From assembly GCA_029339505.1 (NCBI GenBank), contig JAQISU010000167.1:1-64000 (forward strand): a stretch of DNA of 64,000 nt, read 5' to 3'. The position numbers were made by a program, and so were the translations under genes. Positions 1 through 64,000 of the stretch are shown here, piece by piece; position 1 is the stretch's first letter, and each line of letters starts with the position of its first letter. The notes beneath the pieces are model-generated. The model ran no database searches and was not told the origin of the DNA. It was given only the letters and a program-made list of their open reading frames with translations. Origin of the DNA: Unio delphinus (Eukaryota; Mollusca; Bivalvia; Unionida; Unionidae).

Positions 1-1512
1 ATATTCACTGCAATGCTGATATTAAACGTGCGAACATGTACACTTTATGTAGTTTATTACCTGGATATTTGAATTCTAACTGCACATAAATATCATCTTC
101 CAACTACGCTAATTTTTCCTTTGTGTAGGTAATGCAAAGTGTTACAGAATGCTGTATATAATAATAACATTGAATCAAACGCTCAGTATTTGCGCCAGAC
201 ATATTGCTTTGCCGAGCGATGAGTGTGGAATTTTATACCCTAAAAGCATGATAAGGTATTTAACTATTTATTAAAGACCCATGCGAATCAGAATATACAG
301 TGCTTAAGAAGGAGTTCCACTTGTATGAATGACACAGGAATGTCACTTACAGCAGAGCGCATACATTTTGTATACAACACTTTCATTGGATTTTGTTATA
401 GCTCATATTGATTTATATATCATCGTGAAAACTTAAACCAGTTATAGCAAAATCCACTGAGTGTTTAGTGGTTTATGTGGTCCGCTATTATCCTGTATAA
501 TGTAGTAACCGTGACTAATATTAGGCAATCAAGCATGATGAGGGCTGTTGGAACTGGTCGGATACATAGTGTAGTTCTCGTAGGTTCACATTTGGTGCAT
601 AGTTTTGAATATAAATCAACCTTTTTCCCTATTGTTTTATATAATTTTCGAATCTTGTTGAAAACTCATTATTTTTTTAAGTTTCCGAACATATTTCCTT
701 TCTCTGGCAAAAAATATGCATAAAAAGTCTTCGTATCAGGATACAGGTCATTTGCGATGGATGAAGAATATGCTTTATATGCATCGCTGTTGGATAGGAA
801 ACTTTCACCTGATAAAAAAACAATTTCAGTTAGAATCAAGGCTTTTCTGAGCGTCTGAAGCAAACATTTTGTTGTTTGTTGTTTTTTCGAGGGTGTAATT
901 TTCCTAACTCGTATAGAAATCATCAAGAAATATTCGTTTCAATACTGATGAAATATAAATAAGAGTCGAAGTAAAAATGGCGATTTGTAAATACTGATGT
1001 AACTCTGAAACAACGAAACATTCAATACAAATTCCATGACTTTAAGCTACATTATAACATTTAGGTTAACACAGAAAAAAGCTTAAATTATTTGGGCTAT
1101 TAATGAATAGTCGTAGAAACAACTGTGGTGATGGCAATGCACAGCGTCCTTATTAGGTATCTTGCGAAATATTGCAGGTAAAAATATAAGATATTAATAT
1201 CCCCATGTCTCACAACCATATGATAAAGTTGGAACAGCAATATAATACGAAAACTTCATTAATTTCATCTGTAAAGGTTAGAACATCATTATAATTAGAA
1301 CGATAAATTATTTTCACTTACGAATAACGACATACAAGAAACAAAACGTTTCCATAACTATATTGTTTTTCCCTTATTTAGCCAAAGTTTGCAATGTTCA
1401 TTCAATACTTGTTAGTAGGGTAAAATATGATTCGTAAATAGATATAAACTTTCATATATTCACTAAAGTCATTCCATTTAGTGGACATTTTTCTTTCCCT
1501 TGATATGCCATC
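1..1512. repeat. Host segment copy A, left part
   Basis: Non-coding AT-rich DNA. It aligns by eye with 26470-26769 and then 49566-50766 and 51716-52028 (copy B). Examples are the shared stretches near 115/26605 (AACTACGCTAATTTT) and near 975/50650 (GGCGATTTGTAAATACTGA). At 278-282 it carries CCCAT once, the unoccupied version of the Polinton-like insertion site at 26765/49566. Short ORFs here are not supported as genes. Confidence 0.75.
1508..1512. repeat. Target site duplication CCATC, left
   Basis: CCATC directly precedes the TGTAACA end of the Gypsy composite and recurs at 15350-15354 directly after its TGACA end. Paralogous copy B has a single CCATC at 52024-52028 with no insertion, which confirms the site. 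Confidence 0.9.
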
Positions 1513-2973
1513 TGTAACAGAATTGTTACCGAGAGGATGGTGGATTAAATGAACAACACAAACACAATATGTGAAAGAAAATATAAATTTATGAATTAAA
1601 TTATTAATGAAAAATAATGATGTATCAACACAATAACTCAAGCGTTCAGCCCACAATTACGCTCACAACCATTCACAATACATGAATAAATGAAATATTA
1701 ATACAAAATAAAACACAGATACAAAGGAATCTCTTGGACTATACACAGATCCAAGGAACCTTTACAAAAGTTATATTAACGCAAGTATAAATTACGATAA
1801 TAAACACAAACATCAAACTATACTATCGCACGTACGGATTGCGACAACTAGCACGAACATATACATGTATTTAATCAAGTTGCTAGCTTTTGTTGAGATT
1901 CATGCATTGCCTTGAAAAACTATTGTGATTTGAAGTAACCGTGTAAATACAACAACGTATTCAATTGTACTACAATTGCAACACACATGTGTCTCGACCC
2001 TGTATAACCGTACGATTTACCACCTGTTGAATCGCCAGTTTCCCCGAATACCTAGGGTTGACCAATACTTTTATCGGTCACTTGCCCTTCACGGATCCAC
2101 CACAGTTATACGTACAGACAGCATACAACATCTACTAGAACTAACGTTCCTCAATACTCTAGACGCCACCCCGGATGTTTACAACTCTAGACAGCTCCGA
2201 CACTCGGACTTCTAGATTTCCGGATATTTACACGTCACGACATATGTAGACGGACAGACAATCTGACAGACAGACAGTCAGATACTTCAATTCGATTGCA
2301 CAATAAATCAGCAACAATTTCAGCTACGATATCAGAAATGTTATCAGTGACGTTAACAGAGATGTTCCGCAATAAATCATCTACAATTTCAGCTACGATC
2401 TCAGAGATGTTATCAGCCGACGTTATCAGAGATGCTATCAGCTACAATAAAGAAACCAGACTAATAATAGTTGTCTCAAAAAATAATCTAAACCTTTTAT
2501 TACGCTATTGCATTTAAAGTCTAATAGTGACGAGTAATTCCAAATATTCCACGTTTAAAATCTGCATTGCAATAAAGGCATAATTATATGAAATTATAAA
2601 CTGAATAAAATTCACAATAAAACGAAATATAAATTTAACACTCACCCCTTTGGCTGGAGATTGAAAGACGAGCTATCTATCCTGTGATTAGATACTTTAG
2701 GTCCCGTAATATTTATCAGTAATATTCTGCCTTATATACCCTCAAATAGGTGAGCAGAAATCACGGCAAGATTACCGTGCACCCTGTGAATCTAATGTTC
2801 CGGACTTCTTGTAATTCAAATTCAGGCACATGCAAATCGTTACAAGCCGCTTACCTTGGAGAAAACCACTTATTCACCCCAGTTAACGCATGTACGACGA
2901 AACAACAAAAATGGTGAGATTAGTTTGTAATTCAATTAGAAAATAAATTAAATTTTCGCCTAATTCTGTGACA
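1513..2973 (-). repeat. 3' LTR of composite (LTR1)
   Basis: 1461 bp, with TG...CA ends as read on either strand. It is about 18 bp longer than LTR2 and LTR3 because it keeps a segment near 2005-2022 that they lack. On the minus strand it contains GGTATATAAGG (2730-2740), a TATA-like box shared by all LTRs of the family. Right-half variants match LTR2, not LTR3. Confidence 0.92.
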
Positions 2974-3122
2974 ATACCTCCCCCTTAAGAATAAAAATGT
3001 ACACATTTTTAAAACTAACACAGAATAGAAGAAAAATAACTATTGATGATATCTTACAACATTTACACTGGTTATACTACAATCTGGATTTTATTACTGG
3101 GCAAATTCATACAAATTTCCCA

Positions 3123-4721
3123 TCATGCCCTACTCAAGTAGTCTGCGCCTATATTTTCAACTCCCCTTATTGCTTCTACACGGAAGCGATAAGGTTGTAG
3201 TGTTAGCGCCCAACGCATCAACCGAGCGTTAGCGACCTTGGCCTTGTTTAAATACAGTAGGGGTTGGTGATCAGTCTCGAGAACGAAATCTCTCCCAAAT
3301 AGATATGCGTGATACTTCCCAATTCCACATACTACGGCCAAACATTCCTTTTCTATAACGGAATAATTTTTTCTCCCTGGGTAGCAATTTCCTACTCGAG
3401 TAAGCTACGGGTAACTTACTGTCGTCTTGCTCTTGCAGTAAAACTGCCCCCAACCCAGTTTCAGAAGCATCTGTTCTTAGAATAAAAGGTTTGCTGACAT
3501 CTGGCAATTTTAATATAGGTGCACTAACCAGTTTCTCTTTCAGAGCACAAAATGCTTTATCTTGTGGCGGTCCCCATTCAACTTTGTTTGGTTGCCCCTT
3601 CTTGGTCAAATCAGACAGCGGGCTAGCAATGGCTGCATAGTTCGGTATAAACTTTCTATAAAAACCTACTAGACCTAGAAATGATCTTACCTGCGTTTTG
3701 TTGGTTGGCTTTGGTGCGTCTCTAATTGCTTCAACTTGCTTGGGGTGAGGTTTTAACTGACCCATACCGCTGACCCTATGACCCAAACAATCTAAATCTG
3801 TATAACCAATACTGCATTTAGTGGGTCTCACTGTGAGGTTCGTTCTGCGGAGTCTATTGAAGAGCTCGCTCAGGACGGACACGTGCTCACTCCAAGTATT
3901 CGTGTACACGAATATGTCGTCTACAAAGCTACCAACGTTTGCTAAACCTTTAAGCAACTTTCGCATCAAACGACAACAGGTGGCGCTGGCTCCAACTAAC
4001 CCGAATGGCATCACTTTGAATTGATACAGTCCTTTCTGGGTCGCAAATGCTGTCAAAGTTCGGGACTCGGTACAATGGGAACCTGCCAATATCCCTTGGA
4101 CAGATCCAATTTGGAAATCCATCGGTTCCCCGACAACTTTGCAAATAGACCCTCCATATCTGGCATTGGTTCTGCATCGAACACAGTGATTTTATTCAAC
4201 TGCCAAAAATCGATACAGAATCGGTTCGTCCCGTCCTTTTTCCTGACTAGCACTACTGGAGAAGAATATGGCGAGTTGGAGGGTTCAATCACCCCCAGAT
4301 CCAACATTTTACCCACCTCTTCGTCCACAGCTTCACGTGCGTTGTATGGCACCGGATAGCCCTTGATTCGAATAGGGTCTGACGTATTCAGTTTAATTTT
4401 GAGGTCCAACAAAGTTGTACAACCTGGTCTGTCTATGAATACATTAGAGTGTTTAGCCAAGAGCGCATTAATCTGTTGACGCTGGTCTTTCGTCAACTCC
4501 GCACTCACATCGACTTTATCTATCCCCTCCCCCGCAACTCCCAAGGGACATTCAAGGGAACTCTCGATATTCGAATTCGCTTCATCATCGTCTACGACTG
4601 CCGTACAAACGACATTTAAGACCCCCTTTTCAACATTGTCGCTCTGTCTCTTGATATACAACTTGAGCATGTTAGCATGGAATGTCTTTAAATTACCGTC
4701 CATGTCAATTTTAAATTCCAT
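3123..4721 (-). pseudogene. pol: Gypsy RT-RNase H, copy 1 (frameshifted)
   Basis: Reverse transcriptase and RNase H of the composite's left copy, in three overlapping frames: 4721-4053, 4122-3271 and 3341-3123. The first holds the linker from the integrase tail and the RT N-terminus (SPVVLVRKKDG, then LDLSKGYWQVP). The second has the catalytic FVDD box and the fingers/thumb (SFLGLVGFYRKFIPNY), then the start of RNase H with TDASETGLGAVL. The third has the RNase H end (ETDHQPLLYL, ending GADYLSRA). One-base frameshifts lie near 4060-4120 and at the T6 tract near 3365. The same breaks occur in copy 2, so the parent element was already defective. RT lies downstream of integrase, unlike most Gypsy elements. 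Confidence 0.92.
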
Positions 4722-4729
4722 GTCACCTT

Positions 4730-7543
4730 TTACCTCTTAACTTCATAGGGACCTTTCCACTGGACTAATAACTTATTTGAGCTCGTTGGAAGAAGCAATA
4801 GCACCTGATCTCCTACAATAAATTTCCTATTTCGCCCTCTGTGGTTATAATACTTGACATATCTGCGCCCCGATTTAATTAATTCGTCACGTGCCATCTG
4901 GCATGTACTCTCAAGTTTATTTCTTAGATCTAACACGTACTGGTAAGTTGCTTTTATTTCCTCGTTCGCGACATCACCGGTCCATAGTTCGCGTAGTATC
5001 CGCATCGGGCCTCGAACTGTTCTACCGTACAACAGTTCGAAGGGTGAAAACCCTAAACTTTCCTGCGGTACTTCACGGTACGCGAACAAAACAGCGTTTA
5101 AATAACGGTCCCAGTCTGGCGGACGTTCCGCGCACATCTTTCGTAGCATGCTTTTCAGGGTACCATTAAACTTCTCTACCAGTCCATTGCACATCGGATG
5201 GTATGGGGTAGTGTTTAGCTGTTTGATGGATAACAGCCTACTTATTTCACCCATGAGGTCAGAGGTGAATTGGGCACCACAATCAGTGAGGATTTCTTCT
5301 GGCACCCCTACCCTACTGAAGATATCAACTAATGCTTCAGCTACCCTTTCCGATTCAATAGTTGGTAACGCTACGGCTTCGGGGTATCTAGTGGCGTAAT
5401 CAACCAGAGTAAGAATATAACGATTCTTTCTTTCGGTAACTGGGTGTATTGGTCCTACAATATCTACTGCCACTCTTTTAAACGGTGTATCTATTAATGG
5501 CATCTGTCCTAAGGGCACCCTTGTGACCCTTCCCTTACATACGGTTTTCTGACATACGTCGCACGACCTACAGAACCGTGTGACATCGCCATTAACACCG
5601 GGCCAGTAGAATTCAGCGACTACCCTGCTAGTGGTCTTAGCCTTACCTAGGTGTCCTGCCATGCTTGACTCATGCGCCACCCTAAGTACTTGAGATCTAT
5701 ATCTCTGGGGTACGACCACTTGCCAATACTTCTTACCCTCCCGAGCGCTAAACTCCCTATGAATTAATCCGTTCTTGCGTACGAATCTCGAGCTACCCCC
5801 ACGCTTGCAGTGTTTAATCGCGCCGGACGCGATTTTCTCGACAATTGTTTTGATGGATTCATCACGTTCTTGCTCTTGTTTGAACTCATCTCGCGAAATT
5901 CCTGAGATCGATTCAGGGACTATTAATTTATTAAACGCGGTTTTCTCTCGCCGTGTTTGCGCTCGCGTTTCGACTGCCTGGGCCAAAGGTATTTTAAAAT
6001 CGGCCATGGTTGGAAGACGGGAACCTTCAACATTACCGATCGTCAGATCGTAAATAGGGTTCTCCATACAAAGGGCATCAACAGTTCCCGTTAGGAAAGG
6101 TGTTTTTACCGTGATCCTTGCTACGGGAATGCGACCGATCGTCTGATCAAGTAACACACATGGGGACTCCCACCCGAGCATTTGGTTATCCTGCACGAGA
6201 CTACGTTTGATCAATACGCCCGTGCAACCAGTGTCACGTAATACTACGACTTCTCGACCGTTGACAAACCCTCTCGCGGTTGGTACACGCGCTTCGGGAA
6301 ATAGACACGTGCCAAGCGAATGAATACAAGGTTCTACCTGTACGATATTATCAGATATACCTTTACTTTGTATAGCCACTGCTACCTTATGTACAAGTCC
6401 CTTTCTGTTAGGACAGTCTTTTTGAACATGACCCCATGCATGACACAAGTAACATTGCAGACGCTGAATACCTGGATTCCTAACTGACCTATTTGCCTCA
6501 GCTGATTTTACAAGCTCCCTAGGCATTGGTCTTGCAGACTGGTTTCCAGACTTAAAATCTTTTGAAACCACGTTCTGGGTTCCCCCATGAGCTTCGGCAA
6601 AGAAATCGGCTTGCTTAGCCATATCTTTTACGTTTGTGAAGACTTTCTCTTTCAGAAATTGATCTAATTCTCGCCCAACTGTATTAAATAATTGATCTCT
6701 GAGCAAGAAATCAGTCAACCCTTCAAACGTTTTCACCGCTTTGCCGCATTCAATCCACCGCTCAAAATAGTTCGCAATTCTAACGGTGAACTGACCAAAG
6801 GTGTCTCCCTTATCGGGCTTGCTATACCTGAACTTTTTACGAAAACCCTGTTCAGTGAGCTCGTACCTTTTGAGAAGTGTTTCCTTTAGGACGTCGTTCT
6901 TAAACACATCGTCTCTCGTAAGTCGCGAGTATACATCCAGTGCTTTACCTTTTGATAGAGCATTAAGATGCAGTGCCCAGTCATTTTGACTCCACTTCTG
7001 GTTTTCGGCATACCGCTCAAATTGATGAAGATAACTATCCATGTTATCTTTTTCATCGTCAAAGGGAGGTAATTTGGGGCCCCTTAATTTGCTAAAGATA
7101 GAATCGTGTTCTCTTCCAGCTGTTGCTAATTCTACCTTACGCTCATGATCCCGTTGCTTAGCTTTTTCTTCTAACCCTATTTGCCTTTCCTCCGATTCCC
7201 TTTCCCATCCTATCCTGTCTTTTTCGGCCTGCTTCTCTAGTTCTATCTTCCCTTTCTCTAATTCTATCTTTTCCCTTTCGGCCTGCTTCTCTAATTCTAT
7301 CTTTTCCCTCTCAAAGGCCTTTTTCCTATCTTCGGATTCCCTTTCTAATTCCCTTGCCCTTACCCTTTCTTCCCTTTCGCGGGCTTGTTCTTCCTGAATA
7401 AATTTCCTTAGACTTTCACCTTCATATCCAAAATCTTTGCCTAAGGCAACCAAGTCCTTAAGGGATGACCTGACAATTGTAATATGAATATAAATGTATA
7501 AAACATGCTGACCTTTTCTTCCTGATGAAGGTAACCAAACCAA
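4730..7543 (-). pseudogene. gag-pol: Gypsy Gag-protease-integrase, copy 1
   Basis: A 937-codon open frame. In order it holds a charged coiled-coil Gag N-terminus (EKIELEKQAER-type repeats), a Gag core, a CCHC knuckle (CYLCHAWGHVQKDC), a retropepsin DTG motif (LRDTGCTGV), the HHCC zinc-binding region (HESSMAGH ... CRSCDVC), and the DD35E integrase core with D in AVDIVGP, D in TDCGAQF and E in GLVEKFNG. Compared with the intact plus-strand relative at 44290, the likely initiator ATG (before SSLKDLVALG) reads AGG (Arg), and one base is lost near 4733, so the frame stops at PYEVKR before reaching RT. Both defects are shared with copy 2. It would cut and join element DNA if functional. Confidence 0.93.
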
Positions 7544-7699
7544 TGCTTTAAATACGTTTATACTGGACCCACGGACCTAGATAAACTAAACAAAAATAAA
7601 CCACAACTTGAGTATTATCTAGTCAAGAAGGTCACGCTCAAATATAAACATTAAATGTATACTTTCACAAAAATGATTGACATTTCACTTAATCCTGCG

Positions 7700-7717
7700 A
7701 TCCCACTTCTGAAACCA
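7700..7717 (-). promoter_or_regulatory. Primer binding site, copy 1 internal region
   Basis: On the minus strand this reads TGGTTTCAGAAGTGGGAT, one base inside LTR2. The plus-strand relative reads TGGTGTCAGAAGTGGGAT, the complement of a metazoan tRNA-Leu 3' end, so this copy has one mismatch. Assigning tRNA-Leu rests on my knowledge of tRNA-Leu acceptor stems. Confidence 0.75.
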
Positions 7718-7718
7718 T

Positions 7719-9161
7719 TGTAACAAAATTGTTACCGAGAGGATGGTGGATTAAATGAACAACACAAACACAATATGTGAAAGAAAATATAAATTTATTA
7801 AATAAATTATTAATGAAAAATAATGATGTATCAACACAATAACTCAAGCGTTCAGCCCACAATTACGCTCACAACCATTCACAATACATGAATAAATGAA
7901 ATATTAATACAAAATAAAACACAGATACAAAGGAATCTCTTGGACTATACACAGATCCAAGGAACCTTTACAAAAGTTATATTAACGCAAGTATAAATTA
8001 CGATAATAAACACAAACATCAAACTATACTATCTCACGTATGGATTGCGACAACTAGCACGAACATATACATGTATTTAATCAAGTTGCTAGCTTTTATT
8101 GAGATTCATGCAATGCCTTGAAAAACTATTGTGATTTGAAGTAACCGTGTAAATACAACAATGTATTCAATTGTACTACAATTGCAACACACACATGTGT
8201 CTCGACCCTGTATATTGAATCGCCAGTTTCCCCGAATACCTAGGGTTGACCAATACTTTTATCGGTCACTTGCCCTTCACGGATCCACCACAGTTATACG
8301 TACAGACAGCATACAACATCTACTAGAACTAACGTTCCTCAATACTCTAGACGCCACCCCGGATGTTTACAACTCTAGACAGCTCCGACACTCGGACTTC
8401 TAGATTTCCGGATATTTACACGTCACGACATATGTAGACGGACAGACAATCTGACAGACAGACAGTCAGATACTTCAATTCGATTGCACAATAAATCAGC
8501 AACAATTTCAGCTACGATATCAGAGATGTTATCAGTGACGTTAACAGAGATGTTCCGCAATAAATCATCTACAATTTCAGCTACGATCTCAGAGATGTTA
8601 TCAGCCGACGTTATCAGAGATGCTATCAGCTACAATAAAGAAACCAGACTAATAATAGTTGTCTCAAAAAATAATCTAAACCTTTTATTACGCTATTGCA
8701 TTTAAAGTCTAATAGTGACGAGTAATTCCAAATATTCCACGTTTAAAATCTGCATTGCAATAAAGGCATAATTATATGAAATTATAAACTGAATAAAATT
8801 CACAATAAAACGAAATATAAATTTAACACTCACCCCTTTGGCTGGAGATTGAAAGACGAGCTATCTATCCTGTGATTAGATACTTTAGGTCCCGTAATAT
8901 TTATCAGTAATATTCTGCCTTATATACCCTCAAATAGGTGAGCAGAAATCACGGCAAGATTACCGTGCACCCTGTGAATCTAATGTTCCGGACTTCTTGT
9001 AATTCAAATTCAGGCACATGCAAATCGTTACAAGCCGCTTACCTTGGAGAAAACCACTTATTCACCCCAGTTAACGCATGTACGACGAAACAACAAAAAT
9101 GGTGAGATTAGTTTGTAATTCAATTAGAAAATAAATTAAATTTTCGCCTAATTCTGTGACA
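7719..9161 (-). repeat. Middle LTR of composite (LTR2, chimeric)
   Basis: 1443 bp. Up to about 8216 its variants match LTR3: the 18-bp deletion at GTATATTGAATCG, CTATCTCACGTATGG and CATGCAATGCC. From about 8343 they match LTR1: AATACTCTAG, GACATATG, CTTCTTGTAAT and CCCAGTTAACG. This mosaic is what unequal crossing over between the outer LTRs produces. Confidence 0.92.
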
Positions 9162-9310
9162 ATACCTCCCCCTTAAGAATAAAAATGTACACATTTTTAA
9201 AACTAACACAGAATAGAAGAAAAATAACTATTGATGATATCTTACAACATTTACACTGGTTATACTACAATCTGGATTTTATTACTGGGCAAATTCATAC
9301 AAATTTCCCA

Positions 9311-10909
9311 TCATGCCCTACTCAAGTAGTCTGCGCCTATATTTTCAACTCCCCTTATTGCTTCTACACGGAAGCGATAAGGTTGTAGTGTTAGCGCCCA
9401 ACGCATCAACCGAGCGTTAGCGACCTTGGCCTTGTTTAAATACAGTAGGGGTTGGTGATCAGTCTCGAGAACGAAATCTCTCCCAAATAGATATGCGTGA
9501 TACTTCCCAATTCCACATACTACGGCCAAACATTCCTTTTCTATAACGGAATAATTTTTTCTCCCTGGGTAGCAATTTCCTACTCGAGTAAGCTACGGGT
9601 AACTTACTGTCGTCTTGCTCTTGCAGTAAAACTGCCCCCAACCCAGTTTCAGAAGCATCTGTTCTTAGAATAAAAGGTTTGCTGACATCTGGCAATTTTA
9701 ATATAGGTGCACTAACCAGTTTCTCTTTCAGAGCACAAAATGCTTTATCTTGTGGCGGTCCCCATTCAACTTTGTTTGGTTGCCCCTTCTTGGTCAAATC
9801 AGACAGCGGGCTAGCAATGGCTGCATAGTTCGGTATAAACTTTCTATAAAAACCTACTAGACCTAGAAATGATCTTACCTGCGTTTTGTTGGTTGGCTTT
9901 GGTGCGTCTCTAATTGCTTCAACTTGCTTGGGGTGAGGTTTTAACTGACCCATACCGCTGACCCTATGACCCAAACAATCTAAATCTGTATAACCAATAC
10001 TGCATTTAGTGGGTCTCACTGTGAGGTTCGTTCTGCGGAGTCTATTGAAGAGCTCGCTCAGGACGGACACGTGCTCACTCCAAGTATTCGTGTACACGAA
10101 TATGTCGTCTACAAAGCTACCAACGTTTGCTAAACCTTTAAGCAACTTTCGCATCAAACGACAACAGGTGGCGCTGGCTCCAACTAACCCGAATGGCATC
10201 ACTTTGAATTGATACAGTCCTTTCTGGGTCGCAAATGCTGTCAAAGTTCGGGACTCGGTACAATGGGAACCTGCCAATATCCCTTGGACAGATCCAATTT
10301 GGAAATCCATCGGTTTCCCGACAACTTTGCAAATAGACCCTCCATATCTGGCATTGGTTCTGCATCGAACACAGTGATTTTATTCAACTGCCAAAAATCG
10401 ATACAGAATCGGTTCGTCCCGTCCTTTTTCCTGACTAGCACTACTGGAGAAGAATATGGCGAGTTGGAGGGTTCAATCACCCCCAGATCCAACATTTTAC
10501 CCACCTCTTCGTCCACAGCTTCACGTGCGTTGTATGGCACCGGATAGCCCTTGATTCCAATAGGGTCTGACGTATTCAGTTTAATTTTGAGGTCCAACAA
10601 AGTTGTACAACCTGGTCTGTCTATGAATACATTAGAGTGTTTAGCCAAGAGCGCATTAATCTGTTGACGCTGGTCTTTCGTCAACTCCGCACTCACATCG
10701 ACTTTATCTATCCCCTCCCCCGCAACTCCCAAGGGACATTCAAGGGAACTCTCGATATTCGAATTCGCTTCATCATCGTCTACGACTGCCGTACAAACGA
10801 CATTTAAGACCCCCTTTTCAACATTGTCGCTCTGTCTCTTGATATACAACTTGAGCATGTTAGCATGGAATGTCTTTAAATTACCGTCCATGTCAATTTT
10901 AAATTCCAT
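9311..10909 (-). pseudogene. pol: Gypsy RT-RNase H, copy 2 (frameshifted)
   Basis: Second copy of the RT/RNase H region, offset by 6188 bp from copy 1 and nearly identical to it. Frames are 10909-10241 (RT N-terminus), 10310-9459 (FVDD catalytic box to RNase H TDASETG) and 9529-9311 (RNase H end). Differences seen are Arg to Gly in the DPIRIKGY segment (near 10557) and one base near 10315. It has the same frameshift breaks as copy 1. Confidence 0.92.
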
Positions 10910-10917
10910 GTCACCTT

Positions 10918-13731
10918 TTACCTCTTAACTTCATAGGGACCTTTCCACTGGACTAATAACTTATTTGAGCTCGTTGGAAGAAGCAATAGCACCTGATCTC
11001 CTACAATAAATTTCCTATTTCGCCCTCTGTGGTTATAATACTTGACATATCTGCGCCCCGATTTAATTAATTCGTCACGTGCCATCTGGCATGTACTCTC
11101 AAGTTTATTTCTTAGATCTAACACGTACTGGTAAGTTGCTTTTATTTCCTCGTTCGCGACATCACCGGTCCATAGTTCGCGTAGTATCCGCATCGGGCCT
11201 CGAACTGTTCTACCGTACAACAGTTCGAAGGGTGAAAACCCTAAACTTTCCTGCGGTACTTCACGGTACGCGAACAAAACAGCGTTTAAATAACGGTCCC
11301 AGTCTGGCGGACGTTCCGCGCACATCTTTCGTAGCATGCTTTTCAGGGTACCATTAAACTTCTCTACCAGTCCATTGCACATCGGATGGTATGGGGTAGT
11401 GTTTAGCTGTTTGATGGATAACAGCCTACTTATTTCACCCATGAGGTCAGAGGTGAATTGGGCACCACAATCAGTGAGGATTTCTTCTGGCACCCCTACC
11501 CTACTGAAGATATCAACTAATGCTTCAGCTACCCTTTCCGATTCAATAGTTGGTAACGCTACGGCTTCGGGGTATCTAGTGGCGTAATCAACCAGAGTAA
11601 GAATATAACGATTCTTTCTTTCGGTAACTGGGTGTATTGGTCCTACAATATCTACTGCCACTCTTTTAAACGGTGTATCTATTAATGGCATCTGTCCTAA
11701 GGGCACCCTTGTGACCCTTCCCTTACATACGGTTTTCTGACATACGTCGCACGACCTACAGAACCGTGTGACATCGCCATTAACACCGGGCCAGTAGAAT
11801 TCAGCGACTACCCTGCTAGTGGTCTTAGCCTTACCTAGGTGTCCTGCCATGCTTGACTCATGCGCCACCCTAAGTACTTGAGATCTATATCTCTGGGGTA
11901 CGACCACTTGCCAATACTTCTTACCCTCCCGAGCGCTAAACTCCCTATGAATTAATCCGTTCTTGCGTACGAATCTCGAGCTACCCCCACGCTTGCAGTG
12001 TTTAATCGCGCCGGACGCGATTTTCTCGACAATTGTTTTGATGGATTCATCACGTTCTTGCTCTTGTTTGAACTCATCTCGCGAAATTCCTGAGATCGAT
12101 TCAGGGACTATTAATTTATTAAACGCGGTTTTCTCTCGCCGTGTTTGCGCTCGCGTTTCGACTGCCTGGGCCAAAGGTATTTTAAAATCGGCCATGGTTG
12201 GAAGACGGGAACCTTCAACATTACCGATCGTCAGATCGTAAATAGGGTTCTCCATACAAAGGGCATCAACAGTTCCCGTTAGGAAAGGTGTTTTTACCGT
12301 GATCCTTGCTACGGGAATGCGACCGATCATCTGATCAAGTAACACACATGGGGACTCCCACCCGAGCATTTGGTTATCCTGCACGAGACTACGTTTGATC
12401 AATACGCCCGTGCAACCAGTGTCACGTAATACTACGACTTCTCGACCGTTGACAAACCCTCTCGCGGTTGGTACACGCGCTTCGGGAAATAGACACGTGC
12501 CAAGCGAATGAATACAAGGTTCTACCTGTACGATATTATCAGATATACCTTTACTTTGTATAGCCACTGCTACCTTATGTACAAGTCCCTTTCTGTTAGG
12601 ACAGTCTTTTTGAACATGACCCCATGCATGACACAAGTAACATTGCAGACGCTGAATACCTGGATTCCTAACTGACCTATTTGCCTCAGCTGATTTTACA
12701 AGCTCCCTAGGCATTGGTCTTGCAGACTGGTTTCCAGACTTAAAATCTTTTGAAACCACGTTCTGGGTTCCCCCATGAGCTTCGGCAAAGAAATCGGCTT
12801 GCTTAGCCATATCTTTTACGTTTGTGAAGACTTTCTCTTTCAGAAATTGATCTAATTCTCGCCCAACTGTATTAAATAATTGATCTCTGAGCAAGAAATC
12901 AGTCAACCCTTCAAACGTTTTCACCGCTTTGCCGCATTCAATCCACCGCTCAAAATAGTTCGCAATTCTAACGGTGAACTGACCAAAGGTGTCTCCCTTA
13001 TCGGGCTTGCTATACCTGAACTTTTTACGAAAACCCTGTTCAGTGAGCTCGTACCTTTTGAGAAGTGTTTCCTTTAGGACGTCGTTCTTAAACACATCGT
13101 CTCTCGTAAGTCGCGAGTATACATCCAGTGCTTTACCTTTTGATAGAGCATTAAGATGCAGTGCCCAGTCATTTTGACTCCACTTCTGGTTTTCGGCATA
13201 CCGCTCAAATTGATGAAGATAACTATCCATGTTATCTTTTTCATCGTCAAAGGGAGGTAATTTGGGGCCCCTTAATTTGCTAAAGATAGAATCGTGTTCT
13301 CTTCCAGCTGCTGCTAATTCTACCTTACGCTCATGATCCCGTTGCTTAGCTTTTTCTTCTAACCCTATTTGCCTTTCCTCCGATTCCCTTTCCCATCCTA
13401 TCCTGTCTTTTTCGGCCTGCTTCTCTAGTTCTATCTTCCCTTTCTCTAATTCTATCTTTTCCCTTTCGGCCTGCTTCTCTAATTCTATCTTTTCCCTCTC
13501 AAAGGCCTTTTTCCTATCTTCGGATTCCCTTTCTAATTCCCTTGCCCTTACCCTTTCTTCCCTTTCGCGGGCTTGTTCTTCCTGAATAAATTTCCTTAGA
13601 CTTTCACCTTCATATCCAAAATCTTTGCCTAAGGCAACCAAGTCCTTAAGGGATGACCTGACAATTGTAATATGAATATAAATGTATAAAACATGCTGAC
13701 CTTTTCTTCCTGATGAAGGTAACCAAACCAA
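10918..13731 (-). pseudogene. gag-pol: Gypsy Gag-protease-integrase, copy 2
   Basis: A 937-codon frame with the same domains as copy 1: coiled-coil Gag, CCHC knuckle, DTG protease, HHCC zinc site and DD35E integrase. Only two residue differences are apparent: Ala for Thr after KVELA, and Met for Thr in LLDQ-IGRIP. The lost initiator (AGG) and the terminal frameshift are shared with copy 1, which places the duplication after inactivation. Confidence 0.93.
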
Positions 13732-13887
13732 TGCTTTAAATACGTTTATACTGGACCCACGGACCTAGATAAACTAAACAAAAATAAACCACAACTTGAG
13801 TATTATCTAGTCAAGAAGGTCACGCTCAAATATAAACATTAAATGTATACTTTCACAAAAATGATTGACATTTCACTTAATCCTGCG

Positions 13888-13905
13888 ATCCCACTTCTGA
13901 AACCA
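13888..13905 (-). promoter_or_regulatory. Primer binding site, copy 2 internal region
   Basis: The minus strand reads TGGTTTCAGAAGTGGGAT next to the 5' LTR (LTR3). This is the true 5' end of the composite for its transcription direction. It has one mismatch to the tRNA-Leu-type site seen at 44078. Confidence 0.75.
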
Positions 13906-13906
13906 T

Positions 13907-15349
13907 TGTAACAAAATTGTTACCGAGAGGATGGTGGATTAAATGAACAACACAAACACAATATGTGAAAGAAAATATAAATTTATTAAATAAATTATTA
14001 ATGAAAAATAATGATGTATCAACACAATAACTCAAGCGTTCAGCCCACAATTACGCTCACAACCATTCACAATACATGAATAAATGAAATATTAATACAA
14101 AATAAAACACAGATACAAAGGAATCTCTTGGACTATACACAGATCCAAGGAACCTTTACAAAAGTTATATTAACGCAAGTATAAATTACGATAATAAACA
14201 CAAACATCAAACTATACTATCTCACGTATGGATTGCGACAACTAGCACGAACATATACATGTATTTAATCAAGTTGCTAGCTTTTATTGAGATTCATGCA
14301 ATGCCTTGAAAAACTATTGTGATTTGAAGTAACCGTGTAAATACAACAATGTATTCAATTGTACTACAATTGCAACACACACATGTGTCTCGACCCTGTA
14401 TATTGAATCGCCAGTTTCCCCGAATACCTAGGGTTGACCAATACTTTTATCGGTCACTTGCCCTTCACGGATCCACCACAGTTATACGTACAGACAGCAT
14501 ACAACATCTACTAGAACTAACGTTCCTCAATACCCTAGACGCCACCCCGGATGTTTACAACTCTAGACAGCTCCGACACTCGGACTTCTAGATTTCCGGA
14601 TATTTACACGTCACGACAGATGTAGACGGACAGACAATCTGACAGACAGACAGTCAGATACTTCAATTCGATTGCACAATAAATCAGCAACAATTTCAGC
14701 TACGATATCAGAGATGTTATCAGTGACGTTAACAGAGATGTTCCGCAATAAATCATCTACAATTTCAGCTACGATCTCAGAGATGTTATCAGCCGACGCT
14801 ATCAGAGATGCTAACAGCTACAATAAAGAAACCAGACTAATAATAGTTGTCTCAAAAAATAATCTAAACCTTAGATTACGCTATTGCATTTAAAGTCTAA
14901 TAGTGACGAGTAATTCCAAATATTCCACGTTTAAAATCTGCATTGCAATAAAGGCATCATTATATGAAATGATAAATTGAATAAAATTCACAATAAAACG
15001 AAATATAAATTTAACACTCACCCCTTTGGCTGGAGATTGAAAGACGAGCTATCTATCCTGTGATTAGATACTTTAGGTCCCGTAATATTTATCAGTAATA
15101 TTCTGCCTTATATACCCTCAAATAGGTGAGCAGAAATCACGGCAAGATTACCGTGCACCCTGTGAATCTAATGTTCCGGACTTCATGTAATTCAAATTCA
15201 GGCACATGCAAATCGTTACACGCCGCTTACCTTGGAGAAAACCACTTATTCACCCCAGGTAACGCATGTACGACGAAACAACAAAAATGGTGAGATTAGT
15301 TTGTAATTCAATTAGAAAATAAATTAAATTTTCGCCTTATTCTGTGACA
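13907..15349 (-). repeat. 5' LTR of composite (LTR3)
   Basis: 1443 bp. It carries private variants in its right half, such as ATACCCTAG, GACAGATG, CTTCATGTAAT, ACACGCCGC and CCCAGGTAACG. It differs from LTR1 at about twenty positions plus the 18-bp indel, far more than the two internal regions differ from each other. Confidence 0.92.
15106..15116 (-). promoter_or_regulatory. TATA-like box of the Gypsy 5' LTR
   Basis: The minus strand reads GGTATATAAGG. The same motif sits at the equivalent place in LTR1 (2730), LTR2 (8918) and the plus-strand LTRs (42614, 47614), which fits a conserved core promoter. Confidence 0.55.

Positions 15350-17037
<1,688 letters not shown>

Positions 17038-17075
<38 letters not shown>
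17038..17075 (-). repeat. (ATT)n 3' tail of the LINE
   Basis: About twelve ATA/TAT units directly at the junction with host segment A, at the 3' end of the minus-strand LINE. Confidence 0.85.
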
Positions 17076-17077
<2 letters not shown>

Positions 17078-17282
17078 TGTTTTCTTTATAGAGGGTGACG
17101 CATTAGTTAAGGACTATGCTCCATTGGGGCCCTCTTAATGAGAGTATAACAAATGCATATTGTTAGATGATCGCAATAATCAGTGCTTATTTTAGCATGT
17201 TTAGTATTAAAATACTAAATTCCATTATCTATTAGAAACACGTGCATGCTCATGATATCTCTTCTTAAATACTCTAATATTT

Positions 17283-17816
17283 TCAGCCGATTTTACATGT
17301 AGTGGAAGCGTATTCCACAGAACTGTACCAGAGTATTGAAAACTCTTTTTGAATTGTTCTATTCATGGTTTTGGTACTAGAAGGTTTCCATGTGATATTG
17401 ATCTCAAATAGTATTTTGTTGAAAAAGGCTTGATTAAATCCTGCAGATGCTCTGGTGCAGTTCCATGGAGACATTTATATAAAAGAACTGCCTTGTGAAA
17501 ATCTATCCTGTCATATATTGTAAACCATTTGAGTTCCGTAAATAATGCTTTTGAGGGATGATCTACAGATGTATCTAAAATTACGCGTGCTGCACGTTTC
17601 TGGAGTTTATAAATCCTGTCAAGCTCAGATTTAGCAGTTTCTCCATACATAAGAACAGTAATCCATTTTTGGAAGAATATATAACTTGTAGTAAAGATTG
17701 TGAGTTTCCATAGGTAAATATTTCTTGATTCTTCTGAGAAGGGCAATTTTGGATGACAGTGTTTTACAAAGCTTATCAATATGGTCATTCCATGATAAAT
17801 TATTATCTATGGACAC
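17283..17816 (-). pseudogene. LINE C-terminal region after RT
   Basis: Overlapping frames 17816-17631, 17788-17363 and 17474-17283 together cover the region after the RT palm. Visible are the family's SIDNNLSWNDHI segment, a KYLP...LYYKLYILPKMDYCSYVW segment, and AARVILD...LKWFTIYDRI-type sequence, all typical of CR1/L2/Jockey-type ORF2 C-termini. One or two frameshifts split it. Confidence 0.8.
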
Positions 17817-17828
17817 ACCTTCAAGCCT

Positions 17829-18356
17829 TTAATGTTTGACATTTTCTAATGGGTGATTATTTATTGCAAGAGATAGTTTTGGGTTCCCTGACTTTTGTAG
17901 CTTTTGTGCCGTCCCCATAATCAAACATTTTGTTTTACCTTCGTTAATTACCAACCTATTGTGTTGTGCCCCGTTTTGGACTCTAATAAGGTCTGAGTTT
18001 AATCTTGTTTGGATAACTTCAGTATCAAAACTAGATGTATATAAGGTTTCATCATCTGCAAACACATCTGTAATTGTAGATTCATTATTTAATGGTAGAT
18101 CATTGATATAGATAAGGAAGAGAAGAGGGCTCAAAACTAAGCCTTGAGGGACTCCTGAATGAATAGTTTGAGTTTGAGAGTTAATATTGCCAATGCTTAC
18201 ATGTTGAGACCTTTGACTTAGGTATGATCTAAACCAGTTTAAAGAAGGGTTGTCCAACCTGTAACAGTTCAACCGTTGCAGCATTTCATGATCAAACAGA
18301 TTAAAAGCATTCTTGAAGTCAAGGAAAACAATCCCAGTCATATGTCCATTATCCAT
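17829..18356 (-). pseudogene. LINE reverse transcriptase core
   Basis: A 175-codon frame with RT motifs in order: GIVFLDFKNAFNLFDHEML (motif A, Asp in DFKNAF), GVPQG (motif B) and FADDETLY (motif C, FADD catalytic pair), then the thumb region (KTKCLIMG). It would copy element RNA at a nicked target site. It joins the N-terminal RT segment at 18642-18902 through a frameshifted stretch and continues into the C-terminal region at 17816. Confidence 0.88.
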
Positions 18357-18641
18357 TTCCTTCAGCCAAAGATCAATTCATTTGGTAAGTTTTGTTTGGC
18401 ATGAGTAGTACTTTCTAAATCCTGATTGTGCTTTATGAAATAGTGAGTTTGTTTCAAAACATTTATAGACCTGAATGGCAACATGCTTTTCAAACAGTTT
18501 TGACGATACAAGTAGAATTCATATTGGTCTGTAATTTCCTGGATCCTGCTTTTCTACTTTTGTTAAAGATATGTTTAACCTTTGCAGATTTCAGTGTTTC
18601 AGGAAAATTGCCACTCATTATACTTAAATTTATGATTTGCG

Positions 18642-19327
18642 TTAGTGACTTTTTATTACTGGTGCAGCAATTTTAAGAATTTGTAGACCAATACCATCCA
18701 ATCCAGAGGATTTATTAATATTCCACTTAATAAGCATATCAAAAACATCAGCTTCACTAACATCAGCTACTGAAAAATAATTATCTTCAGGAATCTCGGC
18801 TCTTATAAATAACTGTATAGCATCAAGTTCTATTGGGATGTTAGTCTGGTTCTGAATACTGTTACTGCAGATGCTTATGAAGAAATTGTTGAACATTTCC
18901 ACAATGTCTTGTACAGATGTTGCTATATCATCATTTTGCTAAAGTCTAGGGGGAAGACAACTGTTCTTGGGAGGGTTCAGCCCTTTTAGGTGCTTCCACA
19001 ATGTTTTGGTACTCTTGCTTTCATTAATAGCCTGTTTATAGTAGTTCTCTTTTTCCTTATCAATCAGGTGCTTAGTTTTATTCCTCCACTTTCTATAGCT
19101 TTTCGTGTCCTTTTTCTTGTGGAAATTATCTCTTAGACGCCTATCCTCATTGATCTCCGGGGTAATCCTCTTGGGTGTAATTTGGTGTTTAACCCTTTTG
19201 TTTTAATTGGAGCATGCCTGTCTAAGGCTGCATTGAACATCTGATACCATTTGTCTAAAGCAGTGTTGACATCAGCTAAATTGCAGACTGATTGAAAGGG
19301 TTTGCAAACTAAATCATTTAAGAACAT
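18642..19327 (-). pseudogene. LINE RT N-terminal part and linker
   Basis: Two short frames. 19327-19133 has the linker between endonuclease and RT (ALDKWYQMFN...APIKTK). 18902-18642 has the RT N-terminus, including FNNFFISI and the NKSSGLDGIGLQILK motif. They belong to the same ORF2 as the flanking pieces; stops and frameshifts separate them. Confidence 0.75.
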
Positions 19328-19520
19328 TTTCTCATCAAACTGTTTATAAAGTCCCTGTATTTTATTTCAATGTGTTGCCCATTTTTAGATGATTTCGGAA
19401 CATGTCTAGTTGTACCGACTGGGTAGTGGTCACTCAGTGCATAAACTGGCACATTTGTTTCACTTATGTTTTCAGGTTTATTAGCAAAGACATGATCAAT
19501 GATAGTATCACGTTTTTCTG

Positions 19521-20375
19521 TTACTCTAGTTGGGTGCTAATTAATTGAGTAAAGTAGTAAGTTTCAAAGTTACTTATCCATGTTAAAGGTGGAGTTTTCA
19601 TGTAGTCAATGTGAAAATCACTTAATATGATAGTTTCTAAATCTTCCTTTAGTAATGCTTTTTTAATATGAGCCTCAAATCTATCAATCCAATCAGCTGT
19701 GGAACTAGGTGGCCTGTAAACTGAACATAAGAGTATTGGCTTTGATTGGGCAAGGGTTACATCGATCCAGATACTCTCTACCCACATAGTCTCTAGATCA
19801 ACACGTCTGTTATAACTAATGAAACTGTCTACATAGAGCAGAATACCCCCACCACCCATGGAGTCTCTATCTTTTCTTTCAAAGTTGAAGTCCTGTATTT
19901 GGAGAGCCAGGTCATCAGTATCATCGGAAAGAAAGGTTTCACTTAGACCTAGAATACTGACTGATCTAGTTTGCTGTAATATTAACTTTATCTCATTCAG
20001 TTTAGGGAGGATGTGTTGAATATTTAGGTTGATTACATGCAGATCTCTTTTTAGGTGCCCAAAGACATGACAATGTTGATCAGATGATTGAGTTTCAGAC
20101 AAGGCAGTATGCCATGTATTGTTTTTCGACTTGACAGATTTCTGTACATTGCCTTGATTGATTACATAAACACATGAAGAAGATAACATACAAGATCCAT
20201 CTGTAATACAATGACCACATGTAGTGGATACAGGAGAATATTTAATATGAGTCTGATTTACATGCATACAATAAGACATTGACATATTAGATATTTGGGG
20301 AGCCTCAGAGGGAGAATTAACTTGAACAGTATCGCATAGATGTTTACAAGTTAATAAACTGCACTTTGTACACAA
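19521..20375 (-). pseudogene. LINE endonuclease domain
   Basis: A 284-codon frame. The first ~110 residues are Cys/Ser-rich and unassigned. The rest resembles the APE-type endonuclease of CR1/L2-like LINEs: HVINLNIQHILPKLNEI, LGLSETFL (Glu), a Gly-rich GGGGILLYV, CSVYRPPSS, and SDFHIDY near the end, where an active family member would have a catalytic Asp-X-Asn. Here the residue is His (DFH), which suggests loss of activity. The frame ends before the C-terminal Ser-Asp-His box, part of which (the DHVF region) is visible at about 19500 in another frame. Confidence 0.82.
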
Positions 20376-20430
20376 ATCAGATAGTGCCTGAAACCTCTTT
20401 ACATAATTGTAATTATAATTATAATTACCG

Positions 20431-21240
20431 CGTATATGTTGATTCTTGAAATACTGGTGACATTATTTGAAATAAAAAATGCATTTAATTATACAAACGC
20501 AACGCCATGCATATAATGTTAATTAGGAACAAAGATATTAAGCAGCAATATTCCTAGTAAATGAAATTAAATAAAACCTGGAGTTTTAAAAACCCTATAT
20601 GAGAACAACTGCAGTTACTTTCACGTATCGTTGTTTCATGGTGGGGTCAATATAGACACATCATTTTGTGCATCTCGCTTGACCAACATGTAACAACTGT
20701 AATTATATGATTCCATAAATCTTAATTGGAAGGATGTTATACATGTTTCTATAGAAACTTATCTGTACTTAGAACATATATTTTTAGCAAGGTTCTAAGA
20801 CATAGATCTCCATTCAGATGGTTATTATGAAAACAGTATTTAAAGCGCCATTTGCCTTTTAGTATTTCTTATTTTCGTCGATGGAGGTGGTTCGAATTGT
20901 TTAAATTTTTTCCGTAGGATTGTGGGTTCTATATGTCTTGTGTTATTATAATCTTATAATTATTTACCGAACCTGAGGAAATTATTGTTTGTCTGTAACG
21001 GCGCCATCATTATCAGAAATGGTCATTAATTTGATGTCTAATGATAAGAATATTCTTACCGGTTTAGGCTTTAATAAACAGTAACAAAGAAAGAGTAAAG
21101 AACAACAAGATTTGTTAAATGTAACAATAATTTATTTCCCTGGGAAAATAAATTGTAGACATGTAAAAAATATCTTACAAGTTTAAGAATCAAATCCAAA
21201 AGTAATCCAGGAATAATCCACGAATTTTAAATTACAAAAG
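20431..21240. repeat. Host segment copy A, right part
   Basis: Non-coding. It aligns with copy B at about 54080-54880, for example GTTAATTAGGAAC, CAAGGTTCTAAGACAT, TTCAGATGGT and TTATTTCCC. From 21241 to 21626 the similarity fades and I see no gene. Confidence 0.65.
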
Positions 21241-21626
21241 TTCTTTAATGAAATTCTCTAATAGATATAGTCCAGTCGTAAAATGCAATACGAAAGACGA
21301 TGACGTATGCTGAAATCTGTTTTGTGTTCATCTATAGTTTCTCGTAGAATTACAAGATTTATAACTAAGGTGTTGAAACCAGAATAAGATTTTGAGAAAC
21401 TGTCTTCGTATAGGGCGCCTGTATGATCACATCAAACATTTTTAGATATATACATTAATCCTTTAAAATCAAAATGAACTGAAGAATTGTTAACATGGAT
21501 TCAAAAACTGGCTACAACAGAAGAGAATGACTGAATTTTATGTGTAAAAGCCCAAAACTAACTATATTTCACTAAAATATATATCGTATCGTATTCTATG
21601 TAATACGCAGTGTTGAAAAATTCTAA

Positions 21627-22207
21627 TGGCCGAATCTACTGCAGGTTGATCCCGATAAAGCATTTCAAAGCGAGGTATCATCAACGATGAAACAACATAA
21701 CACCGCAATCAGACGAGAACATACTGCAATTCATCGCGATCGTGCAATCGTCGAGCTGTTTAATCGAACTCTTGCAGACCGGTTATTTGGATATCAATAC
21801 GGGAAAGAATTCATTGAAGATAAATGATCACGTGAATGGGTAGTAAGATTACCCGGTGTGATAACCGCGCTCAATAATGAAATTACTCGGATGATCAATA
21901 TGAAGCCGTTATCGCGATTACAAAAGATATATATAAATTTACCCAAGCGTGATTTTGCAACGCAGCCAGTATTAAGTAACGTCAAAGTGAGATATTTGTA
22001 TGAACCTGGTAAACTTGAAGGTTGTAAAAAAGATAAACCGATCCTTCCTGGAGTGCAACCGTACATAACATATCCAGCGAAGTCACATCTAAATATGGAC
22101 CAGAAATCTATAGATTAGATTCAACTGCTCCTAAGCGTGGATTTACAAGTGAACAATTACAGGTTATTCCCGATGATACTCAATTACCACCGCGAGATCT
22201 TAACTAG
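21627..22207 (+). pseudogene. Polinton-like integrase fragment (second element)
   Basis: C-terminal half of a DDE integrase homologous to that at 40592-41526. It starts at the second catalytic Asp (LLQVDPDKAF), has the catalytic Glu in AIVELFNRTL 35 residues later, then VITALNNEITRMINMKP and the C-terminal VRYLYEPGKLEG box. A stop interrupts it at about 21826, and the reading frame shifts near 22080. The N-terminal third is missing. It runs opposite to the main element's integrase and converges with the HNH fragment on the minus strand, reproducing the tail-to-tail arrangement at 40592-40599. Confidence 0.88.
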
Positions 22208-22865
22208 CTTTGTGATTTCGATTACATTTAAGGCAAGTCAACGCTACATTATCTCGGGTATGACCTCGACTATTATTTTTTCTATTCACGATAAATTGTT
22301 GTGGATCTTTACCCGACGTTAACATTATACAATTACAGCTTACGCAATGGTTATTTTGTTGTTGTTTTCATTTGAAAATAAATTCAACGTCGAGATTAAA
22401 TTCTCTATTAATAAATTTTGTCGCTGTGTTTATACCCGGTTAGTTTTTTTTTCTTATCGTGGTATCATTGATTATATCAACGATATGTTTGCTGTTATTG
22501 AAATGGACGTAAACTCTTCGGAGTTTATTTATTCTTTTTACTCGAAATACCGCTAAATAAACTAAATTCGACCATTCTATGAAATCATCGATGATCCAAA
22601 CAATTGTATCGCTGATAGTCAATCTTTTAGATGAATAAATCCTCATTGCGTAGCCTAACCTCCATGGATATTTTTCAATTTTTGTTGCATCTCTCACAGT
22701 TGTAATATCAACCAACACAATATCATTCAATACGAGTTTTTGTTGTTCCGATATCCTAGGAATGTCAACGTTGATGTTCTGTTGTCGTGTATCAGCAGGT
22801 CTATAATACAATGGAACTTTCCACGTTGGAAATTTTTCTTCATGTAAATAAAATAATTAATCTCG
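22201..22865 (-). pseudogene. Polinton-like replication gene fragment (HNH + helicase C-terminus)
   Basis: Minus-strand remnant homologous to 39960-40599. Frame 22811-22440 has the helicase C-terminal part: YYRPADTRQQN, VLNDIVLVDI, then LGYAMRIYSSKRLTISDTI and WIIDDFIEWSNLVYLAV. Further on, before 22201, is the HNH end (GHTRDNVALTCLKCN). The rest of the gene upstream of about 22865 is not recognisable. Together with the integrase piece it is a truncated, inverted second copy of the same type of element. Confidence 0.85.
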
Positions 22866-23270
22866 CCTGATATTGTGTCGCCGGATTTGTTTTCCTCGGT
22901 CGTTAATATTATCTATTACGGTTGAAAAAAGAACACCTTCTTTAATCCTACCTGTTGAATCATACAACGCGATAGAATTTTATGTTGCCGTGTCGAGTTT
23001 TAACAGAGTATTATTCAGAGAAACATTACTCGTGTTTGATTTACCTTGTCAGTCTTATTATCAGGCAATATTGGATTTAAGCACTCTAGCAGCAGTGATG
23101 ATTTTGGAATTGGATCAAGTTCACGTGACTTTGTTGCACTCTTTATTTCGATTGTAAGTACTAAATTCATACAGACATGTTCACTTGCTGCTAATGATTG
23201 TCGCTAAAATTCTGTATTGCAACTGTACGGTTACGACGAGTCAATTACATTCGTGTTTTCAAGCTTATCT
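22866..23270. other. Unassigned stretch next to the second element fragment
   Basis: Contains minus-strand sequence with patches of reading frame (for example NSIALYDSTGRIKEGVLFSTV) that I cannot assign to a family. It may be more of the truncated element or unrelated DNA. Confidence 0.3.
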
Positions 23271-23279
23271 CTAATGATT

Positions 23280-23830
23280 TGTACCCTCTCTGGATGAAAA
23301 TTGCAAAGGCGGAGGGTTAGGGACTGACACGTCCAGATGGCATATAATGCAGAAGTGATCTAATAGGAATAGTATAATCAGGTCTACGAGGTAGAAAACA
23401 TGAATGGAGTTTAGGAGTTTTTATTTGTATGGGTTTCCCGTGCAGCCAAAGTGAACGTTGAAATCTCCAAGAATAATCAGGTTGTCACCTATCGAATTAC
23501 ATACTACAGGAGATTCGGAAACTGCTCCATAAGAGATATTTAGTCAGCTCGTCTTTTCTACAAAGAGGAGGGTGGTAGTGGCAGAAAAAGTAGACTGAAC
23601 ATTGTTCCAGTGTGAGCGTTGTTTGTACTAGTTCCAACGGTGTGTGACAGAAATTGAAGGTTGACAGCATTTCCACCTCCCCTAGAGTCGCGGGAGAACG
23701 ACTTAATGAAGTAACCAGTGGGTGTTAAATCTGCGTACTTGGGCTCATCGCCTGATGGTTTTAGCCATATTTATGTCAGGACGATTACGTCGATATTCTG
23801 ATCGTTAATACAAATTAATTATTTCTGTGC
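23280..23830 (-). pseudogene. Decayed LINE endonuclease fragment
   Basis: The minus-strand translation, broken by stops and shifts, gives an endonuclease-like pattern: QNIDVIVLT, IWLKPSGDEPKYADLTPTGY and SFSRDSRGGGNAV, then a distant QPDYSWRFQRSLWLHG segment. This resembles the TETWL ... GY ... R..RGGG region of CR1-like LINE endonucleases. It differs from the LINE at 17038-20430. Confidence 0.55.
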
Positions 23831-26469
23831 GCTATTCCGTTGGTTCTAATGATTGGGCGTTAAATTATGCAATGCGAATGATATATCTGGGACAGTTGAC
23901 GCAAAGGTTGACCATATAATAAGGATTTGCAACAGGTTATCTAAATTAAGGACCTCAATTTAAATTGTTTGGCTGGAAAGGGAAAGCGCGATATAACTGC
24001 GATTCGTCTTCCTGTTATCTGGAGGCCATCTTACAAACAACGTTGGTTTTTCGTTTTCGTTTGCATTTATGTAACGAGGAATGCTGAGTTGATCACATGG
24101 TAGTATTTAAAACAAAGGAGTGGTCATTTAAAGCAAATAACGAGTGTCCATGGGTTCATTCAAAAGTGTTCTCCATGGTATAGACGGGTTGACTAGCAAT
24201 TTAGTGATTGAAGTTTATTCAAAAACAATGGACATGGTAAGTGTGGAGCAGGACGGCTGAGACAAATTTTAATTGTTTTCGTTTCCAAAACAAATGATGC
24301 AATACCTCCGAACTGAACAGCTTATTCATGATGAAACTCAACAATTTAGACGAAGACAGACTTGAAAAACAGCACACACAAAAACGGCTAAGCATTAGCG
24401 TTCAATTTTCAGAAAGTGTTTTTTGGATCGAAGTGTTATTAGTATTGATATTATTAGCAGTATAAGTTCGTTTTAGGACTAACGTACAACGTTAGTCGCA
24501 ACTTGTCTGGAATAACAAATACTTAATGAAATACAATATCTTCACTCAGTGCGCTCGACGTCCATCTTTCATATATAATTCCCACTGTTTGGCTCCGGAG
24601 AGGTTAGCCATAATGGTCGGATAATTGTGCATTGTAATTGGCGGACTATATAAAATATGAAAACATAATGAAAATCGTTTATTTCGCAAACATAATAATT
24701 TTCTCAACAGCAATTTTACTGATGGGCTACATTAGCAATTCAATTAAACGATATACATTACATTTGTAATTGGGTGAAGACGCTCAGAGGACGCAGCTAT
24801 TGCAAATTGGGATCAACTCTTATGGGCGTGGGGTTACGGGATGTATGGTATCAATGGAAACGGAAATAGATCAAACAAACTGCATAGAAATCCTGAATCC
24901 TGAATCCTGATATTAAATATAGATGTTAAGTTTTCTTTACACCGTTTAACATTTTACTATTGCTTTAAAATCATGTATTACACAAAGTTTACATAAATAT
25001 TTCATATTATTCAAAGAGACACAAAATCGACAAACCAAGATACAGCTCCTTAATTATTATATCGTAATATGTTGGCATTTACAGAATGTATACACCTGTG
25101 TATTGAAAAATGTCAGAATGTTTTTTTTATCATACACACAAGATAGGGGATATTTTGCTGAAAGCGAGTGAGTAATAAATATATTTCATCGAGTGAATAA
25201 CGGATATATTCAACGAGTGAATAATGCATATGTTTCATCGAGTATATAACGGTTATATTTAGCGAGTGATTATGTGGCAGGGTAAAGTTTAGTAAATTGG
25301 CACTGGCAAATTCCTTAAATTAAGGCTATGGTGTGACTTTCACAAATATAACGGTGTACTTATTAAAGATATGGCTATATTAGTGTACTATGCTGTTCTT
25401 GAAATTGCTATCAGGCATGTACACCTTCCATAGTTACTCTGCAATATGTTCATAGTGAATTATCAACGGTCGGCTGCTACTCCGATAGCAGCAACCACAT
25501 GGATCTGGGGAAAGAAGAATATCTAAAATAATGGCTTGGATGAATACTATTTCAGTTGCAACAACCCATTTAGTAAACACTGTTTTACGGAAGTGCCATC
25601 TAGGAAAGGGGCTTGGGTTTGCACTTTTGAGCATCACTACGTGTCACAAAAGAGCTTCGTACATGACAATTATATTTATAAATTTGGGGAATGTTTGAAT
25701 AAATGTATTCTGCTATGAACGGCCATGTCTTCTCTGGTCACGTAGATAATATTAGTATGCTTTGTTTTAATATAGGTATTTAAAACTATGGACATGTTTT
25801 ACCTGACTTGTGTGTTTAAATTTTATAATTGTTTATTTACTAGGTCACTTGTAGCGGCATTAACTTTGTGCATTAAAATTGGCCTCTGACTCATTATTTG
25901 CTTAATGATTATATAGTTCAACTACTGATTTGAAAAGTGTTTGCACGCGTACGTTTTTCACCAACGAGATTAAATATATCCATGATTCACCCGTACAAAC
26001 AAATTTTGTAGAACATAGTGAAGCAGCAGATGTTTTACTGGTTCTAGCGCGATATCATTAGTTCACCGTGAATGTTCTGTGTGTGTTTATATACATTTAA
26101 ACATCCGAGCAGAGGCGATACGTATCGCTAATAATATCCCACTGTGAAAATGTGATATTACTTCACTCAAGCAAATTAGTAGAATTTGTTACCCTCCGAA
26201 AATACAGTAATTCACGGTCTGACATCAAATAAAATATGTATAATATTAGTTTTCAAGTTAAAATTTGATTTTATTTATATACTCTTGATATTTAAAACAA
26301 CTGATTTTACTATTTTAGTACGTTATACTAAAAAAAACACTTGCTCATTTTAACAGCATTTATAATCTCAGTTATATCTACAGTAACTGAACTCATATTT
26401 TTAAACTCTCATTTTGTTCTCAGAATGATTTTTTTGTGCTAAAGTGTTTGAAGGAACTATTGTAAACCT
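23831..26469. other. No recognisable gene
   Basis: AT-rich DNA without a supported coding region or structured RNA. It contains a short tandem repeat at about 25165-25275 and the triplet CCTGAATCCTGAATCCTGA near 24893. The 67- and 60-codon frames near 25434-25718 lack any family signature. Confidence 0.6.
25165..25275. repeat. Short degenerate tandem repeat (~27 bp unit)
   Basis: Four imperfect units of the type (C/G)GAGTGAATAACGGATATATTCA, with alternating TTCATCGAGTG and TTCAACGAGTG. Confidence 0.6.
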
Positions 26470-26769
26470 TCTTACTAACTGCATGCAACATACAGATGAC
26501 ACTGCAAAACTGATATTAAACGTACCAAAATGTACACCTTATCTCGGTTATAAATTGCATACTTCAAGTTAAACTGCACATAGATGTCATCTTTCAACTA
26601 CGCTAATTTTCCATGTTTTTAGGTAATACAACGAATTATAGAATGTTGTATATAATAACAATTACATTCAATCAATAATAACTTGCAATTGCATATTGCT
26701 TTGTCGAGTGATAGGGATGGAATTTCCTTTCCTAAAATGATGAGGTATTTATCTATTTTAATGACCCAT
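26470..26769. repeat. Host segment copy B, left part
   Basis: Aligns with 1-282 (copy A): TGATATTAAACGT, AACTACGCTAATTTT, ATTGCTTTG.CGAG and GATGAGGTATTTA. It ends with CCCAT (26765-26769), the left TSD of the Polinton-like element. Confidence 0.75.
26765..26769. repeat. TSD CCCAT, left (Polinton-like element)
   Basis: Direct repeat of 49566-49570. It is five bases, one fewer than the 6-bp TSD usual for Polintons. Confidence 0.85.
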
Positions 26770-26925
26770 AGCAGCAGGGGGGGGGATGAATCGCACAAGA
26801 CTTTGGAGGCGTCTATTTGACAAACCAAGGCTTGTTCGTAAATGCTTAATAGAAGGGTCCATTCGGGAAAAACAGAATTAAAAAAGGACGACGCCAAGTT
26901 TTCGTCACCGTGTGTTGCTTCTATA
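26770..26925. repeat. Left terminal inverted repeat
   Basis: Reverse complement of 49404-49565, with small differences. Landmarks are GACTTTGGAGGCGTCTATTT and CCAAGGCTTGTTCGTAAATG. It starts with AG, as Polinton termini do. Confidence 0.88.
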
Positions 26926-26959
26926 CGATAACAACGTTGTTAAGATTTTACCACAGACG

Positions 26960-27115
26960 GGAACAGACCAACGTTTTACAGGCGTCGATCCGGCAATCCA
27001 AGGCTTGTTCGTAAATGCTAAATAGAAGTGTCCATTCGGCAAAAACAAAATAGAAAAAAAGGAGGCCAAGTCGTTGTCGCAGCCCCTCTGCTTCTAATCC
27101 TGGTTTGGAATCTCA
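26960..27115. repeat. Second copy of the inner left TIR
   Basis: Tandem copy of the left TIR's inner part: CCAAGGCTTGTTCGTAAATG, TAGAAGTGTCCATTCGGCAA, then GTCGTTGTCGCAGCCC. Its inner end is closer to the right TIR than the outermost copy is, which suggests an end rearrangement. Confidence 0.75.
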
Positions 27116-27170
27116 AAGCGATTCATGCTAGCAATTTATATGATGAATTAGCGATATAATTTGTATATTA

Positions 27171-28057
27171 ATGGCAAACGTCGGAGAAGCACAAATAACT
27201 AGATTAACTAGAGAACGGTTGGCTGCGATCAAGAAATTTCTCCCGGTGAGAGATTCTTTCAGAGATAATTTGCGAGCTAAACAACAACAAAAATTAGATT
27301 TTACCGCCGATACTGAACAATTATTTAAGCCGATAACTACGGCAACTGAGGAAGTTGTAACCGCGATAAAAGAGAGTAAACCAGATGTAAAACCTCCTTA
27401 AAAAAGCGGTAATAAAGTTCAAGAGCTACGAGATAAATTTACAGAGGAAACTTTAGCGAAGGTTGATAAAGATGATATAGCTAATTTAGTAGAACTTGCT
27501 GCGCTGGGATATTACACTAAAGTAAATTATTTGAAACCTGGACAATACGATTATATCAAAAAAATAGGTGAGATGGCTAAAGCGGTTTACAAAATTAAAA
27601 ATCAACTACCACAAATTAATACTGAAGATCCTATGTATCAGGCATATTTAACTGCCGTTGAACGAAAATATCTCGAATATCAACAAGAAAAGGATTTATT
27701 AGTATCTGAACAGCAACGATTAAAAACCGAACTAATACAACGAAAAAAAAGAAGAACAAGAACGATTAAAACAAGAACGAGCAGAAGAACGAGAACGAAA
27801 AACGAAAAACAAGCAGAAGAACGAACACGTGTACAACCAAGTCCACGAGGACGAGGACGAGGACGAGGGCGAGGAGGACGAAGACAAGAATACTGTTGTG
27901 GAAGATCCTCTTGTGGAAGATCCTCAACCTCAAGAAGAACCTGAAGAAGAAAAATTTGTCAAAAGCTATTGGGGTTCTCGGTGATAAGATTGGTACAGAA
28001 GTTAGTAGCAGGGCTAGTAATCTTGCTATTGAGGCGTTTAATTCCGCAAAAGAATAG
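27171..28057 (+). pseudogene. Element coiled-coil protein with acidic tail (first virion-block gene)
   Basis: Starts MANVGEAQITRLTRERL and runs in one frame across an in-frame TAA (27399-27401), past LGYYTKVNYLKPGQYDYIKKIG, into a helical Gln/Glu/Arg-rich region. An A8 tract near 27741-27750 marks a frameshift. One frame gives a poly-Arg/Gly run; the other gives an acidic Glu/Asp-rich tail (HEDEDEDEGEEDED), which looks more natural. A further shift leads to LGDKIGTEVSSRASNLAIEAFNSAKE and a stop. I do not recognise a named family. Position before the major capsid gene, high charge and coiled-coil character suggest a virion-associated or scaffold-type role (inference). Confidence 0.6.
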
Positions 28058-28112
28058 CTTATATCGTTGGCAAGGGGGAAAACACCAGTAAAATTACAAT
28101 CTACGAATCAAA

Positions 28113-29625
28113 ATGCCACCTAAGGTAGGTAGGGCAATCAACGAAATAGCAAAACAGTGATTGAGATTAATTGCTGATTCCGGTCTAAAACGATTATAAT
28201 TTAGATCAACGATTATGTAATAAACTGTTTAAACATGAGATAGATTATGCTTTTGATGTAGATGCTCCTGTAAGAAAAAATGATTCTATACGCGATTATC
28301 AATATTTTTCGTATAATGCTCAGAATCCAAATACAAGGTCACGAATTGAACTTACATTTGATGACACATCTAAATACTTCTTGCCATGTGAAGCATTCAT
28401 CGAGGTAGAGGGGAGAATAGTAAAAAAAATGATCATACTGGATTTGTCGCCGCTGATAATCTCAAAAATATTCCGATTGGGTTTGTAAACAATGGCATAA
28501 TGGCGTTCTTTAGCAGCGCGCAGTATATAATTAATTCTACTAGAATCGAATCCATCGATGTTGATGTTGATGTTGCAACCACAATAAAAGGTTTAGCTAG
28601 ATACTCTGACGGGTCATTTAATGATGTTTGCGAAGGATACTACCAATAGCGCTGATCATAATCCATTTGTTATAAGACGACCACAAAATAATGCTAAAAA
28701 CGCTAACGCTGATGTTGAACCTGTTGTTTTCGGTAATAATCCTAATTACAACGCAGGAGTTGTAGCGCGAAAAAAGATGATGGACCCCCTTGGTAGATTT
28801 TTATGTGCGATTTTGTTGGCGCATATATTTGGATTTTGTAGAGATATCAGAAAAAATATCTTTGTGCTAGTCATACTGTAGTGTTAACACGAAGGTCAAC
28901 TGATGATTATGCTCTTTGGCGTAGTGATAATCCTGTTACTGATGGTAATGTAGAATTAACAAAATTAGCTTTGTGGATGCCAATTATGACTCCATCGTTG
29001 ACTGTTGAGACGCGGTTGCTGTCTTTTATGGATCATGGAGGAAAGTCGTTGTTGAGTTGGTCTGATATTACAACAGCTACCATAACTAATAACGTTGTTG
29101 GTGTTTTTACTTGGCAGCTTGCGCTTACGAAAAATGTTTCCGCGCCAAGACGTATCTTTGTTGCGCTACAAAATGTAAATAGAACGCAAAAAATAGCGGG
29201 GGTTGCAAATGATAGTTTACAATTGCGGTCCCATATGATATTTGATAAATGTAATGTCAGTGAGGTATCATTGCGAATAAGTAATCAGCAAGAACCCGCA
29301 GAACAACTTATTCTCGATTACGGTAGCAATCAAATAGGTAGAGTGTATCATCGGTTGTGGTCTTATATGGGTCGTGATTAAAACATTGATACTGGACTCC
29401 AAATATCACAATGGGATTTTAAAGAATTGTATCCGATTTGTTACTTTTCGTTGCAACATCTTGATCTATCTAAACATTCGACCGTTGATGTAAAATGTCA
29501 GGCTCGTATAGGTGATGCTAGGACGATTTAGAGCAATTGCTGTTATTCTCAGTGATAAATCTATGACGCTCGAAGGTGGTGGTGGAAAAATACGAGTCAT
29601 TTACGCACCCATTGAAAACATGTAA
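28113..29625 (+). pseudogene. Major capsid protein, double-jelly-roll-like
   Basis: Begins MPPKVGRAINEIAKQ and continues through at least three frame changes to ENM and a stop. Characteristic segments are SRIELTFDDTSKYFLPCEAF, EVEGRIVKK, NNGIMAFFSSAQYIINSTRI, DPLGRFLCAILLAHIFGFC, VELTKLALWMP and PRRIFVALQN, ending with DFKELYP and SDKSMTLEGG. This pattern matches, from my memory of the family, the major capsid proteins of animal Polinton-like elements and adintoviruses (~500 residues). The capsid shell would be built from its trimers. The largest open piece is 28881-29381. Assignment is from motif recognition; structure prediction was not possible here. Confidence 0.78.
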
Positions 29626-29657
29626 CGGGATAATTAGACTATCAATATCTAAATAAA

Positions 29658-30140
29658 ATGAAGTAAAATCATGTTAATGTCACCCTAACACCTGGTCAGG
29701 TAAAAAAACTACAATCGAAAAATTCTACTACGTGTGGCACAGCGATAACGCTAAAAAAGGAATAAATAACAGGTGGATCAAATAAGTTATCGCTCAGATA
29801 AACTCAACTTAATCATTTAATAAAGCGTTAAAAGCTGGTACAGGAGTTAAGTTGACTTTTTCACAAGCCGCGGTCAACGATATGATTAAATCCGGTGGAA
29901 TATTTCCTCTTGCTGCTCTGGCTTCACAAGCTATTCCTGCTCTTAAAGCACTTGGACTAGGCGCTACTGGTGTTGTTGGTAGAAATCTTATTGGTAAAAT
30001 GTTTGGAAAAGGATACAAAAAAGGGAAAAGGATTCAGACTGCCGGGAAGGCGGTACACAAAGCACTATGGACGGGGTTTGGGAACTCAACAGGGCGGTTT
30101 CATAGGTCCGTTCTGGCTGGCAAAAATGTTACTGGGATAA
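29658..30140 (+). pseudogene. Minor capsid protein (protein VI-like type)
   Basis: Starts MK then a stop, and continues HVNVTLTPGQVKKLQ, KAGTGVKLTFSQAAVNDMI and the hydrophobic Gly/Ala-rich run GGIFPLAALASQAIPALKAL, followed by a Lys/Gly-rich stretch (GKGYKKGKR). In a shifted frame it ends GGFIGPFWLAKMLLG and a stop at 30138-30140. The order of repeated LT..Q..K motifs, an amphipathic helix and a Gly/Lys tail is typical of the minor capsid proteins encoded next to the protease in such elements. It would lie inside the capsid and could act on membranes (inference). Confidence 0.65.
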
Positions 30141-30145
30141 CATCT

Positions 30146-30582
30146 ATGGCTCCAATGTTTAATTTTGACCTCGCCGACGCAGTAAAGAAACTCCCAATAA
30201 AACATTTCAGAGGAGAATTCATGAAAGATCAGTTACCGAAACAACCACATATCCTAGAAACCGGTATAATTAATCTAGATGAACACACTGGACCAGGAAC
30301 GCATTGGGTGTGTTACGCGATACACCCCGATCAATTATTTATTTTGACTCGGATGGGTTGCCTCAGCCATGGGAATTTGTCAAATATGTGTCTAAGTTGA
30401 ATTCAATTCAAACTAACGCGCCAATATGGTACTCAACGCTGCCCACGCAGACATTAACAGATCCTCCGATATGCAAACGAGAGGTTCTTAACGCGTTGAC
30501 AGCTATCTCAACGTCGTCGCAATTACCTCACAAAGTCATCCATGAGTACACGGTGATGAATCACTTAAAGAGAAATATGTAA
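30146..30582 (+). pseudogene. Adenain-like cysteine protease
   Basis: Begins MAPMFNFDLADAVKKL, then HFRGEFMKDQLP and a GIINLDEHTGPGTHWVCYA segment that holds the catalytic His (GTHW). A frameshift near 30312 follows, then IYFDSDGLPQPWEFVKYV, with the acidic residue of the triad region. In the place where family members have the catalytic Cys-Gly-aromatic-X-Cys motif there is a lone Cys (PPICKREVLNAL). The protease would mature the virion proteins. The frameshift and the missing CG motif indicate inactivity. The gene starts six bases after the minor capsid stop and ends seven bases before the next start. Confidence 0.82.
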
Positions 30583-30588
30583 TATAAC

Positions 30589-31547
30589 ATGGCAGATATT
30601 TGGGGGAGATCAGTATCACGTCGTTCCGAAGGAGTTACCATCGGGCAAGTAAAACAAATCACCAGGAGAGCTATCTCATCGATAACATACTTAGATGAAT
30701 TAAAAAAATTACACGATCAAATAAATACTTTTTCAGGTTTACAAAAATCCGTCGATGCCGTTAAAGTCTCCGCCGAGGATATGAAAAAACTACGTGATGA
30801 GTATAATTACGATATAATTAAATTTAATCAATTAGAACCCACGATAAACAATTTCTTTCGTGTTCCGCGTGCACACCCTGATTTACATATCGCACAAGTA
30901 AAAGCCACCGTCGACAATTTACCAAAATTGCGATCTGAATTTGATTCTCATCTCGGTAATTTTAATAATTTACGTAAAAATTTTAGAAAAAGTGATGATG
31001 CTATCGAAAAAAATTTTTTAAGGATGTGAAACCAGAAGAAATTAAAACAACATTTGAAAATATTATTACAAAACTCGATCAAATAACCGCGATTAATAAC
31101 CGATTGGGTGTTATTCGCAGATCAATTTCAGATTCAATCGCGGTTATTAAAAAGTCCATCGATGGTCTCAAAACGGTCAACGATGCCATGAAAGAGGATG
31201 CAATAAGTATGATAGCAATCATTGAAAAAATAATAAATCCTCATGAGAAAACCAACAACGTAGTATACACGATTCAATACGGATCATTTGCGTAGACACA
31301 ACTAAATAATATTTTAAATATCACTGCAAACGTCAAGGGTATTTATCGATTAACATTAGTATCACCAACTCAATTTAATATTTCATCGTCGAGTTCATCT
31401 GGGGTCAACAATATAATATCAACGATCATCGACAAGGATATAATTGAACAATTTACAATAACATCCACTGATAATAATTTGGCTACGGTTTCAGTAACAT
31501 GGTATGTGAAATTCGTAGCGGATTTAAGTAAGCAATTAAACCCTTAG
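30589..31547 (+). pseudogene. Coiled-coil virion-block protein with C-terminal beta-rich domain
   Basis: Starts MADIWGRSVSRRSEGVTIGQ. The first 147 codons are mostly heptad-like (LDELKKLHDQINTF ... EDMKKLRDEY). A one-base shift near 31021 links to a second helical part (31026-31295), and an in-frame TAG (31293-31295) separates this from a Ser/Thr/Ile-rich, beta-prone tail ending DLSKQLNP. A long helical shaft followed by a beta domain suggests a fibre or attachment-type protein, but I recognise no family. It lies between protease and membrane protein, within the structural block. Confidence 0.6.
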
Positions 31548-31586
31548 CGGTTTCAATTGAAATTGTTCACTGTTGTAATAAATAAA

Positions 31587-32071
31587 ATGTCATCAATGAT
31601 GATTTCATCACCGACGATACCTTCAGTATCTCAATACCGTTATGATACCGTCAAAGAGCTTCAAACTAGCCTAGGAATTCTCTCCGATGAATACCGCGTA
31701 AAAATAAAAAATACCGACGACGAATCAACGTCTTTGACGTAACCGTGTACTCGGTATCTGGTGTAATCACTGGTGCTGGAATAATATTATCTTCGGTTAC
31801 AATGGTTGCCCCGAACGCTGTTCCAATTTGTATATCTGCGGCGACAACCATTGCGGGGGTGGTATCGATAATAACAAACAAAATATCATCGTGTTCCCAG
31901 CGAAAACTACACAACTACGTTGTTAAACTCGCTACAGTATCCAATGCATACTCGCAATTATCCGCGATGATTTCCTCGTCGCTCGATGACACATTTATAT
32001 CCGATGATGAATTCTCGAAGATGGTTCGGTTGTATGATTCAACGATGTCAAAATTAGAGCATGACAATTAA
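31587..32071 (+). pseudogene. Membrane protein of the virion block
   Basis: The N-terminal part starts MSSMMISSPTIPSVSQY and is Lys/Asp-rich. A frameshift near 31740 leads to two hydrophobic segments (VSGVITGAGIILSSVTMVA and AVPICISAATTIAGVVSII), then a short basic turn and the helix KLATVSNAYSQLSAMISSSL, ending with the acidic ISDDEFSKM. I recall this layout (basic N-terminus, hydrophobic hairpin, helix with SDEEF) from conserved unnamed proteins of animal Polinton-like elements. The role is unknown. Confidence 0.6.
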
Positions 32072-32081
32072 AATAACAACA

Positions 32082-34144
32082 ATGTCACAAGAGCTGCTTC
32101 AACGAATAGCAGAAAATACCACTCCGAGGAAAACAAAATTGAGATCGCTGGTAACGAAAACACCATAGTTCAGCATTGAATTTAACCCTCCGCTGGTAGC
32201 ATCCGAGATAGCGTTACCGCAATTAAGATGTTACTACAGTTGGCTTAATGTCAGATCGGGACCATTTAATTGTAAACCACCCAATAACAGTTTTACATTC
32301 TCGTATAAAAATAAAGTCAAACCATATGGCAGTACCGTTGGTACCGCAGGTGAACCAGAATGGCACACATTACACTTACCCGCTGGCGCATACGACATCG
32401 AAGATATCAACGCGGAGATTATAAATTCCATTGAAGCAATCACAGAAAAAATATAATTCCCGTCGAAGATGGACCTGATAAATCTCCCATTGAAATACAC
32501 GGGCATGAACCGCTGTTATCAGCAACCATCGAGATAAATTCACTTAACTACGCCGTGGATATATACAATAGCTCAATTATTACCTTGTTAAGTTGGCCTG
32601 AGTATATCCCGGGCACCGTTGATATAAAAGATCTACCACGCGAGCCATTAAAATCCGATTTTATTTCCATGAAACAAGATTATCACGGTTTTGATGGTGA
32701 TGTTTTTGGTAGAAGTATTCCTAAATTAATATATCCGTTATCATTAGATAGTTTTCTTAATGATTTAAGAACACTGGCGGAAATCCATACTGATTATCTT
32801 AAAATAGATGAATCACTTGTTACTAGAGAGTTCACAGAGATGAATAGCAGATTTGAGCGATTTCGAGGTTATATTGTAACAGCAATTAGTACAATTCCAC
32901 CTGATCGAGATAGCGTCATCGAGTACATGGAAGTGTGTAATAAAATTATCTCTGAAATGGATGAATTTAATTTGCGAGTTAATCGAGTTTTATTAACTGA
33001 TAATAATCCTTCAACAAGAACATTGTTTGCAGTAAGGCATAAAATCCGCGTTGAAGATATCCCTGATTTTAAGTTTCCAGGATATAACATACCATGGATG
33101 CGAGGAAAACTCAGTGACACCATCGATGAATTCTTCCCACGGATCAACAGCGCGTGGTTGAATAGTCTTCCTGCGGTTCATTTTCAGTTACCTGAACCTA
33201 AAAAATCTGATTTCTTCACTGATGAATTACCCGATCAAGATCCCAAGTTGTATTACAATTTTGACATTAATTTTCTACGTGCCAGTGATATCTATCAAAA
33301 GTTTTCATATGATGTCTACCACGGAACAGAAACTGATGCACTTGGAAAATACGAATACAACGAGTATGGTAGAATAATATGGCGATTTGCTCTTGGCGCT
33401 CAAGGTGAATTTGTAGTAACAGAGAAAAGTTTAATTGCGATCTTCAACATGATGAAACAATTATTTCAAACAAAGCTAAACCAGCTTCTAGATTATCTGC
33501 AACGATCTCTATTACTCGATTTAACAACTTCACGTGGGACAATCAAACAACAACAACACAACTCAAATTATCTCCGATATGAACTATCTCAATTAAAGAT
33601 TATTCTCGTTGGTCTACGAAGATAGATTTCCCACCAAAGAAAAATTCAAAAAAGTATTTTCACGCACTGATTTAGATTTAGTCTTCATGAAATTTCCAGG
33701 ATGGGATGTACCAGCGATGAAGAATCATTACGAGATCTCATTGGCGAATTTTTTCCACAAATTCACGCGCTATGGTTTAAAATAAATCCATCCACGGAAA
33801 TTCTACAGTCGAATTCAGTATACGGCAACAAAAAACACAGATCATCCGGCAACGTTGATATATCATCGACGATTGCCATACACGTTATTTGTGATGCTGT
33901 GTTAGGTAGTTATGCCGTTGACGTATCAAAGTCAGATGACGCTGATCTCGGCTACATTTTATATGCGTTTTCCCCGAATGTTTCACCGGGGAGTTTAATC
34001 GTGATGAATCCACCTCATTTAACATACTCGGAAACCACCAATAATCTTATAACGAGGATAAATTTTAGAATAACCGACCAGAACTTTTCCTTGGTTGATT
34101 CTCGAGGGGAACAATTACAAATGACGTTAGATGTGAAATCCTGA
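32082..34144 (+). pseudogene. Penton-like jelly-roll protein with a large inserted domain
   Basis: Starts MSQELLQRIAENT. The N-terminal half (FNPPLVASEIALPQL, YYSWLNV, then LPAGAYDIEDINAEI) resembles the strand pattern of single-jelly-roll penton-type proteins. The C-terminal half (33786-34144: HVICDAVLGSYAVD, FSPNVSPGSLIVMNPPHLTY, ITDQNFSLVDSRGEQLQM) matches the end of the same fold. Between them lies about 1.1 kb of mostly open sequence (32555-33625, 357 codons) with helical and aromatic-rich stretches. The motif KFPGYNIPWM...DEFFPRI recurs as KFPGWDVPAM...GEFFPQI. Stops or shifts occur near 32167, 32455, 33480-33626 and 33712. It would occupy capsid vertices, and the insert may be a receptor-binding extension (inference). 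Confidence 0.6.
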
Positions 34145-34231
34145 AAGGATTTTCAAGCTAGCTTTTCATCGTTAAAATCCTATGGATGCTTCACACTTGC
34201 AATTTAGAAAAATGTAGACTTTTGCAATAAT

Positions 34232-34546
34232 ATGTATCATCATACGCGAATAGTTATTAACGAGAAACATAAACTCGAAAACGCAATCAGAAACATTTTT
34301 CATTGCAAAAGCAATTTCAATGAAGCATGGTTAGGATTTTCACCTACAGATTTGAAAATCGAAGATTTTCACGTTGAACAAGTTATTGATAACCTCGGCG
34401 ACGATGACAAATTTCTACTCACTGAAGACCAAATGCAACAGCTGCAAGAGAATACTATTGCAACGATTAGTTTTAACTACGATCAAATTATGCAATATGT
34501 CCTTTCTTGCCTGCGCGTTGAGGAATTACTGAGAGTACTAACCTGA
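34232..34546 (+). CDS. Small hypothetical protein of the virion block
   Basis: An intact 104-codon frame, rare in this element. It has IVINEKHKLENAI and, later, FLLTEDQMQQLQE with TISFNYDQIMQYV. This is the repeated 'LT..Q...L..A' type pattern also seen at the start of the minor capsid protein, so it may be a second minor capsid-type protein. There is no transmembrane segment. The function is unknown. It is the last + strand gene of the structural block. Confidence 0.5.
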   Translation: MYHHTRIVINEKHKLENAIRNIFHCKSNFNEAWLGFSPTDLKIEDFHVEQVIDNLGDDDKFLLTEDQMQQLQENTIATISFNYDQIMQYVLSCLRVEELLRVLT

Positions 34547-35213
34547 ATCTGAAGATTTTATTTCAATGACTAAACGACCCAACCGAGTGACACAATCATT
34601 TAAGAAATGTAAAATCGAAGATTTTCATTACAAAGTTGATTTTTGAAATCTACGATTTCTCTAAATGAAATCCGCGGGTTTTCACCGACGGGTTTCTTTT
34701 TAGTAATTACTTGTCGTTTTTTGTCTATTTTTGTTGATTTTTTGACTATTTTGGCCATTTTTGGCCATTTTATAATTGTCCTCCACGAAAATTTCATTAC
34801 AAAGTTGATTTTTTCTAAATGAAATCCGGGGGTTTTTACCCTCAAAAGTGACTAAAATTAGTCAAGCGATAGCTAAAATCAGACAAAAAATGGCTAAAAT
34901 CAGACAAAAAATGACAAAAATGGTAAAAAAAATAGCCAAAATAGTACCAAAAAAATGGCCAAAATCAGTCAATGATGACAAAAAAATATTTCAGTAATAA
35001 AAAAATATTTACTTTAACAGTTACAACTTCCTGGTTAGTAAAAAAACACATTCATTGATAGCGCAGCCAGTATAGAATTTCACCGCTATTGTTTGTTGAC
35101 TAAAACCACCTTGTTGGTTGAATGGGCATACCTGTATTATGATACAACACCGTCCAACGAGTATTTATACATGTCTGTTACCTGTTCAAACAGTGAAGTA
35201 TTTTACACACATT
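34547..35213. other. Intergenic spacer with short internal repeats
   Basis: No gene. A motif of about 45 bases (TTTTCATTACAAAGTTGATTT ... TAAATGAAATCCG then a G/T-rich end) occurs at about 34620-34690 and 34789-34845. At 34870-34980 GGCTAAAATCAGACAAAAAA-like units repeat. It lies at the junction between the + strand structural block and the minus-strand small genes. Confidence 0.6.
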
Positions 35214-35453
35214 TTATTCAACAGGGGCTCTCTTCTGTTCAATTAGAGTCTTTATATCCCTAACCTTCGAAATGATCATCTTTTTAGTTTCATACTCTCG
35301 CCCCAAATCTCTTCTTACCCTTTCCACGATAGTACATAACGGGACAAACACACGAACATCTTCACAACAAACAAGAGAGTCACGGATAGAATTCTGAATT
35401 CGCTTTATCAGTGCAAACTTCTTTGAAAGCTCGATATCCTGATAATCTGACAT
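35214..35453 (-). CDS. Hypothetical 79-residue helical protein
   Basis: Intact frame starting MSDYQDIELSKKFALIKRI and ending EQKRAPVE. It is mostly helical and charged, with two adjacent Cys (LVCCEDVRVF). No family recognised. It is the first minus-strand gene after the structural block and may be a small regulatory or accessory protein of the element. Confidence 0.4.
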   Translation of the reverse strand: MSDYQDIELSKKFALIKRIQNSIRDSLVCCEDVRVFVPLCTIVERVRRDLGREYETKKMIISKVRDIKTLIEQKRAPVE

Positions 35454-36403
35454 AATTTGATCACAGTTTAAACCATCTGATAATTTTATTTTTTGATTTT
35501 TCAGATTTAATATTTCAGTTATAATCTAATTGACATTTTCAGAATTCATGTTATATATAATTATATATTTCTAATACAAAAAATCAAAAATTGGGGGTCA
35601 ATTTTGACCCGTTTTTTTAGACAGTACAATGCCGTTACAACCGTTTCATTAGGGTAATTTATAGGCATACATATATACTTAATTAAGGACAGCACAATGC
35701 TGTTACAACCGTTTCATTAGCATAATACAATCCCAATTCGAGTGTATATGGCGATTGTATACACAATGAGTGACGTCAATGGTGGTATGGTATTATAAAA
35801 TGAATGAATGAATGATAAATGACAATGGATATATACAATGACGGGGGCGGGGTCTACATTCATACGTGAACAATCATACAACCCAGATAAAATCCCAGGT
35901 TGTATGAATACAAAAAGTACCCACACACACCGTGGATAGTGCATGGGTTGTATGATTATTCACGTATAATTTTCGACACTTAAAACCTCCAATAATATAA
36001 CAGACGATATGGTATATAAGCTGTTTATACATGAAAACAGAAAACAGTGGTGTGCGATTTTGTTCTTTCATGTGTTTAATACTGGTCATTGACAACGCTG
36101 AAGCAACACTGAATACACGTAAAAAAATACTAAAAAAAGAATACAACTGTTTGTAAACACTACGTGTTTGATTCGTTTTCTTACAAAACAGATAATTCTC
36201 ACAACTGATTATATCTTTGTTGAGAATCATGACAGCAAAATCAAAATTCAGAAAAGTCCCAAATCGAAATCAGGTGACAGAATCCATTGAGATCGATAAC
36301 TCTTTTAAGCCGTAACATACCCACACGAGTTATTTCCCTTTGGTGTTATATAGAATAGTATCAAATACATATAGTCAGACATATGAAAATTTAATCCTGT
36401 TTT
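35454..36403. other. Spacer with direct and inverted repeats
   Basis: No supported gene. A ~35-base direct repeat (TACAACCGTTTCATTAG core) lies at about 35621-35655 and 35691-35725. A 25-base inverted repeat with two mismatches pairs 35861-35885 with 35944-35968 across a ~58-base loop. Two short minus-strand frames cover this area without any family signature. Confidence 0.55.
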
Positions 36404-36868
36404 TTAAACGTTTTGAAAAGCCGTCTTAGTTATATTCTCTGCAACATATTGTATTGAGGCTCTACAAATATAGAAATACCTACCGGCGCTATTCATAGAT
36501 TGAAATACCATTTTTTCATTAGTTGCTAAATTAAATGATTTAACAGGTCTCTTCCCAATTGATTTACAATTGCCAGTTTTCCCATATGCAGTATTTTCAC
36601 TCTGTGTAACAGCTCGTAAATTACTCAAAGAATTATCAGTCTTAATACCATTTATGTGATCAATAACAAAACCATCCTTGATCAATCCGTTTTACACTTC
36701 ATACACGAATCGATGATTACGATAAGTTTTATTTCCGGTGCCAAACACCAAAAATCCCATACCATTGTCAGCACCAAATGGCTTCTTCAGTCTACGGTGT
36801 CTAACTATACCGGCACGGGATGCCTCATAGTCGCTGATCACAGAATGAGGTTGAAATTCTTGGTTAAT
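36404..36868 (-). pseudogene. HNH homing-endonuclease-like protein with NUMOD domains
   Basis: The minus-strand frame begins just after a stop at 36868 with no ATG. It reads SVISDYEASRAGIVRHRRL, FLVFGTGNKTYRNHRFVYEV (a NUMOD4/HNH lead-in), a stop codon near 36688, then FVIDHINGIKTDNSLSNLR (the HNH_3-type DHINGxxxDN..NLR box) and a NUMOD1-like tail (VKSFNLATNEKMVF...SAGRYFYI). Such enzymes cut specific DNA sites and are common in phages and large DNA viruses. It sits alone between the Cys-rich ribbon gene and the spacer. The stop and missing start show it is inactive here. Confidence 0.8.
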
Positions 36869-36907
36869 TTATATACTATATATCTTTTGTCTAATTAATT
36901 ATCTGCT

Positions 36908-37186
36908 TCAAGAATTACTTTGGAATCTATCAATGTAGTCTTGAGGTGTTCTTATGATTTTGACGCTGTCATTAATGGGTTTCTTGGTTCTATTGTCGTA
37001 ATAACGCTTCAACTCTCTTTATCTCTTACCACCACAACCGAGACACAACTGTGATATTCCTCTAATCCCTACCCCGCACCGTAGGCATGGTTAGGGGCCA
37101 ATACTTCCCCTACGAAAACTTTGCGTATGATATACACAGAATTCCTTTCTGCATGATTTGTTACACGGGGTTACTGATCCAATCAT
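36908..37186 (-). pseudogene. Small Cys-rich zinc-ribbon-like protein
   Basis: The frame starts MIGSVTPCNKSCRKEFCVYH. After a stop it continues PCLRCGVGIRGISQLCLGCG, with two Cys-X2-Cys pairs, a second stop, then RELKRYYDNRTKK and TPQDYIDRFQSN. The CxRCG...LCxxCGG spacing followed by an RYY-basic segment indicates a zinc ribbon, possibly nucleic-acid binding. Two in-frame stops make it a pseudogene. It is divergent from the replication gene that starts at 37251. Confidence 0.6.
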
Positions 37187-37250
37187 GAGCCATTTTCAAT
37201 GATTCAATATATAATAAATTCTTTATTTAAATGCATGTTTTAATTATAGC

Positions 37251-40200
37251 ATGAAGGAGTTCGAGAGATTGTCGAAAATTACGCCTTGGAAAAATGCTAA
37301 ATTTAATCTCGATAGAGTATACACTGATACACAAAAGAGTCTAATAGAAGACTGAACCGTGATACGTAAAATTCGTGATTGTTTTAATGAATTCAAACGC
37401 GATGGAGCATCTCATTGTTGGTCAACATTTCGAATTATTGATGATGATGTTGATGTACCCATAATCGATGCTACCATGAACGACAACAAGCAGTAGCGAT
37501 AATTTCACATCTCGGGGAAAAAAGTATTTCTATAGAGTGAAATTTGTTAAAATGGCAAAAGAGTAAGGATACGAAAAATGGATTATTGAAGATAAATTGG
37601 AACCAATCTTGAGAAATAAAAGAACTGTTACTGTGAGTCGTGATTCTATCCCGGGGATGTTGACCAGGATTGATAAACCATATTACGATGTAGCTTATCC
37701 CGTAACAGCAGTTATTTACGGAATCTATCAGTTAAATGATAAACCTGATATTGCAAAACTAGCACCTATGAACCTGTCGCTGTCGACTTCGTCAGAAAAG
37801 AATTGTGTATCAGAACGATTAATAGAACACCTCAAGAATGCATTGCGTGGAAACAAATTGACTGATCTAAGACGCAAAAAAAATAAATGAATGAGGATTA
37901 ACAGTGAAGGAGTGCGGAGCAACGATTCAATATATAACCAAATTAGAAAGATCATTAAGATTCCCAATAACCATAATGACGATAACAGGAAAAGTATTGC
38001 ACGAATCAAAATATAAATCAAAAGGAGCTCCAATCAAAATTATTGATCATAACGAACACGCGTGGACACCTGTAGTAACAATATTTCCGCGAGATAGAAC
38101 AATAAAATATATACCGGCGGAGTTCTCGGCGGGGGATTTCTCTGAGGAGAAATTATTTGATTTTATTTACCAGCTAAGTGAAAATCGTTCTTGTGTCAGT
38201 GTGGTTACTTCACAGTTTTGAGCATGAAGAGGGAAAATTGGATCAATTTGTAAAACCAAACGGCGAATTATACCGTACTGAAACCCTGCACAACGAGATG
38301 AAAACACTAGCATGTGGTTATCAAAGGAACACGACGAACAATTATTAACAAACTGTTTTACAATTCCATCTGTTGCAGCTCACTTCGCGAGAGAGAAAAA
38401 CGCGTGGAAACCAATGTGAGGTGAGTTTCTCACAGACATCAAATCAAGCTGCATCGAATACGGCCATGACGGATTATGGAATACAAAATATGACCGCGAA
38501 AATATTATTTAAGTTGATTTGGTCGCGTGTTATCCCGGAAGTTTTCTCGGGTACGGAGAATGCGCTGAATACTTCAAGCGATTTGGACATCCCACACATG
38601 AGATGACCCGTGTTGCGATTAATGGGCCGTTACCCGATTTTGATTTAACCGGATTCGCACGTGTGGTATCATTTGAATTGGCTAAAGGACTTCATCCGTG
38701 TTGTTATGTATGGATTGGTAGACACATATCATGAAAAATACTGGATGCCAATAGTGCTATTACGGTATATGATTGATTGTAGCATGCTGATATCGTTGAT
38801 TGTCAGTGAAGCGATTATATAATATCGAGCGCAGACTGAGGTTTGGTTACCACAACCCGATAACATAGATAGTATAATCAGCGAAAACCAGAAACAATTC
38901 CCTGATCTCGACGAAGAATATATTTTGAAATGGTTCAAACAGATATTTGAAGTTAGAAATAAACAAGCAAAAGATCTCGGAAGCAGAATAATTGGCAAGT
39001 TCACTCAGAGTGGCAAATACGACAATACAAGATATTTTTCGCGGTTGATTATAGATAACGTTGATTACGATTTTCTAATTGCGGATGTAACGAGTAAAGG
39101 TATATACGTCGATCGTAAAGACGCTTTCTTGTCTGATGGAACCAAATTGGGTACAATTGTTACTGCGACGGATACAGTGTTCAGTATAAACATTTGAGGG
39201 CGTCTATGCTGACTTATGCTTCTATCAATCTATTTTCGATGATAAATTGATTTCCTGACACCGCAATTGCTTGAAAAATAATCAGATATCAGAACTATCT
39301 AATGCACCGCAGATATCTGATCCAATATGTAGATATAAAACCGTTTATTTAAACGGCTGTGGTGGGTCAGGAAAGACGACTCGTGCGATTTAGTTATTTC
39401 ATAGAAACGCATCAAACATGATTGTGCTAACACCGACCCATAGACTTGCAAGAGAGATGAAACAGCGAGGAATTAATTCGTTCACTTATTATAGTTTCTT
39501 TCGATGGAAAGGCGACGAATGGACCCCTGATCGAATGGGTGAGAAATTTATTCCCGAAATCATCATTTGGGATGAGATATGCACAGTGTCGTTAGATGTA
39601 TTACAAAGATTTCTTGATTGGTTGTTACTGAAAAATACAAGCGTGATAATGTGCGGTGATCACGGTCAACCACCACCAATTGTCGGTTTGACTCCACATA
39701 ATTGGCTGAAAAGTTTTGTAGACTATTATGAAGAAATTAATTCCGATCATTGAACACTTGATGAACAATTACGCGAGTTCAAGAAACTAATTAGATTACA
39801 TCCGGATAGAATCCAATGTGAAATAGCGCGTGAAATAATTTCAGAAACACCATTAAAAGATTTTTAGGAAACATGGAGACCAAACGATTTGATTGTGTCA
39901 AGTAGAAAGATAGTCAGAGACACTTCAGATGAAATTATTTGAATTACATAGAGAAAAATTTGCAACACTTCCAGTGCCGTTCTGTTATAGGCCTTCAGAT
40001 ACATGAAGACAAAATATCGAAGTTGATATTCCTGGACAGCGTGAAAAGCAAATTCTCGTATTAAATGATATTGTATTGGTTGATATCAGCGTCGTCGAGG
40101 ATGCATTGCTCGCTGATAAATCCCCATGGACGATAGGTTACGCAGCGACGATACATCCTTCGCAGGGAATAACTATCTCCAATACAATTGTTTGGATGGT

Positions 40201-40599
40201 AGATAATCACATCGAGTGGTCGAATTTATTTTATCTTGCGATGTCCAGAGTACGAAGTACGAAGAATAAATCAACTTCGAAGAGTTGTTCTAGACTATAA
40301 CGACACTACAATAAGTGATATTGTCAGCGTTGACATAGTAATAAAAAAACTATCTGGTTATAAACAGCAGGATAAAAAAAAATAAACGAGAATTTGATAT
40401 TGATGCTGAATTAATAACCACGTTGAAACAACAACAGAATAATCACTGCGCGAGTTGCAATTGTATAATGAGTTAGAGTTGGTCGGATAAAGACTCTCAA
40501 TTATTTACCGTAGACAGAAAAAATAGCAATATTGGTCATACCAGAGATAATGTGATGCTGACTTGTCTTGAGTGCAACAGACGAAGAGGTGCTAGTTAA
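37251..40599 (+). pseudogene. Replication protein: polymerase-like region + SF1 helicase + HNH
   Basis: One long decayed gene (~1,100 codons) starting MKEFERLSKITPWKNAKF. The N-terminal third has IRKIRDCFNEFKRDGASHCW and IIDHNEHAWTPV. The middle has DLVACYPGSF, a DxxxxYP box like motif A of family B polymerases, then FGHPTHEMTRVAINGPLP and HLRASMLTYA. The stretch expected to hold the YxDTDS-type motif C seems deleted near 39240-39290. The helicase begins at NGCGGSGKTTRAI (Walker A) and has TPTHRLAREM, IIIWDEI (Walker B), GDHGQPPPI, and late motifs GYAATIHPSQG and WSNLFYLAMSRV. The C-terminus has an HNH pattern (NHCASCN ... VDRK ... GHTRDNVMLTCLECN). Polymerase identity is inferred and helicase identity is firm. 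It ends tail to tail with the integrase, overlapping by 8 bases. Confidence 0.8.
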
Positions 40600-41526
40600 G
40601 ACCACGTGACGGTAATTGAGTATCCTCGGGTATCACTTGTAATTGTTCACGAGTAAATCCTTGCTGAGGAGCAGTTGAATCCAGAGTATTGATTGCTGGT
40701 CTACCCGTAGATCGTGTTATACTAGATATTTTATATACGGTGATACTCCAAATAGGATCAGTAGCCCTTTTTTTGCCACCTTCGAGCTCTCCTGGTTCAT
40801 ATAAATATCTAACGGTGACATTGCCGAGAATCGGTTGTTTTGAAATATCTTTTTGTGGTTTTACTGGTATATACTTCTTTTTAATGGCGTTGTTAGGTTT
40901 CATGTTGATTATTCGAGTAATCTCATTATTCAACGCGGTAATCACAGCTGGTAAACTCTTGACCCATTCACGAGATCGTTTATCCTGGATGAATTATTTC
41001 GCGTATTGATATCGAAATAACTGCTCAGCAAGTGTCCGATTAAATCGTTCAACAATTGCCTAATGGCGATGTAGAGCAGTATGTCCTCGGCGTAACGCGG
41101 TATTATGATTCTTCATTGTTGATAGAACTGCACCCTGAAATTCCTTGCCAGGATCAACTTGTAATATATTTGGCCAGCGCAGATGAGCGCGTCGATAAAT
41201 CCTTTCAAACTCAGAAGCAGCTTCAGTTGATGATTTTGTTTTTTATTGGCTCTGCCTGTTTGAATCGCCTCGCCAGCATCAACTACGGTTAGCGCGTATT
41301 TGTAAACACCATCATGCGGCATAAATAAAACATCAGCCTGAACTTCATTAGGGACGGTCACATCAAAATGCGAGTAGTTAATTTGTTTAGGCGGTGGTAG
41401 ATAAATTTGCCATATCGCCTGTTTGGATAACCAATCCGCTGCTGTAGTATATTTCACCGCTGCTGCTGTAGGGAGTTTACCAATTGCTGCTTTACCCCTC
41501 CAGTATCCTCTTGGAGAATAATACAT
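40592..41526 (-). pseudogene. DDE integrase of the Polinton-like element
   Basis: Starts MYYSPRGYWRGKAAIGKL and continues to VQADVLFMPHDGVYKYALTVVD, with the first catalytic Asp. A frameshift follows. The second Asp is in LQVDPGKEF and the Glu in AIVERFNRTL, 35 residues further on, with a stop just before it. The tail has VITALNNEITRIINMKPNNA and the conserved VRYLYEPGELEGG box, ending QLPSRGLN. It is a retroviral-type integrase that would insert the linear element and make the 5-bp duplication seen at its ends. The same protein family is present as a fragment at 21627-22207. Confidence 0.9.
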
Positions 41527-41541
41527 TTTTCCATGTTGTTA

Positions 41542-41904
41542 TTAATTACCAGCGCCCATCATTAATTTACCTTTCATCGCCGATTTTATTAACCATGAAG
41601 CCATTTTTTTTTTATCAGTGATAGAATTTAATGCACGAATTAATTTAACATCTGCGAGATGACGTTGTTGTAAATCACCGCTCCGGTAAGCTATATCAGC
41701 TACCCGACACGTCTCATCAACTGCATTTATTGGATTTCGTCCCGGGTTACAGTTATTTTGACTATCAAGTCTGATATCTAATCGTGTTCCCGGTCCACAA
41801 TAACTATATCCTGGAAAGTGTTTTTCACCTGGATACTTTGCCCATGGCGTTCCTGGGAGTTTAGCTAGCTTGGCGACGATATCACCACCGCTTTTTTTAA
41901 ACAA
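41542..41904 (-). pseudogene. PLA2-like protein (viral VP1u type)
   Basis: The frame lacks an ATG, starting near KSGGDIVAKLAKLPG. It has GYSYCGPGTRLDIRL (the YxGxG calcium loop with GPGT), then PINAVDETCRVADIAYRS and DLQQRHLADVKLIRAL. This is the phospholipase A2-like fold known from parvovirus VP1 and Polinton-like elements, where the catalytic helix has a His-Asp pair. Here that pair reads Ala-Asp (VADIAY), so hydrolysis of membrane lipid is unlikely. It ends KGKLMMGAGN. It sits directly after the zinc-ribbon frame, with which it may form one gene. Confidence 0.75.
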
Positions 41905-42030
41905 ATCGATATTTTTTTATCCCACATATCTCACACTTACTAGCAACCGCTTCTCGGTTATTTTTGTGGTAACATTTGTCAGGTGAATAGCTGGTGTACG
42001 CGCTTTATATTTCACACAATATAGATCCAT
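41898..42030 (-). pseudogene. Short zinc-ribbon protein
   Basis: The frame starts MDLYCVKYKARTPA. After a one-base shift it continues with NNREAVASKCEICGIKKYRFV and a stop. The MDxYCxKCxxxT start and the CEICG..K.RFV end are the usual form of a small zinc ribbon found beside the PLA2-like gene in such elements. The second Cys of the first pair is Tyr (CVKY), so zinc binding is probably lost. Confidence 0.65.
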
Positions 42031-42051
42031 AATATTATATTGTTATATCTA

Positions 42052-42394
42052 ATGGAAGTGATTGATTTTTCAGCGTTAAAGAAAAAACAACAGGTAAAAC
42101 ATCACGCTATGTTACTAAACTCTATCAGGATGATTATTATCGGACCATCCGGAAGTGGTAAAACTCAGTTGCTGCTAACAATGTAATGAAATATATGACC
42201 TGGGACAAATTATATTTAGTTGCCCCGAGCGTGAATGATCAGCATTGTTATCAAGTGTTAAAAGATTACAACGAAAATGCTTCAGAAATTGCCGGTGAAA
42301 ACGTTGTTGAGTTTATCACAGATATTGACGAAGCACCATCCGTGGAAGACTTGGATGGAAGAATTAACAATCTTGTTGTGTACGACGATGTGAT
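42052..42394 (+). pseudogene. Packaging ATPase, N-terminal half (interrupted)
   Basis: Starts MEVIDFSALKKKQQ. It has the Walker A box IIIGPSGSGKTQLLL, a frameshift near 42185, then WDKLYLVAPSVNDQHCY and the Walker B-like NLVVYDD. This is the A32/FtsK-HerA type ATPase that pumps DNA into capsids of Polinton-like and related viruses. The reading frame is cut at 42395 by the Gypsy element and resumes at 49082. The gene is divergent from the zinc-ribbon gene. Confidence 0.88.
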
Positions 42395-44076
42395 TGTCAC
42401 AGAATTAGGCGAAAATTGAATTGATTTTTGTTGTTCTTCAATTGCAAACGAAACTCACCATTTTTCTTGATTTCGTCGTACACGCATTACCTGGGGTGAT
42501 TAAGTGGCGTGTAACGATTTGCATGTGCCAATTTGTAATTTACATGAAATCCGAAATACTCGTTTTACGTGGTGTACGGCAAGCTCGATGTGATTTATGT
42601 TCACCTATTGAGAGTATATAAGGCTTAGGATTTATCATAAATTTTTACGGGAACCCAAATATCTAATCGAAGGATAGATAACCTCGTCTTGCAAATCTCC
42701 AGCCAAAGGGGTGAGTGTTAAATTTACATTTCGTTTTATTGTGAATTTTATTCAGATTATCATTTCGTATAATGATGCTTTTATTGCAATTAAACGTGGA
42801 ATATTTGGAATTACTAGTCACTTTTAGACTTTAAATACAATATCGTAATCTACGGCTTAGATTATTTTTGAGACAACTATTATTAGTCTGGTTTTGTTTA
42901 TTATAGCTAATTCAGTCTGATTCAGTCTGATTCCAGCTGATTCCGTCGTTAATTCAGTCTGATTCAGTCTGATTCCAGCTGATTCCGTCGTTGATACCGT
43001 AGAAGTTCATCACTGATAGCGCATCTAATAACATCGTTGATACCGTCTCTGATACCGTAGCTGCTAACATAGTTGTTACATTGTTTCTGGTACCGTAGCT
43101 ACTAATAACATCGTTGATACCGTAGCTGCTAATAACATCGTTGATACCGTAGCTGTTAAACACATCTGATACCATCTTTTGATAAACGTCTTTGAAATCG
43201 TTTGATTTGTTGTGGGACATCTATTGTTTGTTCTGGAACATCTCTGTATAAATATCTGAATGTGATTGTGCCGTTAATTTGTGCAAACGGAATTGAAGTA
43301 TCTGTCTGTGTGTCGAACTGTCTGTTCGTCAATATCTGTGTAACGTGTAAATATCCGGAAAGCTAGAAGTCCGAGTGTCGGAGCTGTCTTAGAGTTGTAA
43401 AACGTCCGGGTCGACATCTAGGGGAGTGAGGAACCGTTGGTTCGGGTAGATGTTGTATGCTGTCTGAACGTATAACTGTGGTGGATCCGTGTAGGGAAAC
43501 GTCCGATAATAGTATTGGTCAACCCTCGGTTCTCGGGGAAACTGGGAGACGATTCAACTGTTGCTGAATCGTGCGGTTATACAGGGGAGACACATAGGTG
43601 TATTGAAATTGTGATATAATTTAATACATTGTTGTATTTGCATGTTTATGTCAGATCGCAATAATATTTCAAGTGATCACATAGATATCAATAAAAGCTA
43701 GCAACTTGATTGAATACAAGTATATGATCGTGCTAGTTATCGCAATCCATCGTGCGATAGATAGTTTGTCGTTTGTGTTTATTTTTTTTCGTGAATCATA
43801 CTTGCATTTATTTAACTTTCGTAAAGGATTCTTGGATCTGTGTATAATCCAAGAGATCCCTTTACATTTGTGATTCCTTTTGTATTGTTATTTAATTTAT
43901 TCATGTATTGTGAATGGTTGTGAGTGTAATTGTGGGTTGAGCGCGTGAATTATTGTGTTGTTACATCTGTATTTTTTTCCATTTATAATTTATTACATAA
44001 ATTTATATTTTCTTTCACAAATTGTGTTTGTATTGTTCAATTAATCCACCCTCCTCTCGGTAACAATTGTGTTACA
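42395..44076 (+). repeat. 5' LTR of the RT-less Gypsy element
   Basis: TGTCACAG...GTTACA, 1682 bp. It has tandem repeats in the middle (ATTCAGTCTGATTCAGTCTG block twice at 42909-42995, and GATACCGTAGCTGCTAATAA-type units at 43010-43150). These help explain why it is longer than the ~1.45-kb LTRs of the composite. Confidence 0.94.
42614..42623 (+). promoter_or_regulatory. TATA-like box in the 5' LTR
   Basis: GTATATAAGG, conserved in all five LTRs of the family in this window. Confidence 0.55.
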
Positions 44077-44077
44077 A

Positions 44078-44095
44078 TGGTGTCAGAAGTGGGAT
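44078..44095 (+). promoter_or_regulatory. Primer binding site (tRNA-Leu type)
   Basis: TGGTGTCAGAAGTGGGAT, one base after the 5' LTR. It is complementary to the CCA-tailed 3' end of metazoan tRNA-Leu as I remember it. Confidence 0.8.
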
Positions 44096-44289
44096 CGTTG
44101 GATTAAGTGAACTGTCAATCATTTTTGTGAAGGTATACATTTAATGTTTATATTTGAGCGTGACCTTCTGTTAAGATAATACTCTAGTTGGAGTTTATTT
44201 TTGTTTAGTTTACCAAGGTCCGTGTGTCCAGTATAAACGTGTTTACATTATTGGTTTGGTTATATATCTATATTCATATTACAATTGTC

Positions 44290-47211
44290 ATGTCATCCCT
44301 TAAGGACTTGGTTGCCTTAGGCAAAGAATTTGGATATGAAGGTGAAAGCTTAAGGAAATTTATTCAAGAAGAACAAGCCCGGGAAAGGGACGAAAGGGTA
44401 AGAGCAAGGGAATTAGAAAGGGAATCCGAAGATAGGAAATGGGCCTTCGAAAGGGAAAAGATAGAATTAGAGAAGCAGGCCGAAAGGGAAAAGATAGAAT
44501 TAGAGAAGCAGGCCGAAAGGGAAAAGATAGAATTAGAGAAGCAGGCCGAAAGGGAAAAGATAGAATTTGAGAGGGAAAAGATAGAATTAGAGAAGCAGGC
44601 CGAAAAGGATAGGATAGGATGGGAAATGGAAGCGGAGCAAAAGCGAATAGAGTTAGATGAGAAAGCAAAACAACGGGATCATGAGCGTAAGGTAGAATTA
44701 GCGACATCTGGAAGAGAACACGATTCTGCCTTTAGCAAATTAAGGGGCCCCAAATTACCTCCCTTTGACGATGAAAAAGATAACATAGATAGTTATCTTC
44801 ATCGGTTTGAGCGGTATGCCGAAAACCAGAAGTGGAGTCAAAATGACTGGGCGCTGCATCTGAGTGCTTTATTAAAAGGTAAAGCACTGGATGTATACTC
44901 GCGACTTCCTAGGGACGATGTGTTTAAGTACGACGTCCTAAAGGAAGCACTTCTCAAAAGGTACGAGCTCACTGAACAAGGTTTTCGAAAAAAGTTCAGG
45001 TATAGCAAGCCCGATAAGGGAGAAACCTTTGGTCAGTTCACCGTCAGAATTGTGAACTATTTTGAGCGGTGGATTGAATGCGGCAAAGCGGTGAAAACGT
45101 TTGAAGGGTTGACTGATTTCTTGCTCAGAGATCAATTATTTAATACAGTTGGGCGAGAATTAGATCAATTTCTGAAGGAGAAAGTCTTCACAAACGTAAA
45201 AGATATGGCTAAGCAAGCCGATTTATTTGCCGAAGCTCATGGGGGAACCCAGAACGTGGTTTTAAAAGATTTTAAGTCTGGAAACCAGTCTGTAAGACCT
45301 ATGCCTAGGGAGCCTGTAAAATCAGCTGAGGTAAAAAGGTCAGTTGGGAATCCAGTTTTTCAGCGTGTGCGGTGTTTCTTGTGTAATGCATTGGGTCATG
45401 TTCAAAAAGACTGTCCTAAAAGAAAGGCACTTATACATAAGGTAGCAGTGGCTATACAAAGTAAAGGTATATCCGATAACAATGTACATGTAGAACCTTG
45501 TATTCATTCGCTTGGCACGTGTTTATTTCCTGAAGCGCGCGTACCAACCGCGAGAGGATTTGTCAACGGTCGAGAAGTCGTGGTATTGCGTGATACTGGT
45601 TGTACGAGCGTAGTGATCAAACGTAGTCTCGTGCAGGATAACCAAATGCTCGGGTGGGAATCCCCATGTATGTTACTTGATCAGACGATGGGTCGCATTC
45701 CCGTAGCAAGGATCACAGTAAAAACACCTTTCTTAACGGGAACTGTTGATGCCCTTTGTATGGACAATCCTATTTACGATCTGACGATCGGTAATGTTGA
45801 AGGTTCCCGTCTTCCAACCATGGCCGATTTTAAAATACCTTTGGCCCAGGCAGTCGAAACGCGAGCGCAAACACGGCGAGAGAAATCCGCGTTTCATAAA
45901 TTAATAGTCCCTGAATCGATCTCAGGAATTTCCCGTGATGATTTCAAACAAGAGCAAGAACGTGATGAATCCATCAGAACAATTGTTGAGAAAATCACGT
46001 CCGGCGCGATTAAACATTGCAAGCGTGGGGGTAGCTCGAGATTCGTACGCAAGAACGGATTAATTCATAGGGAGTTTAGCGCTCGGGAGGGTAAGAAGTA
46101 TTGGCAAGTGGTCGTACCCCAGAGATATAGATCTCAAGTACTTAGGGTGGCGCATGAGTCAAGCATGGCAGGACACCTAGGTAAGGCTAAGACCACTAGC
46201 AGGGTAGTCGCTGAATTCTACTGGCCAGGTGTTAATGGCGATGTCACACGGTTCTGTAGGTCGTGCGACGTATGTCAGAAAACCGTCTGTAAGGGAAGGG
46301 TCACAAGGGTGCCCTTGGGACAGATGCCATTAATAGATACACCGTTTAAAAGAGTGGCAGTAGATATTGTAGGACCAATACACCCAGTTACCGAAAGAAA
46401 GAATCGGTACATACTTACTCTGGTTGACTACGCAACCAGATACCCTGAAGCCGTAGCGTTACCAACTATTGAAACGGAAAGGGTAGCTGAAGCATTAGTT
46501 GATATCTTCAGTAGGGTAGGGGTGCCAGAGGAAATCCTCACTGATTGTGGTGCCCAATTCACCTCTGACCTCATGGGTGAAATAAGTAGGCTGTTATCCA
46601 TCAAACAGCTAAACACTACCCCATACCATCCGATGTGCAATGGACTGGTAGAGAAGTTTAATGGTACCCTGAAAAGCATGCTACGGAAGATGTGCGCGGA
46701 ACGTCCGCAAGACTGGGACCGTTATTTAAACGCTGTTCTGTTCGCGTACCGTGAAGTACCGCAGGAAAGTTTAGGGTTCTCACCCTTTGAACTGTTGTAT
46801 GGTAGAACGGTTCGAGGCCCGATGCGGATACTACGCGAACTATGGACTGGTGATGTCGCGAACGAGGAAATAAAAACGACTTACCAGTACGTGTTAGATC
46901 TAAGAAACAAACTTGAGAGTACATGCCAGATGGCACGTGACGAATTGATTAAATCGGGGCGCAGATATGCCAAGTATTACAACCGCAGAGCGCGTAATAG
47001 GAAATTTCTTGTGGGAGATCAGGTGCTATTGCTTCTTCCAACGAGTTCGAATAAGTTATTAGTCCAGTGGAAAGGTCCATATGAAGTTAAAGAAGTAAAA
47101 GGTGACATGGACTATAAAATTGACATGGACGGTAATGTAAAAACATTCCATGCGAATATGCTCAAGTTGTATATCAAGAGACAAAGCGACAATGTCAATA
47201 AGGGGAGTTGA
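44290..47211 (+). CDS. gag-pol: Intact Gag-protease-integrase polyprotein
   Basis: About 973 residues from ATG at 44290 (MSSLKDLVALGKEF); an upstream in-frame ATG at 44224 lies in likely leader. In order: a highly charged coiled coil with 11-residue EKIELEKQAER repeats (roughly residues 60-130), the Gag core, a CCHC knuckle CFLCNALGHVQKDC (~360), a retropepsin DTG (~435), the HHCC zinc site (~620-665), and the DD35E integrase core with D in AVDIVGP, D in TDCGAQF and E in GLVEKFNG (~690-790), then a C-terminal domain ending KRQSDNVNKGS. It has no stops or shifts, unlike both composite copies. It could form particles and integrate DNA but would need reverse transcriptase from another copy. Numbering is from the 44290 start. 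Confidence 0.93.
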   Translation: MSSLKDLVALGKEFGYEGESLRKFIQEEQARERDERVRARELERESEDRKWAFEREKIELEKQAEREKIELEKQAEREKIELEKQAEREKIEFEREKIELEKQAEKDRIGWEMEAEQKRIELDEKAKQRDHERKVELATSGREHDSAFSKLRGPKLPPFDDEKDNIDSYLHRFERYAENQKWSQNDWALHLSALLKGKALDVYSRLPRDDVFKYDVLKEALLKRYELTEQGFRKKFRYSKPDKGETFGQFTVRIVNYFERWIECGKAVKTFEGLTDFLLRDQLFNTVGRELDQFLKEKVFTNVKDMAKQADLFAEAHGGTQNVVLKDFKSGNQSVRPMPREPVKSAEVKRSVGNPVFQRVRCFLCNALGHVQKDCPKRKALIHKVAVAIQSKGISDNNVHVEPCIHSLGTCLFPEARVPTARGFVNGREVVVLRDTGCTSVVIKRSLVQDNQMLGWESPCMLLDQTMGRIPVARITVKTPFLTGTVDALCMDNPIYDLTIGNVEGSRLPTMADFKIPLAQAVETRAQTRREKSAFHKLIVPESISGISRDDFKQEQERDESIRTIVEKITSGAIKHCKRGGSSRFVRKNGLIHREFSAREGKKYWQVVVPQRYRSQVLRVAHESSMAGHLGKAKTTSRVVAEFYWPGVNGDVTRFCRSCDVCQKTVCKGRVTRVPLGQMPLIDTPFKRVAVDIVGPIHPVTERKNRYILTLVDYATRYPEAVALPTIETERVAEALVDIFSRVGVPEEILTDCGAQFTSDLMGEISRLLSIKQLNTTPYHPMCNGLVEKFNGTLKSMLRKMCAERPQDWDRYLNAVLFAYREVPQESLGFSPFELLYGRTVRGPMRILRELWTGDVANEEIKTTYQYVLDLRNKLESTCQMARDELIKSGRRYAKYYNRRARNRKFLVGDQVLLLLPTSSNKLLVQWKGPYEVKEVKGDMDYKIDMDGNVKTFHANMLKLYIKRQSDNVNKGS

Positions 47212-47260
47212 AAATATAGGCGCAGACTACTTGAGTAGGGCATGATGGGAAATTTGTATG
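47190..47260 (+). other. Deletion junction replacing RT-RNase H
   Basis: After DNVNKGS and its stop, the sequence jumps to the last codons of RNase H (GGAGTTGAAAATATAGGCGC, coding the VENIGADYLSRA end in the composite). About 1.5 kb present in the composite is missing. The join lies in AATAAGGGGAG, where both parent edges carry AAGGGG. Confidence 0.85.
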
Positions 47261-47381
47261 AATTTGCCCAGTAATAAAATCCAGTTTGTAGTATAACCAG
47301 TGTAAATGTTGTAAGATATCATCAATAGTTATTTTTCTTCTATTCTGTGTTAGTTTTAAAAATGTGTACATTTTTATTCTT

Positions 47382-47394
47382 AGGGGGGAGGTAT
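47382..47394 (+). promoter_or_regulatory. Polypurine tract
   Basis: AGGGGGGAGGTAT directly before the 3' LTR. The composite carries the complement (ATACCTCCCCCTT) at 2974 and 9162. Confidence 0.75.
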
Positions 47395-49076
47395 TGTCAC
47401 AGAATTAGGCGAAAATTGAATTGATTTTTGTTGTTCTTCAATTGCAAACGAAACTCACCATTTTTCTTGATTTCGTCGTACACGCATTACCTGGGGTGAT
47501 TAAGTGGCGTGTAACGATTTGCATGTGCCAATTTGTAATTTACATGAAATCCGAAATACTCGTTTTACGTGGTGTACGGCAAGCTCGATGTGATTTATGT
47601 TCACCTATTGAGAGTATATAAGGCTTAGGATTTATCATAAATTTTTACGGGAACCCAAATATCTAATCGAAGGATAGATAACCTCGTCTTGCAAATCTCC
47701 AGCCAAAGGGGTGAGTGTTAAATTTACATTTCGTTTTATTGTGAATTTTATTCAGATTATCATTTCGTATAATGATGCTTTTATTGCAATTAAACGTGGA
47801 ATATTTGGAATTACTAGTCACTTTTAGACTTTAAATACAATATCGTAATCTACGGCTTAGATTATTTTTGAGACAACTATTATTAGTCTGGTTTTGTTTA
47901 TTATAGCTAATTCAGTCTGATTCAGTCTGATTCCAGCTGATTCCGTCGTTAATTCAGTCTGATTCAGTCTGATTCCAGCTGATTCCGTCGTTGATACCGT
48001 AGAAGTTCATCACTGATAGCGCATCTAATAACATCGTTGATACCGTCTCTGATACCGTAGCTGCTAACATAGTTGTTACATTGTTTCTGGTACCGTAGCT
48101 GCTAATAACATCGTTGATACCGTAGCTGCTAATAACATCGTTGATACCGTAGCTGTTAAACACATCTGATACCATCTTTTGATAAACGTCTTTGAAATCG
48201 TTTGATTTGTTGTGGGACATCTATTGTTTGTTCTGGAACATCTCTGTATAAATATCTGAATGTGATTGTGCCGTTAATTTGTGCAAACGGAATTGAAGTA
48301 TCTGTCTGTGTGTCGAACTGTCTGTTCGTCAATATCTGTGTAACGTGTAAATATCCGGAAAGCTAGAAGTCCGAGTGTCGGAGCTGTCTTAGAGTTGTAA
48401 AACGTCCGGGTCGACATCTAGGGGAGTGAGGAACCGTTGGTTCGGGTAGATGTTGTATGCTGTCTGAACGTATAACTGTGGTGGATCCGTGTAGGGAAAC
48501 GTCCGATAATAGTATTGGTCAACCCTCGGTTCTCGGGGAAACTGGGAGACGATTCAACTGTTGCTGAATCGTGCGGTTATACAGGGGAGACACATAGGTG
48601 TATTGAAATTGTGATATAATTTAATACATTGTTGTATTTGCATGTTTATGTCAGATCGCAATAATATTTCAAGTGATCACATAGATATCAATAAAAGCTA
48701 GCAACTTGATTGAATACAAGTATATGATCGTGCTAGTTATCGCAATCCATCGTGCGATAGATAGTTTGTCGTTTGTGTTTATTTTTTTTCGTGAATCATA
48801 CTTGCATTTATTTAACTTTCGTAAAGGATTCTTGGATCTGTGTATAATCCAAGAGATCCCTTTACATTTGTGATTCCTTTTGTATTGTTATTTAATTTAT
48901 TCATGTATTGTGAATGGTTGTGAGTGTAATTGTGGGTTGAGCGCGTGAATTATTGTGTTGTTACATCTGTATTTTTTTCCATTTATAATTTATTACATAA
49001 ATTTATATTTTCTTTCACAAATTGTGTTTGTATTGTTCAATTAATCCACCCTCCTCTCGGTAACAATTCTGTTACA
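47395..49076 (+). repeat. 3' LTR of the RT-less Gypsy element
   Basis: The same 1682 bp as the 5' LTR with two single-base differences. It ends GTTACA and is followed by the TSD GTGAT. Confidence 0.94.
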
Positions 49077-49081
49077 GTGAT

Positions 49082-49400
49082 GTTGGAACAACAACAAAAA
49101 ACCTGAAAAATATTTTCTCGAGGACGTCACAAAAACACGGACGTGATATATGTAACTCAAAAATACGCACAGATTCCAAGTATAATCACAGAAAATTGCA
49201 ATTTAGTGTGCGTATTTAACGGAACTGGAAAATACACACTACAAAATATTTATCAATATTGGTGTGATGGTGATATGGATTTTAATAAATTTCGAAATTT
49301 CTTTAGTGGTGCTCAGGCTACCCCGCACGGATTTATAACTATAAATTTATCAGATCCTCGGACACGATATCGTATTGGATTATACCGTATATATAATTAA
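49082..49400 (+). pseudogene. Packaging ATPase, C-terminal half
   Basis: Resumes in the frame broken at 42394. After one stop codon it has SRGRHKNTDVIYVTQ (the conserved GRH..I...Y..Q sensor-type segment of these ATPases), NCNLVCVFNGTGK and TPHGFITINLS, and stops at 49398-49400, just inside the right TIR. Apart from the Gypsy insertion, the visible damage in the gene is one stop and one frameshift. Confidence 0.88.
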
Positions 49401-49403
49401 TTC

Positions 49404-49565
49404 GGTTAAATCCATAGCAGCAGAGGGCTGCGACAACGACATGGCGTCCTATTTTCTATTTTGTTTTTGCCGAATGGACGCTTCTATAAAACATTTACGA
49501 ACAAGCCTTGGTTTGTCAAATAGACGCCTCCAAAGTCTTGTCCGATTCATCTGCCCCCTGCTGCT
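49404..49565. repeat. Right terminal inverted repeat
   Basis: Reverse complement of the left TIR. The outer end reads ...CCCCCTGCTGCT and is followed by the TSD CCCAT (49566-49570). Its inner end carries another CCATAGCAGCAG motif near 49411, echoing the terminus. Confidence 0.88.
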
Positions 49566-49989
49566 CCCATAGTTTGTTTTTATAAATGAGGATCAGAATA
49601 TATAGTTTGTAAGATGGATAGTGTAGTTCTAGTAGACTCACTTAATGCTTATTGCACATTTCTTCCCGTCGAAGATAGTCACGTGATTATGCTTTGACTT
49701 GATATCATAGCGACAGGTACAAAAGTCTTAAAGTGAGTTGTGAGCATGTTGTCGGTTATACTTTGAATCAGCGATTTGTAAACACTTACATTTGTAATGA
49801 TAATTTGCCCTGATATGACATTCTTTTTCTTAGTTGTTTAATTTAATTTTCGAATCCTGATAAAAAGAACCAATATAATTTTACTTGCGATCATATTTCT
49901 GTTATGATAGAGTTTGTATCATGACCTTCTCACATCTTGCTATGAGAATGGATTCCTCATAGTTTGACCATTTCTTTGCCCATGGTTAC

Positions 49990-50052
<63 letters not shown>

Positions 50053-50766
50053 AAGGTAATCAGGCTGCCTAACAGGGGTGTCATCAATAACCGAGGATAT
50101 ACGGTTACATCATGGGGAATGAGGTACCGAGTCTACATTAATAAAAAACGACAGGGTAGTTCTGATATATAGCGAGATGTGTTCTATGGATTTTTTATAT
50201 GTAAAGCGCCATCTTTATAAAATAGAATAAAGTTATATTACACAAATATATACAATTTATATCAATAAACTTTAGTGGAAAATTACTTTCAATATAAATT
50301 GATGAAAATTATTTTTAATACAATTTAGAGAACATTTCAATCTCAATACTTTTACTTAAAAGTTCTGACCGAATATTTCGGTTACCTGTCAAAAATATGT
50401 ATAAAAAGTGCCCGTATTCGGATAAAGGCAACGTGTGAGCTAAGATTTTTTTTAAAAAATTCGTTATATTCATTGCTATTGGATATGATGCTGCCGCCTG
50501 ATGGAAAGATTTTTTCATTAGAATCATGACTTTGTCTAGCGTCTAAATCAAACATTTTTATTCAAGGATGTAATTTTCCTTTCTCGTATGGAAGCATAAG
50601 GAGAGATTCGTTTCAACACTGATGAAATATAAATAAAGATCGAAGTAAAAAGTGGCGATTTGTAAATACTGATGTAACTTTCAAACAACATAACATTCAA
50701 TATGAATTCCATGCCTCTAAGCTAGATTATAAAATTTAGGTAAACACAGAAATAAGCTTAAATTAT
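49566..50766. repeat. Host segment copy B, middle part
   Basis: Begins with the right TSD. It aligns with 278-1085 of copy A (GATCAGAATATA, GTGTAGTTCT.GTAG, GGCGATTTGTAAATACTGATG). It includes a (GA)n microsatellite at 49992-50049. No gene. Confidence 0.7.
49992..50049. repeat. (GA)n microsatellite
   Basis: About 29 uninterrupted GA units. Confidence 0.95.
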
Positions 50767-51715
50767 GTTACCGTTCTTTCCTGTCTACTCTCATAATAGA
50801 CAATTGAAAAGTCCAGTATATGTTATACGACTTTATTGTGCACGAGGTTGGCAACGTTAGCTAAATATATATAGCTCCTGTTTTATTCAACTCAACCCTG
50901 CAAATACAATAAAATACATTTACTACAATTATAAATACCATCATCAGTGCATTACATCGATTCTGTTTCACAGTATATTCAATACGAATAACTACCACCA
51001 CATATTTATTACTTATCAATCTAGAAAGATAGTTGACCAAATGAACCTAAAAACAATAATTAGTGTGCACTGCACAAAACAGAACAGACATACAGACAGA
51101 CAAGCGTATGGACATAATGATAGGTTCAGAGAAGACTGTGGGTTAATGACAAATTAAAGGTACTAAAATGCAATATACATTTCAGATAAATATACAGACT
51201 ACATATAAAATAACCATTTACATTGACCGTATTATAAATATATTATAAATCTATTTACCTTATCATATGGGACAAAGGTTGTCACATCTTCTTGAAGTCC
51301 AACAGAATCAGAAGAACATTTAATTCAATTCCATGACCAGCACCCTTCAGCAACTCATATGGAATGACCACCACTAATCTGCTGCCCATGCTATGCTGTT
51401 TATACAGACAAGTAGCAAACTAACCAATCAGAAATTTACTTACCACTTGTCATGCAATAGAACAACCCAGCATGAACAGCACTCAGGGTAGTTTCATTGC
51501 TCAGAGTGAATAAAACCCAAGAGGTAATCCTAGTTCAAGGTTGGCTAAATGGCTATAGATGTAAAAAAATGATAATAACACTAATTGCAACTGATGATTT
51601 TATTTCACTCATCTTTTTAAAAAAATTAATTAGATAAAATAATAAAATACACACTTCTGCCTATTTAAAACACGAATATATAAACTTATAAAATATATAC
51701 TTCTGCTACATTAGT
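50767..51715. other. Copy-B-specific inserted segment, unidentified
   Basis: About 950 bp with no counterpart in copy A, where the flanks near 1085-1200 are close together. It begins TGTTACCG and ends near CTGCTACA, which could be solo-LTR-like TG...CA ends, but I see no target site duplication. No coding capacity. Confidence 0.4.
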
Positions 51716-52680
51716 ATCATCCCCATAGTTCAAAATCATATTTTAAAGTTGGAACAGCAATCTAAGACGAATAAAACATTATTTGCATGTGTAAAAGTTG
51801 GAATATCACTATAATCCGAAACAAATATTATTTTCACCTATGCATAACCACATACAAAATCAAAAGGTTTCCATAACACTGTTTGATCCCCGTTTATCCA
51901 AAGTTTGGTATGTTAATAAAACACTTACGATTAGAGTAAAATATGATTCTTAAATACAAAATAAACTTTCATAAATTCACTAAAGTCATTTCATTTAGTG
52001 GACATTTTCTTTTCCTTTATATGCCATCTTCCCCTGAAAAGTTGGCTTTGTTTTAACAGATTTATTTTCATATGATATTTGTGTGGAAAAGAATCACACG
52101 ACCCTTGTTATTGATACATGCCAGCGATGCTTGCTTTTTAACAGTATTTGTCTTGTATTTACAGACACGATTTGTCCCTCTACATCCAATCGGTTAATTT
52201 TGTTTATATTTATTGTAATGCAAACACCAAATGAATCAGCATACGTCATCTGCTAGGACAAAGAACTATTGAATGTATTCTGTCTACATGGATTTAGTTA
52301 CTTTGATAAGCTTACCATAAGACCTTGTTTTGTTCCAAATGTTAAGTAGAAATCTATTCTATACATAGACGAATGATTTAAAAACGTGCATAGAAATAGA
52401 AAATAGCTTACACGTTTAAACATATTTCTGCCCAAGAGCACAAAAGTTTTCGATATCAAATCTAATAAATTTTCTGCTTCATTTTTCATAATAAGATTTT
52501 GATTTTTTTAACCAATTTTGTTATATTTAATCGATATTACTGTTAATGACTTTCTTAGTCCATTCAAAGATACAATGCCAGAAGAGTTACTTAAATGTCT
52601 ACTTATACTTTACCGTTATGTACATTACAGCATCACATTATGATTCCAGAAATTAACTTCCTGATACTTTACGGTTTAGA

Positions 52681-53245
52681 TAAGTCTATTTACTCATGCT
52701 TTATCGTTTAGTTACTAAAATGTCTACTAACTCATACTTTACCGGATAGTTACTAAAATTTCTACTAACTCATACTTTACCGTTTAGTTACTAAAATGTC
52801 TACTAACTTATACTTTACCGTTTAGTTACTAAAATGTTTACTTACTCATACTTTACCGTTTAGTTACTAAAATGTCTACTTACTCATACTTTACCGTTTA
52901 GTTACTAAAATGTCTACTTACTCATACTTTACCGTTTAGTTACTAAAATGTCTACTTACTCATACTTTACCGTTTAGTTACTAAAATGTCTACTTACTCA
53001 TACTTTACCGTTTAGTTACTAAAATGTCTACTTACTCATACTTTACCGTTTAGTTACTAAAATGTATACTTACTCATACTTTACCGTTTAGTTACTAAAA
53101 TGTCTACTTACTCATACTTTACCGTTTAGTTACTAAAATGTCTACTTACTCATACTTTACTGTTTAGTTACTAAAATGTCTACTTACTCATACTTTACCG
53201 TTTATTTACTAAAATGTCTACTAACTTATACTTTACCGTTAAGCA
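52681..53245. repeat. Minisatellite, 38-bp unit, ~15 copies
   Basis: The unit is CTCATACTTTACCGTTTAGT followed by TACTAAAATGTCTACTTA. Central units are almost identical, and outer ones vary (CTAACT, TTTACTCATG). There are no unique spacers, so it is not a CRISPR-like array. The same unit exists once in copy C (near 60315) and once, degenerate, in copy A (near 15888). Confidence 0.95.
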
Positions 53246-53784
53246 CTAGGCATATTACTGCTTCACACTATGATTCCAGAATAATTACCTTCTCTCGAAT
53301 TTCGAGTAATGAACTTAAATGTACCAGTATCTGGTCACTAAACTTTATCAATTTGTCTGTACTATTGATGATCCGTGAGTTTTTGTATCATTTCTGGACA
53401 TTATTATTTTTAATTACCTCTGTAAAAGCACTTCGAAAGCATGCCCATTTTTTCCAAAACTTAGAATTCAAACAGAAACGTGACAAGGACATACGTAATA
53501 ATTTTAATGTTTCCTGCACATTTTAGCCACTGGCAGTTCTCAAGGGTAAGGAAGTGTCCTAGTAGAAGTGCCTTAAATTGATTAGACATGCGATGTAAGA
53601 AATGAGCATGCTTGGAGTAGCAACAAGATCAGATCGGCTGCGTAGCATAAAGAGGAAAGGTAGGAAAGAATGGGTGAAAAAATATGGAATGTTTAATATC
53701 GATCTATCCCTTCCTCCATCTCTCTGTCTTTTTGTCTGTTTTCCTTTGTAACTACGCAACGATGTATAGCTAAATGCATTGCTT

Positions 53785-53786
<2 letters not shown>

Positions 53787-53832
<46 letters not shown>
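53787..53832. repeat. (CAT)n microsatellite
   Basis: About 15 CAT units at the position equivalent to the compound microsatellite in copy A and (CTGT)n/(CT)n in copy C. Confidence 0.95.
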
Positions 53833-53833
<1 letters not shown>

Positions 53834-54880
53834 ATTTCGTCTATTTTAATTGATGATTAATCGAAACTATGTGAGATACTCTCAACAAGAAATGTGTCTC
53901 GCACAAATTAAATTTAATTAAATAATATAATGTTTGCAGCTATAAAAGTAACACAATCATCTGGTACGTTTATGTGAGATTTAGCCACTACATTCTTAAA
54001 TTAGCTCTTTTCAACAATGGCTGTAAAATCTGATTCTCAACGTCGTTTTGTAAATGTCATATAAAACACGTTGACTTAGAATATATGTGAATATGTCGAT
54101 TCTTGATACATTTGAGACATTATATTAAACCAAATTATGCATTTAATTCTTCAAACGTAATTCCATCCATATGTTGTTAATTAGGAACGAAGATAGTAAG
54201 AAACTTGATTCCTAGAAAGCGAAAATAAGTAATGGAGATTCAAAATCCCCAATTGAGAACGAAAACTTCATCTCGCATGACCAACATGTCACAAATGATA
54301 TAATGAAATAACTCTTAATCGGAAGGATGTTAAATGATAATATTAAACATGTTTATTGAGATAGGTTTATGTAGTTAGTGCATATTCTATTTTAGTAAGG
54401 TTCTAAGACATTAATCTACATTCAGATGGTAACTATGGAAAGAATTCATATCGCCAATTGATTTTTAGTTTGATTTGTGTTTCTCATTTTCTCGATGGGG
54501 CAATCGAAATTTGTCGTTCTTGTTTGTCGCATTGTAGGCTTACTATGACATGTGTGCTTATAATCTTAGAATTATTTACCGAACCTGAGGAAGTTATTAC
54601 TTGCTGTAACATCGCAATCAATTGTGAGACTGGGTCATTACTTTTTTTTTCTAATGATAAAAATAGTGTTGCAAGTTTAGGCTCTAATAAAAGGTGAAAA
54701 AGAAAACGTGAGAGAAAACAACACTAATTTGTAAACATTTAACAAATCATTTATTTCCCTAGAAAAAGATTATAAAATTGGTTAAAAACTTATTTTGAAT
54801 AATCAAATAAAAAATAACCCAATAATAAGTCATGAATTAAATACCAAAAGTCCTAAATTGTCTTTTGAATGGTAAAATCC

Positions 54881-55075
54881 TTCGGGATTCACAAAAGCTG
54901 AATGTTTATTTGTTGTCCGCTAGTGGAATTTGCCAGAAGTCTTACAGAAGGTAAAATTTGGAGACATACTTGGAATTCCCATCTTTTCAATACAGCAACC
55001 GACTTTTGCTGATGGGAATGAATCTTTCTTAATCACACTGTTAATCTTCCTATAAACAGTACACTTACGGAAAAT
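54881..55075 (-). pseudogene. Ty3/Gypsy RT fragment
   Basis: The minus-strand translation gives YRKINSVIKKDSFPSAKVG, then CCIEKMGIPSMSPNF, corresponding to the RT segment DYRKLN..T..D.FP...ID. The same segment, from a related element, is at 62260-62420. Truncated on both sides. Confidence 0.65.
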
Positions 55076-57126
55076 TTTTATCTGGTTTGGGAACAAGTAT
55101 GCATTGTGTGTAAGACAGCAATGCGTTTTAAAGCGTATGCTTTTGTGTACCGAGAGAAGTGATGCATTGATTTCATTCTTTTTTTAGGGTAACTATTTGA
55201 TATATTCTTGTTTTAATGTCAGTCTACAAATGTATTTCAAGCGGAGTTTAGATAATTAAAGTGGAGACATTTGTAGGGATTATTTACTGAAATGACAAAG
55301 TACTTACTGATATAAAATACTATTCTAGTGTGAATTATTCAAATGAGTTCTGGACAATACCAGTCTGATATTGCAGGACTATTGACTGAAGTGTACATTC
55401 GATGATCTTGAACGTATTCCTAACATTCAAATCTTACCACTTGCGATTTAATTTTTGGAATTACTTTTGATTTAATTAATAAAAATGTCAGTTCCGCTTA
55501 AACCTATATTTTATAAGTTTAATAAAACGAGTTTTTGCAAAGTTTACAACACTTGCAAATTTATATTCTTCGTTGAATTAATTAGTTTATGAAAAAAGAG
55601 TTGTAACAGTATTAACAATTTTTTTATACAGCTGTAATGTTTAGTCTAATAAATCATGGATTTTCTAAACTCTCAACATTAAGATAAAGATTATTGAGCT
55701 AAAAATGTTTCTTATGTTCACATGGACGGTGAGAAGAATAAACAAAATGTTGATCATTCGCCATGGATCGCAGCAAATCCGATGGTTTATCTTAAGGTAA
55801 ACAAGCATATTTCTTGCATTCTACCACCAACAACGGAACTTGTGCAGATGTAGGATAACATGCTACCATAGACTACCGAAGATCTATGATTTTAAAACTG
55901 GTGTAGATGTATCAGATTAAAAATCCTTATTCCCAGGTCTGGTTTTCTATCTGCTTTAAGATCATTGCAACTTAGGTATCTGCAACATGAGTAGTATAAT
56001 GGATGGGTATACGCGATTTCCGCCATCACTTAAATATTGTGAGACAAAACTTTACAAATGGTTTCCAGCCGTCATAATTCTATTTTTGCATGATACTTTG
56101 TTTAATATGTTTGTGTGTATATAACGCTTTGACAAATTTAGCTACTTCAAAGTACACGCTTGTCTCACACAGCCTCATACGTTAACTTTGTTATTAAGAG
56201 AAAATATTGTACGTCTGCATTTTGTCTTCAAAATGGACCCCATGAACCCCTGATAATAAAACATGGACTTGTCCATGTTATTGAAAACTGCGTCATTAGA
56301 TGGCTGTAGTCCATAACTTGGGTCAATATTGATAAAAGCTTAGACTCGCTCATGTTCTTGACAAAGAAGACTCACTTATGTTGTAGAGCAGTCTTTCTTT
56401 AGATACGTCTTTTCTACGCCATGGATCATCTGTTGATTCGACATCGACTCATCCATGTTATTGAATAGATTAATAATTCCAAACTGACCAAACCTTTACA
56501 AACGTCCCTAACATTACTAAATATTAATTGACTTACTAATCTTATATTATCATTATTGTATATATGTCACAGTTCATTAGCTATAAGCACGCCCACTTCA
56601 AGTTTATCGTAAATTGGAATAAATAATTGAGATAGCCCCTAATTATATTTGGCATTTGGGAAATATATATTGTCGTCCTAAGTAAAAGCCAAAGGAATAA
56701 ATAACCCTAACATTTATCTGTTAAGGATCTGATGTAAATCAATATTTTTTCCAGATATCGATTATTATTCTTGTGAATGTCGTTATAGGTAGCTATATAG
56801 AATTATCGTTATTAGGTAGGACAAATCTGGACTACGGAATGTTTAAATATATTTTCCACATACATCTCTTACCCAATTACGCTTAAAACTCACGGGTATA
56901 AATACAAGTCAATATTATTACTCTTTCAGATCTAATCTAGTATTTAAATGACTATTTTACTCCACGTATACAAGTTTTAATTGACAATTCCTCTATCGGT
57001 GTAATATTTATATCAACGCATACCCGCTACACGTGTGATAATCAGCGATGTATTTTGTGATCTCAGTGAAACACTGTCTAAGCCTGATTTGTGATATCCA
57101 TACAGGAAGAATACTATGTATATTAT
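55076..57126. other. No recognisable gene
   Basis: AT-rich DNA. No family signature, splice-supported exon or structured RNA is apparent. Confidence 0.55.
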
Positions 57127-58044
<918 letters not shown>

Positions 58045-58207
58045 TGCATTAGTCATATTGCTCATAAAGCTACCATGGTAAAGCTACCTGCTGCAGTGTA
58101 TCATTCGTTTCCGGCTCCGCCGATTTTCCTGCCTGTTTCTGTACCGACATCTCCACTGGCAGCGCTGTTTTATCTTCCCATCCTTTTAGTGTTATTCATG
58201 GTTTTAG
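58045..58207 (+). CDS. TSR gene, exon with hydrophobic segment
   Basis: Follows a good splice acceptor (CTACTTTTCAG) and ends at a GT donor (TTTTAG|GTAATA). An ATG in strong context (ACCATGG, 58075) opens the frame MVKLPAAVYHSFPAPP. A strongly hydrophobic stretch (SPLAALFYLPILLVLFMVL) would be a signal anchor or membrane span. The frame is also open upstream to the acceptor, so this may be an internal exon of a longer protein. The exon ends after the first base of a codon, which matches the phase of the next exon at 59440. Confidence 0.6.
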
Positions 58208-59439
58208 GTAATATGATAATTACAAATAGAAACACAAATTTATGTTAGTAACAAACTACATTGAACTCACATTAGTTCACAAACTTATAAATAGAATATT
58301 GCGGTTTAAATAGATTAATACGAACTTTAAAAAAGCTCAAACCGTAATTGCTATATTTGAAATTTTCATACCAAACCACATTCGATTTGAATTTGCAGCG
58401 GTGTGTTTAGTACTCTGAGTTCTCAATCTGTCCAGGAAGGAATAATTATTTATTTTTACAACTCTGGTATGTATACTTTGTTATTCTTACTAACTAAACC
58501 AATAGCATCAAGGCTTCGATCCAGCCTAAGTGCACCTAGGAAAATAAACCCTTCTAGCAATATATCAACGCATTAGTGGTTACATGTAACCCATTAGGGC
58601 TTAATCTCTAAAAACAATTAACGCAAAAGTCACAAGACTAAACGTAAAGACAGATAATGATCAGAAAAAATGAAACTGAGAAAGATTTTGACAAGTAAGA
58701 TCTTCTAATATGATAATTGCTGCAACATACAAATGTAATTATAAATTTTAAGAACTAAAATGAAAACTTAGAACTAGAAATAAAACCTTTCAAAACTATG
58801 AACAGAAGAAGGATACTAAAACAGACCTAAACAGGTAAGCTATTGTAATTAATGCTGAAGACGAAAACAGCTGCAAGTTAAAAATGTAATTATACATGCT
58901 AAAACAACTGAAAAGACGTTAGAAAGAAAACCTTTCAACTATGATCATGTAGTAACAGAAGATAAAAGATAAATAGTAGAGATGTAATAACAATAAATAA
59001 TATAACGAAGGTAATAACAGTACTAATGGCAAGAATAAGAAGTCAATGTCACAAGAAGAGAGTAGTTATTTAGTAACCATGTCAAGATTAAGACGTCATT
59101 GTCACTAGAAGAGATTATTAATGACAGTATTCTCCATTAGACAACTGATTAGTAGATTAATAATTGTTCTGGGAGTTCAAAGAAATAACTTGTATTTAAA
59201 TGTTGTACAAAATTTAAAACACCGGATCTCATTTGAAAAAATACACAGGCTTCAGTATTATAACTAACTGGAGTGACTAGAAAAGAGAAAAGAATAGCAT
59301 TGAAAATGACTGAAAGTAGTTCAGGAGTTTCGATTGTGTTTATAGAGATTGAAAGAAATAGTTAGGGGAATCTAAACTGACTAAGTCATTAATTGATTGA
59401 TCGAATATATAAATTAATACCGATTATTATTTACTTCAG
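58208..59439 (+). other. Putative intron between TSR gene exons
   Basis: GT...AG boundaries (GTAATATG at 58208, TTATTTACTTCAG at 59427-59439). AT-rich with no other gene. It has small indirect repeats of the form GAAAACCTTTCAA...CTATGA. Confidence 0.5.
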
Positions 59440-59633
59440 TACGTCGAAATCGCCCAGTCGAAATTGGTCAGTGGTCTGTATGGGGCTCTTGGAGCGCTTG
59501 TTCGTCAACTTGCTTCAATTTGAACGGAGTACGTACCCGGACACGTACTTGCCCTACGATCCCGCCCAACTGTGAGGGCATGAATTCTGAAGGTGAGACG
59601 TGTGATGGCACATCCCCATGTATCATCACTTAA
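59440..59633 (+). CDS. TSR gene, terminal exon with thrombospondin type-1 repeat
   Basis: After two bases completing the previous codon, the frame reads VEIGQWSVWGSWSACSSTC, then RTRTRTC, NCEG and GETCDGTSPC, stopping at TAA 59631-59633. The WSxWGxWSxC start, the Arg-rich middle strand and six Cys in the TSR pattern identify a thrombospondin type-1 repeat, an extracellular module of adhesion and guidance proteins. If joined to the upstream exon the product is about 108 residues or longer. It is the only host coding sequence I can support here. Confidence 0.85.
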
Positions 59634-60239
59634 AACTGAATGCAAATTCATTACAATTTACTAATATATGTGACCTGAAAATAAACGTTGATCCATATTC
59701 CACCATGACACGTCTTTAATTCGTTTCGACGCAGTGTTTGGTTTGGCTTTAGACATAGTTTCGTATATTCTTTAGTTTGGAAACATTTCATTTTGATTAT
59801 GAAGTTATTTTTTAAAACAAGGTGACAATACTGTATTCATGGAGATCCTAAAGAATTTAAATCAAAATGGGGTAATGGAGGCAGAATGTGTTTCAGATTG
59901 CAAATATTATTTGGAGTTCCATTGAAATCAATCATATCAAGTACACCACCTATTTATGGATTATTTATGTGTTATGAACTGTTCTTATCTGTTTATAGGT
60001 ATGGCATTTTGCCCTTGAGATTAAAATATGATCATGTAAATAGACTGTAACAATATATGAGTATTGAGTTGAGGAAGGAATGTATGGTACACAAGAAAGA
60101 TTATAATTACGGAGGGCAGTGAAATCACGAATAATGAAAAATGTGCCTCTATATTTTACTTTATTCTGTTTCTACGTGTTGAGTATTACTGGATGTTATT
60201 CCTAACTATTGCAAGTAGAAGTTTCGGGAAGATGGACAA
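59634..60239. other. Downstream of the TSR gene; no gene seen
   Basis: Probably holds the 3' UTR. AT-rich, with no coding signature. Confidence 0.45.
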
Positions 60240-60879
60240 AAGTAGATAGTATTAAATTTTACCGATATATTTGTTAATGGCTTTCTTAGTGCATGCAAAT
60301 GTACAATGCCAGAATAGATACTAAAATTTCTACTTATTCATACTTTACCGTTATGCACTAGGCATATTACTGCCTCAAACTATGATTCCAGATAGTACCC
60401 CTCTATTGGATTTTAAGTAGTAAAAATAAATGTATCAGTGTGAGGACACTACATTTAATAAATGTTTCAATAGTTTGGTTGCTCTGTGAGTCTTCCTAGC
60501 TTTTATAGATATTATTTTTCTTTTATCTGTCAAAACATTGTAAAATGTATGCATTTTTTTCCGAAAAAGAGAAAGAGTGCAAGTAAAAACGCGTCAAAGA
60601 TATATGTTATAAGTTTGTTTCCTGCACACTTGGTAGTAAGGATAAGAAGGTGTCATTGTGTAAGTGTCTTAAATTGGCTGGACATGCGATGTGAGGAATG
60701 AGCATGCTTGGACTACCAAAAAGATCAGATTGGCCACGTAGCATAAAGACGAAAGATAGGAAAGAAGAAACAAGGAACGACCTCTCCCTCCCTATGTCTG
60801 CCTGTCTTTCTCTCTCTGTCTGTCTGTCTGCCTGTCTTTCTCTGTCTGTCTGTCTGTCTGTCTCTCTCTGTCTGTCTGT

Positions 60880-60937
<58 letters not shown>

Positions 60938-61250
60938 AATTGATGATTAATCGAAACTATGAGAGATAATATCAAGAAGAAATGTGTCTTGCAAAACATA
61001 CATGTACGGTCTGAAATGCCTACAGATACAAAAACCAAATAAGAGAAGAAATTGAAAGAAATTATATTTATGATAGACAATTAGTTATTGGATCTATAAC
61101 AACATATGGAGTCTTGATATCTTTATAAGAGCGATATAAGACTTAGCTCGTTCAAGGTATATCGTCGTTCGCTATACATCAACTTTGCACTAACAGTGCA
61201 TGGTAGCATCAATAATTAGAGCCAATTCTACTCCACAGTCCCAAAACATA
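60240..61250. repeat. Host segment copy C (partial)
   Basis: Aligns with copy B 52530-53880 and copy A 15840-16680: GGCTTTCTTAGT.CAT.CAAA, ACTTTACCGTTATGCACTAGGC, GACATGCGATG and TGAGCATGCTTGGA..A..A..AAGATCAGAT. Past the microsatellite it matches GATTAATCGAAACTATG and TATGGAGTCTTGA.ATCTTTA. It contains one unit of the copy B minisatellite. The frames at 60486 and 60607 are not supported as genes. Confidence 0.7.
60786..60936. repeat. Compound microsatellite (CTGT)n-(CT)n
   Basis: Mixed CTGT/CTCT repeats, then about 22 CT units, at the same relative position as the microsatellites of copies A and B. Confidence 0.95.
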
Positions 61251-62036
61251 CTGGGTTTTAGGATCCACAAAAATTAGCCCACGACTCAAAACATTTACAT
61301 GTATAGAGTTATACACTCCGTCTCCAACACACTCGGCCAACAGTCACACTGGTCAATCAAGCCATCAGTGTTTCAGATTGGTCAGTCAGGTAATCAGCGC
61401 CCACCAATCTTGGACAGCAACGCCCAATCACTTGCTATTCGACACACAACACTATACGGCTGATATGACTGACTCATATGGTTTGCTGATAGAGCTGATA
61501 CCACGTCGACCCCGATCTCTTTGATAATTCTGATCACTCAGCTCTACAGCTGATTACTCCAGTCAAATATCAATCCAGTCACTTTGGTCAACAGTACAGC
61601 TGAACCTCGTATATCATTGTAAATAAATATGAAACCTGAATACCTGTATTTAATCAATAAAAGGATTTTTATACATTTCCATGACAGTCAAAATTAATAG
61701 TTTACCAAACTATATTTCGGTAAACAGTTGTCTAATAAAGAACGATTGATGTAGATAACGCTGTCGTTTCACTGTAGAATAATTAGACATGAGGTTTTAA
61801 AAAAACATAAGAAGTACACTTATAAATTACAAACCAGTGTACATGGGAAAATGCGTCTACCATTGAAGTACTTTATACCCTTTTGATGTGCCTAATGTCA
61901 AGATTGTTTTGCTGTAACAATAAACTGCACCTTAGTGTATACAAGTTATTAACAGGCGTATGGAATTCAGAGATAGCCTTGAACTCATCATAGATAGGTT
62001 TAAATTGTCATTGTTCCACGATATGTCCTAGCAATG
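61251..62036. other. Possible Gypsy LTR/UTR remnant
   Basis: Rich in short GCTGAT/CAGTCA-type motifs between 61330 and 61610, with AATAAA-type signals near 61620-61670. It precedes a decayed Gypsy pol on the minus strand, so it could be that element's 3' part. I cannot define ends. Confidence 0.3.
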
Positions 62037-63600
62037 TTACACAAGCGCAGCATAACTCACGTGGGGATAAATTGTCAAACTTGCATTATTGAGTTGGTCA
62101 AAGAATTTCCGAATTATTGGCAAATGTTCGTTCCAGGTGTCTTTATAGAGGATGACATCATCGATGTAAGCATCACAATTATCTAGACCAAAGGTGATCG
62201 TATTCATCAGACGTTGAAAAGTGCTTGGAGACTCCAAAACGATAATGATAAGATCCATCAAATATCCTTTGTTATTTCCACTAGTGAAATTCGCAAAAAT
62301 CTTTTCAAAAGGTCAAATTTGATGACATACTTGTTATTTCTGATCTTATCAATACAGTTATCGATTTTTTTAATTGGAATCAATCTGTCTTTGTCACACT
62401 GTTTACCTTCCTATATAATCAAAACACAAACGGAACGATTAATTTAGTTTTGTAACAGATATGCATGGTGAATTACAGTCACCTTTAACTGGCCCACAAA
62501 AATCCTTATACAGCAAATAATAAAGCTCTTTTCTCAAGTATCCCTGTTTGAGAGGGTTCATACCGTACTGGTGTTGTTTCACGGGTTTGGAATCTACAAG
62601 TTCAACGCCTTGCAAAACTTGTTTGTACTTATTGGAACGTCTGGAAATAAGTGCTCATTTTCAGTTATTAACTGTTTGAGTTAATTCCTTTTTTTTTTTG
62701 TTATTGCCAACGTGAAAGCTTCTGCTTCAGATCTTTCATAGTGATTGAATTCCGCAGATTTATCACTGCAATATCAGTAAAATCCGATGATATTTCTTCA
62801 CTTAAATTTTTATTGAGGTGGTACAGGTACAACTAAATTATATGCATTTTTAACCTGGCCATCTCTTTCAATATTCTGGTACTGCTATAATTGATTTAAA
62901 TCCCAGGAGCACTTATATAATTTTGAACCTCATTGATGTTCTCCTTAACCTGTGAATAGCCGAAAAATCTAAGCCGGAAATTTTTTGAATAATGAGCAAG
63001 ATAGACATAAATCCATTATCGGACAACCCATTGTAGCTCCGTCAAACCGTAATTTCACTTTTGACTTACACTGCTGAATTCCAAAATCAAGCATAATATG
63101 CTGAATATTTTCCTAAATAACCAGCCAAAAAAGTATCATGGTCCAGTAAAAGTTTGAAAAAGTATTTCTCCCTTTATGGTGATGGAACTACGATTTTATA
63201 CCCACGAACCACTCTTCACCAGCTAGTACCTCAAGGGATCTCCATGTTCTCATAAAATGTTTTCATTTTCAATGAAATAACACACATGTACTTCAGAGTT
63301 TTCAGTTTCATTAATGGTCCCTTGTAGGAAACAAGAGATCTCAGGATCTCTTTCCAGTTCGACGACACATAATTATTTTTCAAATGCATCGCTTTTCTGA
63401 TCCAAAACAAAGCTTGTCACTGGATTAACTACCACCTTGTTTCCAGATAGGTCTTTGTCTTGTAATAAATGAATGCCCTCTACAGGTAAAACAGAGAATG
63501 TTACGGATTATAAGGCTATGTCTCATGACAGATTTACAGAATGGAGATTAACATTAACAAAGCCGAACGCTACTCCGTCCATAAGAACACTCTTATTAAA
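62037..63600 (-). pseudogene. Decayed Ty3/Gypsy pol
   Basis: Minus strand. Frame 62261-62037 has the RT catalytic box YIDDVILYKDTWNEHL with FFDQLNNASLTI. 62420-62260 has YRKVNSVTKTDRL, KKIDNCIDKIRNNKYVIKF and DLLKRF. Near 63050 the translation LRFDGATMGCP resembles a protease active-site region with DTGA altered. Stops and shifts are frequent. It is a different Gypsy lineage from the intact elements, with RT motifs nearer to the usual YxDD form. Confidence 0.65.

Positions 63601-64000
<400 letters not shown>

Follow-up and report, generated by a model that had tools for sequence, protein, structure and literature searches.

A probable Tlr1-type polinton-like virus, integrated and decayed, in the genome of the bivalve Unio delphinus

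This study focused on a single interval, 26770-49565, of a 64,000-nucleotide stretch of Unio delphinus DNA (the window), which very probably holds a Tlr1-type polinton-like virus (PLV) that became endogenous in an animal genome and has since decayed. The traits that point to this identity, as predicted from sequence, are a DJR capsid, an rve integrase, a C-terminal superfamily 1 (SF1) helicase within a long fusion, an HNH domain behind the helicase and an A32-type ATPase. The original prediction of a near-full-length, Polinton-like element, bounded by terminal inverted repeats (TIRs) and target-site duplications (TSDs) and carrying a nested retroelement, holds, and the lineage can be placed more narrowly, with a Tlr1-type polymerase-like/helicase fusion instead of a PolB and with an animal as host. 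The features of the window are listed below; the 14 slices mentioned there are regions near other capsid copies in the same genome, mostly downstream of the counterpart of 27147-27941.

278-282, no strand: single CCCAT of a paralogous empty site, in host duplicate 6-282
21627-22858, minus: part of a second member of this family, with helicase end and integrase, 71% over 1,258 columns to 41176-39933
26765-26769, no strand: left TSD, CCCAT
26770-26890, plus: left TIR, starting AGCAGCAG
26980-27096, plus: partial second TIR unit within the left end, 87% to 49529-49415
27147-27941, plus: uncharacterised upstream gene, two ORF pieces, the first matched in 1 of 14 slices
28189-29378, plus: DJR major capsid gene, in pieces (PF21738, 2.7e-7 on 28842-29378)
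29813-30579, plus: presumed minor virion protein piece and presumed adenain-like cysteine protease piece, 61% to an ORF of L095
30583-31026, plus: uncharacterised ORF piece, 52% to L095
32169-34141, plus: presumed penton/minor-capsid-like gene, broken, at least three pieces (P0013, P0014)
36407-36691, minus: piece of a free-standing HNH_3 and NUMOD1 homing-endonuclease gene (PF13392, 1.1e-11)
37567-39194, plus: fusion gene, upstream and putative polymerase-palm-like part, broken, pieces 33-86% to slices
39259-40297, plus: fusion gene, SF1 helicase part, broken (PF13245, 1.3e-7 on 39394-39750)
40345-40596, plus: HNH domain behind the helicase, two pieces (PF01844, 6.8e-4 on 40477-40596, just under the cut-off)
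40595-41538, minus: retroviral-type (rve) integrase gene, broken, 62-87% to slices
41545-41916, minus: phospholipase A2 (PLA2)-like domain gene, open over the piece (PF08398, 2.1e-9; 12 of 14 slices)
42162-42389, plus: packaging ATPase, upstream part, 75-81% to 9 of 14 slices
42395-49076, plus: nested LTR retroelement, LTRs 42395-44076 and 47395-49076
44224-47208, plus: gag-protease-integrase ORF of the retroelement
49107-49397, plus: packaging ATPase, downstream part, split off by the retroelement, 68-88% to 8 of 14 slices
49445-49565, minus: right TIR
49566-49570, no strand: right TSD, CCCAT

Both TIRs are readable, as had been claimed, and in a local alignment 26770-26890 and 49565-49445 share 90% identity over 122 columns; a chance similarity was rejected, the score being 180 against a maximum of 32 among 50 shuffles. 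The CCCAT duplication first described is present at both ends. Once the retroelement and its second TSD are removed, the unit comes to 22,796 - 6,687 = 16,109 bp, in keeping with the expected length of about 16.1 kb and with two sister copies that lack the retroelement, C818:18672-34778 (16,107 bp) and C117:14226855-14242962 (16,108 bp). Both have the flanks and TSD of the window locus, and in both the two sides of the retroelement join over one GTGAT, which in the window forms the retroelement's own target duplication (42390-42394 and 49077-49081). C117 and C818 agree with the window at 99.4-99.9% identity over 9 kb or more on either side, so that the three hold the same insertion. The insertion of the LTR element into the ATPase gene is young and is missing from the two sister copies; its LTRs have 2 differences in 1,682 bp. 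No reverse transcriptase match was found in its ORF, and the same ORF gave no match as a query in a search of genome contigs.

The proposed empty site, with one CCCAT at 278-282, was upheld on its left and only moderately on its right. Positions 6-282 correspond to 26500-26769 at 75.7% over 280 columns, and the similarity ends exactly at CCCAT. To the right, about 30 bases from 281 appear, as read from an alignment, to resemble sequence beginning 17 bp past the right CCCAT, beyond which the alignment is poor until 691. Clear similarity then returns, pairing 691-1091 with 50373-50766, 1199-1513 with 51719-52029, and 15350-15923 with 52024-52618. The site thereby appears sound on the left and weaker on the right, with the wider duplicated segment in its support; in a third duplicate of the host segment, no empty site could be aligned.

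A search of the 2.5-Gb genome gave 66 TIR matches, and copies with both TIRs, on which the original prediction had been staked, were found at eight further loci, including two that are 0.5-kb derivatives. Nine loci were checked at both ends, of which six have a perfect 5-bp TSD (CCCAT, ACATG, GATCG, AGTAT, TGTGT and ATTTT, the last if a single base change in its TIR is accepted), while three agree at 4 of 5 bases. With TIRs and target duplications of constant length at independent loci, this is integrated mobile DNA. It could be argued that the copies stem mostly from segmental duplication of the host genome or from unpurged haplotypes, given that C117 and C818 share the window's flanks and represent one insertion, and that the two derivatives on C485 look like duplicates of each other. 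As a general explanation this is scarcely credible, since other loci differ in their flanks and each has a 5-bp duplication of its own, which refutes it for them, and a haplotype artefact was rejected on the same observations.

The virion genes were identified partly from their relatives. In the capsid region, three pieces other than that with the PF21738 match had no Pfam match. A model of the capsid relative P0016, which is 59% similar to P0001 (pLDDT 74.0, pTM 0.76), found its best PDB folds among the capsids of iridovirus, PBCV-1, Sputnik and mavirus (E 1e-13 to 3e-12, TM about 0.5), so that the DJR assignment is supported by PF21738 together with a predicted fold, the latter for the relative. 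An earlier model, built on 10 sequences, reached a pLDDT of only 50.5 and was set aside as poor. The named capsid relatives P0041, P0044 and P0053 are from Sinanodonta woodiana. The protease gene of the original prediction is likely but short of proof: region 29813-30579, which we take to encode a minor virion protein and an adenain-like cysteine protease, had no Pfam match, and its protease assignment depends on a single borderline match, between the related L095 ORF and the ASFV protease S273R (E 0.047). The gene that we take to specify a penton is conserved, with an open frame of 601 aa elsewhere (L095:2511-4313), and neither it nor this relative had a Pfam match.

In the replication gene, 37567-39194 had no Pfam match; the Walker A motif of the helicase lies within 39259-39390, the helicase of the relative L094 matches PF13245 (AAA_19) at 4.4e-11, and open frames of 715 and 817 aa (L094 and L099) hold the upstream part together with the SF1 helicase. 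In an alignment of open frames, two polymerase-like motifs could be made out by eye upstream of Walker A, a motif A (e.g., ISACYPGSF) and a motif C (e.g., VATDSMY, without the first Asp), a layout that matches the account of Tlr1-like proteins in the available part of PMC11071308. Because hhalign of the fusion protein against the co-resident PolB gave no match, and Pfam no PolB hit, the putative polymerase part rests on these motifs. An HNH domain follows the helicase in 8 of 14 slices, and L103 1198-2625 (minus) carries both in one open frame. The free HNH piece at 36407-36691, also with PF07453 at 0.0016 (under the cut-off), is present in 11 of 14.

The integrase pieces of the window had no rve match of their own, but open relatives match PF00665 at 2.6e-9 (L105, over the cut-off) and 3.4e-7 (another, under the cut-off). 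When a fragment of the integrase was compared by hhalign with that of the LTR element, the expected residues fell together, but the match was not significant (probability 0.6%, E 0.098). Open relatives of the ATPase match PF04665 (Pox_A32) at 1.7e-13 and 3.6e-12. The order helicase, integrase and PLA2 seen in the window recurs in 11 of 14 slices, the other three being without it. No piece of the capsid, integrase, PLA2 or helicase had a significant match in the PDB, and Rfam and tRNA scans of the window gave none.

Altogether, the capsid, ATPase, integrase and replication genes originally proposed were confirmed, in part by way of homologous open copies at other loci. The suggestion that this copy would make a good reference for its lineage has to be abandoned, because the capsid, fusion, penton and integrase genes are frameshifted or stopped and the ATPase gene is split by the retroelement; the PLA2 piece is open. 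Production of capsid, replication protein, integrase and ATPase by this copy should no longer be possible. In an intact relative, the polymerase-like/helicase fusion would replicate linear DNA from the inverted repeats, perhaps by protein priming as proposed for Tlr1-like proteins, the ATPase would package it into DJR capsids matured by the protease, PLA2 would aid cell entry, and the integrase would insert the DNA by a 5-bp staggered cut. The events at this locus may have begun with duplication of a host segment; the virus would then have inserted into one of the duplicates and decayed, the locus would have diverged between alleles or been duplicated, and the LTR insertion would have come last.

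The same genome harbours PolB elements, and the interval might be seen as an ordinary Maverick/Polinton (adintovirus) in which PolB has been lost or is unrecognisable. A protein-primed PolB gene (PF03175) found no match in the window pieces scanned. PolB loci carry their own capsid genes (outside the 137 scored), 53-60% similar to that of the window, one has a penton 41% similar to the penton-like gene, and both an rve integrase and PLA2 are present in the window, PLA2 being known from some polintons according to the part of PMC4642659 available. The idea that the capsid and PolB families are never linked was rejected, related capsid genes being found at PolB loci. Capsid and PolB are neighbours at both PolB loci studied; since no TIRs were found around the two within the stretches fetched, their union in one element rests on proximity. 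Against an ordinary Polinton, 11 of the 14 slices near other capsids have the fusion helicase in its place, and none of the 137 listed capsid copies lies within 30 kb of any of the 75 listed PolB loci. The integrase and ATPase are only 26-27% identical to their counterparts at PolB loci, where the integrase (L109) has a chromodomain, a trait of PolB-type Polintons, and is 27% identical to the window type, for which L098 and L105 gave no chromodomain match. The C22 locus, read in part, with TIRs, TSD, open capsid and helicase, points the same way, and loss of PolB from an ordinary Polinton is highly improbable.

Genome-wide, at least 137 capsid and at least 150 helicase matches were scored. A transposon that was never packaged, spreading within the genome as DNA only with capsid genes as passengers, would be compatible with the gene assignments and with the many integrated copies. 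Viral-contig searches with the capsid piece, two capsid alignments, the helicase piece and the helicase end found no relative, and thus no free viral contig; 51 viral contigs drawn by a degenerate helicase-motif pattern were compared by tblastn with 21 pieces of the element, and none matched at E 1e-2. The capsid alignment likewise gave no match in a search of genome contigs. This explanation is nevertheless rather unlikely, since 45 of the 137 listed capsid genes are open over at least 470 codons with no stop in the match, suggesting selection on the capsid or recent acquisition. Returning to a Tlr1-type virus, it is possible, at a little under an even chance, that a chimeric bivalve virus lineage, with an animal-polinton capsid module and a Tlr1-type replication module otherwise found chiefly in elements of protists or associated with giant viruses, persists beside true PolB polintons in hundreds of germline copies with many open genes, and may still make virions.

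Compared with Mavericks/Polintons and adintoviruses of the PolB type, the element is alike in its related DJR capsid, rve integrase, A32/FtsK-type ATPase, TIRs and occurrence in animal genomes, but no PolB or chromodomain match was found and its TSD is 5 bp, that of Polintons being 6 bp. With the Tlr1 element of Tetrahymena thermophila and PLVs with a Tlr1-like helicase (pPolB-S1H) it shares the DJR capsid, packaging ATPase and a long helicase fusion, here with a putative polymerase part, and with Tlr1 the rve integrase; it differs in its animal host, PLA2 and free HNH genes, a capsid akin to those of co-resident PolB elements, and a measured 5-bp duplication. A homing-endonuclease domain lies behind the fusion here, as in some Tlr1-type members, being HNH in this element and GIY-YIG or HNH in those, as far as the available text of PMC11071308 describes them. 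That text reports Tlr1-type polymerase-helicase elements from a ciliate, PLVs and transpovirons, and the animal elements discussed in the available parts of PMC10120064 and PMC7805220 are Maverick-Polintons/adintoviruses, described by pPolB and rve genes. Here, a replication gene like that of viruses described mostly from unicellular hosts occurs in a large family of an animal genome, which allows one to ask whether its members are transposons or infectious viruses, and the PolB elements with a related capsid beside it make an exchange of capsid and replication modules testable by phylogeny. Chimeras as a class have already been reported, as meldviruses from animal datasets join animal-virus-type virion genes to non-PolB replication genes in the same manner, the example in the accessible part of PMC11071296 having a primase-SF2 helicase and a tyrosine recombinase where this element has a Tlr1-type fusion and an rve integrase. 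The endogenous PLV of Oxyrrhis marina, OmPLV, carries an SF1-helicase/pPolB fusion comparable to the putative one here, but in the portion of PMC12721341 that describes it the helicase comes first and is accompanied by a tyrosine recombinase, whereas the present fusion starts with its polymerase-like part and the element has an rve integrase.

The element at 26770-49565 is supported as a decayed copy of a Tlr1-type polinton-like virus (PLV) and as a member of a large family in the genome of a probable bivalve. The original prediction of a polinton-like element with terminal inverted repeats (TIRs) and a target-site duplication (TSD) was confirmed, and its interpretation holds under this sharper name. 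The TIRs are real, with an alignment score of 180 against a best of 32 in 50 shuffles, and CCCAT lies on both sides.

Ends and duplications of the viral element and of the retroelement nested in it
26770-26890 and 49565-49445: viral TIR pair, 90% identity over 122 alignment columns
26980-27096: second partial TIR unit, inside the left end
CCCAT: target duplication of the element, on both flanks of the TIRs
42395-44076 and 47395-49076: LTRs of the nested retroelement, 2 differences in 1,682 positions
42390-42394 and 49077-49081: GTGAT, TSD of the nested retroelement

Two further assembled copies of the locus, on contigs C117 and C818, carry the same CCCAT and share at least 9 kb with the window on each side at 99.4–99.9% identity and are, on these grounds, other haplotypes or recent duplicates of the same viral insertion. 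In both, the 40-bp sides of the retroelement overlap in a single GTGAT. The element measures 16,107 and 16,108 bp in these copies, and 16,109 bp in the window once the retroelement and one TSD are subtracted.

A paralogous empty site had also been proposed, at the lone CCCAT at 278-282, and here the left side proved good and the right side only moderate. Host segment 26500-26769 has a duplicate at 6-282 (75.7%, 280 columns) that stops exactly at this CCCAT, while to its right about 30 bases appear to resemble the sequence beginning 17 bp past the right-hand CCCAT. Similarity is then lost and returns in patches at 691-1091, 1199-1513 and 15350-15923, the last beyond another retroelement, and this wider colinearity supports the empty site despite its moderate right side. 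Host sequence at 1-55108 and 60252-62470 is a tandem duplication whose copies, three or more in number, have diverged mostly to 71–80% identity. A thrombospondin type 1 exon-like ORF at 59418-59630 (+; PF00090, 3.4e-8) fits an animal host, and host duplicate 1 holds, at 17366-20462 (-), a LINE-like reverse transcriptase accompanied by a weak match to an endonuclease.

The LTR family found at 42395-49076 and 3271-7543 encodes gag-PR-INT followed by RT-RNaseH, and with integrase preceding reverse transcriptase in the Pfam matches it is a Gypsy-type element with a Copia-like gene order, as in Gmr1-like elements. The copy inserted into the viral ATPase gene gave no Pfam match to RT-RNaseH and so looks non-autonomous, yet recent. 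An LTR retroelement at 1508-15349 in the host duplicate is a two-unit tandem with three LTRs and a period of about 6,188 bp; it lies between two copies of CCATC. In the other host duplicate CCATC occurs once, at about 52023, and marks a second paralogous empty site, a clean one.

A search of the host's own genome (2.5 Gb, 1,246 contigs), in which the window spans C176:1-64000, gave at least 66 matches to the left end. Nine distinct loci were studied at both ends, leaving out C169 and C222, seen at one end only, and their TSDs indicate that the viral family integrates with a 5-bp duplication.

Target-site duplications at the nine loci
CCCAT: window locus, perfect
ACATG: C22, perfect
GATCG: C84, perfect
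AGTAT: C187, perfect
TGTGT: C127, perfect
ATTTT: 0.5-kb derivative on C485, perfect
TACAT/TACGT: C411, one mismatch in five
AAAAA/AAACA: C114, one mismatch in five
ATTTT/TTTTT: second C485 derivative, one mismatch in five

The C485 derivatives (250642-251148 and 388047-388554) are MITE-like, about 0.5 kb long, and keep only the viral ends; in both, the left boundary was set 3 bp outward on the assumption of substitutions in that TIR, and the second appears to be a copy of the first. The 40.6 kb at C84:786237-826836 lies between the two TIRs, with GATCG duplicated outside them, and is therefore probably an element that has grown through later insertions.

Family size was also gauged from the genes, the scored counts being lower bounds. 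Out of 39,964 loose candidates, at least 137 capsid matches (70–87% identity to the relative P0001) received a score; 87 have no internal stop, and in 45 of these the open frame also reaches 470 codons or more. For the helicase, 33,266 loose candidates gave at least 150 scored matches, none below 80% identity; three are the copies of the window locus and four lie in open frames of more than 1,000 codons. The window copy is itself decayed: its capsid is spread over four overlapping pieces, and its penton, integrase and fusion gene (polymerase-like part, helicase and HNH) are each split into several; the PLA2 piece is open.

These pieces were searched separately. Capsid piece 28842-29378 matched PF21738 (2.7e-7), the three remaining capsid pieces had no Pfam match, and of 43 candidates compared with the same piece, 12 proved to be relatives at E 0.001. 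A profile search recovered 86 among 3,804, three of them named as from the unionid bivalve Sinanodonta woodiana. The predicted structure of one relative, P0016 (pLDDT 74.0, pTM 0.76), is closest among solved folds to iridovirus, PBCV-1, Sputnik and mavirus capsids (TM about 0.5, about 10% identity), and among predicted viral folds to giant-virus, virophage, adintovirus, MELD-virus and adomavirus proteins. Since P0016 groups with PolB-locus capsids and is 59% identical to P0001, the fold predicted for the window's protein is a transfer from a relative. Pfam did not convincingly match the ATPase and integrase pieces themselves; they match open relatives scoring Pox_A32 (1.7e-13 and 3.6e-12) and rve (2.6e-9 and 3.4e-7), respectively. 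A protease is likely, short of proof: the window piece shows 61% identity to a relative's protease-like ORF, which has no Pfam match and matches the cysteine protease of African swine fever virus at E 0.047.

The helicase (PF13245, 1.3e-7; Walker A within 39259-39390) is followed by an HNH domain slightly below its cut-off (6.8e-4), and PLA2 matches PF08398 (2.1e-9). For comparison, 14 nine-kb slices were taken downstream of other capsid copies, picked from the 137 for open capsid frames. Helicase, integrase and PLA2 keep the window's relative order and strands in 11, including L094, where the block runs in the opposite orientation to the capsid by which the slice was chosen; PLA2 occurs in 12 (one partial) and HNH behind the helicase in eight, with both helicase and HNH matches in one open frame in L103. 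The free-standing HNH/NUMOD1 gene at 36407-36868 (-; HNH_3, 1.1e-11) is matched in 11 of 14, at the corresponding place and on the opposite strand. As exceptions, L095 ends ahead of the helicase part, L096 is rearranged and L100 gave nothing.

A PolB lineage inhabits the same genome, with at least 75 loci scored for PF03175 of 3,467 candidates, 56 of them in open frames of 1,356–1,368 codons (counted by eye). Among the matches listed, no PolB locus comes within 30 kb of any of the 137 capsid copies. Both PolB loci whose flanks were read have a capsid gene of the wider family, at a distance from the PolB match of 6.8 kb on C225 and 9.4 kb on C69. In a 15-row capsid tree, where the window piece fills 38% of columns and the tool warns of long outgroup branches, one clade (100/100) unites this piece, a helicase-linked copy on C365, P0001 and three other copies, and a second (89/94) the two PolB-locus capsids and four other proteins. 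Identity across the clades is 53–60%. PolB-locus and window-type integrases are 27% identical (C225) and ATPases 26–27%; a penton match (41%) occurs at C69 only, and the stretches fetched at PolB loci gave no match to PLA2 or helicase. Related capsids beside different replication genes suggest module exchange between lineages, although slow evolution of the capsid would account for some of this pattern.

As judged from titles and the start of abstracts, no report of a Tlr1-type element in a mollusc was found among the matches listed; absence from print is not claimed. It is already known that Mavericks, taken as a class, abound in bivalves, with 1.69 and 1.93% given in a hard-clam repeat table (PMC8905726), and PMC11071296 already describes animal-virus genomes joining adenovirus-class virion genes to other replication genes. 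That source also reports a chromodomain in adintovirus integrases, as in the C225 PolB-locus integrase (1.4e-7); a scan of two window-type integrases found none. In the open frames of L099 (817 aa) and L094 (715 aa), the fusion protein shows motif A, a motif C without its first aspartate, Walker A and helicase motifs, in that order. The polymerase-like motif names were assigned by eye, and neither Pfam nor hhalign against the co-resident PolB gave independent support for a palm. With its palm part read from these motifs, the layout resembles that described for Tlr1-like helicases in PMC11071308, in which S1H follows a palm, an HNH or GIY-YIG domain sits at the C-terminus and motif C has its first aspartate altered.
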